Positions 1-64,000 of a DNA stretch of 64,000 nucleotides are shown here, piece after piece. A program made the translations under genes and the position numbers. The notes below the pieces were generated by a model. The model ran no database searches. It saw only the letters and a list, made by a program, of their open reading frames with translations, and was not told the origin of the DNA. Source of the DNA: Chitinophaga oryzae (GTDB lineage Bacteria; Bacteroidota; Bacteroidia; Chitinophagales; Chitinophagaceae). The stretch spans positions 62,001 to 126,000 of the forward strand of contig NZ_CP051204.2 in assembly GCF_012516375.2 (NCBI RefSeq), written 5' to 3'. Within the stretch, counting starts at the first letter, position 1. Each line of letters opens with the position of its first letter.

Positions 1-1
1 T

Positions 2-361
2 CCGGACGCCCGGGGTTTCATTTTTGACGGTTTTCCCCGTACTACCGCCCAGGCAGAAGCGCTGGACAAATTGCTGGCCCTGAAAAAAACGGCTATCTCG
101 GTGGTATTGTCCCTCGAAGTACCGGAAGATGAACTGATCAAGCGCCTGCTGAACCGCGGTAAAACCTCCGGCCGTAGCGACGATTCCTCTGAAGACGTGG
201 TAAAAGCACGTATTGTGGAATATCATAATAAAACAGCGCCGGTAGCTGACCACTACGCAAAATTCGGCAAGTTCAGGAAAGTGAAGGGAGATGGCAGTGA
301 AGCGGAAGTATTTGACCTGCTCTGCAAAGAACTGAATGAACTGGTAGCAGAGAAGGTATAA
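2..361 (+). CDS. adk: adenylate kinase, C-terminal part (5' end outside window)
   Basis: The reading frame is open from base 2, so the gene starts before the window. It begins with the motif GFIFDGFPRTTAQAEALD, the conserved stretch before the LID domain of adenylate kinases, which convert ATP + AMP to 2 ADP in the cytosol. Further on, RLLNRGKTSGRSDDSSEDV matches the short LID of the family, and the helix ending RIVEYHNKTAPVADHY fits the C-terminal part. About 119 residues are visible, so roughly the first 70 are missing. The stop codon is TAA at 359-361. An adk-obgE order is common in Bacteroidota and supports both calls. Confidence 0.95.
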   Translation, partial: PDARGFIFDGFPRTTAQAEALDKLLALKKTAISVVLSLEVPEDELIKRLLNRGKTSGRSDDSSEDVVKARIVEYHNKTAPVADHYAKFGKFRKVKGDGSEAEVFDLLCKELNELVAEKV

Positions 362-407
362 AGGGGTTTTATCCCGCCATTAGAAAGACATACAGACCTT
401 ATATAAC

Positions 408-484
408 ACGCAAAGATTGTAAGTTAGGAGCTAAGGACACCGGAAAAGTGTACCAAATTCGCTCAAACTTAACGATCTTTGCGT
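408..484. repeat. intergenic inverted repeat (acgcaaag type)
   Basis: Bases 408-417 (acgcaaagat) are the exact reverse complement of 475-484, and the pairing continues imperfectly inward (gtaagtt against aacttaac). It lies in the 167-base gap between adk and obgE, both on the plus strand. It could be a terminator of adk, but no clean U-tract follows. It shares the word acgcaaag with the repeats at 4909-5048 and 47331-47398. Confidence 0.6.
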
Positions 485-528
485 TTTATTTTCTGGCAGC
501 AGCCATTTTGGTTTAAAAATATTGATTA

Positions 529-1562
529 GTGGAAAAAGCGAACTTCGTAGATTATATCCGTGTATTTTGTAAGTCTGGTAAAGGCGGCGCAGGCAGTATG
601 CATTTTATGCGTACCAAGTTCAATGCGATGGCCGGCCCCGACGGTGGCGACGGTGGCAGAGGCGGACACGTGATCCTGAGAGGGAACGCTCAGTTATGGA
701 CCCTGTTGCACCTGCGCTGGCATAAAAACCTGCTGGCAGAAGACGGTGAAAACGGCAGTGGCGACAACTGTACCGGCCGCTTTGGAAAGGATATTATCAT
801 CGAAGTACCGCTGGGCACTACTGCCAAAGACGAAGAAACAGGCCGCGTGGAAGCGGAAATCCTCCACGATGGCCAGGAAGTGATCTGGATCCCCGGCGGC
901 CAGGGCGGCCGCGGCAACGCCTACTTTAAATCGGCTACCAACCAGACACCGGAATATGCTCAACCCGGCATGCCCGGGCAGGAAGGCTGGAAAATCGTAG
1001 AACTGAAAGTACTGGCCGACGTAGGACTGGTAGGTTTCCCGAATGCCGGCAAATCCACCCTCCTTTCCACTATCTCCGCCGCCAAACCCAAAGTGGCAGA
1101 CTACGCTTTCACCACCCTCACCCCCAACTGGGGATGGTAGCGTACCGTGACAACCAATCCTTCTGCATGGCAGACCTTCCGGGCATCATCGAAGGCGCCC
1201 ACGAAGGCAAAGGACTGGGTCACCGGTTTTTACGACACATTGAAAGAAACGCCGTTTTATTATTTCTGATTCCTGCCGACAGCGCCGATCACCGCAAAGA
1301 GTTTGACGTGCTGGTCAACGAACTGGAACAGTATAATCCCGAGCTCCTGGATAAACAGTTTTTGCTGGCCATCAGTAAAAGCGATATGCTCGATGACGAA
1401 CTGAAAGCCGCCATCGCAGCAGAATTGCCGGAAGATGTGCCGCATGTATTTATCTCCTCTGTCACACAGCAGGGAATCACTGAGCTGAAAGATATCTTGT
1501 GGCAAGCCCTGACAGACAAAGACAACCAGATAAGTACAGCCGGCACCGTTAGCGCCGAATAA
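529..1562 (+). pseudogene. obgE: GTPase Obg/CgtA, interrupted by a -1 frameshift
   Basis: Obg is a ribosome-associated GTPase needed for 50S assembly and stress control, and is essential in most bacteria. From a GTG at 529 the frame gives the glycine-rich Obg fold ([22 protein letters not shown]) and then the GTPase P-loop GFPNAGKST at residues 169-177. At TTLTPN the frame runs into WGW and a TAG stop at 1138-1140. The rest of the protein continues in another frame from LGMVAYRD (1128 on), with G3 [10 protein letters not shown]4 SKSD and a G5-like SSV, to a stop at 1560-1562. Adding one C next to 1128 restores a single protein of about 344 residues, the normal size for the family. No slippery sequence suggests programmed shifting. 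A sequencing error is as likely as a real mutation. Confidence 0.9.
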
Positions 1563-1622
1563 CTGACAGGGCAAGGGACCTGTAATAAAACGTCCATGTT
1601 TCGTTACACGATCCCACTTACT

Positions 1623-2321
1623 ATGAAAACACTGTTAAAGCTTGTACTGCCGGCATCCCTGCTGATGACGGCCTGCCAACAAACAAAAACACCTGTTAAG
1701 GAAAAACCCGTCCAGATCGATACTATGCAGCTGATAGCCCTCCCGGCGCCGTCAGCTGAAAAAGTCGCGTCCAATGAAGTGTCTGTAGTAAGCCGCGACA
1801 GTACGACGTATGTGCGTTTCGGTGACTGCTATTTTTCGCTCGACTGGATTTCGGCAGACCAGCAACGCAATGACTTTGAAAAACATCCTGATACCCTCTA
1901 CTTTTCACTCGAGCCCAAACGCACCATCGAAGGCCAGATGCTGGCCATTACCACCGGCGAAGCCGAAAAAATAAAAGTATGGCAGCGCTTCGAAACCAGC
2001 GCACGCGTAGGACGGCAGGTGCTCCGTCAATGGAAACACTACCGCAGCGAGTGGGAACAGCTTCACCCTGAAGCCAGCAACTTTTTTATCTGCCGGAAAT
2101 ATACCGCTGCGCAAACCAACCGGTTGCCCGAGGACGCCACCCTCGAAAGCCTGCAACAACACGTAAAAAAACACTACGGACAAGCGCTCTTTAACCAGGT
2201 AGCCCTCCTGCAGGCCCTGCCCGAGGCGGTCATCACCACCTACTTCCTGAAGTTCAACGGCACCCTGCGCAACTCCCCCACCAAAATCAATAAACTGCTG
2301 GTTATCCAGGTAACGCCCTGA
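1623..2321 (+). CDS. predicted lipoprotein of unknown function
   Basis: I chose the ATG at 1623 because it gives a clean signal-peptidase-II leader, MKTLLKLVLPASLLMTAC, with the lipobox cysteine at residue 18. An upstream ATG at 1596 in the same frame would add ten residues before the leader. The mature protein (232 residues in total) is soluble and probably anchored to a membrane facing the periplasm. I do not recognise a domain. Visible traits are a tyrosine/tryptophan-rich core (RFGDCYFSLDW) and a helical C-terminal half. It follows obgE by about 60 bases and may be co-transcribed with it. Confidence 0.75.
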   Translation: MKTLLKLVLPASLLMTACQQTKTPVKEKPVQIDTMQLIALPAPSAEKVASNEVSVVSRDSTTYVRFGDCYFSLDWISADQQRNDFEKHPDTLYFSLEPKRTIEGQMLAITTGEAEKIKVWQRFETSARVGRQVLRQWKHYRSEWEQLHPEASNFFICRKYTAAQTNRLPEDATLESLQQHVKKHYGQALFNQVALLQALPEAVITTYFLKFNGTLRNSPTKINKLLVIQVTP

Positions 2322-2328
2322 CAGTACT

Positions 2329-2366
2329 AAAAAAGAGAACCGGCAATGCAGACGCATCACCGGTTC
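2329..2366 (-). terminator. Rho-independent terminator of the GNAT gene
   Basis: Bases 2337-2343 (gaaccgg) pair with 2360-2366 (ccggttc), with inner pairing atgc/gcat. Read on the minus strand the hairpin is followed by six T residues (2329-2334). It sits just downstream of the GNAT stop at 2370 and may also stop transcription from the convergent lipoprotein gene. Confidence 0.7.
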
Positions 2367-2369
2367 ATA

Positions 2370-2948
2370 TCAATCGGCTGTACTTAACAGAACAGGGGTT
2401 TTCAGTTCCGGCGGGTGAAACAACATAGCGGTGCACAGGCAATTCGCAAATTGATGACCCACCAGAACAGGATAGTTAATGCAACTCTTACACCCTTCCC
2501 AGAAACGGGTGTCAGTAGTAATTTCGGAATAAGTAACCGGCAGGAAGCCCAGCCGGCTGTTTAACTTCATCACCGGCAAACCGGTAGTGATACTGAAAAT
2601 TTTTGCAGATGGATATAAAAAACGACTTAACTCGAATATCTTCTTTTTGATGGCCGCCGCCACTTTCAGTCCCCTGAAAGCCGGTGACACTATCAAACCG
2701 CTGTTCGACACAAAACGGTTGTTTTGCCAGGCCTGTATGTAAGAAAACCCCGCCCAGAAACCACTCTTCGTAAAAGCGATGACCCCATTCCCCTGCAGGA
2801 TCTTTTTCTTGATATCCAATGGATTCCGCTTCGCGATACCAGTTCCCCTGGCTTTGGCGGAAGATTCCATTTCGGCCACAATGGGCAGCGCAAAGTCCAC
2901 GTCTTCCGGCGTCGCTACCCTGACAATTATCTCCTCATCTGTTTCCAT
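2370..2948 (-). CDS. GNAT-fold N-acetyltransferase with a C-terminal CxxC...CxC motif
   Basis: The 192-residue product starts with a typical GNAT beta strand (IIVRVATPEDVDFALPIV) and has an acetyl-CoA-binding region near VSPAFRGLKVAAAIKKKI. Near the C-terminus it carries FWEGCKSCINYPVL followed by FANCLCTAMLF, that is four cysteines in CxxC and CxC pairs. Acetyltransferases with such a tail occur next to argG in Bacteroidota and are thought to be N-acetylglutamate synthases for arginine synthesis; no arg gene is visible here, so the substrate is open. The ATG at 2946-2948 is preferred to an upstream in-frame codon because it overlaps the preceding gene's end by only 14 bases, which suggests translational coupling. 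Confidence 0.75.
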   Translation of the reverse strand: METDEEIIVRVATPEDVDFALPIVAEMESSAKARGTGIAKRNPLDIKKKILQGNGVIAFTKSGFWAGFSYIQAWQNNRFVSNSGLIVSPAFRGLKVAAAIKKKIFELSRFLYPSAKIFSITTGLPVMKLNSRLGFLPVTYSEITTDTRFWEGCKSCINYPVLVGHQFANCLCTAMLFHPPELKTPVLLSTAD

Positions 2949-3300
2949 TGTAAATGAGTTGTTGCTGTATGTAAAGACCATAAATCGCATCCGGTATCAG
3001 GCCATAAATCCTGATCCGGTTCACGGCATCGCCCAGTGGCACTTTACTAAGCGCCGGCACAAATACCCGGGTGATGGCGCCCCTTACCACTTCATTGCCG
3101 CGTTCATATAGCTTCCCGGCCAGCTGCAGACATCTGCCGGCCACCGGAAAATTCTGTTCCCGCAATTGCCGGTCGGTATATTCACTGAAACATCCTACGG
3201 TGTCGTATATGTGAAATATCGCCGGAAACTGATGTAAAGCTTTTTTAAGTGCCGGTATATGATCTTCTATATAAGCCGGCACTTCGTATTGGTTTATCAT
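2935..3300 (-). CDS. small conserved-looking protein of unknown function
   Basis: This 121-residue protein has no signal peptide or membrane segment. It is mostly helical, with an acidic N-terminus (YEVPAYIEDHIPALKKAL) and a middle part, FSEYTDRQLREQN, followed by a cysteine in RCLQLAGKLYERG. I do not recognise the family with confidence. Its end overlaps the start of the GNAT acetyltransferase gene by 14 bases in another frame, so the two are very likely made from one mRNA, with this gene first. That coupling suggests a shared role, but nothing in the sequence says which. Confidence 0.7.
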   Translation of the reverse strand: MINQYEVPAYIEDHIPALKKALHQFPAIFHIYDTVGCFSEYTDRQLREQNFPVAGRCLQLAGKLYERGNEVVRGAITRVFVPALSKVPLGDAVNRIRIYGLIPDAIYGLYIQQQLIYNGNR

Positions 3301-3479
3301 GGCTGATCGTTGTTACTGATCAGCTAATGCCAAATGGTATTCCACAAACAGCAAGGGAACGTTAAAACACAGCAGGAATAAGGATTTTTAACAATTTACA
3401 GGAAGATGCCAAACGGAAAAAGTCTTCCGTTTCTGCATGGTGTTTTCAAAAAATGCAAGGCCGGCCACGGCAATTAACA

Positions 3480-3515
3480 GTAAAGCCTGACACCTTTTAC
3501 GGCGTCAGGCTTTAC
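3480..3515 (-). terminator. hairpin terminator downstream of the PepSY gene
   Basis: Bases 3480-3491 (gtaaagcctgac) pair exactly with 3504-3515 (gtcaggctttac), giving a 12-bp stem just after the PepSY stop codon on the minus strand. A second small hairpin, 3411-3418 with 3425-3432 (aaacggaa/ttccgttt), lies further along in the 237-base gap between 3301 and 3537. The gap shows nothing else that I can identify. Confidence 0.65.
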
Positions 3516-3537
3516 CTCAATTATTTATCTGTGAATA

Positions 3538-4782
3538 TCAGGCGGCAGCCAGCGGCGGAACCACGCTGCGCTTATTCTTAGCGGCTTTCTTTTTCTTCAT
3601 GGTCCGGTTGATCCACAGGATGGTACCGGTAGTAGGGAAAGTAGCGCCGAGCAAAGCCAGCAGCAGTGCAAAAATTTTAGACGGCAGCCCGAAGATGGAA
3701 CCGGTGTGCAGCGGTTTGATCATGCCCCTTACCTTCTGGCCAAGGTTTCTTTCACTGAAAGTCTGCGACTTCAATACCTTACCGCTGAACTGGTCGAGGT
3801 AGTAACTGGTGGTAGCTGCCTCGTTCAATGCGCCGGCGGGCAGCAGGGTCACCTGTATAGACGCTTCTTTGTCTCTCGGCATCGCCACGGCATAATATTG
3901 CGCATCGGGCGCCTGCTGTTTTACCTGCGTTAAAGCCGCCTCATAGGAGATGTTACCGGTCGTCTCCGGCGCAACGACCGATGCCGGCGCTTCCATGGGC
4001 TTGGGAGACGCCCCCAGCACAGCAAACAGCCCTTTATTGAACCATTCGTACGACCAGGTAAGGCCGGTAAATACCGATACAAACAGGAAGATGCAGACAT
4101 AGAAGCCCAGCACCACGTGCATATCATGATTCAGCCTTTTCCAGCCCCCGTCCCACTTCACTTTAAGACGCTGTTGCAGTATCTTACGCGTTTTAGGCCA
4201 CCATAATACGATGCCGGTAATGAGAATGAACAGGAAAATCAGGGTGCTGGCACCGGTGATCATCTTGCCGGTGTCTCCGGCCAATAACCAACGGTGAAGG
4301 GAGAATATCTGGTAGTAGAAAGTTTTCTGATAACTGTAAAGTTCTATCACCTTGCCGGTATACGGGTTAACAAAGGCGGTGCGGCCTTTTGATTTCTTTT
4401 GTTCTTTACCGCCGGCCCTGACAGCTTTATCCCCGGCAGGCTTCATTTCTTTGCCGGCCTCTTTTTTACTTTCCCCGCGCGCTTCTTTGCTCATCCCGCC
4501 CTTTTTACCTTCGTCCAGCTGAACGGCCAGGGAACGGGACGGATCTGCATACACCTGGATACGGGAAATACCCGCGCCCGGCACCTGCTGCTTCACCATC
4601 TCGGCGATCTGGTCCAGCGGTAACCGTTCCTTTTCAGGCGCTACGTAATAGCGGCTGTGATTAAATGCTTCCGTCAGCTCCTTTTCAAATACCAGTAAAG
4701 CACCGGTCAGACAGCTGATGGTAATAACCAGGCCGGCCGCCAGCCCGAGGTATAAGTGAATACGGCGAAAAAAAACTTTCAT
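3538..4782 (-). CDS. PepSY-domain transmembrane protein
   Basis: The 414-residue protein opens with FFRRIHLYLGLAAGLVITIS, the hallmark of PepSY-associated membrane proteins, which in Bacteroidota are often linked to iron or siderophore uptake. Hydrophobic segments are visible near residues 8-30, 175-195 (TLIFLFILITGIVLWWPKTR), 215-240 and 365-388. A first PepSY-like region (LDQIAEMVKQQVPG) is followed by a low-complexity insert rich in Lys, Gly and Glu at about residues 92-140, then FVNPYTGKVIELYSYQK. The periplasmic loop after the third helix holds another PepSY-like part. The protein probably sits in the inner membrane; whether it reduces iron is not shown by the sequence. FeoB is encoded far away at 61.9-64 kb. 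Confidence 0.88.
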   Translation of the reverse strand: MKVFFRRIHLYLGLAAGLVITISCLTGALLVFEKELTEAFNHSRYYVAPEKERLPLDQIAEMVKQQVPGAGISRIQVYADPSRSLAVQLDEGKKGGMSKEARGESKKEAGKEMKPAGDKAVRAGGKEQKKSKGRTAFVNPYTGKVIELYSYQKTFYYQIFSLHRWLLAGDTGKMITGASTLIFLFILITGIVLWWPKTRKILQQRLKVKWDGGWKRLNHDMHVVLGFYVCIFLFVSVFTGLTWSYEWFNKGLFAVLGASPKPMEAPASVVAPETTGNISYEAALTQVKQQAPDAQYYAVAMPRDKEASIQVTLLPAGALNEAATTSYYLDQFSGKVLKSQTFSERNLGQKVRGMIKPLHTGSIFGLPSKIFALLLALLGATFPTTGTILWINRTMKKKKAAKNKRSVVPPLAAA

Positions 4783-4908
4783 ATCAGACTTGATCCAACC
4801 GCAAAAAAACGATCCGTGACGCGAAATATACTTGCGGAAGAGGAAAAAGATTTACGCAATCCGGAATTTTTTCCACGCAAAGATATCTAAGGTCAACATT
4901 TGTTTAAT

Positions 4909-5048
4909 AAGAACGCAAAGAAGCGAAGACCAGTTTTAATTCACCCACTCAGTATTCAGCCATTTAAATATTATATTTTCTTATAATAAACAAATGAGTA
5001 AATGGATAAATGAACAAATAAAACTGGTCTTCGCTCCTTTGCGTTCTT
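4909..5048. repeat. long inverted repeat, 30-base arms (acgcaaag type)
   Basis: Bases 4909-4938 and 5019-5048 are reverse complements with 29 of 30 matches; the single difference is A/G inside acgcaaag. The 80-base loop is A+T-rich and has a weaker internal pairing around ccattta/taaatgg. The element fills much of the 303-base gap between ybaB and the PepSY gene, both on the minus strand. Further single copies of cgcaaag occur outside the arms, near 4875 and 5073. Apart from the repeat I see no gene in this gap. Confidence 0.85.
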
Positions 5049-5085
5049 AATAATATCAATAATCTCTGCGCGCTTTGCGAGAAAA

Positions 5086-5388
5086 CTAGAGCAGACCACC
5101 CAGCATACCGCCGGCAGCGCTCTTCATCTCTGCTTCCCACGTGTTTTCCGCATCTTTCAATGCACGATTCAGCGCTGTCAGCAGCAGATCTTCCAGTTCT
5201 TCTTTATGCTCCGGCGTCATCAGCCGCTCCGCCACTTCAATACTTTTTACCTGACGGTTGCCATCCACTGTTACTTTAATCGCACCGTCGCCAGCTTCGC
5301 CTTCCAGCGTAACTTTAGCCAGACGCTCTTTCCCTTCTTTCATTTTCTGTTGGATCTGCGTCAGCTTGCCGAATAAATCACCAAACAT
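5086..5388 (-). CDS. YbaB/EbfC family nucleoid-associated protein
   Basis: This small DNA-binding protein of 100 residues starts MFGDLFGKLTQIQQKMKEG, the standard beginning of the YbaB/EbfC family, and ends with the family's Gly/Met-rich tail (AAGGMLGGLL). Members form dimers that bind DNA non-specifically or at GTNNAC-like sites. The central strand IKVTVDGNRQVKSIEV is well conserved. The ATG at 5388 is used because the 14 residues encoded upstream in the same frame do not resemble the family. In many bacteria it is next to dnaX and recR; neither is here. Confidence 0.93.
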   Translation of the reverse strand: MFGDLFGKLTQIQQKMKEGKERLAKVTLEGEAGDGAIKVTVDGNRQVKSIEVAERLMTPEHKEELEDLLLTALNRALKDAENTWEAEMKSAAGGMLGGLL

Positions 5389-5520
5389 ATCTTGTGTTTT
5401 TTTAGGGCCGTAAAGATAAGTTTTTACCACACCGTTTTAATATTCAATATTTTAAATATACGTTAGCCACAAGCAACAATTATGTATCTTACCATCAGGT
5501 ATAAGTTATCAGCTTAAAAA

Positions 5521-6756
5521 ATGGAGACTAAAGTTTGTATTATTGGTGCCGGTCCGGGCGGGGCATGTGCAGCCCTTCAACTGGCACAGCTGGGCATCGG
5601 ATGTATCGTAGTGGACAAAGCCGTTTTTCCACGGGATAAGGTCTGCGGCGATGGCCTCAGCGGAAAAGTTTTAACCATCCTTGAAAGAATAGACAAAGGC
5701 ATCGGCGAGCGGTTACAGCAGGCTGTTTTTAAAATGAACAGCTGGGGCGTCACCTTCGTTGCCCCCAACCGTATCGGCATGGACATCCCCTACAAGGCCG
5801 ACTATCAGCAGGATAAAAGCGATCCCCGGGGGTTTGTCTGCAAACGTATAGACTTCGACAACTTTCTGGTGGAAGAGCTGAAACGCCGGCCGGAGATCCG
5901 CTTGTTCGAAGGCGTCAGCATCGATAAATATGAACTGCGGCCGGATGGCTATCACCTGTCGGACAAGGAAGGGACTTTCCAGGTGAAAGCCGACCTTATA
6001 CTGGTAGCCAACGGCGCCCATTCCGCCTTCACCAAAGAGGTGGCAGGCATCAAAATGGAACCGGACCACTACATCGCGGGTCTTAGGGCCTATTATAAAG
6101 GCGTGTCAGGCCTGCACGAGGATGCTTTCATTGAACTGCACTTCCTGAAAAACATGCTGCCCGGTTACTTCTGGATATTCCCGCTTCCCAATGGCGAAGC
6201 CAATGTGGGCGTAGGTATGCTCAGCACCACCGTGCGCAACAAAAAAGTGAACCTGAAAAAGCTGATGCTCGACACCCTCGCCACCGACCCGATCATGAAA
6301 GAGCGCTTTAAAAACGCTACGCTGGAAGGTACCATCGACGGCTACGGTCTCCCGCTGGGCAGCAAAAGGCGGAAGCTGCATGGCGAACGGTATATGCTGG
6401 TCGGCGATGCGGGTTTCCTCATCGACCCCTTCACCGGCGAGGGCATCGGCAACGCACTGTATTCCGGCCAGATAGCCGCCAAACAGGCTGCAGCAGCCAT
6501 CGCGGCCAACGACTACTCCGACGGCTTCCTCGGCGGCTACGATAAAGAGATTTACCGCATTCTCGGACCGGAAATGGAAGTCAGCACCAAACTGCAAAAA
6601 CTGATCAAATACCCGTGGCTGTTTAACCTGCTGATGAAAATAGGCTCCCGCAACAAACAACTGAAGGAGCTGATGATGTGCATGTTCCACGAGGTAGACC
6701 TCCGTAAGCGACTGGGCAATCCCCTGTTTTATGTGAAGTTATTATTTAACCGATAA
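5521..6756 (+). CDS. FAD-dependent oxidoreductase, geranylgeranyl reductase family
   Basis: The 411-residue protein has an N-terminal dinucleotide-binding motif, IIGAGPGGACAALQLA, at residues 7-22, the family signature FPRDKVCGDGLSGK near residues 36-49, and the second FAD motif, LVGDAGFLIDPFTGEGIGNAL, near residues 297-317. These place it with geranylgeranyl-reductase-like flavoproteins that reduce isoprenoid double bonds or hydroxylate aromatic substrates. No membrane segment is evident, though the C-terminal region is hydrophobic. It is divergent from ybaB and is followed after 13 bases by a DUF2891 gene on the same strand, so it likely heads a three-gene transcript. The substrate cannot be told from sequence. 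Confidence 0.88.
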   Translation: METKVCIIGAGPGGACAALQLAQLGIGCIVVDKAVFPRDKVCGDGLSGKVLTILERIDKGIGERLQQAVFKMNSWGVTFVAPNRIGMDIPYKADYQQDKSDPRGFVCKRIDFDNFLVEELKRRPEIRLFEGVSIDKYELRPDGYHLSDKEGTFQVKADLILVANGAHSAFTKEVAGIKMEPDHYIAGLRAYYKGVSGLHEDAFIELHFLKNMLPGYFWIFPLPNGEANVGVGMLSTTVRNKKVNLKKLMLDTLATDPIMKERFKNATLEGTIDGYGLPLGSKRRKLHGERYMLVGDAGFLIDPFTGEGIGNALYSGQIAAKQAAAAIAANDYSDGFLGGYDKEIYRILGPEMEVSTKLQKLIKYPWLFNLLMKIGSRNKQLKELMMCMFHEVDLRKRLGNPLFYVKLLFNR

Positions 6757-6769
6757 TCCAATCATCCCT

Positions 6770-7861
6770 GTGAGATACATCATTCTGCTTGCCATCTGCT
6801 TTTCCACTGCTATCGCTCATGCTCAAAAACAGACCATGAGCACTGAACAACTGCCCAAGATGACGGTCCAGACGGCCAACCAACTGGCCGCGCTGCCGCT
6901 GAAATGCCTGGACCTTCCTTTCCCTTATAAAACAGGTGTGGTGTTTCCGGACAGTTCCCTGCTGGGCGCTCCGGCGGGTTATCATCCGGCGTTCTACGGC
7001 TGTTTCGACTGGCACAGCAGCGTTCACGGCCACTGGATGCTGGTACGCCTGCTGAAAATGTTCCCCGATATGGACAGGGCGGCAGAGATCCGCACCAGGC
7101 TGGCGCAGCACCTCACCGCAGAAAATATTCAGACAGAACTGCAGCTGTTTAAGGGCAAAGAAAACAAAAGCTTTGAACGCATCTATGGCTGGAGCTGGCT
7201 GCTGCAGCTGCAACGGGAACTTCTGACCTGGAACGACCCTCTGGGCAAAGAACTCAGCCGCAACGTACAACCGCTGGCCAGCCATTTTGCCACCGCATAT
7301 GTGGATTTCCTCGGAAAACTGATGTACCCTATCCGCGTAGGCGAACATACGAACCTGGCCTTCGGCCTGTGCCTCGCCTGGGATTATGCACAGACCACCG
7401 GCGATAAAGCCCTGCAAACCGCCATTCACGATGCGGCCATGCGCTTTTATGGCAAAGACAAAAACGCTCCGGTAGCATGGGAGCCCGGCGGCTACGACTT
7501 CCTCTCTCCCAGCCTCGAAGAAGCAGACCTGATGCGCCGTATCATGCCGGAAAAAGAATACCGCCCATGGCTATACGCTTTCCTGCCAGGCCTCTTCCAG
7601 AACCCTATTACCATTCTGCAACCCGGACAGGTAAAAGACCGTACCGATGGTAAACTCGTGCACCTCGACGGCCTCAATCTCAGCCGCACCTGGTGCCTCG
7701 ATGCTATCGCCCGCCACGGCGGCAAAAACCAGCAGGCCATCCAGGCCCTCGCCAACAAACACCTGCTGACCTCTTTCCCGCAGATCGCCAGCGGCGACTA
7801 TGCCGGTGAACACTGGCTGGCCTCCTTTGCCGTATACCTGCTTACGGCAGAACAGCAATAG
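6770..7861 (+). CDS. secreted DUF2891 family protein
   Basis: A GTG at 6770 starts a 363-residue protein with a cleavable signal peptide (RYIILLAICFSTAIAHAQ). The mature part shows the features of DUF2891 proteins: HPAFYGCFDWHSSVHGHWM near residues 77-95, FERIYGWSWLLQL, and a repeated all-alpha pattern with WEPGGYDFLSPSLEEADLM near residues 237-255. Such proteins look like alpha/alpha barrels, as in glycoside hydrolases, but their activity is not known to me. The histidines, tryptophans and acidic residues in these motifs would suit a sugar-binding cleft. The gene lies 13 bases after the flavoprotein and 28 bases before the DUF3857 gene. Confidence 0.87.
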   Translation: MRYIILLAICFSTAIAHAQKQTMSTEQLPKMTVQTANQLAALPLKCLDLPFPYKTGVVFPDSSLLGAPAGYHPAFYGCFDWHSSVHGHWMLVRLLKMFPDMDRAAEIRTRLAQHLTAENIQTELQLFKGKENKSFERIYGWSWLLQLQRELLTWNDPLGKELSRNVQPLASHFATAYVDFLGKLMYPIRVGEHTNLAFGLCLAWDYAQTTGDKALQTAIHDAAMRFYGKDKNAPVAWEPGGYDFLSPSLEEADLMRRIMPEKEYRPWLYAFLPGLFQNPITILQPGQVKDRTDGKLVHLDGLNLSRTWCLDAIARHGGKNQQAIQALANKHLLTSFPQIASGDYAGEHWLASFAVYLLTAEQQ

Positions 7862-7889
7862 GCTGTACGGAACGTATTAATCCCCAGCT

Positions 7890-10448
7890 ATGACCCGTAC
7901 CTTGAAAACAATACTGCTGTTACTGCTGGCACTCATGCCGGCAGTAACACAAGCACAGCATAAAGCCGTCAGCACCGGCCCCGCCCCTTCCTGGCTGGTT
8001 CCCTGGCAGCCCAACCTCCAGCAAAAGCCCAACGCCAAACACATCAGCGACGGCTTCTACCTGCTGCTGGCAGAAACACAATACCACGCAGAACTGAAAA
8101 GCGACTACCATCACTACGTCCGCCAGATCGTTTCCGAAGCCGGCATTCAAAACGGCTCGGAAATATCGGTAGACTATGATCCGCAATACGAAAAACTGAC
8201 GTTCCACCGCATCGTCATCAAACGCGACGGCCGCGAAATCAACCGCCTCGCCGGCGCCTCCTTTAAAGTACTGCAGCAGGAAGAAGAACTCTCCCGCTTT
8301 ATCTACAGCGGCACCTACACTGCGTGGCTGATCCTGGAAGACGTACGCAAAGGCGACCAGATAGAATACAGCTATTCCCTTACCGGCGCCAACCCCATCT
8401 TCGATAACAAAATCGATGAAGAATATTACCAGGTGGCCGCAGAACCGGTGGTCAACTTCTACCGGAACATCATCGCCCGCCCCGGCAGGCAGCTGCACTT
8501 CAAAGCGTTCAACCAGGCTACAATGCCTCAACAACGCAACTGGAACGGGCTTACCGTCTACGAATGGCATAACATCAACCTGCAGGATACCGACAACTTC
8601 AGCAACCTGCCCTCGTGGTACAATCCCTTCGCCCGCCTGCAAATCAGTGAATACAACAGCTGGCAGGAAATAGCGCAGTGGGCGCAAAGGATCAATACCG
8701 TCGCACCTCCGGGCATTGCAGTCAAAAATAAAATCGCCGCCCTGAAACAACAGGCCGGTAACAGCAAGGAAGCCTACCTGCTGGCAGCCCTTCGTTTTGT
8801 GCAGGACGATATCCGCTACATGGGCATCGAAATGGGGGAATACTCCCACCGCCCCAATACACCCGATAAAGTACTGGCACAACGCTTCGGCGACTGTAAA
8901 GACAAGTCCCTCCTGTTGTGCACCCTGCTCAACGGAAACGGCATCAGCGCCAACATGGCCTATGTAAATACCGACCTGAAAGAGGCCGTCAGTCAACGGC
9001 TTCCCTCTCCCACCTCCTTCAATCATGCCATTGTTTGCGCCACGCTCGGAGACAAAACCTGCTGGCTGGATGCCACCCTCTCCTATCAGCGGGGCCGGCT
9101 GGCCGATTTCTGCGAACCGGACTTCCAACTGGCGCTGGTGATCACGGACACTGCTACCCGGCTAACACCGATCCGTAAAGAGAACAACGGGCATATTGTT
9201 ATCCGGGAAACGCTTACCCTGCCGGAGGAAGAAGGTCAGGACGGCTCCCTCCTGGCCAGCACCGCCTGGTACCGCGAAGACGCCGATGCGCAAAGAGCTG
9301 CTATGGCGTCCGCCAGCCTCAAGGACAAAGAAGCTACCTTCCTCACTTTCTACCGGAAGTTTTATGGAGAAATGACACTGAAAGACTCCCTCCAGCTGCG
9401 CGATGACGCTGACAGCAACATCTTCCGCACCCGGGAGCATTATGTGATCCGTCACCTCTGGAAAAAAGACAGCGCCAACCGCAAACTCCTCTTTTCCATC
9501 ATCGCCCAGTCACCATCAGACATATTGCCTTATGTGACAGACGAAAACAGGATGGTTCCCCTGGCCATTAAATACCCTTTTGACCAGGATTACCAGATCA
9601 TCATTAACACACCCATAGAATGGTCGCTGGATGAAAAACCGCTGCATATCAAAAACGACTACTATCAGTTCGACTTCACCGCTACCCGCACCGGCAAACA
9701 GATTGTACTCTCCTATTTCCTGAAGACGTTTCGGGACCATGTGCCGCCGGCATTTATGCCGCAGTATGCCCGGGAGGTGAAAGAAATACAAAAGACCACT
9801 TCGCTGGACCTGACGCTGAAGCCCGCCCTCCTGCAGCCTATAGGTCAGCCCGCAGGCAATGGCAACTGGCTGGCGATTGTGCTGGCCATCTGTGCCGTAG
9901 CGGTATTTGCCTACCTGGGCACGCAGTATTACAAACACTCTTTGCTGCCGGTGCAACATCCGCTGGACCCATTGCCCATTGGGGGTTGGCTGTCACTGCT
10001 GGCTATCGGGCTGGTATTCTCTCCCATGTCTGACGTGCTGTTCCTCTGTGAGGCAAAGGTGTTTAATTACGAAACGTGGACAAGCATCGCTGCTCGCAGG
10101 GATATAGGGAATGTCACAGTGGTACAGCTCTTCCTGGTCGGAGATATGGTGATACGGGTTTTTCTGCTGTGCTATTCGGTGCTACTGGCGGTGCTGTTCT
10201 TCAACAAAAGAGACACCTTTCCTTTTGCGCTGGCGACCTATTACTTTATCAATACGCTGTACCTGTTTTTCTTTCACCGTATTCATGGTTATTATTTCGG
10301 GGAAAGCACACAGGGAAATCTGCTTGATCCGGACTCCATTGTATGGCCACTGCTGCGCATGGCCCTCTGGGTACCTTATCTGCTGATGTCCCCGCGTGCG
10401 AAAGCAACCTTTATTATGCCGCATCCGGCGCTGCTGCGGGATAATTAA
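7890..10448 (+). CDS. DUF3857-transglutaminase-like protein with C-terminal DUF2569-like membrane domain
   Basis: The 852-residue protein has a signal peptide (residues 1-23), a DUF3857 beta-rich domain (about 60-230), and a transglutaminase-like core with a plausible catalytic triad: Cys336 in FGDCKDKSLLLC, His379 in FNHAIV and Asp394 in WLDATLSY. After a beta-sandwich region, the C-terminal part has about five hydrophobic segments starting near residue 658; the segment PLPIGGWLSLLAIGLVFSPM is typical of DUF2569. The bulk is therefore likely periplasmic and tethered to the inner membrane. Transglutaminase folds of this type are often peptidases or amidases; the substrate is unknown. Its TAA stop overlaps the stop of the convergent Dabb gene. 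Confidence 0.88.
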   Translation: MTRTLKTILLLLLALMPAVTQAQHKAVSTGPAPSWLVPWQPNLQQKPNAKHISDGFYLLLAETQYHAELKSDYHHYVRQIVSEAGIQNGSEISVDYDPQYEKLTFHRIVIKRDGREINRLAGASFKVLQQEEELSRFIYSGTYTAWLILEDVRKGDQIEYSYSLTGANPIFDNKIDEEYYQVAAEPVVNFYRNIIARPGRQLHFKAFNQATMPQQRNWNGLTVYEWHNINLQDTDNFSNLPSWYNPFARLQISEYNSWQEIAQWAQRINTVAPPGIAVKNKIAALKQQAGNSKEAYLLAALRFVQDDIRYMGIEMGEYSHRPNTPDKVLAQRFGDCKDKSLLLCTLLNGNGISANMAYVNTDLKEAVSQRLPSPTSFNHAIVCATLGDKTCWLDATLSYQRGRLADFCEPDFQLALVITDTATRLTPIRKENNGHIVIRETLTLPEEEGQDGSLLASTAWYREDADAQRAAMASASLKDKEATFLTFYRKFYGEMTLKDSLQLRDDADSNIFRTREHYVIRHLWKKDSANRKLLFSIIAQSPSDILPYVTDENRMVPLAIKYPFDQDYQIIINTPIEWSLDEKPLHIKNDYYQFDFTATRTGKQIVLSYFLKTFRDHVPPAFMPQYAREVKEIQKTTSLDLTLKPALLQPIGQPAGNGNWLAIVLAICAVAVFAYLGTQYYKHSLLPVQHPLDPLPIGGWLSLLAIGLVFSPMSDVLFLCEAKVFNYETWTSIAARRDIGNVTVVQLFLVGDMVIRVFLLCYSVLLAVLFFNKRDTFPFALATYYFINTLYLFFFHRIHGYYFGESTQGNLLDPDSIVWPLLRMALWVPYLLMSPRAKATFIMPHPALLRDN

Positions 10449-10768
10449 ATGGTTTCAGAATCGAAGACCACCACCCGGGACCAGTACTGTTTGCACTGCT
10501 CTATAAAATTGATATGCACAGGGTGCGCCTGGTAACGATCGTGCGCTTCCAGGTTTTCAAACACGCATAGCATACAGTAGTCATAATCTTTGTCGATGGT
10601 AGGGCTGTCTACCACCGGCGCCGGTTTGCCTACGTTAAAAATAGCGATGTCATCGATCGTATGCAGACTGCTCACACCTGCTTCAAAACGTCTTCTGTCG
10701 TCTTCAGACAATCCGGGTTTCAGATAAAAATTCACCACGTGTACGAGCTTTTTCTCTAATGCTTTCAT
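10445..10768 (-). CDS. Dabb-family (stress-responsive alpha/beta barrel) protein
   Basis: This 107-residue cytosolic protein has the Dabb pattern: a first strand with VHVVNFYLKPGLSEDDRRRF, a helix, a strand with YDYCMLCVFEN, then LEAHDRYQAHPVHINFIEQC. Dabb proteins are dimeric ferredoxin-like folds, sometimes enzymes and sometimes binding proteins, and their role here is unknown. It follows the ABC permease by 24 bases and may be the last gene of that transcript. The last four bases, 10445-10448 (ttaa), are shared with the stop of the convergent transglutaminase gene. Confidence 0.88.
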   Translation of the reverse strand: MKALEKKLVHVVNFYLKPGLSEDDRRRFEAGVSSLHTIDDIAIFNVGKPAPVVDSPTIDKDYDYCMLCVFENLEAHDRYQAHPVHINFIEQCKQYWSRVVVFDSETI

Positions 10769-10792
10769 GCTTAATATTTTAGATGATAGTAA

Positions 10793-11989
10793 TCAGGATT
10801 CTTTATTGACGTAGCGGTTGACCGTCAGCAGGTTAACGATATATACCAACCCGAGTACCAGCACCGTTCCGGCAACTACGCCGGGGCCGGGCCATGCACT
10901 CACCACCATGTCATGTTTGGCCAGCACCGCGGCGGTCATATACTGCAATGCGGCCAGCAGCAGTAAACATACTATCCCGATGATAATATACAGCGGTACA
11001 AACTGTTTCAGCAGGTATCTTTTCAGCTGGCGGGGAGCCGTGCCCAGCATGACCAGCAATTGTATTTCCCGCTTGCAGGAAGCAATGATCAGCTGGATGA
11101 ACATACTGAATACAAGCATCGCAAACAGCAGTAGTATCAGCCCGAAGAAGCCGATCACGGATACAATGGTCTGTACGATCAGGCGTGTTTTACTGAATTT
11201 GAGCTTGTCGAGGTTGGTCGTATAGCCATTATCGTCCAGGAACTTCACCAGCGTGGGGTTAGACGGGTCCGGCGTTTTGATGATCACGCGGGACACAGGC
11301 GCTTCGCGGGTGGTGCCGTATTTGTCATTGGCCCAGGACATAAAGGAAGCAGGCACCAGGAAGGACGAAATCCTGTCTGAGAAGCCCACCACATGCCCAA
11401 TAAATGGTTCCTGGGTGATGTTATTGGAGATAACCACCTGGAGGGGCAGCGCCTTGACAGTTTCCTGCGAAATCTGCGGCAGGTCCTGGCTGAGCGAAAA
11501 CCCGAAGTTATACAGGTTGAGGAAGTCGCTGGGGAGGATAATGGGAATGGTACGGTCGCCGGCGCTCCATTTCCAGTCGTCGTCTTTTACGTCCAGGAAG
11601 CTGTCGGGCACCGATTCGAAGAACATGTCCGTAGCAAAATGCAGGTCCCCGGGGGCCTGCACCACCACTTTAAACCGGCTGGAAGTGATTAACCCGAACG
11701 ACTGCACGAAGGGCTGGGCTTTGATCCGGTCTGTTTCTTCCGGGGTGAAGGCGCTTTTACCGCTTTGTCCCATGATGGCGTTGGTGATTTTTTTGTTGAT
11801 CACCAGGAAGTCGGCCGTCTCGTTCTGGTTTTTAGCGCTGTACAGCAGTTGGTTGAAGTTGGAGTGTACCTGTATGGCCACCAGTATCAGCAGCATAGCG
11901 ATGCCGAGGCCCACGGAGGCCATCAGGAAGCGGCTTTTGCCAATGCCGGTGTGAATTATCTTTTTTAGCAGTTCAAAAAACGGGCGCAT
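10793..11989 (-). CDS. ABC transporter permease, FtsX/MacB-type
   Basis: The 398-residue protein has one N-terminal membrane helix (SRFLMASVGLGIAMLLILVA, about residues 19-38), a large extracytoplasmic domain to about residue 265, and three helices in the C-terminal third (IVSVIGFFGLILLLFAMLVF; IIIGIVCLLLLAAL; GVVAGTVLVLGLVYIVNLL). This 1+3 layout is that of the MacB/LolCE/FtsX family, which move lipoproteins or drugs or transmit signals. The residues after the second helix (SCKREIQLLVMLGTAPRQL) form the coupling helix that touches the ATPase. It starts 9 bases after the ATPase gene ends. No membrane-fusion partner is next to it. Confidence 0.85.
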   Translation of the reverse strand: MRPFFELLKKIIHTGIGKSRFLMASVGLGIAMLLILVAIQVHSNFNQLLYSAKNQNETADFLVINKKITNAIMGQSGKSAFTPEETDRIKAQPFVQSFGLITSSRFKVVVQAPGDLHFATDMFFESVPDSFLDVKDDDWKWSAGDRTIPIILPSDFLNLYNFGFSLSQDLPQISQETVKALPLQVVISNNITQEPFIGHVVGFSDRISSFLVPASFMSWANDKYGTTREAPVSRVIIKTPDPSNPTLVKFLDDNGYTTNLDKLKFSKTRLIVQTIVSVIGFFGLILLLFAMLVFSMFIQLIIASCKREIQLLVMLGTAPRQLKRYLLKQFVPLYIIIGIVCLLLLAALQYMTAAVLAKHDMVVSAWPGPGVVAGTVLVLGLVYIVNLLTVNRYVNKES

Positions 11990-11998
11990 GGAAAAACA

Positions 11999-12649
11999 TT
12001 AAAGCTGGTAATGAACATCGTAGGAAAAATGCTGGTCATCATCCAGGTCGGTTAAAATAAACCCGGCGTTGCGGGCTTTACATTCCTCTGCGATGAGGCT
12101 GGCGGCACGGCGGGTATTTTCCTCGTCGAGGTGGCTGAAGGGTTCGTCCATCAGCAGCCACCGGAAGGGCTGCGACAGCGCCCGGATAATGGCGATGCGT
12201 TGCCGTTCGCCGTACGACAGTGTTTTGCTGCTTTGTTGCAGTACATGCGTCACATTGAGGCGGGCGGCCATTTCCCTGATTTTTTCCGGGGAGCAGTACG
12301 GGTTGGGCAGCATCACCCTTTTGAGGTCGATGTTTTCGACGGCGGTGAGCTGTTCAAACAGCCGCAGGTCCTGGAAGATGATACTGATCTGTTGCTGCCG
12401 CATGGCGGCCAGTTCATTTTTATTATAAGCGGGCCATGGCCGGTTATCGACCAGCACCGTGCCCGTATAGTCGTAACGGATATGGTAGAGATAGTGCACA
12501 AGGGTTGTTTTCCCCGTGCCGGAGGGGGCTTTTATTTTCACAAAGCTGCCGGGGCTGAAGGTGACATCCTGGTTCCAGATGCCCGAGGAGCGCTGTAGCA
12601 GCTTGTCCTTCAGGGGGATGGGCAGCAGGTGTTGTATCTGAATTTGCAT
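11999..12649 (-). CDS. ABC transporter ATP-binding protein
   Basis: The 216-residue ATPase has a Walker A motif, APSGTGKTTL near residues 39-48, a Q-loop IIFQDLRLFEQLTAVEN, a signature LSYGERQRIAIIRAL and Walker B WLLMDEPFSHLD. The signature has Tyr where most have Gly (LSGGQ), and the Walker A lacks the first Gly. It is short, with no extra C-terminal domain, as in LolD/MacB-type ATPases. It pairs with the following permease gene. Together they would form an ATP-driven inner-membrane machine, most likely working on lipoproteins or a periplasmic signal; the substrate cannot be deduced. Confidence 0.9.
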   Translation of the reverse strand: MQIQIQHLLPIPLKDKLLQRSSGIWNQDVTFSPGSFVKIKAPSGTGKTTLVHYLYHIRYDYTGTVLVDNRPWPAYNKNELAAMRQQQISIIFQDLRLFEQLTAVENIDLKRVMLPNPYCSPEKIREMAARLNVTHVLQQSSKTLSYGERQRIAIIRALSQPFRWLLMDEPFSHLDEENTRRAASLIAEECKARNAGFILTDLDDDQHFSYDVHYQL

Positions 12650-12688
12650 ATGCCGAGCTGATTAACAGATCCCAATATAAATAAAAAG

Positions 12689-12715
12689 GGCCGGAGCAGC
12701 TTAGTTGCTCCGGCC
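12689..12715 (-). terminator. terminator downstream of the DUF4836 gene
   Basis: Bases 12689-12698 (ggccggagca) pair exactly with 12706-12715. Read on the minus strand, the stem is followed by a T-rich run (from 12688 downward). It separates the DUF4836 gene from the ABC transporter genes on the same strand. Confidence 0.85.
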
Positions 12716-12745
12716 TGTATAAATATTTGAAAGGTAAATCGCCGA

Positions 12746-14587
12746 TTAGTGTGCAACAGCGCTGTCAACAGCGGGGGCGGCGTTGGCAGCATCCATCGTT
12801 GCATCTGCTGCTGCGTCTGCCGGGGCGGCAAACAGGCTGTCTTCCATAGCTTTCTGTCTTGCTTTTTTAGCCTCCATTACTTTGGCAGCTTCAGTGCCGA
12901 AGTTAACCAGCTGTACCAGGCTGTTTTCATCCTTGTTTTTGAAGTTGAGGATGATTTCAGATTTGGAAACGTCGCCGCTGGTATTTTTAACGACCATGGT
13001 AACGTCTTTCAGCAGGCCTTTCAGTTTCCGGAGAAGACCTTTTTCTTCATCGCTGTCAGCTTTATCTTCCGGGATAGCGCCGATAACCTTTTCCAGGTCT
13101 GCGTAGCCACCCATCATGCTGCCTTTGATTTTGCTTTCGATGCCTTCCGGCAGTTTGATGCTGCCTTTACCCGCCAGGTAGTCCTGCAGCAGTACGCTGT
13201 CGGAGCCTACGGTGATGAATTTCTCGGTGATAGATACGGCAGGCATGCCCATAGCGGCCATATTAGAATTGGCGTATACGTAGCGGTCGCCTTCCTTGGT
13301 GAACATTTCTTTCAGCATCGGGGAAGTCATTACTTTATTGAATGCCTCCTTGTTGCCTACTTTCAGGTTGAAGATCCATTTGGAAGTAAGTTCTTCGTGG
13401 AATTCGCCGGGGTAGTATTTGGACTCTTTCTTCTCAACGGCCATGTCGGACACCACATAGGTGAACTGGCCTTCGAAAGCGTTCAGGATATCGTCCATGG
13501 ACAGGCCGGATTTAGCCAGGAACATGTTAACGATGCCGTCCATACCGGTAGATTTAACGATTTCGCCCACCATGTGGAAGTCGAAAGCGTAGGAAGTGAA
13601 GCCGGTGATATTCTGGGAAGGATACTTCTTCAGCATATCCAGGTCGATTTCCTTGTTACCGTATTTTTTGTAGATGCTGGCAATTTCTTTACCCATGTAG
13701 TAGTTGCCGTTAGCTACGATCCTGCCTTTTTCAAAGGTGGAGGTACCGGTGTAATAGGTGCCTTCCATCAGTTTTTTGAAGTTGGCCGGGATCATGGTGA
13801 GCATACCGCTGTTGTAGATCGCTTCCGGGTTGATGAAGATGCTCATATCGGCATTTTCCTTCAGCATTTTGGCGAATGGTTCGAGCGTACCGGCGCTTTC
13901 GTCTTTTTTCAGGTGGAAAAGGTGATCTACCTCTGCAACCAGCACTTTGGTTTCCGCTTCTTCTTCCGCAGTAACAAGGGCTACCGGGGTAGCGGTGGCG
14001 GCGCTGTCTACCTGTACCTCTTCAGAGTCGCCGTCTGCGCCTGGCAGACCGGGGGTACCAGCCGGAGCATATTTATCAATACCATCAGGGATGGCCGTCA
14101 GGAAAATGACAGTGCCTTTGTTCCAGGCAACCACGCCTTTGCTTTCTTCTTCCACGATGTATTTGAAGTCGCTGCCGGATTTCAGGGAGAAGTTTTTCTC
14201 ACTTTTTTTCAGGAAGGCTTCAAACTTGTCGGCGTCAGCGAGGCTGGCGGTGGCGCTGATGTAGGATTTGGTAGTGTTACCCTGGCCCGGGAAAATGAAG
14301 GACACAAAGAAGTGGCCTTTCAGGTCGACACCGGAATTTTCGGCATCTTTCCAGGCTTTCATCGCTTCACTGGACGTGTCTTTGGACTGCACGGCAGAGA
14401 ACAGCTTGTCCATGGTGAGTCCGTTGGTAGCCAGTTTCTGGGTAATTTCTTTGGCGTTCAGGTCAATCACTACGCCGGCTGTTTTGGGGATGTGTTTACT
14501 TTCTTCCGGTACCTTGGTGGAGCAGGACGACAGCACTACCGCTGCAGTTACAGCGGTTAACAAAACTTTGGAAATTGTTCTTTTCAT
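12746..14587 (-). CDS. DUF4836 family lipoprotein
   Basis: From the ATG at 14587 the protein has 613 residues and a lipoprotein leader, MKRTISKVLLTAVTAAVV then LSSC. The family start is visible as HIPKTAGVVIDLNAKEIT, and FEGQFTYVVSDMA is also typical. DUF4836 proteins are surface or periplasmic lipoproteins common in Bacteroidota, with no known reaction. The C-terminal 30 residues are rich in Ala and Asp, a likely flexible tail. Upstream in-frame codons to 14653 would put 22 residues before the leader and are rejected. The antisense frame here is open for over 600 codons, but it is a composition artefact. Confidence 0.88.
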   Translation of the reverse strand: MKRTISKVLLTAVTAAVVLSSCSTKVPEESKHIPKTAGVVIDLNAKEITQKLATNGLTMDKLFSAVQSKDTSSEAMKAWKDAENSGVDLKGHFFVSFIFPGQGNTTKSYISATASLADADKFEAFLKKSEKNFSLKSGSDFKYIVEEESKGVVAWNKGTVIFLTAIPDGIDKYAPAGTPGLPGADGDSEEVQVDSAATATPVALVTAEEEAETKVLVAEVDHLFHLKKDESAGTLEPFAKMLKENADMSIFINPEAIYNSGMLTMIPANFKKLMEGTYYTGTSTFEKGRIVANGNYYMGKEIASIYKKYGNKEIDLDMLKKYPSQNITGFTSYAFDFHMVGEIVKSTGMDGIVNMFLAKSGLSMDDILNAFEGQFTYVVSDMAVEKKESKYYPGEFHEELTSKWIFNLKVGNKEAFNKVMTSPMLKEMFTKEGDRYVYANSNMAAMGMPAVSITEKFITVGSDSVLLQDYLAGKGSIKLPEGIESKIKGSMMGGYADLEKVIGAIPEDKADSDEEKGLLRKLKGLLKDVTMVVKNTSGDVSKSEIILNFKNKDENSLVQLVNFGTEAAKVMEAKKARQKAMEDSLFAAPADAAADATMDAANAAPAVDSAVAH

Positions 14588-14743
14588 AAAAGATATAAGA
14601 GTTAATAATTGACTATGGTAGGGATACCGACCATTTGACCAGTACATTCCCACAATCGTGGTATTTCGGTGGTGCGAAAGTACGCATATTTTTGTAGCTT
14701 ATATGTCTCTATTTTTTTGGGACAACTATGCCACATACAATAT

Positions 14744-14771
14744 TTTGGGATCATTATAGTTAATACCTTTG
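14744..14771 (+). promoter_or_regulatory. candidate Bacteroidota-type promoter for the yciI-like gene
   Basis: TACCTTTG at 14764-14771 matches the -7 consensus TAnnTTTG exactly. A TTTG at 14744-14747 lies 16 bases before it, somewhat closer than the usual 19-21. The transcript would start near 14776, just before a short upstream open frame. Confidence 0.45.
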
Positions 14772-14780
14772 TTACTTACT

Positions 14781-14825
14781 ATGAAACAAACATCTAAAAC
14801 CATCGAAAAACCTTTATGTTCCTGA
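14781..14825 (+). other. 14-codon upstream open frame overlapping the YciI start
   Basis: An ATG at 14781 opens MKQTSKTIEKPLCS and stops at TGA 14823-14825. The YciI start (14816) lies inside it in another frame. It begins about ten bases after the -7 box. It may be a leader peptide that couples translation, or a chance frame. Confidence 0.3.
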
Positions 14826-15094
14826 TTCTCCTACAGTACATCCGACCGGTAGCGGCGGTAGAGCACTTTATGGAAGCGCATACAGCGTTCCTGCAAAAAT
14901 ATTATGACAATGGTAAATTCATCCTGTCGGGCAGGCGAAAGCCCAAATCCGGGGCGCTGATCCTTTGCCAGGCTTCGAGCCGTAAGGAAGTGGAGCAGAT
15001 CATGAGTGAAGATCCGCTGGAGAGAAACCAGCTGGCCATGTACGAGATCATAGAATTTGAACCTACCGCCTACGCCACCGCTTCCGCCAGATAG
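14816..15094 (+). CDS. YciI-family protein
   Basis: The 92-residue protein begins MFLILLQYIRPVAAVEHFM and has the family pattern: a strand, then AHTAFLQKYYDNGKFILSG, then EVEQIMSEDPLERNQL. YciI-like proteins are small dimers with a ferredoxin-like fold; some act as dehydrochlorinases or are accessory to two-component systems, but most have no known role. The His in the AHTAFL helix and an Asp in the SEDP motif are the usual active-site residues and both are present. It stands alone between the DUF4836 gene (divergent) and a convergent SRPBCC gene. Confidence 0.9.
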   Translation: MFLILLQYIRPVAAVEHFMEAHTAFLQKYYDNGKFILSGRRKPKSGALILCQASSRKEVEQIMSEDPLERNQLAMYEIIEFEPTAYATASAR

Positions 15095-15145
15095 TCTTTC
15101 CTTTTTTGCCGGCTTTCGTTTATTTCTTTCCGTTGGGGCTGATGC

Positions 15146-16162
15146 TTACTGCATAAAGTAAATGACCTTCGTCAGCCATTTGCTGCTATCCTTCTCTTTG
15201 CCCGGATCTGTTACATACATCTCCATGGTGGGCGGAATTACTTTTTTACCCTTTTTTTCTATGAACTGCTGGATCGCTACGTGGGCATTGGCGATTTTAT
15301 CGTAAGGTCCGTAGTAGTCCACATAGGCGGCCTGGGCGGCAGGCAGTGTGATGATTTCGAAGCCAGGGCCCAGGGTGCTCCCTTCCGGCACCGGTATGGC
15401 AGCTGCCATGTCTGTTTCCCGTTTTCTTTCATCCCAGGTGTAAAAAAGGCCACAGGGCACACCCGGCTGGAGCTTTGCGGTTGTGGCCGCTTTGTAGATG
15501 CGCTCCAGGTTGGTCCGGTAATAATCGGAGATGCCTTTGAAAGGCACTGTTTTCCGGACGGCAGCGTAAGTGGTGGCCGGATAATCCATTTCCCGCACGG
15601 TGACATTGATTCCGTTGGGGGTCCCGGGCCCGTTCTTATCGGCCTCTGCCATACTTTTAAGGTTGCTGAGCCCTTTAGCAAAGTCTTCTTCCAGTGCACC
15701 TTTCATAAAAAGGGCCATCACATTCTGCGGGCGGTCGTAATGGGCGTCGAAGCCCCATACCACCCTGGTTTTGCCGGCAGCCTCCGAGAGCTGGAAGTAC
15801 ACGTCCGACTCAGAACGGAACGGAGAAATAAATGTCAGTTTCTGTTGAACGGACTTATAAGGATCGAGCGAGAGATGCTGAAGTTTGCCCTCTCCTATCT
15901 TCTCGCCTTTCCAGGAACTTACGGCCCCCACAGTACCGTCATCTCCGGTGATGGTGTATTCCGCGGTGGAATCCATCATTTTCCAGGTATTCCATTGGTT
16001 GAACTTCTCGAACCGGACAATATCATTCCACACGACAGATGCCGGTGCATTGATCTCCACCGAACGTTCCACGTGCATTTGGGTAGGGGCAGCAAAAATG
16101 AGTATAATCAGTACAAGCAAGAGAATACCTACAATCCAGGCAAGTGCTTTTAAGACTTTCAT
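15146..16162 (-). CDS. membrane-anchored SRPBCC + GyrI-like ligand-binding protein
   Basis: An N-terminal helix (residues 4-25, LKALAWIVGILLLVLIILIF) anchors the 338-residue protein. Next comes an SRPBCC (START/polyketide-cyclase-like) domain with VERSVEINAPASVVWNDI and FEKFNQWNTW at about residues 32-165. The C-terminal half, from VTVREMDYPATTYAAVRK to the end, is a GyrI-like small-molecule-binding domain (also called effector-binding domain), with YVDYYGPYDKIANAH near residue 288. Both domains bind hydrophobic small molecules in known families. No catalytic role is apparent. The gene is alone, convergent with yciI. Confidence 0.85.
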   Translation of the reverse strand: MKVLKALAWIVGILLLVLIILIFAAPTQMHVERSVEINAPASVVWNDIVRFEKFNQWNTWKMMDSTAEYTITGDDGTVGAVSSWKGEKIGEGKLQHLSLDPYKSVQQKLTFISPFRSESDVYFQLSEAAGKTRVVWGFDAHYDRPQNVMALFMKGALEEDFAKGLSNLKSMAEADKNGPGTPNGINVTVREMDYPATTYAAVRKTVPFKGISDYYRTNLERIYKAATTAKLQPGVPCGLFYTWDERKRETDMAAAIPVPEGSTLGPGFEIITLPAAQAAYVDYYGPYDKIANAHVAIQQFIEKKGKKVIPPTMEMYVTDPGKEKDSSKWLTKVIYFMQ

Positions 16163-16248
16163 AACTCCGGGGAATTGATTACAATAAAAATACGCTTTTT
16201 TATCGTGCTCCCGCCGGAGGTGTTGGCATCAATGATAAACGGTTCGGG

Positions 16249-16731
16249 TTATTCTTTTTCCTTTCTTTTTTCTGAATATTGCTTGTCGGCTTCTGTGGCC
16301 TGTTCAAAGTCCAGGATCACAGAGTTGATACAGTAGCGGAGCCCTGTTGGCGGCGGTCCGTCATCAAAAACATGCCCGAGGTGAGACCTGCAGCGGCCGC
16401 ACAATACTTCGGTGCGGTGCATGCCGTGACTGTTGTCGGGGGCATAGATAACGCTGGCTTTGGCTACCGGCTCAAAAAAGCTGGGCCAGCCACAGCTACT
16501 CTCAAATTTGGCATTGGATACAAAAAGCGGATGGCCACAGGCAGCACAGTAGTAGGTTCCTTTTTCATTGCTATTCCAGTATTTGCCGGTAAATGCCCAT
16601 TCTGTTCCTTTTTCTCTGGCGATATTGTAAACTTCCGGCGGTAAGATCTTTTTCCATTCGTCATCCGTTAAGTTAACCTTACTTGTATCCGAATGGGAGT
16701 AAACGTCTCCCTTCTTTTTTCCTTCTTCCAT
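16249..16731 (-). CDS. msrB: peptide-methionine (R)-S-oxide reductase
   Basis: MsrB reduces the R form of methionine sulfoxide in proteins. The 160-residue protein has the zinc-binding pairs Cys62/Cys65 (YYCAACGHPLF) and Cys111/Cys114 (LCGRCRSHLGHVF), the motif SSCGWPSFF at residues 78-86 and the catalytic Cys134 in RYCINS. No signal peptide is present, so it acts in the cytosol. A resolving cysteine may be Cys80. The first 20 residues are Lys- and Asp-rich and vary in the family. Confidence 0.95.
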   Translation of the reverse strand: MEEGKKKGDVYSHSDTSKVNLTDDEWKKILPPEVYNIAREKGTEWAFTGKYWNSNEKGTYYCAACGHPLFVSNAKFESSCGWPSFFEPVAKASVIYAPDNSHGMHRTEVLCGRCRSHLGHVFDDGPPPTGLRYCINSVILDFEQATEADKQYSEKRKEKE

Positions 16732-17054
16732 TGATTTCTTTTTGTCGCTTTTAGCGAGGGTCTGTTCAGTTGGTGACTAATAAGATGCTCAAAATTATCA
16801 GATTCTGCAGGTTCATGTATAGCGTTTTGTTTCCGTTAACGGGTCATTAACACTATCATTGTATTTTTCTCTGTTGGCCTGATAGATATTTTTTCTAATA
16901 ATAAATTACGTATGAAGTGGCTTAATGGATTGTTATTTCCTGCAAATCAACCCGGTATTTCACAAATCCCCTGCTTAAATGTTTCAAACAGTCTGATAAT
17001 CACCCGCGAGCAACTGCGTATAAATTATTAACTTTACGCCAAAAGGCTAGTTAA
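16732..17054. other. intergenic region between msrB and mutL
   Basis: This 323-base stretch separates divergent genes and is A+T-rich. It must hold the promoters of both. Near mutL the sequence taactttacg (17028-17037) resembles, with one mismatch, the -7 box TAnnTTTG. I see no repeat, RNA gene or convincing open frame. Confidence 0.5.
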
Positions 17055-18956
17055 GTGGCGGACATCATCAATTTATTACCAGACAATATAGCGAACCAGA
17101 TAGCTGCAGGCGAAGTGATACAAAGACCGGCATCAGCGGTAAAAGAATTACTGGAAAATGCCGTGGATGCCGGGGCGACCGAGATTCAGCTGATCATAAA
17201 AGACGCAGGCAAAGAACTGGTGCAGGTAATCGATAACGGTGGCGGTATGAGCGAAACAGATGCCCGTATGTGCTTTGAACGCCATGCCACCTCCAAGATA
17301 CAATCCATAGATGACCTCTTCCAGATCCGGACCATGGGTTTCAGAGGAGAAGCCCTCGCTTCGATCGCGGCCGTTTCCCAGGTAGAGCTCAAAAGCCGGA
17401 AAAAAGGGACTGACGTTGGTTCCTATGTGGAAATAGACAACAGCGTGATCAAAAAGCAGGAACCCTGCCAAACCGCGGAAGGTACCAGCATCGCCATGAA
17501 AAACCTCTTTTTCAATGTGCCCGCCCGCCGCAACTTCCTCAAGAGTAACGCGGCAGAAATGCGACATATTGTGGACGAGTTTATCAGGGTGGCCATGGCC
17601 TTTCCCCAACTGCAGTTCTCGCTCACCAGCAACAACCAGCAACTGTTCCATCTCGATAAAGGCTCCCTGAAACAGCGGATCATCGCTATCCTGGGGCAAC
17701 ATTACAACGCCCGCCTGGTCAATGTCAAGGAAAGTACCGACTATATGAACGTTTACGGTTTTGTCGGTAAACCGGAAACAGCCAAAAAAACCAGGGGCGA
17801 CCAGTTCTTCTTCGTCAACAACCGGTATATCAAAAGCCCCTACCTGCACCACGCAGTGATGAGCGCTTTCGCAGATATCATCCCGGCCGACAGCTACCCG
17901 CTGTACGTCCTGTTTATTGATGTCAACCCCGAACATGTGGACATCAACGTGCACCCTACCAAACAGGAAATCAAGTTCGACGACGAAAAAGTAATGTACG
18001 CCTTCGTACAGGCAACCGTGAAGCATGCGCTGGCACAGTTCAATGTGACTGCCACGCTCGATTTCGACCTGGACCCCAGCATACAGGCCCTGGACGCGGT
18101 GAGCAAACCTTTCACCAAACAACAACAGGAGGAATACACCCATTCCCCCCTCTATAAATCCTTTACACAGGCCAACCAGGCCCATATGATTGACAAAAGC
18201 AGCAACAGCAGCAATCTGAAGCACTGGAAAGACCTGTACGAAAGCAATAAAAATACGCCGGAAACCGAAGGGTACACCATCAGCTCCTACACCGTAGAGC
18301 CGGAAACCCGGCCGGCCGTAACCTACGAGAGCCAGCCCCATGCTACGGCTTCCGTGATCGACGAACGCTGGCAGGACACCGCCACCGACCAGAAAGTGCC
18401 GGTACAGGTGCACCAGCAGTTCATCCTGTCACAGATAAAATCAGGCTTCATCCTGATAGACCAGCAGGCTGCCCACGAACGGATCCTGTTCGAGCGCTAC
18501 CAGCGCGCCCTCGAAGAAACGCCGATGGCCACCCAGCAAAGCCTCTTCCCCCAGACACTGCAGCTGCCTCCCGCAGACGCCGTGCTGATCAGCGAGATGC
18601 TGCCCGAACTACAGGCGCTGGGCTATGAACTGGAACCTTTCGGCAACCATACCTTCATTGTAAGAGGCACCCCTGCCGATATGCAGTCCGGCAACGACCA
18701 GGCGACGATCGAAGGGCTCCTCGAACAGTTTAAGAACTTCAGCGAGCTTAAAATCAACCGCCGCGAACAACTGGTACGCTCCATGGCGCGCAACAACGCC
18801 ATCCCAGCCGGCAAAATCCTGTCCGCCCGTGAAATGCAGAACATGATCGATGAACTCTTCGCCTGCAGCATGCCCAATGTGGCGCCCAGCGGCAAGTTCA
18901 CCTTCATCTCGTTCAAACTCACCGACCTGGCGCGGATGTTCGAAAGAGGCAACTGA
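17055..18956 (+). CDS. mutL: DNA mismatch repair protein MutL
   Basis: A GTG at 17055 starts the typical N-terminus (ADIINLLPDNIANQIAAGEV). The GHKL ATPase motifs are ELLENAVDAGA, DNGGGM and GFRGEALASI in the first 105 residues, followed by the transducer domain with NNRYIKSPYLHHA and HPTKQEIKF. A linker of about 100 residues (340-440) leads to the dimerisation domain. There, residues 469-480 (DQQAAHERILFE) fit the endonuclease motif DQHA-x2-E-x4-E with Gln for His, and the late motif CSMPNVAPSGK takes the place of CPHGRP. It is likely a nicking MutL of the non-MutH type. Length (633) is normal. It stands alone with a hairpin-type repeat 16 bases after its stop. Confidence 0.96.
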   Translation: MADIINLLPDNIANQIAAGEVIQRPASAVKELLENAVDAGATEIQLIIKDAGKELVQVIDNGGGMSETDARMCFERHATSKIQSIDDLFQIRTMGFRGEALASIAAVSQVELKSRKKGTDVGSYVEIDNSVIKKQEPCQTAEGTSIAMKNLFFNVPARRNFLKSNAAEMRHIVDEFIRVAMAFPQLQFSLTSNNQQLFHLDKGSLKQRIIAILGQHYNARLVNVKESTDYMNVYGFVGKPETAKKTRGDQFFFVNNRYIKSPYLHHAVMSAFADIIPADSYPLYVLFIDVNPEHVDINVHPTKQEIKFDDEKVMYAFVQATVKHALAQFNVTATLDFDLDPSIQALDAVSKPFTKQQQEEYTHSPLYKSFTQANQAHMIDKSSNSSNLKHWKDLYESNKNTPETEGYTISSYTVEPETRPAVTYESQPHATASVIDERWQDTATDQKVPVQVHQQFILSQIKSGFILIDQQAAHERILFERYQRALEETPMATQQSLFPQTLQLPPADAVLISEMLPELQALGYELEPFGNHTFIVRGTPADMQSGNDQATIEGLLEQFKNFSELKINRREQLVRSMARNNAIPAGKILSAREMQNMIDELFACSMPNVAPSGKFTFISFKLTDLARMFERGN

Positions 18957-18972
18957 TCATTTTGATATTTGA

Positions 18973-19042
18973 TTATTTTGATATTTGGTTATTTAGGAAC
19001 CCGTTGGTTGAGGGGCTTCCCAATAACCAAATATCAAAATAA
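18973..19042. repeat. perfect 21-base inverted repeat between convergent genes (ggttattt type)
   Basis: Bases 18973-18993 and 19022-19042 are exact reverse complements (21 of 21), A+T-rich, with a 28-base GC-rich loop. It sits between the convergent mutL and FGGY kinase genes, where a two-way terminator would be expected. The arm word ttggttatt recurs, partly changed, in the repeats at 22351-22422 and 41992-42074. Confidence 0.85.
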
Positions 19043-19050
19043 CCCAATGG

Positions 19051-20511
19051 CTAAATCTCCTTTACCGCCTCATACAGCCGCAGGAACCGCCTGTATTTTT
19101 GCTGATACCCTTCATATTTTCCTTTATCTGGCGGAAAAACCGTCGCCACCGTTCCCTCCCCTGTTTCAAACGGTAGCTGCAACACATTGGCAGCCAATAC
19201 AATAGCACCCAGCGCCGAGGCGTCGGCCTGCTGGTCGAGCGTCATTTCCTGTCCGAAAATATCGGCGAGCAGCTGTATCCATCCCGGGGTGGCGGTAAAC
19301 CCGCCGCTGACGGATATCCGGCGTACCGGTCCGGCAGTTTCCGTCAGCGCCCGGCGGATACTCAGCAGCGTAAAACAGATCCCCTCCAGCAAGGCCCTCA
19401 TAAAATGAGCCGCGGTATGCCCGGGCTGTATGCCCACAAAAGCCGCAGTAGCGTGGCTGTTCCAGATGGGCGCCCGCTCCCCGAGGAGGTAAGGCAGGCA
19501 TAACAGAGGGCCGGTGTCCGTTTGCAGCGCCTCTTCCACCAGCGGCTGCAGGGCTGTCAGCGGCATCCGCAGGAAATCGCGCACCAGCCATTGCAGCAGC
19601 GCGCCGCCATTGTTGGTGGCGCCGCCGGTGATATACACGTCGTCAGTCAGCAGGTAGGTAAACAGGCGGCCGTGGGCGTCTGTCTGCGGCCGGGAGGAAG
19701 CCATGCGTACGGCACCACTGGTGCCGATGGTGATGGTGGCATGGCCCGGGTCCAGTGCGCGGCTGCCCAGCTGGGCCAGGCACCCGTCGCTCCCGCCGAT
19801 GATGAAAGGCGTATTTGCCGGTATGCCCAGTTCCGCCGCCACTGCGGGCAGTAGGGGCGGCAGCCGGAAAGTGGCCGGTACCGGCTCCGGCAGCTGCGCG
19901 GCCGTAATACCGGCATAGTCCAGCGCTTCCCGGCTCCACCGCAGCCCGGCGATGTCAAACAGCCCGGTAGCGGAAGCAATACTATGATCGCTGTAATATC
20001 TCCCGAAAAAATGATGAATGATATATTCCTTGATACCCGGGAACATGGTCGCCCGGGCAAAAAGTTCCGGTTGCTGTTCCCGCATCCAGCGCAACTTACA
20101 GAGGGGCGACATGGCATGTACCGGGGTGCCGGTTTGCCGGTACAGTCTTTTCCCCGCTTCCGTGTCCCGCAGGGCCTGCGCCTGCGGCTCGCTGCGGTTG
20201 TCGGCCCAGAGGATCAACGGCGTAAGCGCCTGACCACTGCCGTCTACCGCCATGATGCTGTGCATGGCGCTGCTGAAGGAGATGGCCGCCGGCGGACGCC
20301 CCGCCCGGGACACCACCTCACGGATACCTTTTTTTACCGCATCCAGCAACAGCAGCGGGTCTTGCTCCGCATATCCCGGCTGCGGGTAACGGGTGGCATA
20401 GGCCTGTTGAAATACGCCCACCACCGCTCCGTTTTGAAGCCCAAGCCCAATCGTTTTAGCACTACTGGTACCAATATCTGCGCCGATGATGTAGGGTGTC
20501 TGCTCACTCAT
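19051..20511 (-). CDS. FGGY-family carbohydrate kinase, gluconokinase-like
   Basis: The 486-residue kinase has the N-terminal phosphate-binding loop IIGADIGTSSAKTIGL (residues 8-23), the substrate-facing WADNRSEPQ and a GGSDGCLAQLGS motif in the second half, followed by TIGTSGAVRM. LSIRRALTETAGPVRRISVSGG near residue 390 is the adenosine-binding motif. FGGY kinases phosphorylate sugars or polyols with ATP; the closest impression is bacterial gluconokinase of the FGGY type, though xylulose or glycerol kinase cannot be excluded by eye. It is divergent from the GMC dehydrogenase gene (83-base gap), which fits a role in using oxidised sugars. Confidence 0.85.
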   Translation of the reverse strand: MSEQTPYIIGADIGTSSAKTIGLGLQNGAVVGVFQQAYATRYPQPGYAEQDPLLLLDAVKKGIREVVSRAGRPPAAISFSSAMHSIMAVDGSGQALTPLILWADNRSEPQAQALRDTEAGKRLYRQTGTPVHAMSPLCKLRWMREQQPELFARATMFPGIKEYIIHHFFGRYYSDHSIASATGLFDIAGLRWSREALDYAGITAAQLPEPVPATFRLPPLLPAVAAELGIPANTPFIIGGSDGCLAQLGSRALDPGHATITIGTSGAVRMASSRPQTDAHGRLFTYLLTDDVYITGGATNNGGALLQWLVRDFLRMPLTALQPLVEEALQTDTGPLLCLPYLLGERAPIWNSHATAAFVGIQPGHTAAHFMRALLEGICFTLLSIRRALTETAGPVRRISVSGGFTATPGWIQLLADIFGQEMTLDQQADASALGAIVLAANVLQLPFETGEGTVATVFPPDKGKYEGYQQKYRRFLRLYEAVKEI

Positions 20512-20594
20512 AAAAAAAAGACAACTTTTTACGCATTTAATTTATAGATTTAAAACCGGTGTTCTTTAAATAAAGTCTAAAAATTTCCACGCAG

Positions 20595-22334
20595 ATGGCT
20601 TTTGAAATTAAAAAACAGGCTAAGCTTTATGATGTTTGTATTGTTGGATCTGGCGCCGGCGGCGGCATGACAGCCAAAATATTATCAGAGGCCGGGCTTA
20701 AAGTAGCGCTCCTGGAAGCGGGGCCAAAATACGATCCGGCAGACCCGGAGCAGGCGACTCAATTGAAATGGCCCTATGAATCTCCCAGAAGAGGTGCCAG
20801 CACTACCCGCCCTTTCGGCGATTTTGATGCCGCCTACGGCGGATGGGAGATCGACGGTGAACCATATACGAAAAAGAACGGGACAGAATTCGACTGGTTC
20901 CGCTCCCGCATGCTGGGAGGCCGTACCAACCACTGGGGCCGTATTTCCCTTCGTTTTGGAGAACGCGATTTCAAACATAAAAGTTATGACGGACTGGGAG
21001 ACGACTGGCCTATCAGTTACCAGGACGTAGCACCTTATTATGACAAAGTAGATAAATTGATCGGTGTATTCGGCTCTAAGGAAAACCTGCCCAATGAACC
21101 GGACGGTTTCTTCCTGCCGCCTCCAAAACCCAGGCTGCACGAGCTGATGGTAAAACGCGCCGGCGAAAAAATGGGACTCCCCGTGATCCCCGCCCGCCTG
21201 TCTATCCTCACCCGCTCCGTCAATAAAGACCGCAGCCCATGCTTCTACTGCAGCCAGTGCAGCCGCGGCTGTACCGTGTACGGCGACTTCTCCTCCTCTT
21301 CCGTACTGGTAAAACCCGCCATGAAAAGCGGTCATGTAGACCTTTACACCGGCGCCATGGTACGGGAAGTACTCACCGACTCCAGCGGCAAAGCCACGGG
21401 AGTAGCCTATGTCGATAAATCCGACATGCAGGAATACGCTGTCAACGCCCGCGTAGTAGTGCTCGCCGCCAGCGCCTGCGAATCGGCACGGCTGCTGCTC
21501 AATTCCAAATCCGCCAAACATCCTAACGGCCTCGCCAACTCCAGCGGCGTTGTCGGTAAATATCTCCATGACTCTACCGGCTCATCCCGTGGCGGCTTTG
21601 TACCCGCCCTCATGGACCGCAAACGCTATAATGAAGACGGTGTAGGCGGTATGCACGTATACATACCCTGGTGGGCCGACAACAAAAAACTGGATTTCGC
21701 CCGTGGTTACCATATCGAACTGGGCGGCGGCATGCACATGCCTTCCTATGGTTTCGGCTTTGGCCTCGAAAATATGAACGGCAAGTATCCCGGCCGTGAC
21801 GGCAAACCCAAAGCAGCCGGCGGCTACGGCGCATCGCTGAAAGACGATTACCGCCGTTATTATGGCGCCTATATCGGTTTCGCCGGCAGGGGCGAATGTA
21901 TTGCCCGGGAAGATAACTACTGCGAGATAGATCCGAACGTGGTGGACAAATACGGTATCCCCGTGCTGCGCTTCCACTACACCTGGAGCGATCACGAGAT
22001 CAAACAGGCCAAACACATGCAGGACACGTTTGAACAGCTGATCGTTGAAATGGGCGGTATCCCTTCCGGTACCAAACCCGGTGCAGACACCATGTACGGA
22101 CTGGAAAACCCCGGCCGTATCATCCACGAAGTGGGCACCACCCGTATGGGCGACAACCCGGCTACTTCCGTGCTCAACAAATTCAACCAGTCACACGAGG
22201 TTAAAAACCTGTTCGTGGTAGACGGCGGCGCCTTTGTGTCGCAGGCGGACAAAAACCCGACCTGGACCATCCTCGCCCTCGCCTGGCGCGCATCAGATTA
22301 TATCGTGGACCAGTTGAAAAAACAAAACCTTTAA
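20595..22334 (+). CDS. GMC-family FAD sugar dehydrogenase, catalytic subunit with a cysteine cluster
   Basis: The 579-residue protein has the N-terminal FAD motif VGSGAGGGMTAKILSEAGLKV, the GMC-type motif GRTNHWGRISLRF near residues 114-126, and a C-terminal active-site region with HEVGTTRMGDNP followed by FVVDGGAFVSQADKNPTWT. Residues 216-226 (CFYCSQCSRGC) hold four cysteines. In FAD glucose dehydrogenases and glucoside 3-dehydrogenases, cysteines at this place bind a 3Fe-4S cluster that passes electrons to a partner. No signal peptide is seen; such subunits are usually exported by the Tat signal of the small subunit, which the downstream gene encodes. Likely substrate is a glycoside or free sugar, oxidised at C3 or C1. 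Confidence 0.9.
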   Translation: MAFEIKKQAKLYDVCIVGSGAGGGMTAKILSEAGLKVALLEAGPKYDPADPEQATQLKWPYESPRRGASTTRPFGDFDAAYGGWEIDGEPYTKKNGTEFDWFRSRMLGGRTNHWGRISLRFGERDFKHKSYDGLGDDWPISYQDVAPYYDKVDKLIGVFGSKENLPNEPDGFFLPPPKPRLHELMVKRAGEKMGLPVIPARLSILTRSVNKDRSPCFYCSQCSRGCTVYGDFSSSSVLVKPAMKSGHVDLYTGAMVREVLTDSSGKATGVAYVDKSDMQEYAVNARVVVLAASACESARLLLNSKSAKHPNGLANSSGVVGKYLHDSTGSSRGGFVPALMDRKRYNEDGVGGMHVYIPWWADNKKLDFARGYHIELGGGMHMPSYGFGFGLENMNGKYPGRDGKPKAAGGYGASLKDDYRRYYGAYIGFAGRGECIAREDNYCEIDPNVVDKYGIPVLRFHYTWSDHEIKQAKHMQDTFEQLIVEMGGIPSGTKPGADTMYGLENPGRIIHEVGTTRMGDNPATSVLNKFNQSHEVKNLFVVDGGAFVSQADKNPTWTILALAWRASDYIVDQLKKQNL

Positions 22335-22350
22335 TTATTTAGCTATTTAT

Positions 22351-22422
22351 TTATTTGATTATTTATTTAATGACCTAAGCGAGTGGCTTAACAACGAAAG
22401 CACCAGGTAAATAACCAAATAA
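22351..22422. repeat. inverted repeat inside an apparent operon (ggttattt type)
   Basis: Bases 22351-22365 and 22408-22422 are reverse complements with 14 of 15 matches. It fills the 108-base gap between the GMC dehydrogenase and its small-subunit gene. A terminator here would cut the operon, so this copy argues against a simple terminator role or indicates transcript tuning. Confidence 0.65.
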
Positions 22423-22442
22423 CCCAATAAAAAAATACCCAA

Positions 22443-23129
22443 ATGGATAGAAGAGAATCCCTTAAAGCCCTGGCGCTGGGAACTTTATCTGTAGGCACCA
22501 TCTTATCCGCCACCGGCTGTGAGGACAAAAAAACCACCGGTGAAACCAAAGCGGGCAACACCCCGGGCTACGGACGCACGCCGGACGAAGCCCTGCGGGA
22601 CAAAGGACTGATGGAAGAGAAATTCTTCACCGCGGAAGAAATGAAAACCATCACCATCCTGGCAGATATCATTATACCGGCAGATGAACATTCCGGCAGC
22701 GCCTCCGACGCTAAAGTGCCCGAGTTCATTGAGTTTATCGTAAAAGATATACCCGAACACAAGCTGCCCATGCGCGGCGGCCTTCGCTGGCTGGATGTCC
22801 AGTGCGCCAAACGTTATAATAAATCCTTTGCGGAGTGCAGCCCCGAACAACGGATAGCCGTGGTAGACCTGATCGCATACCCGGAAAAGGCAGCACCTGA
22901 AAACAGCCAGGGCGTGGCCTTCTTCAACCGTATGCGCAGCCTGACCGCCACCGGCTTCTTCACCAGCAAAATCGGTATCAAAGACCTCGGTTATGTGGGT
23001 AACACCCCCAACGAATGGGACGGCGTACCGGCGGACGTACTGAAACAATACGGCTATGCTTACGACGAAAAAACCCTGGCCACCTGCCTCAAGATAGAAG
23101 ACAGAGGCAAGATCATGACCTGGGATTAA
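22443..23129 (+). CDS. gluconate 2-dehydrogenase subunit 3-like small (gamma) subunit
   Basis: The 228-residue protein starts MDRRESLKALALGTLSVG, a twin-arginine-like leader, and continues to TGC, where a lipobox-like Cys (residue 26) could carry lipid. The mature part has the pattern of gluconate 2-dehydrogenase subunit 3: FTAEEMKTITILADIIIPAD, a helix with VPEFIEFIVKDIPEH, and later NRMRSLTATGFFTSKIGIKDLG. These subunits escort and stabilise the GMC catalytic subunit through the Tat pathway. Its position right after the GMC gene makes the pairing very likely. No cytochrome c gene, the usual third subunit, is next to it. Confidence 0.9.
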   Translation: MDRRESLKALALGTLSVGTILSATGCEDKKTTGETKAGNTPGYGRTPDEALRDKGLMEEKFFTAEEMKTITILADIIIPADEHSGSASDAKVPEFIEFIVKDIPEHKLPMRGGLRWLDVQCAKRYNKSFAECSPEQRIAVVDLIAYPEKAAPENSQGVAFFNRMRSLTATGFFTSKIGIKDLGYVGNTPNEWDGVPADVLKQYGYAYDEKTLATCLKIEDRGKIMTWD

Positions 23130-23141
23130 ATAAACGTTATG

Positions 23142-23232
23142 AATGATAAATCCGGAGCGTCAATTGATAAGCGGGCATAGAAAAACTGGTTTCGCCTTTT
23201 ATCTTCGCTCCTGCGATCCGCGATTCATCATT
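23142..23232. repeat. degenerate inverted repeat
   Basis: Bases 23142-23152 (aatgataaatc) and 23222-23232 (gattcatcatt) are reverse complements with 10 of 11 matches, and ggagcg appears on one side with its complement on the other. It lies in the 142-base gap before the Gfo/Idh gene and may be a decayed copy of the long intergenic repeats. Confidence 0.35.
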
Positions 23233-23271
23233 ATCAAGCAATTAATAAGTACCTAAAAACGAATATCACTC

Positions 23272-24723
23272 ATGGTTCCAGAAAAAAAGAGCGGGAACAA
23301 CCAGGTGTCCCGCAGATCATTCCTGAGGAACGGCGCCCTTGCCGCGGCGGGATTTATGATCGTTCCACGTCATGTACTGGGTAGAGGTTATACCGCACCT
23401 AGCGACCGTCTGCGTGTGGCCGGCATCGGTGTTGGCGGCAAAGGCTACAGCGACCTTACCGGATTTGCTGCAGGCCCTGCTGATATCGCCTATCTCTGCG
23501 ACGTAGATACCCGTCGTGCGGCCGACGCCGTTAAGAAATTCCCGAAAGCGAAGTTCTACACCGACTTCCGGGAGATGTTCGATAAAGAGCACAAAAACTT
23601 CGATGCGGTTTCTGTGTCCACCCCGGACCACACGCACGCCGTAGCCGCCATGGGCGCTATGCAGCTGAAGAAACACGTATATGTGCAGAAGCCACTGACA
23701 CATGATATCTATGAAGCGCGTATGCTCACGCAGGGCGCCCAGAAACATAAGGTGGTAAGCCAGATGGGTAACCAGGGCGCTTCCGGCGACGGTGTGCGCC
23801 AGCTGATGGAATGGTACAACGCCGGACTGATCGGCGACGTACATACCGTATACTGCTGGACTGACCGTCCTGTTTGGCCGCAGGGCATTGCATGGCCTAC
23901 CGGTAAAGCAGAAGTTCCCAAAGAACTGAACTGGGACCTCTGGCTGGGCACCGCGCCTAAAAAAGATTATGTCGACAACCTCGTGCCGTTCAACTGGCGC
24001 GGATGGTGGGACTACGGCACCGGCGCCATCGGCGACATGGGCTGTCATATCATTGAACCACCTTTCCGCGTACTGGGCCTCGGATACCCCACTTCCGTAG
24101 AATGCAGCGTAGGCAGCGTTTACGTAGGTGAATTCACCCGCGGCTACTTCCCGGAAAGCTGCCCTCCTTCTTCCCATGTGATCATGAAATTCCCCGGTAA
24201 AAACGGCAAGGAAGTGACACTGCACTGGATGGACGGCGGTATTCAGCCGGAACGTCCGGAAGAACTGGGCCCGAACGAAGTGATGGGCGACGGTGGCAAC
24301 GGCGCCATCTTCATCGGCGATAAAGGCAAAATGATGTGCGGTACCTATGGTATGTACCCCAAACTGCTGCCTACTTCCCGCACCGCCGAAGCAAACGTGC
24401 CGCAAACAATTGCCCGCGTACCGGAAGGACACTACGTGCAATGGGTAAATGCAGCCATCGCCGGCTACAACAGCAAGCTGGCCAAAACACTCAGCTCTCC
24501 GTTCGACATCGCCGGTCCGCTGACAGAAACAGTACTGATGGCCAACCTCGCTATCCGCAGCTTCGATATCCGCAAGGCGAAAGCTTCCGGTAAAGGCTAC
24601 GACTACCCGGGCCGCTACATCAAACTGCTCTGGGATGGCGCAAACATGAAGATCACCAACTTCGACGAAGCCAACCAGTTCGTAAAACGCACCTATCGCG
24701 ACGGCTGGTCGCTCGGCGTATAA
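23272..24723 (+). CDS. Tat-exported Gfo/Idh/MocA oxidoreductase
   Basis: The 483-residue protein has a Tat leader (SRRSFLRNGALAAAGFMIVP). The NAD(P) fold follows with VAGIGVGGKG and CDVDTRRA; the family motif EKP is changed to QKP (VYVQKPLTHD). The C-terminal half has the large sheet domain with GDMGCHIIEPPF. Gfo/Idh enzymes oxidise or reduce sugars; exported ones with bound NAD(H) can act as glycoside hydrolases or oxidoreductases on 3-keto sugars. It lies 142 bases after the dehydrogenase small subunit on the same strand and probably handles the same sugar. A second such enzyme is at 32912-34246. The exact reaction is an inference. Confidence 0.9.
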   Translation: MVPEKKSGNNQVSRRSFLRNGALAAAGFMIVPRHVLGRGYTAPSDRLRVAGIGVGGKGYSDLTGFAAGPADIAYLCDVDTRRAADAVKKFPKAKFYTDFREMFDKEHKNFDAVSVSTPDHTHAVAAMGAMQLKKHVYVQKPLTHDIYEARMLTQGAQKHKVVSQMGNQGASGDGVRQLMEWYNAGLIGDVHTVYCWTDRPVWPQGIAWPTGKAEVPKELNWDLWLGTAPKKDYVDNLVPFNWRGWWDYGTGAIGDMGCHIIEPPFRVLGLGYPTSVECSVGSVYVGEFTRGYFPESCPPSSHVIMKFPGKNGKEVTLHWMDGGIQPERPEELGPNEVMGDGGNGAIFIGDKGKMMCGTYGMYPKLLPTSRTAEANVPQTIARVPEGHYVQWVNAAIAGYNSKLAKTLSSPFDIAGPLTETVLMANLAIRSFDIRKAKASGKGYDYPGRYIKLLWDGANMKITNFDEANQFVKRTYRDGWSLGV

Positions 24724-24746
24724 TCCTGAGATATTTGATCCAAATA

Positions 24747-24773
24747 AAAAGGGTGCCCAGTGGGCACCCTTTT
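24747..24773. terminator. strong two-way terminator
   Basis: Bases 24747-24759 (aaaagggtgccca) pair exactly with 24761-24773, with A- and T-runs on both sides. It sits between the convergent Gfo/Idh gene and the His-rich protein gene and would end both transcripts. Confidence 0.92.
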
Positions 24774-24795
24774 GCATTCCTGTTGTGATTAACGT

Positions 24796-25575
24796 CTAAT
24801 GGTGATGATGATGGTGAGCATGACCTGTTGCAACTTCGGCAGCAGCGTTGCCTACCTGTATCGTAAAGCTGGCCGTATGTAACACCCCTTCTGTTTTAAA
24901 CTGTATCCACATCCGGTAAATGTCTGCCTTCGGAAACACGGTATGGCCGATGATGGGGAACCGGCTGTCTGACATAGGATGGATATGCAGAAAATCCTTG
25001 TCTTCCCGGCCGATCATAATGATGTGCGCCACAGCGCCCAGGTACGGGTTAATATCTGCAGCATTCAATGCCTTTCCGTCTTTTGTGATGGCAACCGGAA
25101 TATGGCTTTCCGCTCCTGCAACAAAAGGAGCCGTGGCAGCGATAGCAAGGTGCAATCCGTCAGTATCCGCAGAGCGCTTTTCGTTCGTTTCGCCCGGCGC
25201 CGGTTGTTCCCCGCCTTCTACCTCCAGTGTAAGCCGGTCCGTTTGCGGCGCATATCCTTCGGCCTGATAATCGGCATAAACGAGGTATTTGCCAGGTTGG
25301 TTAAAAGTAACGTCTATGAAATAGTGACCATCGGCATCGTGTTGGGGATGCAGGTGCTCAAAGGAAGTCAGTTGGTCATTGACGATGATCAGGTGAAATG
25401 CTGCTTCGTGCTGTACGCTTAGCGGAACGGAAGCTTCAGGGTGGTTGCTGTTCACCGGCCTGAATACCAACCTGGTATTTTTCCCGGTTACAATAGCGCC
25501 GCCGCCGGCGATCAGTTTCATGGCTATAGGTGACGGTTGTCCGTGATGTCCTTGGTGATGGTGATTCATTTCCAT
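24796..25575 (-). CDS. histidine-rich protein with polyhistidine tail, possible metal handling
   Basis: The product (259 residues from the ATG at 25575) has His clusters at both ends: MNHHHQGHHGQ at the start and GHAHHHHHH at the end. Between them are two similar beta-sandwich-like halves: one with AAFHLIIVNDQLTSFEHLHPQHD, the other with VAHIIMIGREDKDFLHIHP. Each half carries the same pattern, a hydrophobic strand then FxHLHP or FLHIHP, so it looks like a tandem duplication. Similar single domains occur in copper- or heavy-metal-related periplasmic proteins. No signal peptide is visible, which is odd for such a role. The start is uncertain; an in-frame codon at 25608 would add 11 residues. 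Family not recognised. Confidence 0.75.
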   Translation of the reverse strand: MEMNHHHQGHHGQPSPIAMKLIAGGGAIVTGKNTRLVFRPVNSNHPEASVPLSVQHEAAFHLIIVNDQLTSFEHLHPQHDADGHYFIDVTFNQPGKYLVYADYQAEGYAPQTDRLTLEVEGGEQPAPGETNEKRSADTDGLHLAIAATAPFVAGAESHIPVAITKDGKALNAADINPYLGAVAHIIMIGREDKDFLHIHPMSDSRFPIIGHTVFPKADIYRMWIQFKTEGVLHTASFTIQVGNAAAEVATGHAHHHHHH

Positions 25576-25673
25576 AAGATTAAAATTATGATGTAAAGTT
25601 CGCGGCATACGGCAACAGATCTGTTATATTATTCGGGACTTCTTTTATGAGATTTACAGGTGAGAAAAAATAC

Positions 25674-25710
25674 AAGAGGGTGTCTCTGCAAATAGCGGAA
25701 ACACCCTCTT
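25674..25710 (-). terminator. terminator of the susCD transcript
   Basis: Bases 25674-25683 (aagagggtgt) pair with 25701-25710. It lies 25 bases past the SusD stop codon on the minus strand. A- and T-rich stretches flank it. Confidence 0.75.
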
Positions 25711-25734
25711 TCTTTATATAGGCAAATATCTCAC

Positions 25735-27483
25735 TTATTTATACGGCACCTGTTGTTCCAGGTTGCTGTTCTTCCGGATTTCCGCTGCAGGAATAGGCAA
25801 CAGGTAATCCTTCTCTTTGAAAGTACGGCTCTGGATACTGATAGGTCTGTAAACAAAAGGATGGTTGGCGATCTGAGAGCCCAGCACCTCAATGCCCAGC
25901 GCATTGCCGTTGAAGTAAGTCATGGCGTCTGTCACCCAGCGGCGTGCATCGAAGAAACGATGTTCTTCATAAGCCAGTTCATACCTTCTTTCATATTTCA
26001 GCACCGCCTTCAGCGCTTCTCCGGTAGCGTTGGTGGCCGGCATGCCCGCCCTTGTACGCACGGCATTCAACACCGGCAGCGCGTCTGCATACTCGCCCAG
26101 CCAGATGCTCGCCTCCGCGTAGTTCAGCAATACTTCGGCATAACGGATGAAGATCCAGTTCTGATCGCCCCTGAAAAACTGTGCGTCCAGGTTTTTATCC
26201 ATGAACTTACGCAGGTAGTACCCGGAGAAGGTACCGTTCCAGTTTTCGATGGTGCTGTTACGGGTGTCCAGTCCCCATACGCTGTCCCTGCCGCCGTTTT
26301 TAGGCTCGTACTTACCGGTCTGTATCACACCGACAGGATCTACTTCAGCACCGTCTTTCGGACGAGGCTTCCACTTGGCGCCGTCATACAGGATGGTGGC
26401 ATAAAACCGCGGATCACGGTTTGCATACGGCGCTTTGGCCTGTGCAGCGTTGGCCCAGGAAAACGCAGAGCCGTCCCTCATCTGGTAGCCGGTCACAAAG
26501 TTTTCCAGCGGCACGTTACCGCCCCAGTTGTGATAACCGTTAGGACCGTTGTAAAGGTCATGGGAAGTGCCCAGCAGCGCCTTATCATATTGTTTTATAA
26601 AAATCAGCTCTTTGTGATCTTTGTCCAGGAAGATGCGGCTGTAGTTTTCCGCCGCAGAGTCTGTAGGATGGTACAGTTCATAGATGCCCATGTCCATCAC
26701 GGCTTTGGCCGCGTTTTTGGCAGCACGCAGGCGATCGGTCTGACTGCCGGAAGTGTATCCCATCAACGGGCTCTTCACGTTTTTATTAAAGTAATCGCTG
26801 GCGGCATACAGCAGCATTCTTGATTTCAGCGCCAGTGCGGCGCCTTTGGTAACGCGGCCTTTGTCTTTTGGCAACTCATACACAGTGGGCAGCATCTTCG
26901 CGGCGCTGTCGCATTCGTCGGAGATAAATTTCACACAGGCCTCATAAGTAGCCCGCTTGATGTTAAGGATCTCCTGTTCATCTCCCTTTACGTTAAATGT
27001 CCTGGTGATCAGCGGCACGCCACCATAGTATTTCACCAGCATGTGATAATACCAGGCCCGCATAAAATGCACTTCGCCTTTCATGGTGTTGCGGGTGCTA
27101 CCATCTATGGGCGCCTGGTCGATCTTTTCGAAGAACATGTTACAGTTCCGGATCTCTTTGTAGTGGTTGTCCCAGCGGGCGAAATCACTGAGCCTGCCGA
27201 TATCGTCGGGCGAAACGTTGCCCTGTACCACGCGGGAGGTGTTATAATCGTGGATAAACCGCGCCTCGTCTGTCATGGAAGCCAGCATTACTTCCAGGTA
27301 CCCCGGACGCATCTGTACATAGAGATCGTTTACGAAAGCCTGCACCAGGCCCTGGTCTTTCCACACATCAGACTCCTCGTATTCCGTCAGTGGCTTCTTC
27401 TCCAGGAAGTCCTTTTTACATGCAGCGGTGGCCAACAGTAATCCCGCCACCAGCAGATATTGTATGATGTTTGATTTTTTCAT
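25735..27483 (-). CDS. SusD/RagB-family nutrient-binding outer-membrane lipoprotein
   Basis: The ATG at 27483 gives a lipoprotein leader (KKSNIIQYLLVAGLLLATAAC) followed by KKDFLEKKPLTEYEESDVWKD, the standard start of mature SusD proteins. The 582-residue protein has the tetratricopeptide-like N-terminal half (EVHFMRAWYYHMLVKYYGGV) and the C-terminal signature RYAEVLLNYAEASIWLGE plus ALKAVLKYERRYELAYEEHR. SusD proteins form a lid over the SusC channel on the cell surface and bind glycans or other nutrients. The gene starts 10 bases after susC ends. The ligand cannot be read from the sequence. Confidence 0.96.
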   Translation of the reverse strand: MKKSNIIQYLLVAGLLLATAACKKDFLEKKPLTEYEESDVWKDQGLVQAFVNDLYVQMRPGYLEVMLASMTDEARFIHDYNTSRVVQGNVSPDDIGRLSDFARWDNHYKEIRNCNMFFEKIDQAPIDGSTRNTMKGEVHFMRAWYYHMLVKYYGGVPLITRTFNVKGDEQEILNIKRATYEACVKFISDECDSAAKMLPTVYELPKDKGRVTKGAALALKSRMLLYAASDYFNKNVKSPLMGYTSGSQTDRLRAAKNAAKAVMDMGIYELYHPTDSAAENYSRIFLDKDHKELIFIKQYDKALLGTSHDLYNGPNGYHNWGGNVPLENFVTGYQMRDGSAFSWANAAQAKAPYANRDPRFYATILYDGAKWKPRPKDGAEVDPVGVIQTGKYEPKNGGRDSVWGLDTRNSTIENWNGTFSGYYLRKFMDKNLDAQFFRGDQNWIFIRYAEVLLNYAEASIWLGEYADALPVLNAVRTRAGMPATNATGEALKAVLKYERRYELAYEEHRFFDARRWVTDAMTYFNGNALGIEVLGSQIANHPFVYRPISIQSRTFKEKDYLLPIPAAEIRKNSNLEQQVPYK

Positions 27484-27493
27484 GGCTTGTTGT

Positions 27494-30400
27494 TTAGAAA
27501 GTAACATTTAATCCCACATTGTAAATCTTCACCTGCGGATAAAACTGGCCGCTGCCCATGGGCGCTTCCGGATCAAATATTTTTACGTTGTCGATGGTAA
27601 CCAGGTTTTGACCGCTCACGTATACCCGCAGTTTCTGCAGACCGATGTTTTTGATCGCCATACCGGGAATGGTATAACCCAGTTCCAGCGTTTTCAAACG
27701 CGCATAGTCTGTTTTCCAGAACCAGAAAGTGTTCTGGCGGTTTACCCAGTATTCGCGGTCACGGTCGTTCACCCTTGGCCATGAAGCGTTGATGTTATCT
27801 GTTGTCCAGCGGTCTTTGATATAAGCTTCGGGGAAGTTGCCAATGAGGCCGGACTCTGTATGCAGATACTGGCTGGCGCCGGTAGCTCCCTGCCATAGCA
27901 TGGTGAAATCGAAGTTGTTGTACTTGGCGCTCAGGGTAAGACCGAAAATCCAGGTGGGGTTTTCGGTGCGGTTCACCCGGATACGGTCCAGGTCATCGAT
28001 AACACCGTTGCCGTCCACATCTTCAAAGATGACATCCCCGGCGCGGGCGCCGCTGATGTGGGGCGACTTGTCTACTTCTTCCTGCGTTTTGTAGATGCCG
28101 ATGGCTTTGTAATACAGTGGCGCATCGATCATCCTGCCGGTAGATTTTTGCCATTCCGGGACATTGGGCACCTCATCCCAGAACAGGATTTTGTTTTGGG
28201 CGTGGGTAACGGTGCCGACTACTTCGTAATGGAATTTGTTGATGTCGTTTTTGTGTTTCACTACTACTTCAAAGCCTTTGTTTTCCACTTTGCCGATGTT
28301 TTCCTGTGGCAGGGTCATACCCGTGTAGGCAGGCATGGACTGGCTGCGGCTCACGAGGATGTTGGCGCGGCGGGTATAGAAATAGTCCGCTTCCACAGAC
28401 AGTTTTTCACCCAGCAGTGATGCTTCGATACCGATGTCATAGTTGTTGGCCATTTCCCAGGTAATGGCTTCGTTGGGCGAGCGCAGCTGGTAAATACCTT
28501 TGTTGAGGTCGCCGCCGAACATTACGCCGCCGTCGCTGAAGCCATAGGTGCTGAGGTATTGGAAAGACGGGATCTGGTCGTTCCCCATCTGGCCCCATGA
28601 CGCACGGATCTTGAAGTAGTCCACTGCGCGCATGCCTTTTTTCCAGAAGTTCTCGTTAGACACCACCCAGCCTACAGACGCGCCGGGGAAGAAGCCGAAG
28701 CGGCTGTTGCGCGGGAAATTCTGGGTACCGTCATAACGGGCATTGAAATCGAACAGGTAAGTTTCTTTATAGTTGTAAGAGATACGGCCGAAATAGTTGC
28801 GGCGGGCGAAGGAGAAACCTGTACCACCGTTGTTTTTCTCTTTATCGCCGCCGGCAAACAGCTGATCCAGCTTATCGCTGATGAAATACCGGCGGTTGGC
28901 CAGCATGGTATCTCCATCGAAAGTAGCCTGTTCAAAGGCTACGAACGTACTCAGGTTATGTTTTCCGAAAGAACGTACGTAATTCAGTTTCACGTTCACC
29001 GTCGTCATGCGGTTGCTGTTGAAGCTCTCGTTCAGCTCGGGAGCGCTCACCCCTCTGGAGGCCGGGTTCAGCTTGTGGTCCGGGCTGTTGGGATCGAGGG
29101 TATAGAGCGTCCATGGTTTTACCCATGTTTTCAGGAAGGCGAAGTTCTGGTCATAGGCGAAGTTTCCGTCAACGGACAGTCCCTGTACCCAGGGGATGTT
29201 GATGGTGGCGCCGAGGGTACCATTGACTACGTAGTTTTTGTCGTTCGTATAGCCGATAACGTCGGTGCTGGTAACCACGGGGTTATCTCCGTATTCGATG
29301 TCTGGTCCGGGGAGACCGTTGGGCCAGATAGCATTTTCGGTGGGCCGTCCGCGCATGAGGGAGCGGAAGATGGAGCCGGCGGAGCGGGGCGGGAAGTGCC
29401 TGTTTTCCAGTCTTCCAGCCAGGTCAAAACGCAGGTGCACATATTCGTTCACGTTAGCGTCGAGGTTGGCCCGGATGTTCTGTTGTTTATAATAGGTGGC
29501 GCTGGACTTATAGATACCGTCCTGGAAGAGGCTTCCGAGCGATACGTAATAGGTCATTTTTTCAGAGCCACCGCTGAGAGACAGGTCGTGCCTGTTCTGC
29601 AGGGAGGTGTTTTTGATAACAGCATCGTACCAGTTGGTGTTGGGATAGAGCCAGGGATCTGAGCCGTCGCCAAACTTTTTGATCTGTTCTTCCGAAAAGC
29701 GGGGCGCATCGCCGCCATACTGCAGGATTTCGTTGACCAGCCTGGCGTAGGTAGGCGCATCCGCCATCTTGGGCAGGCGGGTAGGCGATACGAAGGACTG
29801 GTTAAAGCCGTAGTTGATAGTAGGCTTACCGATCTTACCGCGTTTGGTGGTGACAAGGATAACGCCGTTAGCTGCGCGGGAACCATAGATAGCCGCAGCC
29901 GCATCTTTCAGTACGGATACGCTTTCGATGTCGCCGGGCGCCAGACGGGCAAACCCTTCGCGGGGGATGCCGTCAATCACATACAGCGGCGTGCTCACAC
30001 CGAGGGTGCTGCGGCCGCGGATAAAAATGCGGGAGTTGTCGTTTCCCGGCTCGCCGCTGTTGTTCACGGCAATGATACCAGGAATACGCCCAACCAGCGA
30101 GTTGGAGATATTCACGTTGGGCGACTGCTGAAGTTCAGCACCCTTAACGGTAGCTACGGCGCCGGTCTTGGTCACTTTCTTCTGGGTACCATAACCTACC
30201 ACCACGTATTCGTCAAGCGTTTTCTGATTTTCTTTCAGGACAACGTTAACGGATGTACGTCCTTCTATTTTTACTTCCTGCGGGTCATAGCCCACAAACT
30301 GGAACACCAGTACCCCATCCCTTTTTACATCTTTCAGGGTGAAGCTTCCTTTTACGTCAGTAACGGCGCCGCGCTGGCTGTCTTTCAACAGCACCGTTAC

Positions 30401-30559
30401 CCCCGGCAGGGGATTCCCGTTGACGTCTTTTACTTTACCTTCTACTGTTGGATTGGCCTGCTGCCATACCGCAGGCGCTAAAGCCCTGGCAGCGACCGGC
30501 CCCGAGGAGGCGGCGGAAAGGCATAGCAATAGCATTGCCTTCGCATAACGTGGATTCAT
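27494..30559 (-). CDS. SusC/RagA-family TonB-linked outer-membrane transporter
   Basis: This 1021-residue TonB-dependent channel has a signal peptide, then a carboxypeptidase-like domain (VEGKVKDVNGNPLPGVTVLL, residues ~38-115), the conserved YVVVGYGTQKKVTKTGAV stretch and the plug domain with IFIRGRSTLGVSTPLYVIDG and ESVSVLKDAAAAIYGSRAA. The rest is a 22-strand barrel ending in an aromatic-type residue (NVTF). With SusD it imports large nutrients across the outer membrane using energy from TonB. No glycoside hydrolase, sigma factor or hybrid sensor gene is adjacent, so the cargo is unknown; nearby sugar oxidoreductases suggest a glycoside. Confidence 0.97.
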   Translation of the reverse strand: MNPRYAKAMLLLCLSAASSGPVAARALAPAVWQQANPTVEGKVKDVNGNPLPGVTVLLKDSQRGAVTDVKGSFTLKDVKRDGVLVFQFVGYDPQEVKIEGRTSVNVVLKENQKTLDEYVVVGYGTQKKVTKTGAVATVKGAELQQSPNVNISNSLVGRIPGIIAVNNSGEPGNDNSRIFIRGRSTLGVSTPLYVIDGIPREGFARLAPGDIESVSVLKDAAAAIYGSRAANGVILVTTKRGKIGKPTINYGFNQSFVSPTRLPKMADAPTYARLVNEILQYGGDAPRFSEEQIKKFGDGSDPWLYPNTNWYDAVIKNTSLQNRHDLSLSGGSEKMTYYVSLGSLFQDGIYKSSATYYKQQNIRANLDANVNEYVHLRFDLAGRLENRHFPPRSAGSIFRSLMRGRPTENAIWPNGLPGPDIEYGDNPVVTSTDVIGYTNDKNYVVNGTLGATINIPWVQGLSVDGNFAYDQNFAFLKTWVKPWTLYTLDPNSPDHKLNPASRGVSAPELNESFNSNRMTTVNVKLNYVRSFGKHNLSTFVAFEQATFDGDTMLANRRYFISDKLDQLFAGGDKEKNNGGTGFSFARRNYFGRISYNYKETYLFDFNARYDGTQNFPRNSRFGFFPGASVGWVVSNENFWKKGMRAVDYFKIRASWGQMGNDQIPSFQYLSTYGFSDGGVMFGGDLNKGIYQLRSPNEAITWEMANNYDIGIEASLLGEKLSVEADYFYTRRANILVSRSQSMPAYTGMTLPQENIGKVENKGFEVVVKHKNDINKFHYEVVGTVTHAQNKILFWDEVPNVPEWQKSTGRMIDAPLYYKAIGIYKTQEEVDKSPHISGARAGDVIFEDVDGNGVIDDLDRIRVNRTENPTWIFGLTLSAKYNNFDFTMLWQGATGASQYLHTESGLIGNFPEAYIKDRWTTDNINASWPRVNDRDREYWVNRQNTFWFWKTDYARLKTLELGYTIPGMAIKNIGLQKLRVYVSGQNLVTIDNVKIFDPEAPMGSGQFYPQVKIYNVGLNVTF

Positions 30560-30628
30560 AAATGAGATTTTTGGGTGATAAAAATGCTACGTTCTACTGT
30601 TTTTCAATAAATAGTTTAATCCATAACA

Positions 30629-30656
30629 TAGTGGTAATCTTACCTAGTGGTAAGAT
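30629..30656. promoter_or_regulatory. direct repeat plus palindrome upstream of susC
   Basis: The nine bases tagtggtaa occur at 30629-30637 and 30645-30653, 16 bases apart. Overlapping them, 30637-30644 (atcttacc) pairs with 30649-30656 (ggtaagat) around a 4-base centre. It lies 70-97 bases before the susC start in a 336-base divergent gap and looks like an operator. Confidence 0.4.
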
Positions 30657-30805
30657 ATTCACAAATAACTTGATTATTTTCTAAAAATAAGTGTGTTTTT
30701 TACGCCTTTTTTAAAAATGCTCATGCATAAAAAGTACCCGATAATACAACTGTCCCATCAGCGGCTCATTTAAAGTAAGAATAGAATAACTGAAAATCGT
30801 TATAC

Positions 30806-30850
30806 ATGCAAAAAGGCCGGTAGTCCAAAAAACTATCGGCCTTTTTGCAT
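30806..30850. terminator. terminator-like hairpin in a divergent gap
   Basis: Bases 30806-30824 and 30832-30850 are reverse complements with 18 of 19 matches (the odd pair is G-U), GC-rich in the centre and with A5/T5 at the base. It lies between two gene starts, susC to the left and a lipoprotein to the right, where no coding gene needs a terminator. It may be an attenuator of the lipoprotein gene or end an unannotated RNA. The rest of the 336-base gap (30560-30895) is A+T-rich, with only the susC repeat at 30629-30656. Confidence 0.6.
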
Positions 30851-30895
30851 AAATTCATAGTAATGAACGTTATAGAATAACCAGATCTATTGTTT

Positions 30896-31540
30896 ATGAA
30901 GCACCTCCACGCATTTTTCTTGTTTCTGGCAGGCTGCGCATTGCTGATCGCCTGTAGTAAAGAAATGAGCCATGACGGGACAGGATTCCCCACCTGCGAT
31001 TATGCCCCTTACACAACCGGCTCTTCCTTTTCTTATATCGATGTGAACCTCACCCAGGATACCATTGCGTACACCCTGACTGTTGCCGGGGACACTACTA
31101 TCAACGGCAACACTTACAAAGTAGTAGGCGATGACAGTGTATTTTTCTGCTCCAGCTGTAAAGACGGCATTTATACACAGATCGCCAGCATTTTCACTTT
31201 TCAGGGATACAAGGCCGACAGTCTTCGGCTTACCTACCTGAAGGAAACCGCCCCCACAGGCAGCAGCTGGTCCGACACGGTCACCGTCAGCAACGGTACG
31301 CTTACGACCAAAGCAGTCCTGCAGCATACTATCGTACAAAAAGGCGTCACCAAAACCGTTAACGGGAAAAACTATCTCGACGTGATTGCCGTAAAACTGG
31401 ACGCTTCCGCCATTGTGCTCAACAACCCGGTCTCCATCGGCACCATCTCCACCAGCTACTACGCCAAGGGAATAGGCCTTATAGAGGCAGACCAGGCAGA
31501 CGATACCATCAAGCTGGTATCATATATTCTCAAACCCTGA
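30896..31540 (+). CDS. predicted lipoprotein of unknown function
   Basis: The ATG at 30896 gives 214 residues with a lipoprotein leader, MKHLHAFFLFLAGCALLIAC, in which the last Cys (residue 20) is the likely lipid site. The mature protein is rich in Thr, Ser and Asp and predicted to be all beta. It has a Cys pair in FFCSSCKDG near residue 84 and another Cys in FPTCDYAPYTTGSSF. I do not recognise a domain. The gene's stop is 5 bases from the stop of the convergent carboxypeptidase gene. Confidence 0.75.
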   Translation: MKHLHAFFLFLAGCALLIACSKEMSHDGTGFPTCDYAPYTTGSSFSYIDVNLTQDTIAYTLTVAGDTTINGNTYKVVGDDSVFFCSSCKDGIYTQIASIFTFQGYKADSLRLTYLKETAPTGSSWSDTVTVSNGTLTTKAVLQHTIVQKGVTKTVNGKNYLDVIAVKLDASAIVLNNPVSIGTISTSYYAKGIGLIEADQADDTIKLVSYILKP

Positions 31541-31545
31541 ACTGT

Positions 31546-32835
31546 TTAATATTCCTTCCAGATCATCGTTAGCAACCGCTCTACCGCTCTTCGTACATTC
31601 GTGGCCGTATCCTGATGGTTATTTACCAGTACACTGAATATCAGCGTCTTGTTCTTTTTTGTCACCAGGTAGCCGCTCAGCCCCACCACTCCGTTCAGCG
31701 TTCCCGTCTTTGCATGTACAAACTGTTGCTGATAATAGTTGCGCAGCGTGCCTTTACCGCCGGTGGCAAAAATATCCCATAACCGCTGCCGCGGATATTG
31801 CACATACATCTTATGCAGCACGCTGACAAAGTCACGCGGCGTGATCAAATTATAACGCGACAAGCCCGAACCATCCACCCATTGCGGCGCATGCGGCAGG
31901 TCTTTCAGGTCTCCTTCCAGCAGCCAGTTGATCATCTTTTTTGTGCTGATCGTATCCCAGAGGCTGGCGGATGCCATCATAAGCGTTTGTTCCGCAAAGA
32001 AGTTATCGCTGCGGTGCATCATAGGTGTAAACAGGGAGTCTGCCGGAATACTTTTCAGCAATTGAAACGATGCTTCCTGCGGGGGAACGGCAAGGCCTAT
32101 ACGCTTATGCAGGGTGTCCTGCAACCGTTGCCGGAGGTCCTGTTCCGCCCCTGTGACAAAAGGTACTTCCGTAGTGGATGCATCCCTGTAGGCAGGGTTA
32201 TATTTAAGGAAGAAAAGATTGTTCCGCTCATCCCGTTCAGTGCTGGTTTTGCTGATGGTGCTGTCTTCCGTTGTTTCCAGGTCGTAAAGAGGCGGCACCA
32301 TTTTGCTGGTATCGCCATGATGGTAGATCCGGACAACATTGCCATACATGGGCCATTCCGTAAGTTCCGGCTGGTAATCGTCGGCGTAATCCGCCCAGGA
32401 CCATCCGGGGCCGTACCGTTTGTTCTGGTTGACGGCCGGCACCAGGTATATCTGTTTACCGGTTTGTTGCAGCAGCTGCAGCAATGGCTGAAAAGTATAA
32501 TCCGGATGCAGAAAGGAAGGATCGGCCATACCTTTCACAAAGATGGCGGTATCGTTTTCATAGTAGCGGGCAGCGGGCAACGAGTCGCCCAGCAGCTTCA
32601 GGCCTGCATACAGTGAAAATATTTTGGTATTGGAAGCGGGTGTAAAAAACTTATCGTCCTGGTACTGGTACCAGTATTTTTGGGTGGCCGGCTCATAAAT
32701 AGAGATCCCCACATGCGCCTGTTCCAATGGCTGCTGGTGTAAGAGGGAACGGTTGGCCCACCTGCTGATGGCGGCCGTTTGGGCCGATGCCTGTAAAGAC
32801 AGGCTGATGGCGGAAAACAGTAAAATTGATCTCAT
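31546..32835 (-). CDS. dacB: D-alanyl-D-alanine carboxypeptidase/endopeptidase (PBP4 type)
   Basis: The 429-residue protein has a signal peptide (residues 1-19) and the three serine beta-lactam-binding motifs of peptidase family S13: SNTK at residues 68-71, SDN in HRSDNFFAE and KTGT in VHAKTGTLNG. These enzymes trim or open peptidoglycan cross-links in the periplasm. The inserted domains usual for PBP4 lie between the first and second motif (about residues 85-270). WVDGSGLSRYNLITP is also typical. It is alone on the minus strand; the Gfo/Idh gene before it has its own terminator. Confidence 0.93.
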   Translation of the reverse strand: MRSILLFSAISLSLQASAQTAAISRWANRSLLHQQPLEQAHVGISIYEPATQKYWYQYQDDKFFTPASNTKIFSLYAGLKLLGDSLPAARYYENDTAIFVKGMADPSFLHPDYTFQPLLQLLQQTGKQIYLVPAVNQNKRYGPGWSWADYADDYQPELTEWPMYGNVVRIYHHGDTSKMVPPLYDLETTEDSTISKTSTERDERNNLFFLKYNPAYRDASTTEVPFVTGAEQDLRQRLQDTLHKRIGLAVPPQEASFQLLKSIPADSLFTPMMHRSDNFFAEQTLMMASASLWDTISTKKMINWLLEGDLKDLPHAPQWVDGSGLSRYNLITPRDFVSVLHKMYVQYPRQRLWDIFATGGKGTLRNYYQQQFVHAKTGTLNGVVGLSGYLVTKKNKTLIFSVLVNNHQDTATNVRRAVERLLTMIWKEY

Positions 32836-32854
32836 AGCAGTAAGTTAAAAATAA

Positions 32855-32885
32855 AATGGGAAGATGACGTTGGCATCTTCCCATT
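32855..32885 (-). terminator. terminator of the Gfo/Idh gene
   Basis: Bases 32855-32866 (aatgggaagatg) pair exactly with 32874-32885. On the minus strand it follows the Gfo/Idh stop codon at 32912 and is followed by a T-rich run. Confidence 0.85.
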
Positions 32886-32911
32886 GTTTGAACATCGTGT
32901 GCAGAAAAATA

Positions 32912-34246
32912 TCAGGAGAAATATTTTGTCGTTCCCGGTTTTGCATACGCGTAGTTTCCGGAAGCATCCGGCACTATCGGCGGCGGTGCGTCGAAAGCGT
33001 ATCTCTGCGGCTGGAGGTTCAGTCCGGAGTTGAGCGCAGTATCCCAGTTGATGATCTGACCGGAATAAGTAGCCAGGCGGCCGATGATGGCGGAGAGGGT
33101 GGCCTCTGCGCCGCGCTGCGCGTCTGCAAATTTATACTGCCCTTTGGCGATGGCAGCAAACAGCTCATCGTGTTCTGTCTGATAAGGGTTGTTTTCCTTC
33201 GTTTTGTCAAACTGATAAAGTACTTTCCCCTTATGGTCCACGATCTGCGCCTTATCGCAGTAGATGCGGCCTTTAGTGCCTACAATCTCTTCATCTACCT
33301 TGCTGGGCGCATCTTTCCAGTGGCGGCACTGACTGTTCATCACTATGCCGTCGGCATAACGGTATTCCACGAAGTGGTGGTCGAAGATTTCGCCGAATTC
33401 TTTACCGGTACGTACGGCACGGCCGCCCATACCGCCGGCAGTTACCGGCGTGGCGTTTTTAAACCAGTTGCCTACGTCTATATTGTGGATGTGCTGTTCT
33501 ACGATATGATCACCGCAGAGCCAATTGAAATAGTACCAGTTACGCATCTGGTATTCCATTTCCGTGTATTCCGGTTTGCGGGGTTTTACCCAGAGTGCGC
33601 CCTGGTTCCACCATACCTGCATGGAAAGGATATCGCCGATCATGCCATCCTGCGCGCGTTTGTAAAGCTCGCGGTAGGAGTTCTGGTAACGGCGTTGCAG
33701 ACCTACTACCACGTTCAGTTTTTTGGATTTAGCCAGCGCAGCTGCATCCAGTACTCTTTTGATACCGGCAGGGTCAGTAGCCACAGGCTTTTCCATAAAC
33801 ACGTGTTTATTCTGCCTGATGGCTTCTTCAAAGTGGATAGGCCGGAAGCCCGGAGGGGTGGTGAGGATCACCACGTCCGCCAGCGCAATGGCTTGTTTAT
33901 AGGCATCGAAGCCGGTGAATTTATTTTTTTCCGGTACGTTCACGCGGCTGGCTTTATCGCCTAAAGCTTCCTTAATGTTGTCGTAGCTTTCTTTCAGCCT
34001 GTCGGGGAAGGCATCGGCCATCGCCACCAGCTGAACGTTTTCTTTTGTGCTCAGCGCCTGCGTAGCAGCACCGGTGCCGCGCCCGCCGCAACCGATGAGC
34101 GCCACTTTTATCACATCAGAAGAACCGGAGAAATAATTAGCTTTAGATAAGATGGGCATGGCCAGCAATCCACCGGCAAGCATAGATGTCTGCTTAACGA
34201 AATCGCGGCGGCCTTTGTCGTGGAATTTTTGTTGTTCGCTTTCCAT
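32912..34246 (-). CDS. Tat-exported Gfo/Idh/MocA oxidoreductase
   Basis: The 444-residue protein has a Tat leader, GRRDFVKQTSMLAGGLLAMP, then a nucleotide-binding fold with IGCGGRGTGAATQ and the family motif FMEKPVATD near residue 153. Its C-terminal part has CGDHIVEQHIHNIDVGNW, a pattern seen in the exported Bacteroidota branch. Such enzymes act on sugars; the closest known work is on enzymes that make or use 3-keto-glycosides. It lies 34 bases after the SUMF1-fold gene on the same strand, so the two are likely co-transcribed. It differs from the Gfo/Idh at 23272-24723 in length and in keeping the EKP motif. Confidence 0.92.
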   Translation of the reverse strand: MESEQQKFHDKGRRDFVKQTSMLAGGLLAMPILSKANYFSGSSDVIKVALIGCGGRGTGAATQALSTKENVQLVAMADAFPDRLKESYDNIKEALGDKASRVNVPEKNKFTGFDAYKQAIALADVVILTTPPGFRPIHFEEAIRQNKHVFMEKPVATDPAGIKRVLDAAALAKSKKLNVVVGLQRRYQNSYRELYKRAQDGMIGDILSMQVWWNQGALWVKPRKPEYTEMEYQMRNWYYFNWLCGDHIVEQHIHNIDVGNWFKNATPVTAGGMGGRAVRTGKEFGEIFDHHFVEYRYADGIVMNSQCRHWKDAPSKVDEEIVGTKGRIYCDKAQIVDHKGKVLYQFDKTKENNPYQTEHDELFAAIAKGQYKFADAQRGAEATLSAIIGRLATYSGQIINWDTALNSGLNLQPQRYAFDAPPPIVPDASGNYAYAKPGTTKYFS

Positions 34247-34280
34247 AAAATGCGTTGTGATTTATTGATTTGGATGATGA

Positions 34281-35246
34281 TTAGCGTGCGCCTTTGTATT
34301 TATCAACTACTTCTTCGAAAAATTTCTGTGCTTCTTCAGGAGTGGGTTGCTTCGCCGGTCTTACAATGCGGAAACCGATAAAAGGTGCGTCTGCGTTCCA
34401 CCAGGAGCTTTTCGGGATCTGCGGGTCCCTGCGGTTCCATATCGGGTCGGACTTCAGGCGGGCGGCGCTGCGCAGGGCAGGTGCCGCATCCTTATAGTTG
34501 CCGCCTTTGATCACGCGGGGCATTTTGGAAGTGGGGGCTGTCCACGGGTCGGTGGCAGCTACGGCAGCTACGCCATTTTCATCGTATTGGTCCAGCGTCC
34601 ATTCGGCAACGTTGCCCAGCATATCGTAAAGGCCCCATGCATTGGGCTGCAGTTGTCCTACCTTATGATATTTGTCTTCGCTGTTGGCCTGGTACCAGGC
34701 ATATTTTTTCAGCTGGGATTCATCGGCGCCATACGGGTAGGGTGTTGATGAGCCCGCACGGCAGGCGTATTCCCATTCTGCGGCGGTAGGCAGGCGATAA
34801 AACACGCCGGTTTTGGCGTACAGCCATTTGCAGTACATCAGCGCGCCATACTGGCTCATACTGTTGGCCGGATAACCTCCGCCTTTGCCCATGCCCAGGG
34901 TAAGATCAATATATGGAGGGCTGGGGCGCGTCATACCGTCCGGCGTAGGTGTTTTATCCTTTTCCGCATCGGCATACACGTCATATTCGTCGAAAGTCAC
35001 TTCCGTGGCTCCCATCCAGAAATCTCCGACAGTTACTTTTTTCGCAGGACCTTCATCTTTGTTTCTTCCTTTTTCATTGTCCGGGCTTCCTAACGTGAAA
35101 GTGCCGCCTTTGATCGGCACCATTTTAAAACTTACCGTGGTTCCGGGGAGCTGTTGTTCGTACGGCGTAAAGGTCTGTTGCGCCTGCGTGGTCATAACCT
35201 GGCCGAGCAACCCGCCCAGCAGAAAGGTCACATAATATCTAGTCAT
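34281..35246 (-). CDS. SUMF1-fold (formylglycine-generating-enzyme-like) secreted protein
   Basis: The 321-residue protein has a signal peptide (to about residue 23) and the SUMF1 fold: VPIKGGTFTLGSPDNEKGRN, then FWMGATEVTFDEYDVYAD, YRLPTAAEWEYACRAG, LYDMLGNVAEWTLDQY and the end part IGFRIVRP. True formylglycine-generating enzymes bind copper with two Cys in the final third; here that region (VIKGGNYKDAAPALRSAARL) has none, so it is probably not a sulfatase activator. In Bacteroidota, such proteins include gliding/secretion components and carbohydrate-related proteins. It heads a transcript with the Gfo/Idh gene. Role unknown. Confidence 0.88.
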   Translation of the reverse strand: MTRYYVTFLLGGLLGQVMTTQAQQTFTPYEQQLPGTTVSFKMVPIKGGTFTLGSPDNEKGRNKDEGPAKKVTVGDFWMGATEVTFDEYDVYADAEKDKTPTPDGMTRPSPPYIDLTLGMGKGGGYPANSMSQYGALMYCKWLYAKTGVFYRLPTAAEWEYACRAGSSTPYPYGADESQLKKYAWYQANSEDKYHKVGQLQPNAWGLYDMLGNVAEWTLDQYDENGVAAVAATDPWTAPTSKMPRVIKGGNYKDAAPALRSAARLKSDPIWNRRDPQIPKSSWWNADAPFIGFRIVRPAKQPTPEEAQKFFEEVVDKYKGAR

Positions 35247-35433
35247 CCAAACGATTTAAAAAATACAAGTGGGTGAATTTAAAAAATTACAAAGTGGAAT
35301 GCAATATTTTTTTATGAATGCGAAAAATGGAGGATGAATTGAATTTTTTTCAGCTTTATTAGCATTTCCTTATAAAAGCGATTAAATTTAGCCAATGTCC
35401 TTTTCTATGATCATTTTAAAATAACCTAACGTT

Positions 35434-36363
35434 ATGGAAAGAAGAAAATTCCTGCAGCAGGGCACTCTGGCCGGTATTTCCGCGCTGGCCCTGGGCGGTA
35501 TTACCAGCAAAAGCCAGGCTGCTACTGCCGGCACAACAGCTGCTAAGGAAAAACCTTTTAAAATGGACTTCGCCCCACATGATGGCATGTTTAAAAACAG
35601 CGCCGGCGCCGATTTCCTCGACCAGATCAAATATATGTACGACCAGGGCTTCCGGTCTATAGAAGATAACGGCATGATGCACCGTCCTGTGGCTGAACAG
35701 GAAAAAATCGGCAACCTGCTCGCTAAACTGGGCATGACCATGGGCGTGTTTGTAGTAGACACGGGCAACAACTGGAAAACTTCACTGGCCTCCGGCAAAC
35801 AGGAGTTTACCGATGCTTTTGTGAAAACCTGTAAAGACAGTGTGGACGTGGCCAAACGCTGTAATGCCAAATGGGCTACGGTAGTGCCCGGCTTCTTCGA
35901 CCGCAACCTGCCGATGGGCATACAAACCGCCAACGTCGTTGCCGCACTCCGTTTGGGCGCCGCTATCTTTGAGCCGCACAAACTTGTCATGGTGCTCGAA
36001 CCGCTCAGCGATACGCCCGACCTGTTCCTCCGCACCGCTGAACAGTCCTTCGAGATCTGTAAAGCGGTTAACAGCCCCGCCTGCAAAATACTCTACGATA
36101 TCTACCATATGCAACGCAACACCGGCAACCTCATTCCTACCATCGATCAGTGCTGGGACGAAATTGCGTATATCCAGATAGGTGACAACCCCGGCCGCAA
36201 AGAACCCGGTACCGGCGAAATCAACTATAAAAATGTGTTCGCGCACCTGCACAAGAAAGGATATAAAGGCGTGCTGGGCATGGAGCATGGCAATGCAGGT
36301 CAGGGTAAAGAAGGGGAAGCTGCACTGATAAAAGCCTACCGGAACGTTGATTTACAGGATTAA
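35434..36363 (+). CDS. Tat-signal TIM-barrel protein, sugar isomerase/epimerase (hydroxypyruvate isomerase-like)
   Basis: The 309-residue protein starts with a Tat leader, MERRKFLQQGTLAGISALAL. The barrel shows the AP-endonuclease-2-like pattern: GFRSIEDNGMMHR, a long helical stretch, MVLEPLSD near residue 190, ILYDIYHMQRNTGN near residue 220 and IQIGDNPGRKEPGTGEINY near residue 247, with a metal-binding Glu, Asp, His and Glu. Family members isomerise or epimerise sugars; the motifs resemble hydroxypyruvate isomerase. It is divergent from the SUMF1/Gfo pair. Export suggests action on periplasmic (keto-)sugars. Confidence 0.9.
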   Translation: MERRKFLQQGTLAGISALALGGITSKSQAATAGTTAAKEKPFKMDFAPHDGMFKNSAGADFLDQIKYMYDQGFRSIEDNGMMHRPVAEQEKIGNLLAKLGMTMGVFVVDTGNNWKTSLASGKQEFTDAFVKTCKDSVDVAKRCNAKWATVVPGFFDRNLPMGIQTANVVAALRLGAAIFEPHKLVMVLEPLSDTPDLFLRTAEQSFEICKAVNSPACKILYDIYHMQRNTGNLIPTIDQCWDEIAYIQIGDNPGRKEPGTGEINYKNVFAHLHKKGYKGVLGMEHGNAGQGKEGEAALIKAYRNVDLQD

Positions 36364-36428
36364 TACTGATTTCCCTGATCCCCAAAAAATCATATAAATA
36401 ACCAAATAAATAAATGACCAAATAAGTT

Positions 36429-36460
36429 AAAGCCCTGTCAGCCCTGGTTGACAGGGCTTT
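36429..36460 (+). terminator. terminator of the TIM-barrel gene
   Basis: Bases 36429-36440 (aaagccctgtca) pair exactly with 36449-36460, followed by T-rich sequence. Just before it, 36395-36426 has two half-copies of the words accaaataa, like one arm of the intergenic ggttattt repeats without a partner arm. Confidence 0.9.
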
Positions 36461-36553
36461 TCTATTTGATGATGCACTATTACTGCGGTTATAGATCAAT
36501 ATACGTTGATGCTGTTTTTTTCGTTATCTTACTGATACACTAAACACAATCAT

Positions 36554-36904
36554 ATGGGTTTCCTCGTCCGTATATTAGTAAGTGCACTGGCGGCTATGTT
36601 AACAACCTACCTGCTGAGGCCGGCAGTCAAAATCGATAGTTTTGTTACCGCTCTGATCCTGGCGCTGGTGCTGGCGCTGCTCAACGCACTGGTAAAACCG
36701 CTGCTGGTATTGTTTACCTTCCCGGTAACCCTCCTTACGCTGGGATTATTTTTATTTGTGATCAACGCAGTCATTATACTGCTGGCCGCAAAGATCGTCC
36801 CCGGATTTAAGGTAGACGGCTTCTGGTGGGCTATGTTGTTCAGTATCGTGATGACCATCATCAACAGTATCATGATCAATCTCGCCGGCGGCAGCAACGA
36901 CTGA
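36554..36904 (+). CDS. four-helix membrane protein, phage-holin-like family (PF04020 type)
   Basis: The 116-residue protein is nearly all membrane: four hydrophobic segments, about residues 5-22, 30-50, 53-77 and 88-112. The family's sequence pattern is visible (LRPAVKIDSFVTALILALVLALLNALVKP and so on, with LFTFPVTLLTLGLFLFVINA). Despite the name, chromosomal members are not phage genes and their function is not known. It precedes the E1 dehydrogenase gene by 35 bases on the same strand. Confidence 0.9.
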   Translation: MGFLVRILVSALAAMLTTYLLRPAVKIDSFVTALILALVLALLNALVKPLLVLFTFPVTLLTLGLFLFVINAVIILLAAKIVPGFKVDGFWWAMLFSIVMTIINSIMINLAGGSND

Positions 36905-36939
36905 CCCCCAGCCCTATTCACGTTGTAAACAGCCTATAC

Positions 36940-38913
36940 ATGTATTTTGACCGGTCTAATCTCAGTGACACGGAGTTACTGTCTTTTTACAGGGCGTTGT
37001 TATACCCCCGACTGATAGAGGAAAAAATGCTGCTCCTGCTCCGGCAGGGCAAAATCAGCAAATGGTTTTCCGGCATTGGCCAGGAAGCCATCGCCGTAGG
37101 CGCCACGCTGGCACTGGAACCCGACGAATGGATCATGCCGCTGCACCGTAACCTCGGCGTATTCACCACCCGTAATATGCCACTGCATCACCTGCTGTTG
37201 CAATGGCAGGGCAGCCAGGAAGGTTACAGCAAAGGCCGGGAGCGCTCCTTCCACTTTGGCAGCAGGGCCTTCCACATCTGCGGAATGATTTCCCACCTCG
37301 GGCCGCAGCTTTCCATCGCCGACGGTATCGCACTGGCACACCAGCTGAAAAAAGAACATAAAGTGTCGCTCGCCTTCTCCGGCGAAGGCGGTACCAGCGA
37401 AGGCGAATTTCATGAAGCACTCAATGTGGCTGCCGTATGGGGCCTCCCCGTTATCTTCCTCGTGGAAAACAACGGCTACGGCCTCAGTACGCCCGTCAGC
37501 GAACAATATCACTGCAAAAACCTGGTCGATAAAGCTGTCGGTTATGGCATGGAAGGCGTACAGGTAGACGGTAACAACCTCCTCGAGGTATACCAGACGA
37601 TCCGCACCGCCCGGGCTTATGCCATCAAAGAACAAAAACCCGTGCTGATAGAAGCGATGACCTTCCGTATGCGCGGCCATGAAGAAGCCAGCGGGGTAAA
37701 ATATGTGCCGCCTGAGCTTTTTGAGCAATGGGGCAGGAAAGACCCGATTGCGCGGTATGAAACTTTCCTGCGCGAAACCCACCTGTTGGATGCCGCCGCC
37801 ATAGAGGCCATCCGGCAGGAGTTGAAGCACCGTATCGATGAAGACGTGGCTAAAGGACTGGAGCCACTCCCCTTCGCCGTCAATACCAGCACCGAGCTGG
37901 AAGACATCTATGCTCCGGGGCCACCGGCCATCCACCCTTCCGGCACGGCTTCTGAAAAAAGATTTATCGACGCTATCTCTGACGGGCTGCGGCAGTCTAT
38001 GGAGCAGTATCCCGAACTGGTACTGATGGGACAGGACATTGCGGCCTATGGCGGCGCCTTCAAAATCACGGAAGGACTGCTGGGCCGCTTTGGGAAAGAG
38101 CGGGTCCGTAATACGCCGCTCTGCGAAAGCGCCATTGTTGGCGCCGCGCTCGGCCTGTCTATCGCAGGTTTTAAAAGCATGGTCGAGATGCAGTTCGCCG
38201 ACTTCGTCAGTTGTGGCTTCAACCAGATCGTGAACAATCTCGCTAAAATACATTACCGCTGGGGACAAACGGCCGATGTGGTCATCAGGATGCCCACCGG
38301 CGGCGGCGTAGGGGCAGGACCGTTCCACTCCCAGAGCAACGAAGCCTGGTTTACCCATGTGCCGGGGCTGAAAGTGGTATACCCCTCCTCGCCCGAAGAT
38401 GCCAAAGGCTTGCTGAATGCAGCTATCGCTGATCCCAACCCGGTAATGTATTTCGAGCATAAAGCCCTCTACCGCAGCATCAGCGGCCTGGTGCCCGACG
38501 GCTATTACACCGTGGAAATAGGGAAAGCGCGGCTGGTGCAGGCGGGCGACGATGTCAGCATCATCACCTATGGCAGCGGCGTGCACTGGGCCATGGAATA
38601 TGCGGCCGCCCATCCGGCACTCTCCATCGCCATCCTGGACCTCCGTACCCTGCTGCCCCTGGACTATACCGCTGTCCGCGACGCCGTAGCCCTTACCGGC
38701 AGAGTGCTGGTACTCCATGAAGATACCCTCACCGGCGGACTGGGAGGCGAGATCAGCGCCTGGATCGCCGAACATTGCTTCCACCTGCTGGACGCGCCCG
38801 TCATCCGCTGCGCCAGCCTGGATACCCCGGTGCCTTTTGCCGGCGAACTGGAAAAAAATTTCCTCGCCAAAGCCCGGCTGGATCAGTGTATCCGGCAATT
38901 AACCGGCTGGTAA
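36940..38913 (+). CDS. 2-oxoacid dehydrogenase E1 component, alpha and beta parts fused
   Basis: The ATG at 36940 gives 657 residues; upstream in-frame codons to 36826 overlap the holin-like gene and are rejected. The alpha part has GQEAIAVGATLAL, the thiamine diphosphate motif SGEGGTSEGEFHEALN and ENNGYGLSTP. The beta part begins near residue 330 (RFIDAISDGLRQSM) and has MGQDIAAYGG, MVEMQFADFV, RMPTGGGVGAGPFHSQ and the C-terminal EDTLTGGLGGEIS. E1 decarboxylates pyruvate or branched-chain ketoacids and passes the acyl group to a lipoyl E2. Fused E1 of this kind are frequent in Bacteroidota. No E2 or E3 gene is in the window. Confidence 0.95.
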   Translation: MYFDRSNLSDTELLSFYRALLYPRLIEEKMLLLLRQGKISKWFSGIGQEAIAVGATLALEPDEWIMPLHRNLGVFTTRNMPLHHLLLQWQGSQEGYSKGRERSFHFGSRAFHICGMISHLGPQLSIADGIALAHQLKKEHKVSLAFSGEGGTSEGEFHEALNVAAVWGLPVIFLVENNGYGLSTPVSEQYHCKNLVDKAVGYGMEGVQVDGNNLLEVYQTIRTARAYAIKEQKPVLIEAMTFRMRGHEEASGVKYVPPELFEQWGRKDPIARYETFLRETHLLDAAAIEAIRQELKHRIDEDVAKGLEPLPFAVNTSTELEDIYAPGPPAIHPSGTASEKRFIDAISDGLRQSMEQYPELVLMGQDIAAYGGAFKITEGLLGRFGKERVRNTPLCESAIVGAALGLSIAGFKSMVEMQFADFVSCGFNQIVNNLAKIHYRWGQTADVVIRMPTGGGVGAGPFHSQSNEAWFTHVPGLKVVYPSSPEDAKGLLNAAIADPNPVMYFEHKALYRSISGLVPDGYYTVEIGKARLVQAGDDVSIITYGSGVHWAMEYAAAHPALSIAILDLRTLLPLDYTAVRDAVALTGRVLVLHEDTLTGGLGGEISAWIAEHCFHLLDAPVIRCASLDTPVPFAGELEKNFLAKARLDQCIRQLTGW

Positions 38914-38984
38914 CAGCATACAGGATTGGGAATTTGCGACGAATGTTCTAATTTGCACCCAGAAATAAATAAAATCATTATACA

Positions 38985-39128
38985 ATGTTGACGAATCTCT
39001 TAACAGTAGTACAGACCACCAACTTTTACAAGGTGGGTGATAGCATTGGTCATTTTCTGGCTCCTTGTGCCATCGTTATTTTTGCCCTGATGTTCATTTA
39101 CGCCTGGGTGAAATACGCAAAACTCTAA
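38985..39128 (+). CDS. 47-residue single-helix membrane peptide
   Basis: An ATG at 38985 opens 47 codons to a TAA at 39126-39128. The peptide has a short N-terminal part (MLTNLLTVVQTTNFYKVGDS), then one hydrophobic helix (APCAIVIFALMFIYAWV) and a basic end (KYAKL), the layout of a real small membrane protein with its C-terminus inside. It lies between the E1 gene and a terminator at 39159-39184. It is too short for usual gene finders. Family not recognised; chance origin cannot be excluded. Confidence 0.6.
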   Translation: MLTNLLTVVQTTNFYKVGDSIGHFLAPCAIVIFALMFIYAWVKYAKL

Positions 39129-39158
39129 TCCCCTGTTTTTTACATCGCATTATAGTAG

Positions 39159-39184
39159 AAAAGGCTTCCTTCCGGAAGCCTTTT
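39159..39184. terminator. two-way terminator
   Basis: Bases 39159-39169 (aaaaggcttcc) pair exactly with 39174-39184, followed by a T-rich run on the plus strand and A-runs on the other side. It separates the 47-codon gene from the convergent thioredoxin gene. Confidence 0.9.
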
Positions 39185-39211
39185 TCTTTTATCATCACTG
39201 TCGGGCGGTTA

Positions 39212-40588
39212 TCAGCCTTTACTCAATGTCTTTTCTATCAGCGCTTTCAGCTCCGGTGTGGAAGGCCGCGGCGCATCGATGGTCACAATCCGGCCCTGCT
39301 GGTCAAACACCATGAAACGCGGAATACCCTTGATGTCATAAAATTTGGTGATGTCGCTCCAGCCGGCGCCAAAGAGCTGTACTCCTTTCATCTCCTTTTC
39401 TTTTACAAACGCCCGCCATTTTTCCTTGTCTTTGGTTTCATCGACAGAGTATCCCAGGAAGGTAACGTTCCGGCCACGCATCTCCTCTTCCAGCTTTTGC
39501 AGGTGAGGCAGTTCCGCTTTACAGGGACCGCACCAGGTAGCCCATACGTCCACCACCACTACTTTTCCTTTTAAATCGTTGAAAGCCACCTTTTTGCCGT
39601 TGGTATCCTCACCGGCAAAGTTGAAACCCGGTTCGCCGGCCGAAAATTTACGCAGCCCCTTTTCAGCGGCCAGGTAAAGCTGTTGCTGGTTTTCTGTTAC
39701 GAGATATTGTTTCACCGGCGCTATCGCTTCCGTGAGTTTATCATATGTACGGAACCCGCCCAGGCTTTCGGTAATCAGCAACCCTTTGATGGTATCGTTA
39801 CAGAACAGACGGGTGTTTTCTTCCAGCGAAGAAGGTCCCTGCCTTTTCTCCGTGCTCATAAGGTAGGTAAAGGTCTCGTATAAACGAACAATACGACCGG
39901 CATCACCGTTGGCCAGCAACCGGCCATCACAATACTTCTTATCCTGTATTACCTGCCGGTAATACGCCGGGTACTGGCTTTTTTCCGGGTGCTTTGAGTG
40001 CGGTATAAGCAGGAACGACATCGCGGCATACTCTACATCTACGTCCATGGTATATTTCAGCAGCTCGTTAAATTTCCGGTTGGGCGTATTCACAGCCTTT
40101 TTCAGGGCGGCTACTTTCGGTACCAGTGCCTCCAGCCTGGGAAAGAAAGACAGGTAAGTAGCGGTATCTCCGGGGCTGGTATGCCGGGAGATAGTGCCCA
40201 GCTGTTCCTGCCATTGCCGGAGCTGCTTATTTTCCGGCGATCCTGCCAGTACCGTGTAAGTCCCGATATCCATTTTCAGTTTCAGCTGTTCTCCCGGCTT
40301 GAGGTAGATACGGGTGTCCCCGCGGTTGCCGGCAGAGAGGTAATAAAACCCTTCTTTGGGCGACGGAACAGCGAAGGCAAAGGCCTGCTGCTCATTCACC
40401 ATCGCATTGGCGATTTCGGTTTTACGGCCTTCCTGAACGGCGTAGAGGGTGATCTTTTTGGCTTTTTCAGGAGCTTGTCCCTGGATAACAGCGAGCGTGG
40501 GGACCGGCGCCGGACCTGCAACGACAGGGGCAGCCCACGCCATGCAGGCAGCCAGTGGCAGCAGTCTGCTTACTTTGGTTGGTTTCAT
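39212..40588 (-). CDS. TlpA-like thioredoxin-fold protein with N-terminal DUF4369-like domain
   Basis: The ATG at 40588 gives 458 residues with a signal peptide (to about residue 25). The N-terminal domain (residues ~30-120) has the beta pattern of DUF4369 (KITLYAVQEGRKTEIANAMV). A helical middle follows, then a thioredoxin domain from about residue 325: DLKGKVVVVDVWATWCGPCKAEL with the redox pair WCGPC, VTFLGYSVDETKDKEKWRAF and IPRFMVFDQQGRIV. It is likely periplasmic and reduces disulfides in other proteins or haem proteins. The partner is unknown. The gene is alone between the terminator and a macro-domain gene 92 bases upstream. Confidence 0.92.
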   Translation of the reverse strand: MKPTKVSRLLPLAACMAWAAPVVAGPAPVPTLAVIQGQAPEKAKKITLYAVQEGRKTEIANAMVNEQQAFAFAVPSPKEGFYYLSAGNRGDTRIYLKPGEQLKLKMDIGTYTVLAGSPENKQLRQWQEQLGTISRHTSPGDTATYLSFFPRLEALVPKVAALKKAVNTPNRKFNELLKYTMDVDVEYAAMSFLLIPHSKHPEKSQYPAYYRQVIQDKKYCDGRLLANGDAGRIVRLYETFTYLMSTEKRQGPSSLEENTRLFCNDTIKGLLITESLGGFRTYDKLTEAIAPVKQYLVTENQQQLYLAAEKGLRKFSAGEPGFNFAGEDTNGKKVAFNDLKGKVVVVDVWATWCGPCKAELPHLQKLEEEMRGRNVTFLGYSVDETKDKEKWRAFVKEKEMKGVQLFGAGWSDITKFYDIKGIPRFMVFDQQGRIVTIDAPRPSTPELKALIEKTLSKG

Positions 40589-40680
40589 TTTCTTAATGGT
40601 GGTTTGGTTTACGATCAATCATCGTTGTGGTTTCAAATATAGACAAACAGGCTTATCTGTTACCCCCAAACCATCACTAT

Positions 40681-41223
40681 TTATTCTTCGGGTCTTATGT
40701 GCTGGTTATAATAATGTTGTGCCAGCCGGTAGTTTTCGTCGTCAAAACAAACGAGTACCACTTCCTGGACCACCTCGTCCTGCTCCAGGAAATGAACGAT
40801 GGTATCCATGGCGATACTGGCGGCGAGGTCTTTCGGGAAATGGTAAATGCCGGTGCTGATATTAGGGAAAGCCACCGATGTAAGCTGATGGCGGGATGCC
40901 AGCTGCAGCGAATGCAGGTAGCAGTTGGCCAGCAGGGTGGCCTCGTTATGGTTTCCGCCGTTCCATACCGGCCCGACAGTGTGTATCACATGTTTGGCTG
41001 GCAGGCGTCCGCCGGTGGTGATCACGGCTTCCCCTGTTTTACAGCCTCCCTGTCGGGCTACGATGGCCCGGCAGTCTTCCAGGATAGCCGGCCCGCCGGC
41101 CCGATGGATAGCGCCATCCACGCCGCCGCCGCCCATCAGGGAGGAATTGGCCGCATTCACGATGGCTGCGGTCTCCATTTTGGTAATATCCCCTCTGAGA
41201 ATCTTTATTTTCCTATATGCCAT
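40681..41223 (-). CDS. macro-domain protein, O-acetyl-ADP-ribose deacetylase-like
   Basis: The 180-residue protein has the MacroD-type motifs: [22 protein letters not shown], followed by [15 protein letters not shown] and a substrate loop with [15 protein letters not shown]. The Asn pair and the GGGVD loop are the residues that bind and hydrolyse O-acetyl-ADP-ribose or mono-ADP-ribosyl groups on proteins or nucleic acids. It acts in the cytosol. It starts 4 bases after the NYN-domain gene ends, so the two are surely one transcript, which suggests a link to RNA or to ADP-ribosylated RNA/DNA ends. Confidence 0.94.
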
Positions 41224-41227
41224 AACG

Positions 41228-41977
41228 TTATACTGTTCTTACATACACGAGCTTACCGGTTTTCTTGCCGCTTTCCCGGATATCTATCTCGAAGTGGGGG
41301 AAACTTTTGATGAGTTGTACCAGTTTATTGAAGCCATAGTTACGGGCGTCGAAGTCGGGTTGTTTTTTCAGTAAGAGGTTGCCCAGCTCCCCGAGATAGG
41401 CCCAGCCGTCTTCATCGGCGATATCATTGATACTGGTAGACAGCAGGTCTATCAGTTCTTTGTCTGCTTTGCTGATACCTTTGGGCTTTTCCTTGGTTGA
41501 TTTGGGTTTGCCGCCTGTTTCCGTTTTCTTTTCCCTGATCTGTAATATCTCAAGGTAGATGAATTTATCGCAGGCCGCACGGAAGGCGCTGGGTGTTTTC
41601 TTCTCTCCCATGCCGATCACGCGCATCCCGGCTTCTCTCAGCCTGGTGGCCAGCCTGGTAAAATCGCTATCGCTCGAAACAAGGCAAAAGCCATCCACCC
41701 TGCCGGTGTACAGGATGTCCATCGCATCGATGATCATGGCCGAATCGGTGGCATTTTTTCCGGAGGTATAGCTGTACTGCTGGATCGGGGTGATAGCATT
41801 TTCCAGCAAAACACCTTTCCATCCTGCTACGGTGGGTTTGGTCCAGTCTCCGTAAATCCTTTTGAAAGTGGGGTTGCCGTATTTGGCTACTTCTTCCAGC
41901 ATCCCCTTAATATTGTGGTAGGGTATATTGTCGGCATCGATGAGCACAGCGAGGCGGAGATCGTTTGAATTATCCAT
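41228..41977 (-). CDS. NYN-domain nuclease-like protein with C-terminal OST-HTH/LOTUS domain
   Basis: The 249-residue protein has a PIN-like NYN domain (residues 1-150): [14 protein letters not shown], then [17 protein letters not shown] and the acidic [16 protein letters not shown], whose Asp residues are placed to bind metal for RNA cleavage. A Lys-rich linker ([17 protein letters not shown]) leads to an OST-HTH/LOTUS-type winged helix (residues ~185-249) with [21 protein letters not shown] and [13 protein letters not shown], an RNA- or G-quadruplex-binding fold. It is likely a regulatory RNase. Paired with the macro-domain gene. The substrate is not known. Confidence 0.93.
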
Positions 41978-41991
41978 GTGGAACTTTTACA

Positions 41992-42074
41992 TTAGGTTAT
42001 TGGGTTATTTAGAAATTTAAGCATTTTAGGGAACCCATTAAATGCATAAATTTCTAAATAACCCAATAACCCAA
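41992..42074. repeat. near-perfect long palindrome, 35-base arms (ggttattt type)
   Basis: Bases 41992-42026 and 42040-42074 are reverse complements with 33 of 35 matches; the 13-base loop contains a further gggaaccc palindrome. The full element is 83 bases and lies in the 103-base gap between the NYN and dps genes, both on the minus strand. Read from dps, it follows the stop codon by 6 bases, as a terminator would, but it has A+T-rich arms and no separate U-tract. Confidence 0.92.
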
Positions 42075-42080
42075 TTGTTA

Positions 42081-42551
42081 TTATTTGAGGTAGGAACGGA
42101 TCATCCAGGCCAGTGAAAGGTGTTTCTGCAGCAACTGTGTTGCGAAATCAGCAGCACCTTTGTCTTTATACTTTTCATCGAATTCATCGATCAGTCTGCG
42201 CAGGTTGCGGATAATGGTTTCGTGGTCATTCAGCAGTTCCTGCAGCTGTTTTTTCTGGTCGTTGGAATATTCGGATTCCAGCAGGTTGGTGAGTTTCAAC
42301 ACGTCTGCATAACGGCCTTCTGCGTAATGCCCGATCTTGCGGATGTATTCTGCCACTTCATCTGCGATTTCTTCCAGCTCCTCATACTGTCCTTCATAGA
42401 ACTTGTGCATTTCCATGAAGTTGGGGCCTTCGATATTCCAGTGGCTGTTGCGCGTTTTCGCGTAAACCAGTAATTCATCAGCAAGTACTTTGTTCAGCTC
42501 TAATGCTATTTTCTTCGCGTGTTCTGCAGAAATGCCAATATCGATTTTCAT
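42081..42551 (-). CDS. dps: Dps-family DNA-protecting ferritin-like protein
   Basis: The ATG at 42551 gives 156 residues with the Dps four-helix bundle. The ferroxidase motif is seen as NSHWNIEGPNFMEMHKFYEG and QYEELEEIADEVAEYIRKIG, with His, His, Glu and Asp in the usual places. A dodecamer of this protein stores iron and shields DNA under oxidative or starvation stress. Upstream in-frame codons to 42764 run into the divergent MFS gene and give no Dps-like residues, so they are rejected. It is divergent from the MFS gene, with a 177-base gap. Confidence 0.94.
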   Translation of the reverse strand: MKIDIGISAEHAKKIALELNKVLADELLVYAKTRNSHWNIEGPNFMEMHKFYEGQYEELEEIADEVAEYIRKIGHYAEGRYADVLKLTNLLESEYSNDQKKQLQELLNDHETIIRNLRRLIDEFDEKYKDKGAADFATQLLQKHLSLAWMIRSYLK

Positions 42552-42691
42552 ATTCTTTGAATTTTTTGGTTTAAATAAATTTACGAATTCTTTGGGAGGG
42601 CTACCCTGATGTTTATCATAAATTAATAATCGGTATAATAAAACAGGTCCATCGCCGCTTTTGTTCAGGTTTTCAGGGCCAGGCCAACATA

Positions 42692-42724
42692 TTTGCCAAA
42701 ATTGTACCATAGTTACTAATTTTG
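42692..42724 (+). promoter_or_regulatory. Bacteroidota-type promoter very close to the MFS start
   Basis: TTTG at 42692-42695, a 21-base spacer and TAATTTTG at 42717-42724 fit the consensus TTTG-N-TAnnTTTG. The ATG is at 42729, only four bases after the -7 box, so transcription would begin at or within a base or two of the start codon. Confidence 0.6.
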
Positions 42725-42728
42725 CGGC

Positions 42729-43916
42729 ATGGACCAGTCTTCCGGAAAAATCTACAGTCTGCATTTTATTCTTCTGTGCCTGAGTAATGCGTTATTTTCT
42801 GCCAGTTTCAATATGATGATCCCTGAGTTGCCGGCCTATCTCAGCAATATGGGCGGGGCGGATTACAAGGGGTATATTATCGGATTATTCACGCTGATGG
42901 CCGGTTTATCGAGGCCATTCAGCGGTAAGCTCACGGATACCATCGGCCGGGTGCCGGTAATGATTTTCGGTTCCCTGGTATGCGTGGTGTGTAGCCTGTT
43001 ATACCCATTGGTCAGCTCCGTTGGGGCGTTTCTGCTACTCCGTTTTTTTCATGGTTTTTCTACCGGCTTCAAACCTACCGGTACGTCTGCCTATGTGTCA
43101 GATATCATTCCGTTCAACCGGCGGGGTGAGGCCATGGGCATGGTGGGACTGGCCAGCACTATTGGTATGGCGCTAGGGCCGGCCATAGGGGGTTATATGG
43201 CGGTAAGATGGAATATTAATGTGATGTTTCAGCTGTCAGCTGTTTTTGCCTTGCTGTCAGTGGTGATCCTGATCGGCATGAAAGAAACACTGGCCAACAA
43301 ACAACCTTTCCGTTTCTCATTGCTCAAAATAAAAGGAGATGAAATATTTGAGCCGCTGGTATGGTCTCCGGTGATCATCTGTTTCCTCACCTATTTCAGT
43401 TATGGTGCTATGCTTACGATCATCCCGGACTTCGGCGCCTTTCTCGGTGTGGCCAACAAGGGCGTGTTCTTCACCTACTTTACCATCAGCTCTATCGGGA
43501 TCCGTTTGCTGGCCGGCAAAGTGTCTGACCGTTATGGCCGTGTGCCCGTACTGAAAGTTTCCGCCATACTCATGGCTGCGTCTATGTTAATGATGGGACT
43601 GGCCGGTTCTCCGGCTTTGCTGATGGCTTCCGCTGTGGTGTATGGCATCTCCGTGGGCCTCAATGCGCCTGCGGTGACTGCATGGACCATTGACCTCGGG
43701 CAGCCCGAACACCGCGGCCGCGCGCTGGCCAGCATGTATATCGCTATGGAAGCCGGTATCGGGCTGGGCGCCTATTTCTCCGCATTTGTATACAATAACA
43801 AATCGTCCAATTTCCCACTGACGTTTTACCTGTTTGCCGGCATCACTTTACTGGCTACTTTCTATCTCACCTTCTTCTACAAAAAGCCGGGGATGGTAGC
43901 CGGGGAGTGCCGATAG
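42729..43916 (+). CDS. MFS transporter
   Basis: The 395-residue protein has about 12 membrane helices. The MFS signature between helices 2 and 3 is GKLTDTIGRVPVMIFG, and its repeat in the second half is GKVSDRYGRVPVLKVS. Helix 4-5 motifs RFFHGFSTGFKPTGTSAYV and RRGEAMGMVGLAS are typical of drug or sugar exporters. Substrate cannot be deduced. The start codon is four bases after a promoter-like box, which would give a leaderless mRNA. Its end faces the convergent rmuC gene with 7 bases between stops. Confidence 0.93.
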   Translation: MDQSSGKIYSLHFILLCLSNALFSASFNMMIPELPAYLSNMGGADYKGYIIGLFTLMAGLSRPFSGKLTDTIGRVPVMIFGSLVCVVCSLLYPLVSSVGAFLLLRFFHGFSTGFKPTGTSAYVSDIIPFNRRGEAMGMVGLASTIGMALGPAIGGYMAVRWNINVMFQLSAVFALLSVVILIGMKETLANKQPFRFSLLKIKGDEIFEPLVWSPVIICFLTYFSYGAMLTIIPDFGAFLGVANKGVFFTYFTISSIGIRLLAGKVSDRYGRVPVLKVSAILMAASMLMMGLAGSPALLMASAVVYGISVGLNAPAVTAWTIDLGQPEHRGRALASMYIAMEAGIGLGAYFSAFVYNNKSSNFPLTFYLFAGITLLATFYLTFFYKKPGMVAGECR

Positions 43917-43923
43917 CCTTCGC

Positions 43924-45378
43924 CTACCGGCCCTGTCCATCCTGCATCTCTGCTTCATCGGAAGAAGCCGGGCGCTGTACTGTAATGCCTGGCGCAAGGT
44001 GCTGTTCTGCTCCGGCCGCAGGGACGTCCGCTTCCTCCTCCTGCGTCATGTCTATGTCTGCGATGAGCTGACGGGGCAGGCTCTTTTTGTTTTCCAGCCC
44101 CAGTTTGCGCATCCGCTCTGCCCTGCCGACCAGATTACCGTGACCGGTGCTGAGTTTGTTCATGGCGTTTTCATAAACGCCCTGGCTGCGTTTCAGGTGT
44201 TCACCGATCATCCCCATGTCTTCCGCGAACCCCACGAACTTATCATACAGTGCGCTGCCCTGCCGCACAATTTCTTCCGCATTCCGGTTCTGGTTATCCA
44301 GCCTCCACATGGCGTCAATGATCCGCAAGGTGGCCAGCAATGACGGAACGCTTACCAGTATTACTTTGCGCCGGAAGGCAAAGTCGTACAGGTCTTCATC
44401 CTGCTGCATCACCGCCAGCCCATAGGCCGGTTCTATCGGGATGAACAACATCACAAAATCGGTCGTGTTTTTATACAGCGTATGGTAGGCTTTCCTGCTC
44501 AGTTCATTCACATGGTTCTTCACCGACTGCACATGCAGCTTCAACGCCTGCTGCCGCTCCGCCTCTTCTGTGGCGCTGCAATATTGTTCGTATGCTTTCA
44601 GGGACACCTTGGAGTCGATGACGATCTGCCTGTTTTCCGGCAGCTGCAGCACCATGTCCGGCAGGCGCAGTTGCCCTGTATCGTCGCGCTGGGCATCCTG
44701 TGTGACATAGTGAATGCCTTTCTCCAGCCCGGAAGCCTCCAGTACTTTTTCCAGGATCATCTCGCCCCAGTTGCCCTGCTTCTTGGTATCGGCCTTCAGC
44801 GCCCTGGTGAGGTTGTTCGCTTCTTTGGACAAGGTCTGGTTTAATTGCAATAAGCGCTGCAGCTCCGCCTTCAACTCCGTGCGTTGCGATGTTTCCGCCA
44901 CAAGCGACTGCTGCACGCTGCTCCGGAAATTATCGATCTTCTCTGCCAGCGGCTTCAGCAGGTCGTCCATCTTGACCTGGTTCTGCTGCATAAAATTGCC
45001 GGAGATCCGCTGTAACAGCTGCTGCGCGGTATTTTCAAACTGTGCTTTAAAATCCTGGTGCATCTCATGAAGGCGCTCTTTCTCGCTTTGCAGCTGCTGA
45101 TGCAGGTATTTATTCTGCTCAGCCAGCCGGCCCTGCTCCGCCATCAGGGAGGCAAACTCTTCATTGAGCCGCTCCAGCTGTTCCTGCTTTTCGCGGGCCA
45201 GCTGCTGCTTGTCGTCCACCAGGTGCTGTAAATAGCCCTGCTTCGCTTCCAGTTGGGCATAACGCTCCTGGTAAGCCGACACTTCCGCTTGTAGTGCCCG
45301 CTGACGGCCCGTTGCCATGAAGTACAGATACCCCAGCACAAGGGCTACAATTCCCGTGACAATCAATAATATCAACAT
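43924..45378 (-). CDS. rmuC: DNA recombination protein RmuC
   Basis: The 484-residue protein has an N-terminal membrane helix (LILLIVTGIVALVLGYLYF), a long coiled coil of about 150 residues rich in Gln and Glu, and the C-terminal RmuC nuclease-like core with NWGEMILEKVLEASGL, RLPDMVLQLPENRQIVIDSK and FVMLFIPIEPAYGLA. RmuC limits inversions of short repeats, by an unknown nuclease-like action. That is suggestive in a genome segment with many inverted repeats, but it is not evidence of a link. Length is within the family range. Confidence 0.95.
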   Translation of the reverse strand: MLILLIVTGIVALVLGYLYFMATGRQRALQAEVSAYQERYAQLEAKQGYLQHLVDDKQQLAREKQEQLERLNEEFASLMAEQGRLAEQNKYLHQQLQSEKERLHEMHQDFKAQFENTAQQLLQRISGNFMQQNQVKMDDLLKPLAEKIDNFRSSVQQSLVAETSQRTELKAELQRLLQLNQTLSKEANNLTRALKADTKKQGNWGEMILEKVLEASGLEKGIHYVTQDAQRDDTGQLRLPDMVLQLPENRQIVIDSKVSLKAYEQYCSATEEAERQQALKLHVQSVKNHVNELSRKAYHTLYKNTTDFVMLFIPIEPAYGLAVMQQDEDLYDFAFRRKVILVSVPSLLATLRIIDAMWRLDNQNRNAEEIVRQGSALYDKFVGFAEDMGMIGEHLKRSQGVYENAMNKLSTGHGNLVGRAERMRKLGLENKKSLPRQLIADIDMTQEEEADVPAAGAEQHLAPGITVQRPASSDEAEMQDGQGR

Positions 45379-45438
45379 GATTAGTTTGTTAAAAGCAATA
45401 TCGTTTATGACTACGCATTGAATTTGCGTGCAAAAAAA

Positions 45439-45470
45439 ATACGAATTGCAAACTACGTTGCAATTCGTAT
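45439..45470 (-). terminator. terminator of the kdn cluster
   Basis: Bases 45439-45451 (atacgaattgcaa) pair exactly with 45458-45470. Read on the minus strand, the 13-bp stem leads into eight T residues. It is placed just after the kdnB stop and before rmuC. Confidence 0.92.
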
Positions 45471-45494
45471 CCTTTAATACGGTTTCCCGGAATA

Positions 45495-46571
45495 TTACAA
45501 TCTTTCGTACAGCTTACGCAGCCGCTCGCGGGTCATAATCTCCTTCCAGTCTTTGCCCAGCGCATTTTCCCACAATGGCGCCATACCGAGCGACACATTG
45601 ATCATGGTGTCAAACTGCTCGTCGGTCAGCCCCTTGGTAATACCCTGCGGGATATCGATGTTATGTTTTTTCACCATTTCCTTGAACTTCTTCACACCGT
45701 CGGGATAGAACTCCTCCAGCTTGTCAAACACGATACAGTTGCCGATACCATGTTTGGTGCCCAGCAGGTAAGCCAGGCCATAGCTCACCGCATGGGCCAC
45801 GCCCACCTGGGAATAGGCTATGCTCATACCACCGGCATAGGAAGCCATCATCAGTTTCTCGTCGGAATCATCATCCCACACGTCCTTATCCAGGAAAATC
45901 TCCTCGCACAGCTCCTGTGCCTTCTCTCCGTAAGATTTACTGAAAGCATTGAGATAAGTGCCGGTCAGCGATTCCACACAGTGGATAAAGCAGTCCATAG
46001 CGGTATAAAAACGCTGGTTGACCTCTACGGTCTTTGTCAGCGCCGGGTCCAGCACGATCTGGTCAAATGGCGTATAGTCGGAGTTCATACCCAGTTTGCG
46101 GGTAGGGCCGGTCAGCACGCAGGTACGGCTCACTTCAGCACCGGTACCGGAAATAGTAGGGATGCCCACTTTATATACGGCAGGGTTCTTTACGAGGTCC
46201 CAACCCTGGTAATCAGCGGATGAACCGGGGTTGGTCATCATCAGCGCCACCGCTTTGGCCATGTCCATCACGGAACCGCCGCCGATACCGATAATACCGG
46301 ACACTTCGCCGAATTCGGCCTGGAGCTCATCACGGATTTTGTCTACTGTTACGGTCTTGGGTTCGTACGTCACGTCGATCACCACTATCTTGTCCTTGCC
46401 CTGCAAAGGAATGCGGGACAGGAACGCCTGTTTGTCCTGGAAATACTCATCCACGAAAAAAATCATGGGAGCATCGCCTTTACGACGGGGAGCCAGTATT
46501 TCGCCCAGCTGATCAAAACATCCGCTGCCGTAAACTACGTAGTCCACCATTTTGAAATTCCTGAATTTCAT
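45495..46571 (-). CDS. kdnB: 3-deoxy-manno-octulosonate-8-oxidase (iron-containing alcohol dehydrogenase)
   Basis: The 358-residue enzyme belongs to group III alcohol dehydrogenases: the nucleotide-binding GIIGIGGGSVMDMAKAVAL is at about residues 93-111, and metal-binding residues lie in DCFIHCVESLTGT and in VAHAVSYGLAYLLGTKHGIGN. The start FKMVDYVVYGSGCFDQLGEIL and the whole context match KdnB of Shewanella, which oxidises C8 of Kdo to an aldehyde. KdnA (47405-48595) then aminates it. Being in one cluster with kdsB and kdnA is strong evidence for the specific role. Cofactor is NAD(P). Confidence 0.88.
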   Translation of the reverse strand: MKFRNFKMVDYVVYGSGCFDQLGEILAPRRKGDAPMIFFVDEYFQDKQAFLSRIPLQGKDKIVVIDVTYEPKTVTVDKIRDELQAEFGEVSGIIGIGGGSVMDMAKAVALMMTNPGSSADYQGWDLVKNPAVYKVGIPTISGTGAEVSRTCVLTGPTRKLGMNSDYTPFDQIVLDPALTKTVEVNQRFYTAMDCFIHCVESLTGTYLNAFSKSYGEKAQELCEEIFLDKDVWDDDSDEKLMMASYAGGMSIAYSQVGVAHAVSYGLAYLLGTKHGIGNCIVFDKLEEFYPDGVKKFKEMVKKHNIDIPQGITKGLTDEQFDTMINVSLGMAPLWENALGKDWKEIMTRERLRKLYERL

Positions 46572-46591
46572 ATATCCGTTTTAGTTAGATG

Positions 46592-47317
46592 TTATAAATA
46601 TTTGGCCGCCTTTTCCAGGTCTTCCGGCGTATCTATCTCCACGCCCATATAGGAGGTTACGACCATCTTCATCGGAATACCGTTTTCGAGGTAACGCAGG
46701 CACTCGATCTTCTCTGCCAGCTCCAGCGGCGTAGGCGCCAGCTGTGTGAACTCCAGCAGCGTTTGTTTGCGGAAAGCGTAAATACCGATATGCTCGTAAT
46801 AAATGCTCCTGATGTCTTTGTTACGGGGATAAGGGATCACGGAACGGGAAAAAAACAGGGCGTTGAACTGCTTGTCTACCGCCACTTTTACATAGTTGGG
46901 ATCGGCGATGGACGCCTCGTCATGCAGCTCCTGCATCAGCGACGCCACCTGTACCTGCTTCCCCGCTTCCCCTTCAAACACCCGGAGCAGTTTCTCCAGC
47001 GGTTCTTTCTGGGTAAAGGGCTCGTCTCCCTGAACGTTCACCACAATGTCCACATCCATGTCAACAACGGCTTCGGCTATACGGTCGGTACCGCATTCAT
47101 GCTCTTTTTTGCTCATCACGGCTTTACCGCCATGACTCACAATCTCGTTGTATATCACCTCGCTGTCGGTCACCACCATCACCTCGTCAAATACGCCGGT
47201 GTTAACGGTAGACTCGTAAGTGCGCAGGATCACGGACTTGCCGCCCAGCTGAGCCATCATTTTCCCGGGAAAACGGGTAGCGCCATAACGGGCAGGTATT
47301 AAAGCTACTTTCTTCAT
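46592..47317 (-). CDS. kdsB: 3-deoxy-manno-octulosonate cytidylyltransferase, likely for 8-amino-Kdo
   Basis: The 241-residue enzyme has the KdsB start KVALIPARYGATRFPGKMM, the CTP-binding MSKKEHECGTDRIAEAV and the metal-binding NVQGDEPF near residue 95. It activates Kdo as CMP-Kdo for transfer to lipid A. In Shewanella the KdsB encoded with kdnA and kdnB prefers the 8-amino sugar, and the same is expected here. It lies 20 bases before kdnB on the same strand, and 87 bases (filled by an inverted repeat) after kdnA. Confidence 0.92.
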   Translation of the reverse strand: MKKVALIPARYGATRFPGKMMAQLGGKSVILRTYESTVNTGVFDEVMVVTDSEVIYNEIVSHGGKAVMSKKEHECGTDRIAEAVVDMDVDIVVNVQGDEPFTQKEPLEKLLRVFEGEAGKQVQVASLMQELHDEASIADPNYVKVAVDKQFNALFFSRSVIPYPRNKDIRSIYYEHIGIYAFRKQTLLEFTQLAPTPLELAEKIECLRYLENGIPMKMVVTSYMGVEIDTPEDLEKAAKYL

Positions 47318-47330
47318 GTTCGTTTATTTT

Positions 47331-47398
47331 CACGCAAAGGCGCAAAGCAGCAAAGAGGCAAAGACCCTGGCGCCTTTGCTGCTTTGCGCCTCTGCGTG
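47331..47398. repeat. inverted repeat, 25-base arms (acgcaaag type)
   Basis: Bases 47331-47355 and 47374-47398 are reverse complements with 24 of 25 matches. Each arm is itself made of short direct repeats of gcaaag. It fills almost the whole 87-base gap between kdnA and kdsB, which otherwise look like one operon, and shares words with 408-484 and 4909-5048. Confidence 0.9.
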
Positions 47399-47404
47399 CG
47401 GCAA

Positions 47405-48595
47405 TTATAAAGCGCTTTTTACAGCTTTCACCAGCTTCTCAGCCCGCTCCTGTACTTCGGCATCGCTCCAGGACAGGTTGATCGGGGTAGAGATGTTCCG
47501 GCTGATGATGGCATCGGAAGCGGGGAACTGTTTGGTTTTGTAGATTTCCATCGCCTGTTTCAGACCTGGGGCAAACGGTGTTAATACGTCGCCGTTTTTA
47601 AAGTGGTCCCACTGGCGGATGTAGTGCCAGTTGTTATCATAGTAGTAGAACGCAGGCAGACCGGCAGCTTTCATGGCTGCAGCGGCTTTCCCCGCCTGTT
47701 CCGCTTCCGGCAGGAAAAAGGACAGGAAGGTAGCACTGTCGCCGGCTTCGTCCGGCAGGCGGCGGAAAGTCACGCCCGGCACGGTAGCCAGCGCATCTTT
47801 GAAGATTTTTTTGGTTTTGCGCTGGATGGCCAGGAAAGTGTCCAGTTTACGGACCTGTGCCAGGCCCACTGCAGCATGCAGCTCGGAGATACGGTAGTTG
47901 TACCCGATAAACGGATGCAGGTCGGCCCCGCGGTCCACGCCAAGGTGGTCATGACCGTGGTCGGTATATCCGTCACATTTAATATAAACGTCTTTGTTAT
48001 TGGTAATGATAGCACCGCCTTCCGCACAGGTGATGGTTTTCACGAAGTCGAACGAGAAGGTGCCGGCATCGCCGATAGATCCCAGCGCTTTGCCTTTATA
48101 GGTAGCCCCGAAAGACTGACAGGCGTCTTCCAGCAGCAGCAGGTTGTGTTTTTTACAGATGGCCTGCAGGGCGTCCAGATCGGCCATAGCGCCGCACATA
48201 TGTACCGGCATCACCGCTTTGGTACGGGGCGTGATGGCGGCTTCCACCGCTTTGGGGTCCAGTGTCAGGGTGTCATCAACATCTACCAGCACCGGCGTGG
48301 CGCCAACGGAGAACACAGATTCAAAGCTGGCGACGAAAGTAAAGGTGGGCATGATGATTTCATCGCCGGCACCCAATCCGAGGGCTGCCATGGCGGTGGT
48401 CAGTGCGGCTGTGCCGCTGGAGGCAAGCTGTGTGTACTGTACGTTCAGTTTGTCGCAAATAGCCTGTTCCAGCTCCTTTGCTTTCCAGATGCCTTTACGC
48501 GGACCGTCAAATCCGTAACGCATCATGATCCCTGTTTCCAGTACGTCATTTACTTCTTTCCTTTCTTCGGCGCCAAATAGTTCATATCCGGGCAT
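47405..48595 (-). CDS. kdnA: 8-amino-3,8-dideoxy-manno-octulosonate transaminase (DegT/DnrJ family)
   Basis: The 396-residue PLP enzyme starts MPGYELFGAEERKEVNDVLE, as in KdnA. Fold-type I motifs are SSGTAALTTAMAALG (PLP phosphate contact), LEDACQSFGATYKGK (Asp binding the ring N) and FSFDFVKTITCAEGG (the PLP lysine). It moves an amino group, probably from glutamate, to the C8 aldehyde made by KdnB. The 8-amino sugar replaces Kdo in LPS of Shewanella. The three-gene set kdnA-kdsB-kdnB here is the first pointer that this organism does the same; no kdsA or waaA gene is in the window. Confidence 0.9.
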   Translation of the reverse strand: MPGYELFGAEERKEVNDVLETGIMMRYGFDGPRKGIWKAKELEQAICDKLNVQYTQLASSGTAALTTAMAALGLGAGDEIIMPTFTFVASFESVFSVGATPVLVDVDDTLTLDPKAVEAAITPRTKAVMPVHMCGAMADLDALQAICKKHNLLLLEDACQSFGATYKGKALGSIGDAGTFSFDFVKTITCAEGGAIITNNKDVYIKCDGYTDHGHDHLGVDRGADLHPFIGYNYRISELHAAVGLAQVRKLDTFLAIQRKTKKIFKDALATVPGVTFRRLPDEAGDSATFLSFFLPEAEQAGKAAAAMKAAGLPAFYYYDNNWHYIRQWDHFKNGDVLTPFAPGLKQAMEIYKTKQFPASDAIISRNISTPINLSWSDAEVQERAEKLVKAVKSAL

Positions 48596-48711
48596 AAGCT
48601 GTTGATTTTTAAAATATAATTGAAAGAGATGTCAAAATAGTGCTGCAAAGTTACTATAATCAGTGTTGCGTTACATCGCAAATTCTGTTTATCTTTTGCT
48701 AAAAATTCACC

Positions 48712-49149
48712 ATGCGTTTTATACTGTTCCTGATTATGATAGCCAGCTTATCCGCGTTACCTGCCCGCCGCGCCAACGCACAGCAGGACGACCGCCGGCA
48801 GATAGAGGGCCTGATGGCCGCCCAGACCAGCGCCTGGAACCGTGGCGATATCGACGGCTTTATGCAGACCTACTGGCACTCCGATTCTCTCCTGTTCATC
48901 GGTAAAAACGGCGTCACCTATGGCTGGCAGGCTACGCTGGATCGCTACAGGAAAACCTACCCCGACACCACCGCCATGGGCAAACTGGATTTTAAACTGC
49001 TGGAATTTAAACCCCTCGGGCGCGACGTGTATTTTGTGGTAGGCAGATGGCACCTGCAACGCAGCATCGGCAACCTTCAGGGACATTTCAGCCTCACCCT
49101 CCGCCGCATCCACGGCGCCTGGAAAATTATCGCCGACCATAGCAGCTAA
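48712..49149 (+). CDS. secreted NTF2-like protein (DUF4440/SnoaL type)
   Basis: The 145-residue protein has a signal peptide to about residue 24 (ending ANAQ) and a cone-shaped NTF2 fold: IEGLMAAQTSAWNRGDIDGFM, a helix with YWHSDSLLFIG, and then strands VYFVVGRWHLQR and FSLTLRRIHGAWKIIADHSS. These domains bind small molecules or act as isomerases; this one has no clear catalytic pair. It is alone, divergent from the kdn cluster. A T-rich box (tatcttttg, 48691-48699) before the start resembles the -7 element with one extra base. Confidence 0.85.
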   Translation: MRFILFLIMIASLSALPARRANAQQDDRRQIEGLMAAQTSAWNRGDIDGFMQTYWHSDSLLFIGKNGVTYGWQATLDRYRKTYPDTTAMGKLDFKLLEFKPLGRDVYFVVGRWHLQRSIGNLQGHFSLTLRRIHGAWKIIADHSS

Positions 49150-49151
49150 AC

Positions 49152-49179
49152 AAAAAAAACCATCCTAAGAGTAGGATGG
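49152..49179 (-). terminator. minus-strand terminator
   Basis: Bases 49160-49167 (ccatccta) pair with 49172-49179, and on the minus strand the stem leads to eight T (49152-49159). It would end a transcript coming from the small gene at 49284-49472 rather than the plus-strand NTF2-like gene. Confidence 0.75.
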
Positions 49180-49283
49180 CCGCTATACACCACAACATTA
49201 AAGAAGAAACTAAAAAGTAAGCTGTTATCTTCTTTTAATAAAAAACGTTCGGGTTTTCTCCGGATATGGTAATTATTTGTCTT

Positions 49284-49472
49284 CTATTTCGATTTCTTGT
49301 TTTTCTCACTGTCCCGTACCGCCTTGTTTTCCTCTTCCGGCGATTCGGATAAATCCCCGTGAAGCGGATTACTGCTCACAGACCCTTTGTCGGTGGTCAG
49401 CACCTGTGCCGGCCTTTTCTTGTTTTGTGAAAACCCTGCCGACTTCTCTTCACTGAGTTTCTTTTTCTTCAT
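49284..49472 (-). CDS. small, highly charged protein of unknown function
   Basis: From an ATG at 49472 (an in-frame codon at 49490 is also possible) the frame gives 62 residues, rich in Lys, Glu, Ser and Asn (MKKKKLSEEKSAGFSQNKK, SPEEENKAVRD, SEKNKKSK). It has no hydrophobic core and is probably disordered. A minus-strand terminator about 105 bases downstream supports it as a real transcript. Such small basic proteins next to cell-envelope genes are common and unrecognised. Family not known. Confidence 0.5.
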   Translation of the reverse strand: MKKKKLSEEKSAGFSQNKKRPAQVLTTDKGSVSSNPLHGDLSESPEEENKAVRDSEKNKKSK

Positions 49473-49869
49473 AATACCGGTTTTGAGCATACCATGAAAA
49501 CAACTTCAATGTAAGTCCGGCAAACACTATTCCAGATGAAAAACCGCTGTTTTAGCCTGTGTAGCGGACTGGAGACGGGGCAAACCCTCCCCATCTGCCG
49601 GCCTCCTGTGGGAAAAGTTCACTACAATGCTGAGTAGCAAAAGGTTGCGTTCATTAACATTCAGTTTGCAAAAACACCATTTCTTTTTTCAGTGCTATCC
49701 CCTATTTTCGTGGCCGCGGAAAACGCATTTTGTACTGCGGCCGCGTTTTAACCCATAACCTCTGAAACTGCCACCGGTAGTTTTAATCTTATCCCTGGAA
49801 CCTCTTGTAGTTTTAATCCTTATCCTGTTTAGACCTGTATCTGTTTATTTATTTAATTTTCAACTGGTT
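49473..49869. other. long intergenic region with a 30-base direct repeat
   Basis: About 400 bases lie between the divergent small charged gene and the CAP gene. Bases 49777-49794 (gtagttttaatcttatcc) recur, with one added C, at 49807-49825, so the period is 30 bases. A GC-rich pairing (ggccgc with gcggcc) lies near 49712-49745. I see no open frame of weight. The direct repeat, 45-95 bases before the CAP start, may be regulatory. Confidence 0.45.
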
Positions 49870-50463
49870 ATGACAGGGAAATTTATTCGTGCGATTTTAG
49901 GTATAGGTGTGGCAGTAGCGATATTTACAAGCTGTTCCAAAGATTCGGGCCTGCTCCCCGTAAATCCCAAAGACACGGCGGCCACGACGCCGGGGAAACC
50001 TTCGGGAGACACTTCCCAACCGGGAACAAGCACTCCTGGTACCGGCGTAGCCGGCAACAACATCGACCGCGACGCGTTGCTTAAACTGGTGAACGGCCTG
50101 CGCACCAAAGGCTGTAAATGCGGAACGGACCAGATGCCCCCCGTAGGGCCGGTTACCTGGAACGGCCTGCTGGAAAAAGCAGCATATGATTTCAGCGTGG
50201 AAATGAAGACCAAAAACTTCTTCAGTCATACCTCTCCCGACGGCTCCACACCAGGCTCCCGACTCGACGCCGTGGGCTACAACTGGAACACTTACGGGGA
50301 AAACATTGCACAGGGCTATATGGATGAGCAGAGTGTCATCCTGGGGTGGCTCAACAGCCCGGGGCACTGTAAAAACATGATGAACGGCAATTTCAGGGAA
50401 ATGGGCATTGGCAAAGCCGGCAACTACTGGACGATGGAGCTTGGCAGACGAAGCGGCAACTAA
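49870..50463 (+). CDS. CAP-domain lipoprotein
   Basis: The 197-residue protein has a lipoprotein leader ending FTSC (Cys22), then a Pro/Thr/Gly-rich linker (residues ~30-62) and a CAP (SCP/PR1-like) domain: LLKLVNGLRTKGC, SHTSPDGSTPGSRLDAVGY, ENIAQGYMDEQSVILGWLNS and PGHCKNMMNGNFREMGIGK. The His and Glu of the CAP cavity are present (FSHTSP, GENIA), as are four Cys that may form disulfides. CAP proteins bind lipids or act as peptidases in some cases. It is on the cell surface or in the periplasm. Its stop overlaps the convergent gene's stop by four bases. Confidence 0.92.
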   Translation: MTGKFIRAILGIGVAVAIFTSCSKDSGLLPVNPKDTAATTPGKPSGDTSQPGTSTPGTGVAGNNIDRDALLKLVNGLRTKGCKCGTDQMPPVGPVTWNGLLEKAAYDFSVEMKTKNFFSHTSPDGSTPGSRLDAVGYNWNTYGENIAQGYMDEQSVILGWLNSPGHCKNMMNGNFREMGIGKAGNYWTMELGRRSGN

Positions 50464-50741
50464 TCGGGCCTGTCCATTTTTTTGCGCCAGAAACGCCATA
50501 TCATATAAAGGTAGCCTGCCAGCGACAACACAAACCACGAGTAAAAAAAGATCATCCGGCCGGGGGTTGACTCCTCCGGCACGGCAAATCCCAGGAACAG
50601 GCCCAGAAATACGTTAAAAAACATCCAGAAGAAACCGACAAAGATGGTACGCATGATCTTGATAAGAAACCAGAAAAGGTCTCTGTCCAGCTTGTCGATT
50701 TTCCTGGGCTCCTGTTGTGGATTTTCTGTTTCTTCCGCCAT
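50460..50741 (-). CDS. small two-helix membrane protein
   Basis: The ATG at 50741 gives 93 residues. A charged N-terminal part (MAEETENPQQEPRKIDKLDRD) is followed by two membrane helices (FVGFFWMFFNVFLGLFLGFA, MIFFYSWFVLSLAGYLYMIW) and a basic end. I do not recognise the family. It begins four bases after the GH25 gene ends, so they share an mRNA; perhaps it helps with cell-wall work. Its stop codon (50460-50462) overlaps the CAP gene's stop. Confidence 0.8.
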   Translation of the reverse strand: MAEETENPQQEPRKIDKLDRDLFWFLIKIMRTIFVGFFWMFFNVFLGLFLGFAVPEESTPGRMIFFYSWFVLSLAGYLYMIWRFWRKKMDRPD

Positions 50742-50745
50742 ATGA

Positions 50746-51513
50746 TCAGTTTCTGTTCGCCGGGATGCACAGCCTTGCCAGGGCTGCACTGTCACCTCTG
50801 AATACGTTAAAGTCTACTGTCGTTCTGATGCCGTTCACCCTGCCGATATCGCTGTGCTGCCAGAAAAGCCATGCCCTTTTAGACGCCGGCCGCTCTTTCT
50901 GGTAATAATGCGCGATCCATAAGGGGTAATCATCAAACTCACTGCCAAGATACGTTTCGTAGAAATGGATATTGGTATAGATGATCGGCTTTACTTTATA
51001 CGCCTTTTCCATTTCTTCCAGCCATATTTTGGCGGTACTGCGGATCACCGCTGCCGGCTGGTTGTTGCTGGTTTCGATGTCCAGCACCGGTGGCAGGTCG
51101 CCCGGCTGAAGGTCTGCTACATTCCGGAAATTGATGGCCTGCTTCAGGGGATCGCGGGTACTGTAGAAAAAGTGGTAAGCGCCCCTCACCAACCCTGCCC
51201 GGCCTGCCCGCTCCCAGTTTTGCCGGAAGGTGGCGTCCTGGCGGGTAATACCTTCCGTCGCCTTTATAAAGGCGAAGGATATACGAATTTTATCGACCTG
51301 CATCTGCTTCACAGCCTGCCAGTTAATATCTTTCTGAAATTTGGACACATCGATCCCATGGATTTTATAGTTGACCGGGATATCAATCCCAAATTCATCA
51401 TATCGTACAAAAGAGATGCGCTCCTCCCGGGAATACCACCATTTCCAGGCGACAAATGCCAGCAGGATCGTTAATACCGTCAATAAAATAATGCGGGTCC
51501 AGTTACGTTTCAC
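50746..51513 (-). CDS. glycoside hydrolase family 25 lysozyme (membrane-anchored)
   Basis: The 255-residue protein has an N-terminal membrane anchor (ILLTVLTILLAFVAWKWWYS) and a GH25 barrel: IHGIDVSKFQKDINW (catalytic Asp), IRISFAFIKATEG (Glu), GLVRGAYHFF and LPPVLDIETSN (Asp and Glu), IIYTNIHFYETYL, PLWIAHY, and at the end VDFNVFRGD. GH25 enzymes cleave the glycan strands of peptidoglycan. Anchored on the periplasmic side it would act in wall remodelling. It is divergent from the radical SAM gene. Confidence 0.95.
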   Translation of the reverse strand: MKRNWTRIILLTVLTILLAFVAWKWWYSREERISFVRYDEFGIDIPVNYKIHGIDVSKFQKDINWQAVKQMQVDKIRISFAFIKATEGITRQDATFRQNWERAGRAGLVRGAYHFFYSTRDPLKQAINFRNVADLQPGDLPPVLDIETSNNQPAAVIRSTAKIWLEEMEKAYKVKPIIYTNIHFYETYLGSEFDDYPLWIAHYYQKERPASKRAWLFWQHSDIGRVNGIRTTVDFNVFRGDSAALARLCIPANRN

Positions 51514-51643
51514 GTTGCTTTAGTTAGTTGCAGGGATTCGGGTAATATGCTGCTGTTTAATGCCGGCAGACCTTTTTTTACGGCAAGTATAGGTTATAAT
51601 TTGTTTAAAGACGCTACTTTTACACAGGTCAAGTGAATTTTAT

Positions 51644-52669
51644 ATGCCTGATTTTAACCTGAACGATACCCTGAACCTCGCTTCCAAATTCACTTTCCGT
51701 CGCGTGTGGAACGCCGGAAAAGTGCTTGGCAGCTACTTCATCAGCAAGTGGACCAATAAGCCGGTACAATGGGGTTACCCCATTTCCATGTCTTTTGAGC
51801 CTACTACCTCCTGTAACCTGCGCTGCCCGGAATGCCCGAGCGGCCTGCGGGCGTTTACCCGCCCTACGGGGATGCTGGAACAGGATTTTTTCCGGAAAAC
51901 CATCGACGAAATATCGAAAGAGCTGTTATACCTTATCTTCTATTTCCAGGGAGAACCTTACCTCAATCCCGGCTTCCTGGACATGGTGAAATATGCTTCT
52001 TCCAAAGGTATTTATACCGCTACCTCCACCAACGCCCATTACCTGACAGACGCCAATGCCAGAAAAACCGTGGAAAGTGGGCTGGACAGGCTCATCATCT
52101 CCATAGACGGCACTACCCAGGACGTATATACGCAGTACCGGGTGGGCGGCAAGCTGGACAAGGTGATAGAAGGGGCTAAAAATATCGTGAAGTGGAAAAA
52201 AGAGCTGAAGTCCACCAAGCCTTTTGTGTTTTTCCAGTTCCTCGTGGTAAAACCCAACGAGCACCAGATTGAAGACATTAAAAGACTGGCGAAAGAAATC
52301 GGGGTAGATCAGGTACGGTTCAAGACAGCACAGGTATATGACTATGAAGAAGGCAACCGCCTCATTCCCACTATTGACAAATACTCCCGTTACCACCGTA
52401 ACGAAGACGGTACTTATGCTATCAAGAACAAGCTGGGCAACCATTGCTGGCGCCTGTGGCATTCGCCGGTGGTGACCTGGGATGGCCTGGTAGTGCCCTG
52501 CTGTTTTGATAAAGATGCACAGCACCGGCTGGGTAATCTCAAAAAAGAATCATTCAAGGCGCTGTGGCACAACAAAGAGTATATACGTTTCCGTAGCCAG
52601 ATCCTGGAAACCCGGAAAAACATCGATATCTGCGCCAATTGCAGTGAGGGGACGAAAGTCTGGGGGTAA
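51644..52669 (+). CDS. radical SAM enzyme with SPASM-like C-terminus
   Basis: The 341-residue protein has the radical SAM cluster motif C57-x3-C61-x2-C64 (SCNLRCPECPSG) and the glycine-rich SAM site near FYFQGEPYLNPGF. The C-terminal part (from about residue 275) has WDGLVVPCCFDKDAQHRLGN and ICANCSEG, cysteines of a SPASM domain that binds auxiliary Fe-S clusters. SPASM enzymes modify peptides or sugars. The first 45 residues are basic and helical. No precursor peptide gene is seen nearby, so a tailoring role in carbohydrate or lipid metabolism is as likely. The next gene is convergent, with no base between the stop codons. Confidence 0.92.
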   Translation: MPDFNLNDTLNLASKFTFRRVWNAGKVLGSYFISKWTNKPVQWGYPISMSFEPTTSCNLRCPECPSGLRAFTRPTGMLEQDFFRKTIDEISKELLYLIFYFQGEPYLNPGFLDMVKYASSKGIYTATSTNAHYLTDANARKTVESGLDRLIISIDGTTQDVYTQYRVGGKLDKVIEGAKNIVKWKKELKSTKPFVFFQFLVVKPNEHQIEDIKRLAKEIGVDQVRFKTAQVYDYEEGNRLIPTIDKYSRYHRNEDGTYAIKNKLGNHCWRLWHSPVVTWDGLVVPCCFDKDAQHRLGNLKKESFKALWHNKEYIRFRSQILETRKNIDICANCSEGTKVWG

Positions 52670-53032
52670 CTATTCTTCCTCAGCGCTGGCCTGCGCTGCT
52701 TTTTTCTTCTTACGGCGGTTGGTCACCTTATTGAAAATATTGATGCCCAGCTGCACGCCTATAAATTCCAGGGCCGTCATGAGGGCGCCGGTGGCAAAAT
52801 TCTTGAATTTACCGCTGCCCCAGGCCATTTTAGCCACGTTGGCGGCAATATTCAGTACGCCGCTATGCCTGGCGCTGCCGGGTATAACGGCATTCAGCGC
52901 CATCTTCTTATAATTGTCTTTAAAGTAGTCTACCCGCCTGCCCAGATCATTTTCCAGTTGCCGGGAGCGCATTTTCAAACGGGCAATTTCCAGGTCAAGG
53001 GTCTCCTGATTGGTTACTTTTACCTTACGCAT
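52670..53032 (-). CDS. small membrane-associated protein in a YtxH/holin cluster
   Basis: The 120-residue protein has a coiled-coil-like N-terminal half (LDLEIARLKMRSRQLENDL), a Gly/Ala-rich middle (AANVAKMAWGSGKFKNFATG), one hydrophobic stretch (MTALEFIGVQLGINIFN) and a Lys-rich end. Not recognised as a named family. It is the last of three genes on the minus strand (YtxH, holin-like, this), separated by 18-27 bases, which looks like one transcript for a cell-envelope stress set. Confidence 0.75.
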   Translation of the reverse strand: MRKVKVTNQETLDLEIARLKMRSRQLENDLGRRVDYFKDNYKKMALNAVIPGSARHSGVLNIAANVAKMAWGSGKFKNFATGALMTALEFIGVQLGINIFNKVTNRRKKKKAAQASAEEE

Positions 53033-53050
53033 GTGTAAACATTTTTCATG

Positions 53051-53524
53051 TTATCCTTTTGAAGTGTTTTCTGTAGCCTCTTCATTGGGCACATGTCCAT
53101 ATGTATCCTGATCATGTCCGGACGGGTTGTGTCCGGGCTGGTTATGAATATGTCCTGACTGTTCGTCCGCTTCTGCGATTTCCTCTACCAATTCTGTCAG
53201 CAACAACCTGGTGAGGGGCCGCTGTATCAACTGCCGGCGGAACAGCAGGATCACCACAAATAACAACACAAACAGGCCTGCAGCGCAGGAAAAACCAATC
53301 GTGAAGCTGCCGGTCATTTCGCCGATCCAGAATCCCACGACCATTCCGAGGAAAACGATCACGAAAAAGAACAGCAGGAAAGCCATCGTCAGGGAAAAGA
53401 ACAGTCCCAACGCTTTCGACAGCTTTCCTGCCGCCTGGAGCTTCAGCAGGTCCAGCCTGGTTTCCAGATATTCTCTGGCAACCTTGCCCGTTTGGTTAAA
53501 ATAGTTGCCGAAATTTTCTTCCAT
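53051..53524 (-). CDS. phage-holin-like (superfamily III) two-helix membrane protein
   Basis: The 157-residue protein has an amphipathic N-terminal helix (TGKVAREYLETRLDLLKLQ), two membrane helices (ALGLFFSLTMAFLLFFFVIV and FSCAAGLFVLLFVVILLFRR) and a His/Gly/Asp-rich tail (GHIHNQPGHNPSGHDQDTYG). This layout is typical of the chromosomal holin family found beside YtxH proteins in Bacteroidota. No phage genes are near. The role is unknown, possibly in the envelope stress response. Confidence 0.85.
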   Translation of the reverse strand: MEENFGNYFNQTGKVAREYLETRLDLLKLQAAGKLSKALGLFFSLTMAFLLFFFVIVFLGMVVGFWIGEMTGSFTIGFSCAAGLFVLLFVVILLFRRQLIQRPLTRLLLTELVEEIAEADEQSGHIHNQPGHNPSGHDQDTYGHVPNEEATENTSKG

Positions 53525-53550
53525 GCAATGTTTTTTAAACAGCTTAGGGG

Positions 53551-53745
53551 TTATGCCAACTCATTTTCCAATTCATCCTGGAACTGGTCCTTTCTTTTTC
53601 TCCATTTGTCTTTCAGCCTGTCTGTCTGGTCTTTTAGTTTTTCCACCAGTTCATCTTTTTTGTCGGAGTTCAGGAAATACCCTACTGCCACGCCTACGGC
53701 TGCACCAACAATAAAAGAAACAACAGCTTTGGAACTTGTACTCAT
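53551..53745 (-). CDS. YtxH-domain protein
   Basis: The ATG at 53745 gives 64 residues: a glycine-rich membrane helix, VVSFIVGAAVGVAVGYFL, then a charged coiled-coil-like tail (LVEKLKDQTDRLKDKWRKRK). This is the YtxH (general-stress) pattern. It heads the three-gene minus-strand set. An in-frame codon at 53781 would add 12 residues but spoil the compact start and is rejected. It is divergent from the AI-2E family gene. Confidence 0.88.
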   Translation of the reverse strand: MSTSSKAVVSFIVGAAVGVAVGYFLNSDKKDELVEKLKDQTDRLKDKWRKRKDQFQDELENELA

Positions 53746-53954
53746 AAAATAGGTTTTTAAGGTGAGAGAATAAGTTTTCATTTTTTGGTATCTAAAGGTT
53801 CACAAACACCATTCCATAAATGAATAATGTATAAAACTTTCCACTAAAATTCCGCATTAAGAACAAGCTTTGCGGTTTTTTGTTTAACTATCTTGGCCGG
53901 AAGCGCTGGTTCATTTTTTGCCTGTACCAATAAATTATCCGATATTATTGTACT

Positions 53955-55034
53955 ATGAGCTATCTCGACAACGACCGTCTCAAACAAATTGGGTTTCTTT
54001 TATTGATCCTTTTCCTGGCTATCCTGCTGTTTAAGGAATTATATTTGTTCTTCCCCGGCTTCCTGGGAGCCATCACCCTGTACGTGGCCTGCCGTAAATG
54101 GATGTTCCGGCTGGTGGAAGTGCGGAAATGGAAAAAGAGCCCTGCCGCCGCCCTCCTGATGACAGCTTCTTTCCTCATCATCCTGCTGCCTATCGGCGCA
54201 CTGGTAAACATGCTGTCATCCCGTGTGGCCTATGCCGCCAACCATTCCGGCGAAATCATCAACAAAGCCCGGGAATTCAATGAAAGGCTGCACCAGGAAA
54301 TAGGGATCGACCTGCTGTCTACCCAACAGCTGCAGAAACTGCAGGACGGGCTCACTGCCTTCCTGCCCGGCTTCCTCGGCGCCACGTTCAATACGCTGAC
54401 CGCCATCGCCATCATGTATTTCATCCTGTACTTTATGCTGGTCAACGGCCGGAAGATGGAGGAAAATCTCTACGAGTATATCCCGCTGCGGGATGAAAAC
54501 GTGGAAAGACTGGGCAGAGAATTCAACACACTGGTATTTGCCAATGCGCTGGGAATACCGCTGATTGCTGTTATACAAGGCATTGTATCGCTGATCGGGT
54601 ATCTTATCTTTGGCGTTCCGCAACCGTTTTTCTGGTTCGTGGTCACCTGTTTTACGGCCATGCTGCCGGTGATCGGCGCCGCAGCGGTATATGTGCCCAT
54701 GGGCGTGTATCTGCTGGCTACGGGCAGTACCTGGCAGGGCATTGCGGTACTGGTATACGGTTTTGGGGTGGTAGGCACCTCCGATAATATCTCCCGTTTT
54801 CTGCTGGCTAAAAAGATAGCGGATGTTCACCCCCTGATTACCATCTTCGGTGTGATCATCGGTGTTAACCTCTTTGGTTTTATTGGTCTGATATTCGGTC
54901 CCCTGCTCATTTCCATGTTCATCCTGCTGCTGGAAATCTATTCCAACGAATTCCTGGTGAAAAGAAGGGACCGCCGGCAACGGCATCAGCAGGAAACGGC
55001 GGCCGCCCATGGCAACCGACCGGCTGCCGACTAG
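53955..55034 (+). CDS. AI-2E family transporter
   Basis: The 359-residue protein has about seven to eight membrane helices. The family pattern includes LLLILFLAILLFKELYLFFPG at the start, TAIAIMYFILYFMLVNGRKM near residue 155, LIAVIQGIVSLIGYLIFGVP and the C-terminal PLITIFGVIIGVNLFGFIG followed by GPLLISMFILLLEIY. AI-2E proteins export small molecules; the name-giving autoinducer-2 transport is proven only in few. The last 20 residues are rich in His, Arg and Gln. Its TAG stop overlaps nadD's stop by four bases (ctag). Confidence 0.92.
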   Translation: MSYLDNDRLKQIGFLLLILFLAILLFKELYLFFPGFLGAITLYVACRKWMFRLVEVRKWKKSPAAALLMTASFLIILLPIGALVNMLSSRVAYAANHSGEIINKAREFNERLHQEIGIDLLSTQQLQKLQDGLTAFLPGFLGATFNTLTAIAIMYFILYFMLVNGRKMEENLYEYIPLRDENVERLGREFNTLVFANALGIPLIAVIQGIVSLIGYLIFGVPQPFFWFVVTCFTAMLPVIGAAAVYVPMGVYLLATGSTWQGIAVLVYGFGVVGTSDNISRFLLAKKIADVHPLITIFGVIIGVNLFGFIGLIFGPLLISMFILLLEIYSNEFLVKRRDRRQRHQQETAAAHGNRPAAD

Positions 55035-55600
55035 CGGAAGTAGTTGTTCTCCTGGATGTAATTGATCACCCCATCCGGTACCATATACCGTACGGACTTG
55101 CCCTCTTTGATCCATTTCCGAATGTCTGTCGCGGAAATATCGAGCATGGGCGCGTCCAGTATTTCCACCCGGGCGCCGTAGGTATCGGTGATATCATGCC
55201 CCGGACGGCGGTATACATATATCGGATAGTGCTGTACGATGTGCATATAATTCTTCCAGCGCGGCAGGTTCTGAAAACTGTCGCTCCCCATGATAATCGC
55301 AAACTCCTGTGTGGGGAATTTCTCCCCCATATAGGCCAGCGTGTCTACCGTAAAGGACGGCCGCGGCAGGGAAAACTCGATATTGCTGGCGCGCAGGCGC
55401 GGCTCATCTTTGATGGCCAGTTCCACCAGATGAAAACGGTCATGCTCATTCAGCAAAGTAGAGGAAGTCTTCAGTGGGTTCTGCGGGGAAACCACAAACC
55501 ATACTTTGTCCAGGTCAGTATTGTATGCTACATAATTGGCAATGATCAAATGCCCTGTGTGTATAGGATTAAAAGACCCGAAATACAAACCTATTCTCAT
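55031..55600 (-). CDS. nadD: nicotinate-nucleotide adenylyltransferase
   Basis: NadD joins nicotinate mononucleotide and ATP to give deamido-NAD in NAD synthesis. The 189-residue protein has the start MRIGLYFGSFNPIHTGHLII with the nucleotide-binding HxGH motif (HTGH) at residues 15-18, and the late LDISATDIRKWIKEGKSV motif that contacts ATP. DSFQNLPRWKNY is typical too. It acts in the cytosol. It is downstream of the paa cluster on the same strand, separated by a long inverted repeat, and is probably a separate unit. Confidence 0.96.
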   Translation of the reverse strand: MRIGLYFGSFNPIHTGHLIIANYVAYNTDLDKVWFVVSPQNPLKTSSTLLNEHDRFHLVELAIKDEPRLRASNIEFSLPRPSFTVDTLAYMGEKFPTQEFAIIMGSDSFQNLPRWKNYMHIVQHYPIYVYRRPGHDITDTYGARVEILDAPMLDISATDIRKWIKEGKSVRYMVPDGVINYIQENNYFR

Positions 55601-55614
55601 GTTTCATCTTTTTT

Positions 55615-55727
55615 CAATTACGGATTACGAATTACGAATTGAGGGCCTGCTTATGGAAAACGTCCTTCAGTAACCATGCTATAAGAAAGCGCTCAATTCG
55701 TAATTCGTAATTCGTAATCCGTAATTG
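55615..55727. repeat. inverted repeat with unequal arms (ttacgaatt type)
   Basis: Bases 55615-55643 (29) and 55692-55727 (36) are reverse complements except that the right arm has three copies of the 7-base unit (acgaatt/aattcgt) and the left has two. Everything else in the arms matches. The loop is 48 bases. It occupies most of the gap between paaD and nadD. The copy number difference suggests slippage within a hairpin or a recent insertion. Confidence 0.9.
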
Positions 55728-55778
55728 TAAAAGTAGGTATTTCCTGTGATAGCCATGGCGGAAACATAGAAACAACGC

Positions 55779-56276
55779 TTATTCCAGCGGCTTGAACTGC
55801 TCAAACACCTGGCCACATGACTTGCAGTAATGAATAGCGCGGCACAACGTGGACCCGAACGGTGAACGGAGATAGGTGTGTTCGCTGCCGCAATGCGGGC
55901 AAGGCGTGTTCAGCATGATCTCCGGCCGTACGTCCCCTTCCAGTACCGGCGGCGGCGCGATCCCGAAGTTCTTCAGTTTCTCTTTGGCGGCAGCCGTCAT
56001 CCGGTTGCTTTCCCAGTGCACATGTTTATCGATTTCTACGGTCACGGCTACCCCAAGCGCCTTTTCCACTACCGTCCTGATATTATCTTTAATATAACTG
56101 ACGGCCGGGCAGGCGGCGAACGTAGGTATCATGCGGACCAATACGGGCTGCCCTTCCGTGATGTCCACCCCGGTGATCATACCGAGATCTATCACGCTGA
56201 GCACCGGTATCTCAGGGTCCATCACCTGTTCCAGCGCATGATATACATCTTCCTGTGAAATAGTGGCTGACATCAT
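55779..56276 (-). CDS. paaD: phenylacetyl-CoA epoxidase subunit PaaD
   Basis: The 165-residue protein has an N-terminal DUF59-like (MIP18) domain: VYHALEQVMDPEIPVLSVIDLG and VRMIPTFAACPAVSYIKDNI. The C-terminus holds a zinc- or Fe-S-binding ribbon, CPHCGSEHTYLRSPFG and HYCKSCGQVF. PaaD helps to assemble or activate the epoxidase. It starts one or two codons after the paaC stop (double ATG at 56276 and 56273). It is the last gene of the set in this window; paaE is not seen after it. Confidence 0.94.
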   Translation of the reverse strand: MMSATISQEDVYHALEQVMDPEIPVLSVIDLGMITGVDITEGQPVLVRMIPTFAACPAVSYIKDNIRTVVEKALGVAVTVEIDKHVHWESNRMTAAAKEKLKNFGIAPPPVLEGDVRPEIMLNTPCPHCGSEHTYLRSPFGSTLCRAIHYCKSCGQVFEQFKPLE

Positions 56277-56277
56277 A

Positions 56278-57042
56278 TTACCAGCTGGCCTCCGTGTCCA
56301 GGTTAAATACTTCTCCCATCTCTTTCAGCAACGGCCCCAGGTACGTGGTATGAAACCCCTGCCTGCCGCCATACGCCGGCGTGATGGAATCCATATCAGG
56401 AAGATTGAGGGAGGCATTCACCAGCACGGGATAGATACGGTCCAGCCAACGATGGTACAACTCCTTCTCCCCGGGGTACACCTTCTCCGCGATCAGCGTT
56501 TCCTCGTGAGCGGCAGAAGGTTCAAAGATACCGGCGGCAAGGGCGATAGTATCGTTCAGCGCCGTCTGCATCCGGGCATATCCCTCTTCACTGGCTTTGC
56601 TCAGCTGCATGATGAATGCGTTGGCATGCAGTGTATGGTATTTCAATTCTCCCTTTATTTTTTTACTGAGCAGCTGAAACGGTTCGAAGCTGCTGTCCTG
56701 CAAGCTTTCATAACGTGCTGTTTCGGCATGGTCGAACAGGAAATGCCGCATCAGGCTGAAATCATAGCCGCCATTGGGCATCTCCACCAGGTGGGCGCAT
56801 TTAAAAGCGCTTTCCGGGCGCATAAATGCAAAGCGGTCAGGATCTTCGCCGCCGAGATGTTCATGCAGGATGCGGTACAGCGCCCAGGCATGGCCGATCT
56901 TGTCCTGTGCCATGGAGGAAAAGGCAATATCTTCTTCCATAACAGGACCGAGGCCTGTCCATTCGGAATTACGATGGCCCTGAATCAGTTCATCGTCGGC
57001 CATCTTTATAATAAGGTCTGCTAATGCTGCGTTGCTGATCAT
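56278..57042 (-). CDS. paaC: phenylacetyl-CoA epoxidase subunit PaaC
   Basis: The 254-residue protein has the ferritin-like PaaC features: LADLIIKMADDELIQGHRNSE, then EEDIAFSSMAQDKIGHAWALY and a later FDHAETARYESLQDS. PaaC is the structural partner of the catalytic PaaA in the epoxidase complex. It lacks a full di-iron site, as expected. Its ATG overlaps the paaB stop by four bases (ATGA), so the two are translationally coupled. Confidence 0.95.
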   Translation of the reverse strand: MISNAALADLIIKMADDELIQGHRNSEWTGLGPVMEEDIAFSSMAQDKIGHAWALYRILHEHLGGEDPDRFAFMRPESAFKCAHLVEMPNGGYDFSLMRHFLFDHAETARYESLQDSSFEPFQLLSKKIKGELKYHTLHANAFIMQLSKASEEGYARMQTALNDTIALAAGIFEPSAAHEETLIAEKVYPGEKELYHRWLDRIYPVLVNASLNLPDMDSITPAYGGRQGFHTTYLGPLLKEMGEVFNLDTEASW

Positions 57043-57407
57043 TTCGATTGTTTGAATTTGTTGATCTTCTCCATTACCTTAAAACCACTGGCATCGCGGT
57101 AGTTCTTTTCCAGATTGTTGGCGAACATATCTTCATCTTCCACATCAAAAGCCAGAATGTCGGCACTTCTGACTACCCACAGGTTCACACATTTTTTACG
57201 GCGGGCAAATTGTTCTTTGGCAAAAACCAGCGCCAGCTGCGGGTCCGGTGCATGCACACAGCCTACGTGCTCATGGTGGGCCCCCCTCTTCTCCTGGTGA
57301 AACACTTCGTACACATTCCAGTTCTCCCCTTCCTCCACTTTGATGACCGCGCTGGCATCACCCAGCTTCAGCCTGTTGACACGCGGATCTAAAGACTCGT
57401 TAGACAT
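57039..57407 (-). CDS. paaB: phenylacetyl-CoA epoxidase subunit PaaB
   Basis: The 122-residue protein has the PaaB core: WNVYEVFHQEKRGAHHEHVG, VHAPDPQLALVFAKEQFARR and LWVVRSADI. PaaB is a small subunit that bridges PaaAC pairs. The start and end are well defined; the N-terminal 20 residues (LDPRVNRLKLG) are typical of Bacteroidota forms. It follows paaA by 79 bases. Confidence 0.94.
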   Translation of the reverse strand: MSNESLDPRVNRLKLGDASAVIKVEEGENWNVYEVFHQEKRGAHHEHVGCVHAPDPQLALVFAKEQFARRKKCVNLWVVRSADILAFDVEDEDMFANNLEKNYRDASGFKVMEKINKFKQSK

Positions 57408-57486
57408 GAATTTGTTGATTGCTTTTTTAAACGAAAAACTGCCTGTCGACCGGGATCGCAGGCTATAACGTGCAGGTATATACGAT

Positions 57487-58485
57487 TTAAGCCACCGGCA
57501 ACGCGCGCCGCTCTGCCGGGTTCATTAATGCCTTGCGTACCCAGCGCCCCTCTTCTTCCGCCCACTTACGCACCTGCAGCCGCTCTGCGTTGCACGGACC
57601 GCCGCCGTTGATCACCCGGAAAAATTCGTCCCAGTCGGGATCGGTATATTCCCAGCGGCCTGTATCCGCATTTTTGCGGAGCAACGGGTCCGGCAGGGTC
57701 AGTCCCAGCTCCCATATTTTAGGCACATAGCTGTCGAGGAACTGGTTACGCATTTCATCATTGCTGGCCATCTTCACTTTCCATTGCATCAGCTTTTCGC
57801 TGTGCCGGGAAGTTTTGTCGGGAGGACCGAAGAAATGCATGATCGGCTGCCACCAGCGGTTCAGCGCATCCTGCAGCATGGCTTTCTGCTCCGGCGTACC
57901 GGTTGCCAGCTCAATAAACGCATCATGCCCCTGTTTCAGGTGGAAGCTCTCTTCATAACAGATACGCTCCAGCGCCCGGCAATAAGGGCCATAGGAACCC
58001 TTGGCATTGGCCACCTGGTTCACAATAGCGGCCGCATCGATCAGGAAACCGATCACAGTCACATCCGCCCATGTTTTGGCGGGATAGTTAAATACGTTGG
58101 AATATTTGGATTTGCCGCTGAGCAGGTCGTTGATCATTGCTTCCCTTGACTTGCCAAGGGTTTCCGCTGCATTGTACAGCAATTGGCCGTGACCGATCTC
58201 ATCCTGTACCTTGGCGATCAGGGCCAGTTTACGCTTAAATCCGGGAGCGCGGGTGATCCATGTTCCTTCCGGCAATGCCCCGATGATTTCTGAGTGCGCG
58301 TGCTGTTCAATTAAACGGATGAGTTGTCTGCGATACTCCGCCGGCATCCAGTCGCCCGGCTCAATTTTTTCCCCCCTGGCGATCCTTTCTTCAAAAGCCG
58401 CCAGCTTTCCGGGATCATCATGCTGTTGTTCTTCCCGCAGCTGTTTACCGTTTGGTTCGTCGAAAATATATCCGCCGCCGTACAT
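57487..58485 (-). CDS. paaA: phenylacetyl-CoA epoxidase catalytic subunit PaaA
   Basis: The 332-residue subunit carries the di-iron site: the helices with [37 protein letters not shown] and the second pair [20 protein letters not shown]. It epoxidises the ring of phenylacetyl-CoA with O2. The N-terminal [16 protein letters not shown] is usual in the family. The gene heads the paaABCD set on the minus strand. The divergent gap to the DUF922 gene is 162 bases. Confidence 0.96.
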
Positions 58486-58647
58486 AGTGCGATTGTTTTG
58501 GTTGGAAGTAAATTACGGAAAAAAGCCCGTTTCCGGCAGAAAATGATTGTTAAAACGCCGGGGCAAATGTTATAGAATTTACAAATTTTGGCGCCCGGGA
58601 ACAGGCAGTCCCGCATTTTCCTAATTTTATTCCTGTTGTCCACAGGT

Positions 58648-59310
58648 ATGCCACCCTTATTACATATATTTTGTATGTTTTTTTTGCCCTTCGGGCAGAC
58701 GGAAACGCATATCCCGCCGGCGCCGCCGCATAAAATCATCCACATCCAGCTGGAATTCGAGGACCGGGAAGATGAGGACGACCCGGATTCAGACACCCTT
58801 TTTTATTCCAACACCCGCAGGCTCCGCTGGGACGATTTCAGGGGTACGCCCTCTCCTGCCGGACCCAGCGCCGCCGTGTCCTACACCAGCTTTTCCTACG
58901 AAGGCGCCAGCACCCTCTCCCACGACACGCTGAAAATCAAGCTGATCATGCAGGTGTTCTTTATAAAAAGCGCCTCCTGGGTACGGAACGATGCACGCGA
59001 CAACTACGCGCTGATGCATGAACAGCTGCATTTCGACATCACCCGGCTGGTGGTGGAACGCTTCAAACAAAAGCTGCGGCAAACTGCATTGAACCGCGAC
59101 GACTACGACAGTGTTATACAATATCAATATCTCCAGTCTTTCCAGGAAATGAACCGCATGCAGTACGCCTTCGACCGCGACACCCATCACGGCACCAATA
59201 TGGCTGCGCAGGTCCGATGGCGGGATAAAGTCAACCTGGGCCTTAAAAACAAAGGGGTGATGCCGGAAGAACTTGGATATGATCTCTTTGGTAACTTTGG
59301 TCCACAATAG
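58648..59310 (+). CDS. DUF922-like putative zinc protease
   Basis: From an ATG at 58648 the protein has 220 residues and a hydrophobic leader (LLHIFCMFFLPFG). A TTG at 58588 would give an extended start; I prefer the later one as the leader becomes N-terminal. The conserved DUF922 part has TRRLRWDDFRGTP and a candidate zinc site, ALMHEQLHFDI (HEQLH fits HExxH). The tail has FDRDTHHGTNMAAQVRW, with another His pair. The protein is likely secreted. It is divergent from paaA and lies 50 bases before the S41 gene. Confidence 0.8.
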   Translation: MPPLLHIFCMFFLPFGQTETHIPPAPPHKIIHIQLEFEDREDEDDPDSDTLFYSNTRRLRWDDFRGTPSPAGPSAAVSYTSFSYEGASTLSHDTLKIKLIMQVFFIKSASWVRNDARDNYALMHEQLHFDITRLVVERFKQKLRQTALNRDDYDSVIQYQYLQSFQEMNRMQYAFDRDTHHGTNMAAQVRWRDKVNLGLKNKGVMPEELGYDLFGNFGPQ

Positions 59311-59347
59311 TGTTATACTATTGTTCGTTTAATCATTCGGGTTATCC

Positions 59348-59355
59348 TAAATTTG
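59348..59355 (+). promoter_or_regulatory. -7 box TAAATTTG directly before the S41 peptidase start
   Basis: TAAATTTG at 59348-59355 fits TAnnTTTG. The ATG is at 59361, five bases later. A TTG at 59321-59323 is 24 bases before the box, slightly far. The position suggests a leaderless mRNA, as for the MFS gene at 42729. Confidence 0.5.
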
Positions 59356-59360
59356 CTGCT

Positions 59361-60779
59361 ATGCAACCAAATCGACGCAACTGGCTGATCGCCGGCCTCC
59401 TGTTCACCGCCCTGTTCTCTGCCTGTAAAAAAAAGGACGCGGCAGGCCCGCAACGACAACAGGGCAATATCAACGATAGTATCTTCTCCGTGTTTAAAGA
59501 CATTTACCTGTGGACAGATGTTATTCCCGATTCCGCCACCTTTAAGCCGGAAAGCTATTCCTCCCCGGTGAGCATGTTCCGCTCACTCATCAGCATCAAA
59601 AAGAACAATACGGGCAGCCAGCCACTCGATAAATACAGCTTCCTGGACGACGGCAGCACTTCCCGTACCATCCAGGAAGGTATTGCAGGCGACATGGGCT
59701 TCGAAGTCGGCTATCAGACAGACAATACGCTCTATGTTGTGTACGTTTACGCCGGCTCCCCGGCAGATAAAGCCGGCATCAAACGCGGATGGCAGCTCAC
59801 CAGCGTCAACGGTACCACCAGCTTCCAGGTAGGACAAGCGACAGACAACCTGCTCAACGCCGCCTTTTCCAGCAAAAGCGCCACCTGGATATTCCGCAAA
59901 CCGGATAATAATTCCCAGACCATCACGCTGTCTCCCGCCACCTATAAACTCAATCCTGTTCTCTACGCCAACACCTACAATTTCAACGGCACCAAAGTAG
60001 GCTACGTTGTATTCAACAACTTCGTCGCCCTTATGGATGTGAAGCCCACCTTCGATTCACTGTTCAATGTGTGGGCGCAGGGCGGTGTTACCCGGGTGAT
60101 CATGGACCTCCGTTACAACGGCGGCGGCCTCCTGGAAACGGCGGAATACCTGGCCAACAACCTCGCGCCGGCCAGCGCCAGCAATACCGTGATGTATACG
60201 CAGCAGTTCAACAGCAACGTCCATAATAACAACTACAGCTATATTTTCCGGAACATGAAAGCGCTCCCATACAATCCCAATATGTACTGGACGGAGATCT
60301 TCCGGAACGAAGCCACCACTTATAAAACCGCCAGGTTCCAAAAACAGGGGAATCTGGCCCTGACCAACCTGAGCTTCATCGTTACCTACGGCACTGTGTC
60401 TGCCAGCGAACTGCTGTACAATGTGCTGAAGCCCACCATGAAACCACACCTGATCGGCGGCACCACTTACGGTAAACCGGTAGGTTTCATCAACATCCCC
60501 TTTGGCCAGTATGATATGTATGCCGTTTCTTTCCAGACATTCAACGCCGCCGGCGAAGGAAATTATTTCGATGGCATCGCCCCCACCCTTACGGTAACGG
60601 ACGACTATACCCACAACTGGGGCAGCCTCAGTGATCCGTTGCTGCGCTCCGCGCTGACAGACATGGGCATCCCGGCATCAGCGCTGGGCAGAATGGCCAC
60701 CACCGAGCTTAGCACCGGCAGGATCGGAACGCTGCGCCAGAGCAACCGCTTCCAGGGCATGATACAAACATTGAGATAA
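59361..60779 (+). CDS. S41-family (C-terminal processing) peptidase lipoprotein
   Basis: The ATG at 59361 gives 472 residues with a lipoprotein leader, RRNWLIAGLLFTALFSAC, then KKK. A PDZ-like domain is seen at about residues 110-190 (VVYVYAGSPADKAGIKRGWQL). The S41 catalytic region has VIMDLRYNGGGLLETAEYLAN near residue 245 and TYGTVSASELLYNVLKP (residues ~341-357) with the nucleophile Ser. The usual late Lys/Glu region has PHLIGGTTYGKPVG. It cleaves proteins in the periplasm or at the outer membrane. The gene is convergent with the M28 peptidase gene. Confidence 0.93.
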   Translation: MQPNRRNWLIAGLLFTALFSACKKKDAAGPQRQQGNINDSIFSVFKDIYLWTDVIPDSATFKPESYSSPVSMFRSLISIKKNNTGSQPLDKYSFLDDGSTSRTIQEGIAGDMGFEVGYQTDNTLYVVYVYAGSPADKAGIKRGWQLTSVNGTTSFQVGQATDNLLNAAFSSKSATWIFRKPDNNSQTITLSPATYKLNPVLYANTYNFNGTKVGYVVFNNFVALMDVKPTFDSLFNVWAQGGVTRVIMDLRYNGGGLLETAEYLANNLAPASASNTVMYTQQFNSNVHNNNYSYIFRNMKALPYNPNMYWTEIFRNEATTYKTARFQKQGNLALTNLSFIVTYGTVSASELLYNVLKPTMKPHLIGGTTYGKPVGFINIPFGQYDMYAVSFQTFNAAGEGNYFDGIAPTLTVTDDYTHNWGSLSDPLLRSALTDMGIPASALGRMATTELSTGRIGTLRQSNRFQGMIQTLR

Positions 60780-60783
60780 ATAC

Positions 60784-60921
60784 ATTTAGGGATTTTTTGA
60801 TTTACGAATTTTTTGATTTCTGGAATAAAGAAGAGAAGACCGGCGCGAATGACGATCGCGCCGGTCTTCTCTTTTATCATTTATAAAATTAAAAAATTCG
60901 TAAATCAAAAAATCCCTAAAT
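60784..60921. repeat. nested inverted repeat: 36-base outer arms and 17-base inner hairpin
   Basis: Bases 60784-60819 pair with 60886-60921 (35 of 36). Between them, 60832-60848 pairs exactly with 60856-60872, a GC-rich stem with a 7-base loop that looks like a classic two-way terminator. The outer arms are A+T-rich. The right outer arm runs six bases into the M28 gene and so includes its stop codon. It lies between convergent genes. Confidence 0.93.
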
Positions 60922-61815
60922 CCCAGTGTCATTTACCTCCTTAGCCACATCCAAAATGGTTTTCACCGCCTGATAATAAAAGCGATGGTGGATATGATCA
61001 TATTCATCTCCCGGCTGGTGGTAGTCAGGGTGGTCTTCTACGCCGAAATACAGGAAGGGGATCTTCTTTGCGTGAAACGGCCCCTGGTCGCTCTGGTTGG
61101 TCCAGTTGTCGGAGCCGGTACCGGAAACATCATGGCCTGCCAGTAACCTGATATTGCTTTTGGCAGCTGCGGCATCGGTATATTTTTTCAGCTGCGGATA
61201 AGGCGTGGTGCCAGCCACATACAGCTCTCCTTTATCATTGCGCGACACCATGTCCATATTGATATTGAGCCGGATGGAGCTCAATGGCACCGGCGGTTGC
61301 TGTACAAAGGCCCGGGACCCCTGCAGCCCTTCTTCTTCTCCGTCAAACGCAACAAACAGCAGCGTGTATTTGGGCGGGTTCTTTTTAAAGTAGGCAGCCA
61401 TCGCCAGCAGGGTGCCCACACCGGACGCGTTGTCGTCTGCCCCGTTGTAGATACTGTCTTTTGCGGCATTGGGCCTGCCGGTGCCCAGGTGGTCATAGTG
61501 CGCGGAGATGACGATCACCTCGTTGCTTTTCCCCGGGATATAGCCGTAGAGGTTAGTCCCCATGATTTTTTTATCTCCTTCCTGGAAATAAAACGGGTAC
61601 TCGTAGGTGTTGTGATAAGGGGTGATGCCGATCTGTTTAAAACGGTCGATGATATAAAACTGGGCCAGGCGACTGCCGCGGCTGCCGGTTTTACGGCCTT
61701 CGAACTTATCGGCGGAAAGGGTCCGCACATCTTTCATGAGCTGGGCAGAGTCGACAGACTGCGCCATCAGCGGCCCTGCAGCAAGCAGGCATAAGGTGTA
61801 ACAAAGCACTTTCAT
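60916..61815 (-). CDS. M28-family metallopeptidase
   Basis: The 299-residue protein has a signal peptide (residues 1-18) and the M28 zinc site: VIVISAHYDHLGTG (His, Asp), NGADDNASGVGTLLAMAAYF (Asp), FVAFDGEEEGLQGSRAF (Glu, Glu) and VEDHPDYHQPGDEYDHI (His). It cleaves single amino acids from the N-termini of peptides (aminopeptidase) in the periplasm. It is convergent with the S41 peptidase. The 5' region of the gene has a small pairing, 61816-61823 with 61834-61841 (agtaatgc/gcattact). Confidence 0.94.
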   Translation of the reverse strand: MKVLCYTLCLLAAGPLMAQSVDSAQLMKDVRTLSADKFEGRKTGSRGSRLAQFYIIDRFKQIGITPYHNTYEYPFYFQEGDKKIMGTNLYGYIPGKSNEVIVISAHYDHLGTGRPNAAKDSIYNGADDNASGVGTLLAMAAYFKKNPPKYTLLFVAFDGEEEGLQGSRAFVQQPPVPLSSIRLNINMDMVSRNDKGELYVAGTTPYPQLKKYTDAAAAKSNIRLLAGHDVSGTGSDNWTNQSDQGPFHAKKIPFLYFGVEDHPDYHQPGDEYDHIHHRFYYQAVKTILDVAKEVNDTGI

Positions 61816-61856
61816 AGTAATGCAATTTCGTGAGCATTACTGCAATGTACAAGATA

Positions 61857-63989
61857 TTATCTGAAGATGTTAAAGATGATCAGACTGCAGATATAGGCCA
61901 GGGCCGTCATGTATCCCAGCTGTATGAAGGGTATTTTCCATGATTTTGTTTCCCTTTTTACGATAGCCATGGTACTCATGCACTGCATCGCAAATGCATA
62001 AAACAGCATCAGGGATAGCCCGGTGGCAAGGGTGTATACCGGTCTGCCGTCCGGCCATTTGGCGGACGCCATTTTTTCCCGGAGGGTGGCATTGTTGTCA
62101 TCCGGGTTCTCTCCCACGCTGTAGAGGGTGGCCATGGTGCCCACAAATACTTCACGGGCGGCGAAAGATGTGATCAGCGCGATGCCTATTTTCCAGTCGA
62201 AACCCAGGGGGCGGATAGCCGGTTCAATAGCATGGCCGAGGATGCCGGCATAGGAATGCGCCAGCTTTTCGGAGCGGAACTGGCGGTCCAGCTCTTCTGC
62301 TTCAGGAGAGCCTTCCGGCGCCGCAGCGATCAGTTTCTCGTATTTGGCGTGCAGCGGCTCCATTCTGCCGGACGGCCCGTAAGAGGCCAGGAACCAGAGG
62401 ACCACGGAGATGACCACGATCACTTTACCGGCGTCGGTGATAAATATCTTCGCTTTTTCCACCATGGTAGTACCTACGTTTTTCCAGCGGGGAGCGCGGT
62501 AAACCGGCAGTTCCATAATGAAATAGCTTTTCTCCTGGATCTTTACAAACAGCTTCATCACGGCCGCAATCAGGATGGCCATAAAGAAACCGAGCAGGTA
62601 GAGGCCCATCATTACAAGGCCCTGCAGGCCCAGGAAACCGAATATTCTTTTGTCGGGGATGACCAGCGCGATCATCATGGTATAGATAGGCAACCGCGCG
62701 GAACAGCTCATAAGCGGTGTGACCAGTATGGTGATCAGGCGTTCTTTTTTGTTCTCGATGGTGCGGGTGGCCATGATAGCGGGAACCGCACAGGCCACGC
62801 CACTGATCAGCGGCATCACGGATTTTCCGTTGAGCCCTACCTGCCGCATGAGGCGGTCGGTAAGGAAGCTGATACGCGCCATATAACCGGTGTCTTCCAG
62901 CACGGTGATCAGGCCGAACAGGATCATGATCTGCGGAACGAATACCGCAAACCCGCTGATACCGGCGAGGATACCATTGACGAAGACGTCGGTGATCTTA
63001 TTGTCGGGCAGTACTTTTGTCAGCCAGCCGCTCAATTCGCCGAAACCAGCCTCGATGGCGTCCATTGGGTAGGAAGCCAGCCAGAAGATACTCTGGAACA
63101 GCAGGAACATCACTACCAGCAGGATAACATACCCCCAGAAACGGTGCAGCAGCAGGTCGTCAATTTTTTCGGAGCGCAGCTGCTTCTGCAGAGGGTCGGC
63201 TTCCACGACGGAACTTTTCATGATATGCTTGATACGGTTGTACCGCTGCATGATTTCTTCCGCCTGTACTTTTGTTTTATTGAACTGGTTGTTTTGAAGC
63301 GATTGCCGGATGGCCTGTTTCTGGCCTGCATTGAGGAAAGTCAGCTCTTCTGTGTTTACGGCAACATGCAGGGCGCCGTAATCGCTGCAGGAGGGCACTG
63401 CTTTTTTTACGTCCGCTATCACGTTTTCGGCTAACGCGGCATTGGAGATAAAATCGCGGGGGGCGGCGTTGTAGTTGCCGCGGGCGGTGAGTTCGATGAT
63501 TTTTTTCAGTTCGGACACCCCTTTGTTTTTGCGGGGGTTGATGGCTACCACCGGCACGCCCAGCTCTCTTTCCAGCCCGTCGATGTCTATTTCCACCCCT
63601 TTTTTGCGGGCGATGTCCATCATGGTGAGGGCGATGATCACCGGGAACTTGAGGTCGATAATCTGAGAGCAGAAGAGGAGGTTACGTTTCAGGTTGGAGG
63701 CATCGGCTACGATGATCACCATATCGGGGGCGTCTTCGTTTGCCGGATTAATCAGTACATCGTAAGTCACATATTCATCCGCACTTTTAGGGTACAGGCT
63801 GTACGTCCCCGGAAGGTCGATAATGTTGGCCGAAAGTCCCGAAACAATGTTGGCCGTTCCGGTTTTCTTGTCTACCGTCACCCCGGGAAAGTTGCTGACT
63901 TTCTGATTTAACCCGGTGAGTGCGTTAAAAAGGGAGCTTTTTCCACTATTAGGATTTCCTACCAGCGCGATGTTTATTGGTGCCTGCAT
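61857..63989 (-). CDS. feoB: ferrous iron transport protein B
   Basis: The 710-residue protein has an N-terminal G domain: GNPNSGKSSLFNALTG (residues 11-26), VTVDKKTG and DLPGTYSLYP (58-67). The G4 position is TMMD (122-125), where most FeoB have NMxD, so the base-reading Asn is Thr. The rest is the membrane domain with about 8-9 helices and two Gate motifs (FLTDRLMRQVGLNGKSVMPL followed by GVACAVPAIM; and later TSFAAREVFVGTMATLYSVG). It imports Fe2+ across the inner membrane. The start is 11 bases from the window end, so feoA may precede it outside. Confidence 0.95.
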   Translation of the reverse strand: MQAPINIALVGNPNSGKSSLFNALTGLNQKVSNFPGVTVDKKTGTANIVSGLSANIIDLPGTYSLYPKSADEYVTYDVLINPANEDAPDMVIIVADASNLKRNLLFCSQIIDLKFPVIIALTMMDIARKKGVEIDIDGLERELGVPVVAINPRKNKGVSELKKIIELTARGNYNAAPRDFISNAALAENVIADVKKAVPSCSDYGALHVAVNTEELTFLNAGQKQAIRQSLQNNQFNKTKVQAEEIMQRYNRIKHIMKSSVVEADPLQKQLRSEKIDDLLLHRFWGYVILLVVMFLLFQSIFWLASYPMDAIEAGFGELSGWLTKVLPDNKITDVFVNGILAGISGFAVFVPQIMILFGLITVLEDTGYMARISFLTDRLMRQVGLNGKSVMPLISGVACAVPAIMATRTIENKKERLITILVTPLMSCSARLPIYTMMIALVIPDKRIFGFLGLQGLVMMGLYLLGFFMAILIAAVMKLFVKIQEKSYFIMELPVYRAPRWKNVGTTMVEKAKIFITDAGKVIVVISVVLWFLASYGPSGRMEPLHAKYEKLIAAAPEGSPEAEELDRQFRSEKLAHSYAGILGHAIEPAIRPLGFDWKIGIALITSFAAREVFVGTMATLYSVGENPDDNNATLREKMASAKWPDGRPVYTLATGLSLMLFYAFAMQCMSTMAIVKRETKSWKIPFIQLGYMTALAYICSLIIFNIFR

Positions 63990-64000
63990 TCCTTATCTTA

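Follow-up and report, generated by a model that had tools for sequence, protein, structure and literature searches.

The palindromes that stand between genes in the window, the whole 64,000-nucleotide stretch of DNA analysed here, are probably non-coding members of several word families, each of which has its own lineage of resident helper genes. In each family a 7-8 base word would be repeated in tandem on both arms, and the resident gene, mostly inherited in place, would be enclosed by a palindrome of that word and would mostly point the same way as its two operon-like neighbours; the helper would be PF05635 for most classes and PF13366 for the CGCAAAG and GGATTA classes. What is new here is that word classes are matched with resident PF05635 and PF13366 genes. 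Palindrome families with one word-matched resident gene suggest an overlooked small spreading element without a known transposase.

The eight inverted-repeat places to which an earlier note had drawn attention are real, as are their intergenic position and their excess over shuffled sequence. A scan of the window recovered seven of them among the 25 longest of 30 pairs; the eighth, 22351-22422, was not among these 25 and is a weak class D palindrome recognised by eye in orthologous gaps. The ends of long ORFs are overlapped by at most 6 bases (19051, 60916). In a 464 kb sample of the 8.36 Mb Chitinophaga-like chromosome that carries the window, made up of the window and 20 sampled stretches, there are 39 inverted repeats with a score of at least 16 against none in three dinucleotide-preserving shuffles. 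Called ORFs cover 91.6% of this sample, and 26 of the 31 repeats scoring at least 20 overlap them by less than 10%. The arms are 7-8 base words in tandem. The shared word sets that had been described are also real (ATTACGAATTACGAATT has 237 + 257 occurrences in the genome and its reversed control has 0), but they form four classes in the window and not three (Table 1), and further classes are abundant in sister species. A search of the literature for the literal words gave no match, nor did plasmid searches with class B and class D arms, while a plasmid search with class C arms found one cyanobacterium.

Table 1. Palindromes and ordinary hairpins of the window. Word classes: A, (ATTACGA)n; B, ATTTTTTG/ATTTACGA units; C, (CGCAAAGN)n; D, (GGTTATTT)n.
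Position	Feature	Arms	Orthologous gap in relatives
403-489	Weak class C-like inverted repeat, ACGCAAAG ... CTTTGCGT	75% paired	Kept in place in 6/6 genomes compared, unlike the other window palindromes
4904-5053	Class C palindrome, GCAAAG words, inner GCGAAGACC core	38-nt arms, 92%	Each relative strongly different in sequence; the G029 palindrome scores 86
18959-19056	Class D palindrome, TTTGGTTATT / AATAACCAAA, convergent gap	80% paired	Ordinary GC-rich terminator instead in G043 and G044
22351-22422	Weak class D palindrome, tandem gap (by eye)		Only 21 bp in G043
41991-42075	Class D palindrome	41-nt arms, 90%	Class B palindrome in G011; species-specific mirrored changes in G029, G043 and G044
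47331-47398	Class C palindrome, CACGCAAAGGCGCAAAGCAGCAAAG	96% paired	
55610-55732	Class A palindrome, (ATTACGA)n arms, inner GAGGGC..CTTATGGA core	97%	Palindrome present in 3/30 genomes, absent from 27/30
60784-60921	Class B palindrome enclosing a GC-rich terminator core	97% paired	Bare terminator only in G044
30806-30850	Ordinary hairpin		Kept in place in five relatives
45434-45475	Ordinary terminator-like hairpin, contrast case (inverted-repeat scan)		Kept in 6/6 genomes

Across 60 genomes of the genus one class A word ranges from 0 to 586 matches, and gains of palindromes are polarised by sister species. In six syntenic genomes the palindromes have dispersed into the gaps at the 3' ends of genes, where they take the place of ordinary terminators and of one another in situ; 129 of 242 genome pairs have unrelated palindromes in the same gap. 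At three class A gains (loci 8, 14 and 29) a terminator or hairpin region appears by eye to have been swapped out, rather than cleanly inserted into, and no target-site duplication was seen there by eye; insertion with target duplication was rejected, no direct repeat being visible at these loci. Across the six genomes the arms evolve as mirror images, with an arm identity of 0.957 within a genome, a value inflated by the selection of repeats for pairing, against 0.869 between orthologous arms. The dispersed-element interpretation of the earlier note is thus supported in both its halves, as a dispersed palindromic class and as the product of palindrome-making repair. Ordinary terminators do stand alongside, as had been said, and two are kept in five relatives; that the palindromes might themselves have unrelated arms and be local terminators conserved in place was not what was found, except for the conservation at 403-489.

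In this genus two small non-transposase gene families sit within the palindromes, namely PF05635, the 23S rRNA intervening-sequence protein with an Avd-like four-helix bundle, and PF13366, PDDEXK_3 ("GxxExxY"), which is PDDEXK nuclease-like. The window genome carries two PF05635 genes (L182 and L192), both between protein genes; L192 (C1:6991209) is enclosed by class B arms, and a PF13366 gene, L236 (C1:1226947), by class C arms. Gapped flank complementarity is higher than in any of 527 control ORFs at 26 of 30 PF05635 loci and 18 of 21 PF13366 loci, and at 19 of the 30 best-scoring PF05635 loci phylum-wide, with flank bounds that differ slightly (the domain match for PF05635, the ORF for controls). 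An ungapped flank score of at least 15 is reached by 22 of 30 PF05635 loci and 1 of 527 control ORFs, in a search that misses imperfect arms (L236 scores 0 ungapped and 28 gapped). The same layout is present at 15/15 test plasmid loci (cyanobacterial, Chloroflexota and Gemmatimonadota) and in Dolichospermum. The word period is 7 in 29, 8 in 6 and weak in 4 of 39 sets of PF05635 arms, and 8 in 5 and weak in 13 of 20 sets of PF13366 arms. PF05635 genes are found in 232 of the 296 Bacteroidota genomes drawn. In the records examined, the annotation of PF05635 goes no further than "four helix bundle" or hypothetical protein, and that of PF13366 no further than "GxxExxY protein". No description linking either family to palindromes was found among the open-access papers listed, including the available portions of PMC10053308, PMC11270868 and PMC8934634.

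The resident genes are under purifying selection, with dN/dS of 0.03-0.24 in 12 of 13 gene pairs, the remaining pair being saturated, and at 43 of 50 loci they share the orientation of the genes on either side. That coding copies hop freely was rejected as the main picture because the 50 loci collapse to 14 sites, mostly with one word class each, and inheritance is mostly vertical; movement of the gene was not seen, most coding copies keeping to a single site.

Gene lineages at conserved sites have one word apiece, and the genomes that bear a lineage are usually rich in its word, as counted over 79 genomes with kinship uncorrected. TTAGCNN occurs 317-508 times in four genomes, precisely those in which the fetched gene has TTAGC arms (the next counts are 115 and 92), a pairing that falls in three places on a weakly resolved single-locus tree. 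AATTATG is present 270 times in the predicted genome, 9 times in one other and 0 times in 77; with one genome set against 78, the rank-test value is distorted by ties, and the exact p is 1/79. For AAAGCNN, ranks 1, 2, 4 and 5 are taken by four of the five genomes that carry the site-4 gene, and PF13366 is found in 11 of the 12 genomes with at least 9 class C words. For the genomes of each gene lineage the highest median count is that of the lineage's own word, where class A counts of the unscanned G060-G078 are taken as 0 and a partial PF13366 match in G055 is left out. There are genomes with words and no gene (AAAGC in G018, G019 and G074; class A in G043 and G059; class C in G037), and PF05635 genomes in which all four counted 7-base words are below 20 (G002, G005, G030, G040 and G054), although for G005 and several other PF05635 genomes this count omitted their own words. 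Class C words number only 0-2 in 4 of 13 site-0 genomes. For class D there is no resident gene with D arms in the window genome; the arms at site 1 are B there and D-like in G038, G053 and G054.

It is unlikely that nothing here is mobile and that the palindromes are host-serving 3' hairpins for termination or mRNA ends, the small proteins RNA-binding regulators and the words selected binding sites. Divergent gaps are indeed avoided (4 of 50 placed repeats, with 31-36% expected), ordinary terminators occur in relatives where palindromes stand, and the helper genes are conserved and co-oriented, yet such hairpins would have to differ from 0 to 586 in word count inside one genus, be unrelated in the same gap of so many genome pairs and share an inner core at 5 of 10 class A places. 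Where tandem-gap arms mismatch, G:U pairs are not favoured on the transcribed strand (29 vs 34), and a G:U bias was dropped as a sign of selection at the RNA level. By eye the arms of classes A and D are rich in AT and do not form the GC-rich stem followed by a T run of an intrinsic terminator; class B arms enclose a core of that type.

Purely local growth, in which template switching builds or repairs palindromes at any 3' hairpin, with words as mutational bias and genes as passengers, is very improbable, even with the mirrored changes of the arms and a left-arm end at 55610 that repeats the conserved right flank in reverse complement. Template switching can create hairpins and maintain them, according to the accessible part of PMC8794818, but bias alone is insufficient because neither genome-specific words that recur at hundreds of places, with reversed patterns near zero, nor the pairing of word with gene is expected from it.

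An ordinary transposase that moves REP/REPIN or MITE elements can hardly be the answer, for although the repeats are palindromic, intergenic and high-copy, and PF01797 (Y1 transposase) is found in 19 of 79 genomes (among them G029, G038, G043, G044 and that of the window, where a 48-bp palindrome of its own, GTAGCCCAGGGC..., follows the gene), this palindrome is built of different words, eight word-rich genomes (G053, G037, G034, G027, G020, G024, G046 and G009) are without PF01797, and no target-site duplication is visible at the three class A gains that were inspected. A RAYT was rejected as mover of these word classes on the first two of these grounds, and the REP-like identity offered earlier, with a RAYT, is not supported.

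If word families with resident helpers are the correct reading, the protein would recognise its own word in a folded-out single strand or a transcript and help the palindrome to be copied into further gaps that contain a hairpin, the arms being kept matched through fold-back template switching. No copying step was observed among the genomes compared. Such helpers would explain many intergenic repeats of Bacteroidota and Cyanobacteria and would open the source of the long perfect hairpins found at the ends of genes to testing, with a single gene, a single word and copies that can be counted; they would also suggest that REPIN/RAYT logic has arisen repeatedly with unrelated proteins. A wider and more tentative possibility is that PF05635 and PF13366 are word-specific helpers of a widespread, hitherto unrecognised palindromic class that swaps hairpin for hairpin by template switching, perhaps via a copied transcript, and that 23S rRNA intervening sequences, cyanobacterial heptamer repeats and the palindromes of Bacteroidota are one class.

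The logic of these families resembles the REPIN/RAYT one, except that the helper is no known transposase. There are likewise hundreds of short intergenic palindromes per genome that avoid divergent gaps; in the available text of PMC8049555 the gene is single-copy and vertically inherited, and genomes that bear it hold more palindromes, while what is accessible of PMC3733652 places REPs mainly downstream of coding regions and describes CGTC REPs as lacking a dedicated transposase. The helpers differ, being PF05635 or PF13366 here and Y1 transposases there, as do the tandem 7-8 base words of the arms and the position of the gene inside the palindrome. The GTAG or CGTC end tag, as defined in that part of PMC3733652, is absent from the arms examined by eye; the palindrome beside the PF01797 gene of the window genome carries GTAG. 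No transposase was found for the word families, PF01797 being the sole family looked for.

MITEs are also small non-coding elements with inverted repeats, but here there is replacement rather than simple insertion, with no target duplication at three gains. The cyanobacterial STRR are heptamer direct repeats. TAACTGA heptamers, too, are direct repeats, with no evident transfer mechanism in the portion of PMC4679880 available. Both are like the present repeats in their tandem 7-base words, mostly intergenic position and patchy presence in Cyanobacteria and Bacteroidetes, whereas the repeats here are palindromic and tied to a gene family. In the intervening sequences of 23S rRNA, the ends of which pair as long stems, PF05635 is likewise encoded in the inserted sequence. 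These are excised by RNase III according to the part of PMC11270868 that is available, and PF05635 is said in the accessible text of PMC10053308 to resemble Avd, the accessory protein of DGRs. The spacers described here differ from the intervening sequences in lying between protein genes, with both copies in the window genome outside rRNA, and in having arms of tandem words and a large dispersed non-coding family.

The inverted repeats that the earlier note had described at eight places in the window are all present, seven of them recovered by an inverted-repeat search and the eighth, which is weak, seen by eye. At a score of at least 16 there are 39 repeats in 464 kb and none in three dinucleotide shuffles, and the 56 repeats in the 644 kb sampled from the C. 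oryzae chromosome, a single contig of 8,363,885 bases, would extrapolate to roughly 700 per genome. The palindrome arms are tandem words, and a rough sorting of the 56 by pattern, with class labels given partly by eye, places 14 in class A, (ATTACGA)n, 17 in class B, the units of the element at 60784, 6 in class C, of GCAAAG type, 2 in class D, the type seen at 18959, 22351, and 41991, 1 as a GTAG-type REP, and 16 as other, which takes in ordinary terminators. A simple longest-ORF rule places 50 of the repeats in gaps (the other 6 fall on an ORF or an edge): 33 are in tandem gaps, 13 in convergent ones, and 4 in divergent ones, although divergent gaps account for 31% of all gaps and 36% of gap bases. 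With relatives included the figures are 82, 36, and 8, with 15 unplaced, in genomes that are not independent. The class A core pattern matched only C. eiseniae and C. varians records (3 stretches), among matches from which the records closest to this genome may be excluded. Contigs C10 and C11 of genome G009 end within (AATTATG)n arrays, so palindromes of this kind may interrupt assemblies, and counts from draft genomes may be too low.

A Dolichospermum plasmid has the class A word at 28 places and a four-helix-bundle gene near them, and PF05635 (Avd-like, four helix bundle) was therefore tested in the genus. It is present in 22 of 79 Chitinophaga genomes and 0 of 14 control genomes; PF13366 (PDDEXK_3, GxxExxY), a probable partner of CGCAAAG repeats, is likewise in 22 of 79, and also in 3 of 14 controls. 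These helper genes lie within palindromes. Gapped complementarity of the flanks is higher than in any of 527 control ORFs for 26 of the 30 PF05635 loci examined, drawn from 35 matches, and for 18 of the 21 full-length PF13366 loci. In C. oryzae, judging from the translations, one PF05635 gene with class A arms (L182) is between secA- and deoC-like genes and another with class B arms (L192) between hemF- and hemB-like genes, while the one PF13366 gene (L236) is between nuoF- and nuoG-like genes. In G009, a PF05635 gene is within a perfect palindrome with 80 bp arms of the single heptamer AATTATG. In a draw from the phylum, 232 of 296 genomes have PF05635, and among the 30 best-scoring loci 19 are above the same control bar when gapped, with ungapped scores of at least 15 in only 6.

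Plasmid flanks were examined for 14 of 26 matching PF05635 records, including L165, which has identical arms of 33 nt, and for 2 of 7 matching PF13366 records. When the flanks of each of the 15 newly fetched loci were shuffled 30 times, the real flanks scored above every shuffle in all 15, with the narrowest margin at a Bernardetia GxxExxY gene (20 versus 18). Arm words include TAATTCG, GAAGTCG, AATCGTA, and CCAGTGA in Nostoc, Planktothrix, and Euhalothece, GAAGGAT on a Chloroflexota plasmid, and GCAGAGGAC in Gemmatirosa. The PF05635 gene adjoins cas1 on plasmids of Anabaena cylindrica, where it is between cas2 and cas1, and Pseudanabaena (L256, L260); on others it adjoins helicase or DNA methylase genes.

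When oriented and grouped by their flanks, 50 helper loci fall into 14 sites, and the word of the arms mostly goes with the gene at the site.

Helper-gene sites in the genus and the words of their palindrome arms
Site	Helper family	Arms	Occurrence
0	PF13366	class C-like	13 genomes
1	PF05635	B or D	most of 8; L181 without clear arms
2	PF05635	class A; AATTAAG	class A in 5 genomes; AATTAAG in G057
3	PF13366	GGATTA or TGATTA	4 of 6
4		AAAGC	5 (one short)
5		TTAGC	4
Remaining eight			single locus each

At site 0, L243 is below the control maximum and the words of L238 run the other way. In most cases these words are also frequent in the genomes that carry the site. TTAGC counts are 508, 451, 353, and 317 in the four site 5 genomes and at most 115 elsewhere; class A counts are 586, 494, 263, 80, and 13 with site 2 and no higher than 121 in the remaining 55 genomes scanned; class C counts are 0–143 with site 0 and at most 34 elsewhere. 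AAAGC counts are 1232, 522, 318, 265, and 11 with site 4, but three related genomes that lack PF05635 reach 428, 263, and 190, and G049 has 90. AATTATG is counted 270 times in G009, 9 times in G053, and 0 times in 77 genomes. Ignoring kinship, one-sided rank tests for four word classes give p = 1.3e-4 to 2e-8, and by Fisher tests the association of PF05635 with class A has p = 9e-9 (17/19 versus 5/41) and that of PF13366 with class C has p = 4e-7 (11/12 versus 10/67). On a single-locus tree of 30 genomes the TTAGC pairing is at three separate places (G020; G027; G034 with G037), and like words tend to cluster in a tree of 70 PF05635 protein rows, which is built on few columns and has many weakly supported forks.

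The helper genes are under purifying selection, with dN/dS of 0.03–0.24 in 12 of 13 pairs, and in the pair L170–L189 the word persists though synonymous sites are near saturation (dS 1.88). Internal stop codons in the PF05635 matches L177, L178, and L187 (in G040, G044, and G030) suggest decay of some helpers; in G044 the words persist.

Synteny is near-complete across the window in five relatives (G029, G038, G043, G044, and G011). In 129 of 242 genome pairs, the palindromes that occupy one gap bear no relation to each other. A repeat is present in some genome at 35 orthologous gaps (264 kb; data in at least 4 genomes), and in-place swaps were judged by eye over 23 gaps from two overlapping sets. 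At locus 29 C. oryzae has class A where five relatives have a GC-rich terminator; at locus 14 class A is shared with G038, with a terminator in four. Locus 18 has B in C. oryzae and D in five, and the 41991 gap D in five genomes and B in G011. A bare terminator stands where others have a palindrome in G043 and G044 (loci 3 and 28) and in G044 (locus 9). Some gaps have changed little, such as locus 22 (C. oryzae and G029), locus 25, and 403–489. The class A element in the 55610 gap is in 3 of 30 genomes (C. oryzae, G029, and G038) and absent from 27; the conserved right flank, TGTAAAA(A), recurs in reverse complement as the left outer end of the element, TTTTTACA in the two relatives and TTTTTTCA in C. 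oryzae. Two larger differences lie in the window: at 30560–30890 a 331 bp gap in C. oryzae, retaining the upstream region and final terminator, corresponds to about 2.1 kb in the five relatives, within which a stretch reads like a lipoprotein gene, and the roughly 1 kb with an ORF at 24732–25717, shared with G029, G038, and G044, is missing at the same place in G043 and G011.

The arms mirror each other within a genome. Over 113 same-class pairs, identity is 0.957 between the two arms of one genome versus 0.869 between orthologous arms, an upper estimate of the effect since repeat detection favours paired arms; it is higher within in 84 pairs, lower in 8, and level in 21, and 25 of 28 loci agree in direction. 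Among arm mismatches on the transcribed strand there is no preference for G:U (29 G.T versus 34 A.C), which points to correction of the arms at the DNA level. Template switching is able to create and maintain stems (PMC8794818), and one palindrome may be copied over another hairpin in this way. The helper protein would recognise its own word in hairpin form. PF05635 is said to resemble Avd (PMC10053308), and the sole solved relative found by sequence is 2rld.

The only PF01797 (RAYT-like) match in C. oryzae (L051, G000:C1:5971449-5971793) is followed by a perfect 48 bp palindrome with GTAGCCCAGGGCGTGAGCCCTGGG; this REP-like repeat is of the GTAG type and belongs to none of the classes A–D. In REPIN/RAYT systems the helper is single-copy and vertically inherited (PMC8049555), and this logic is common to those systems and to the word palindromes with their helper genes.
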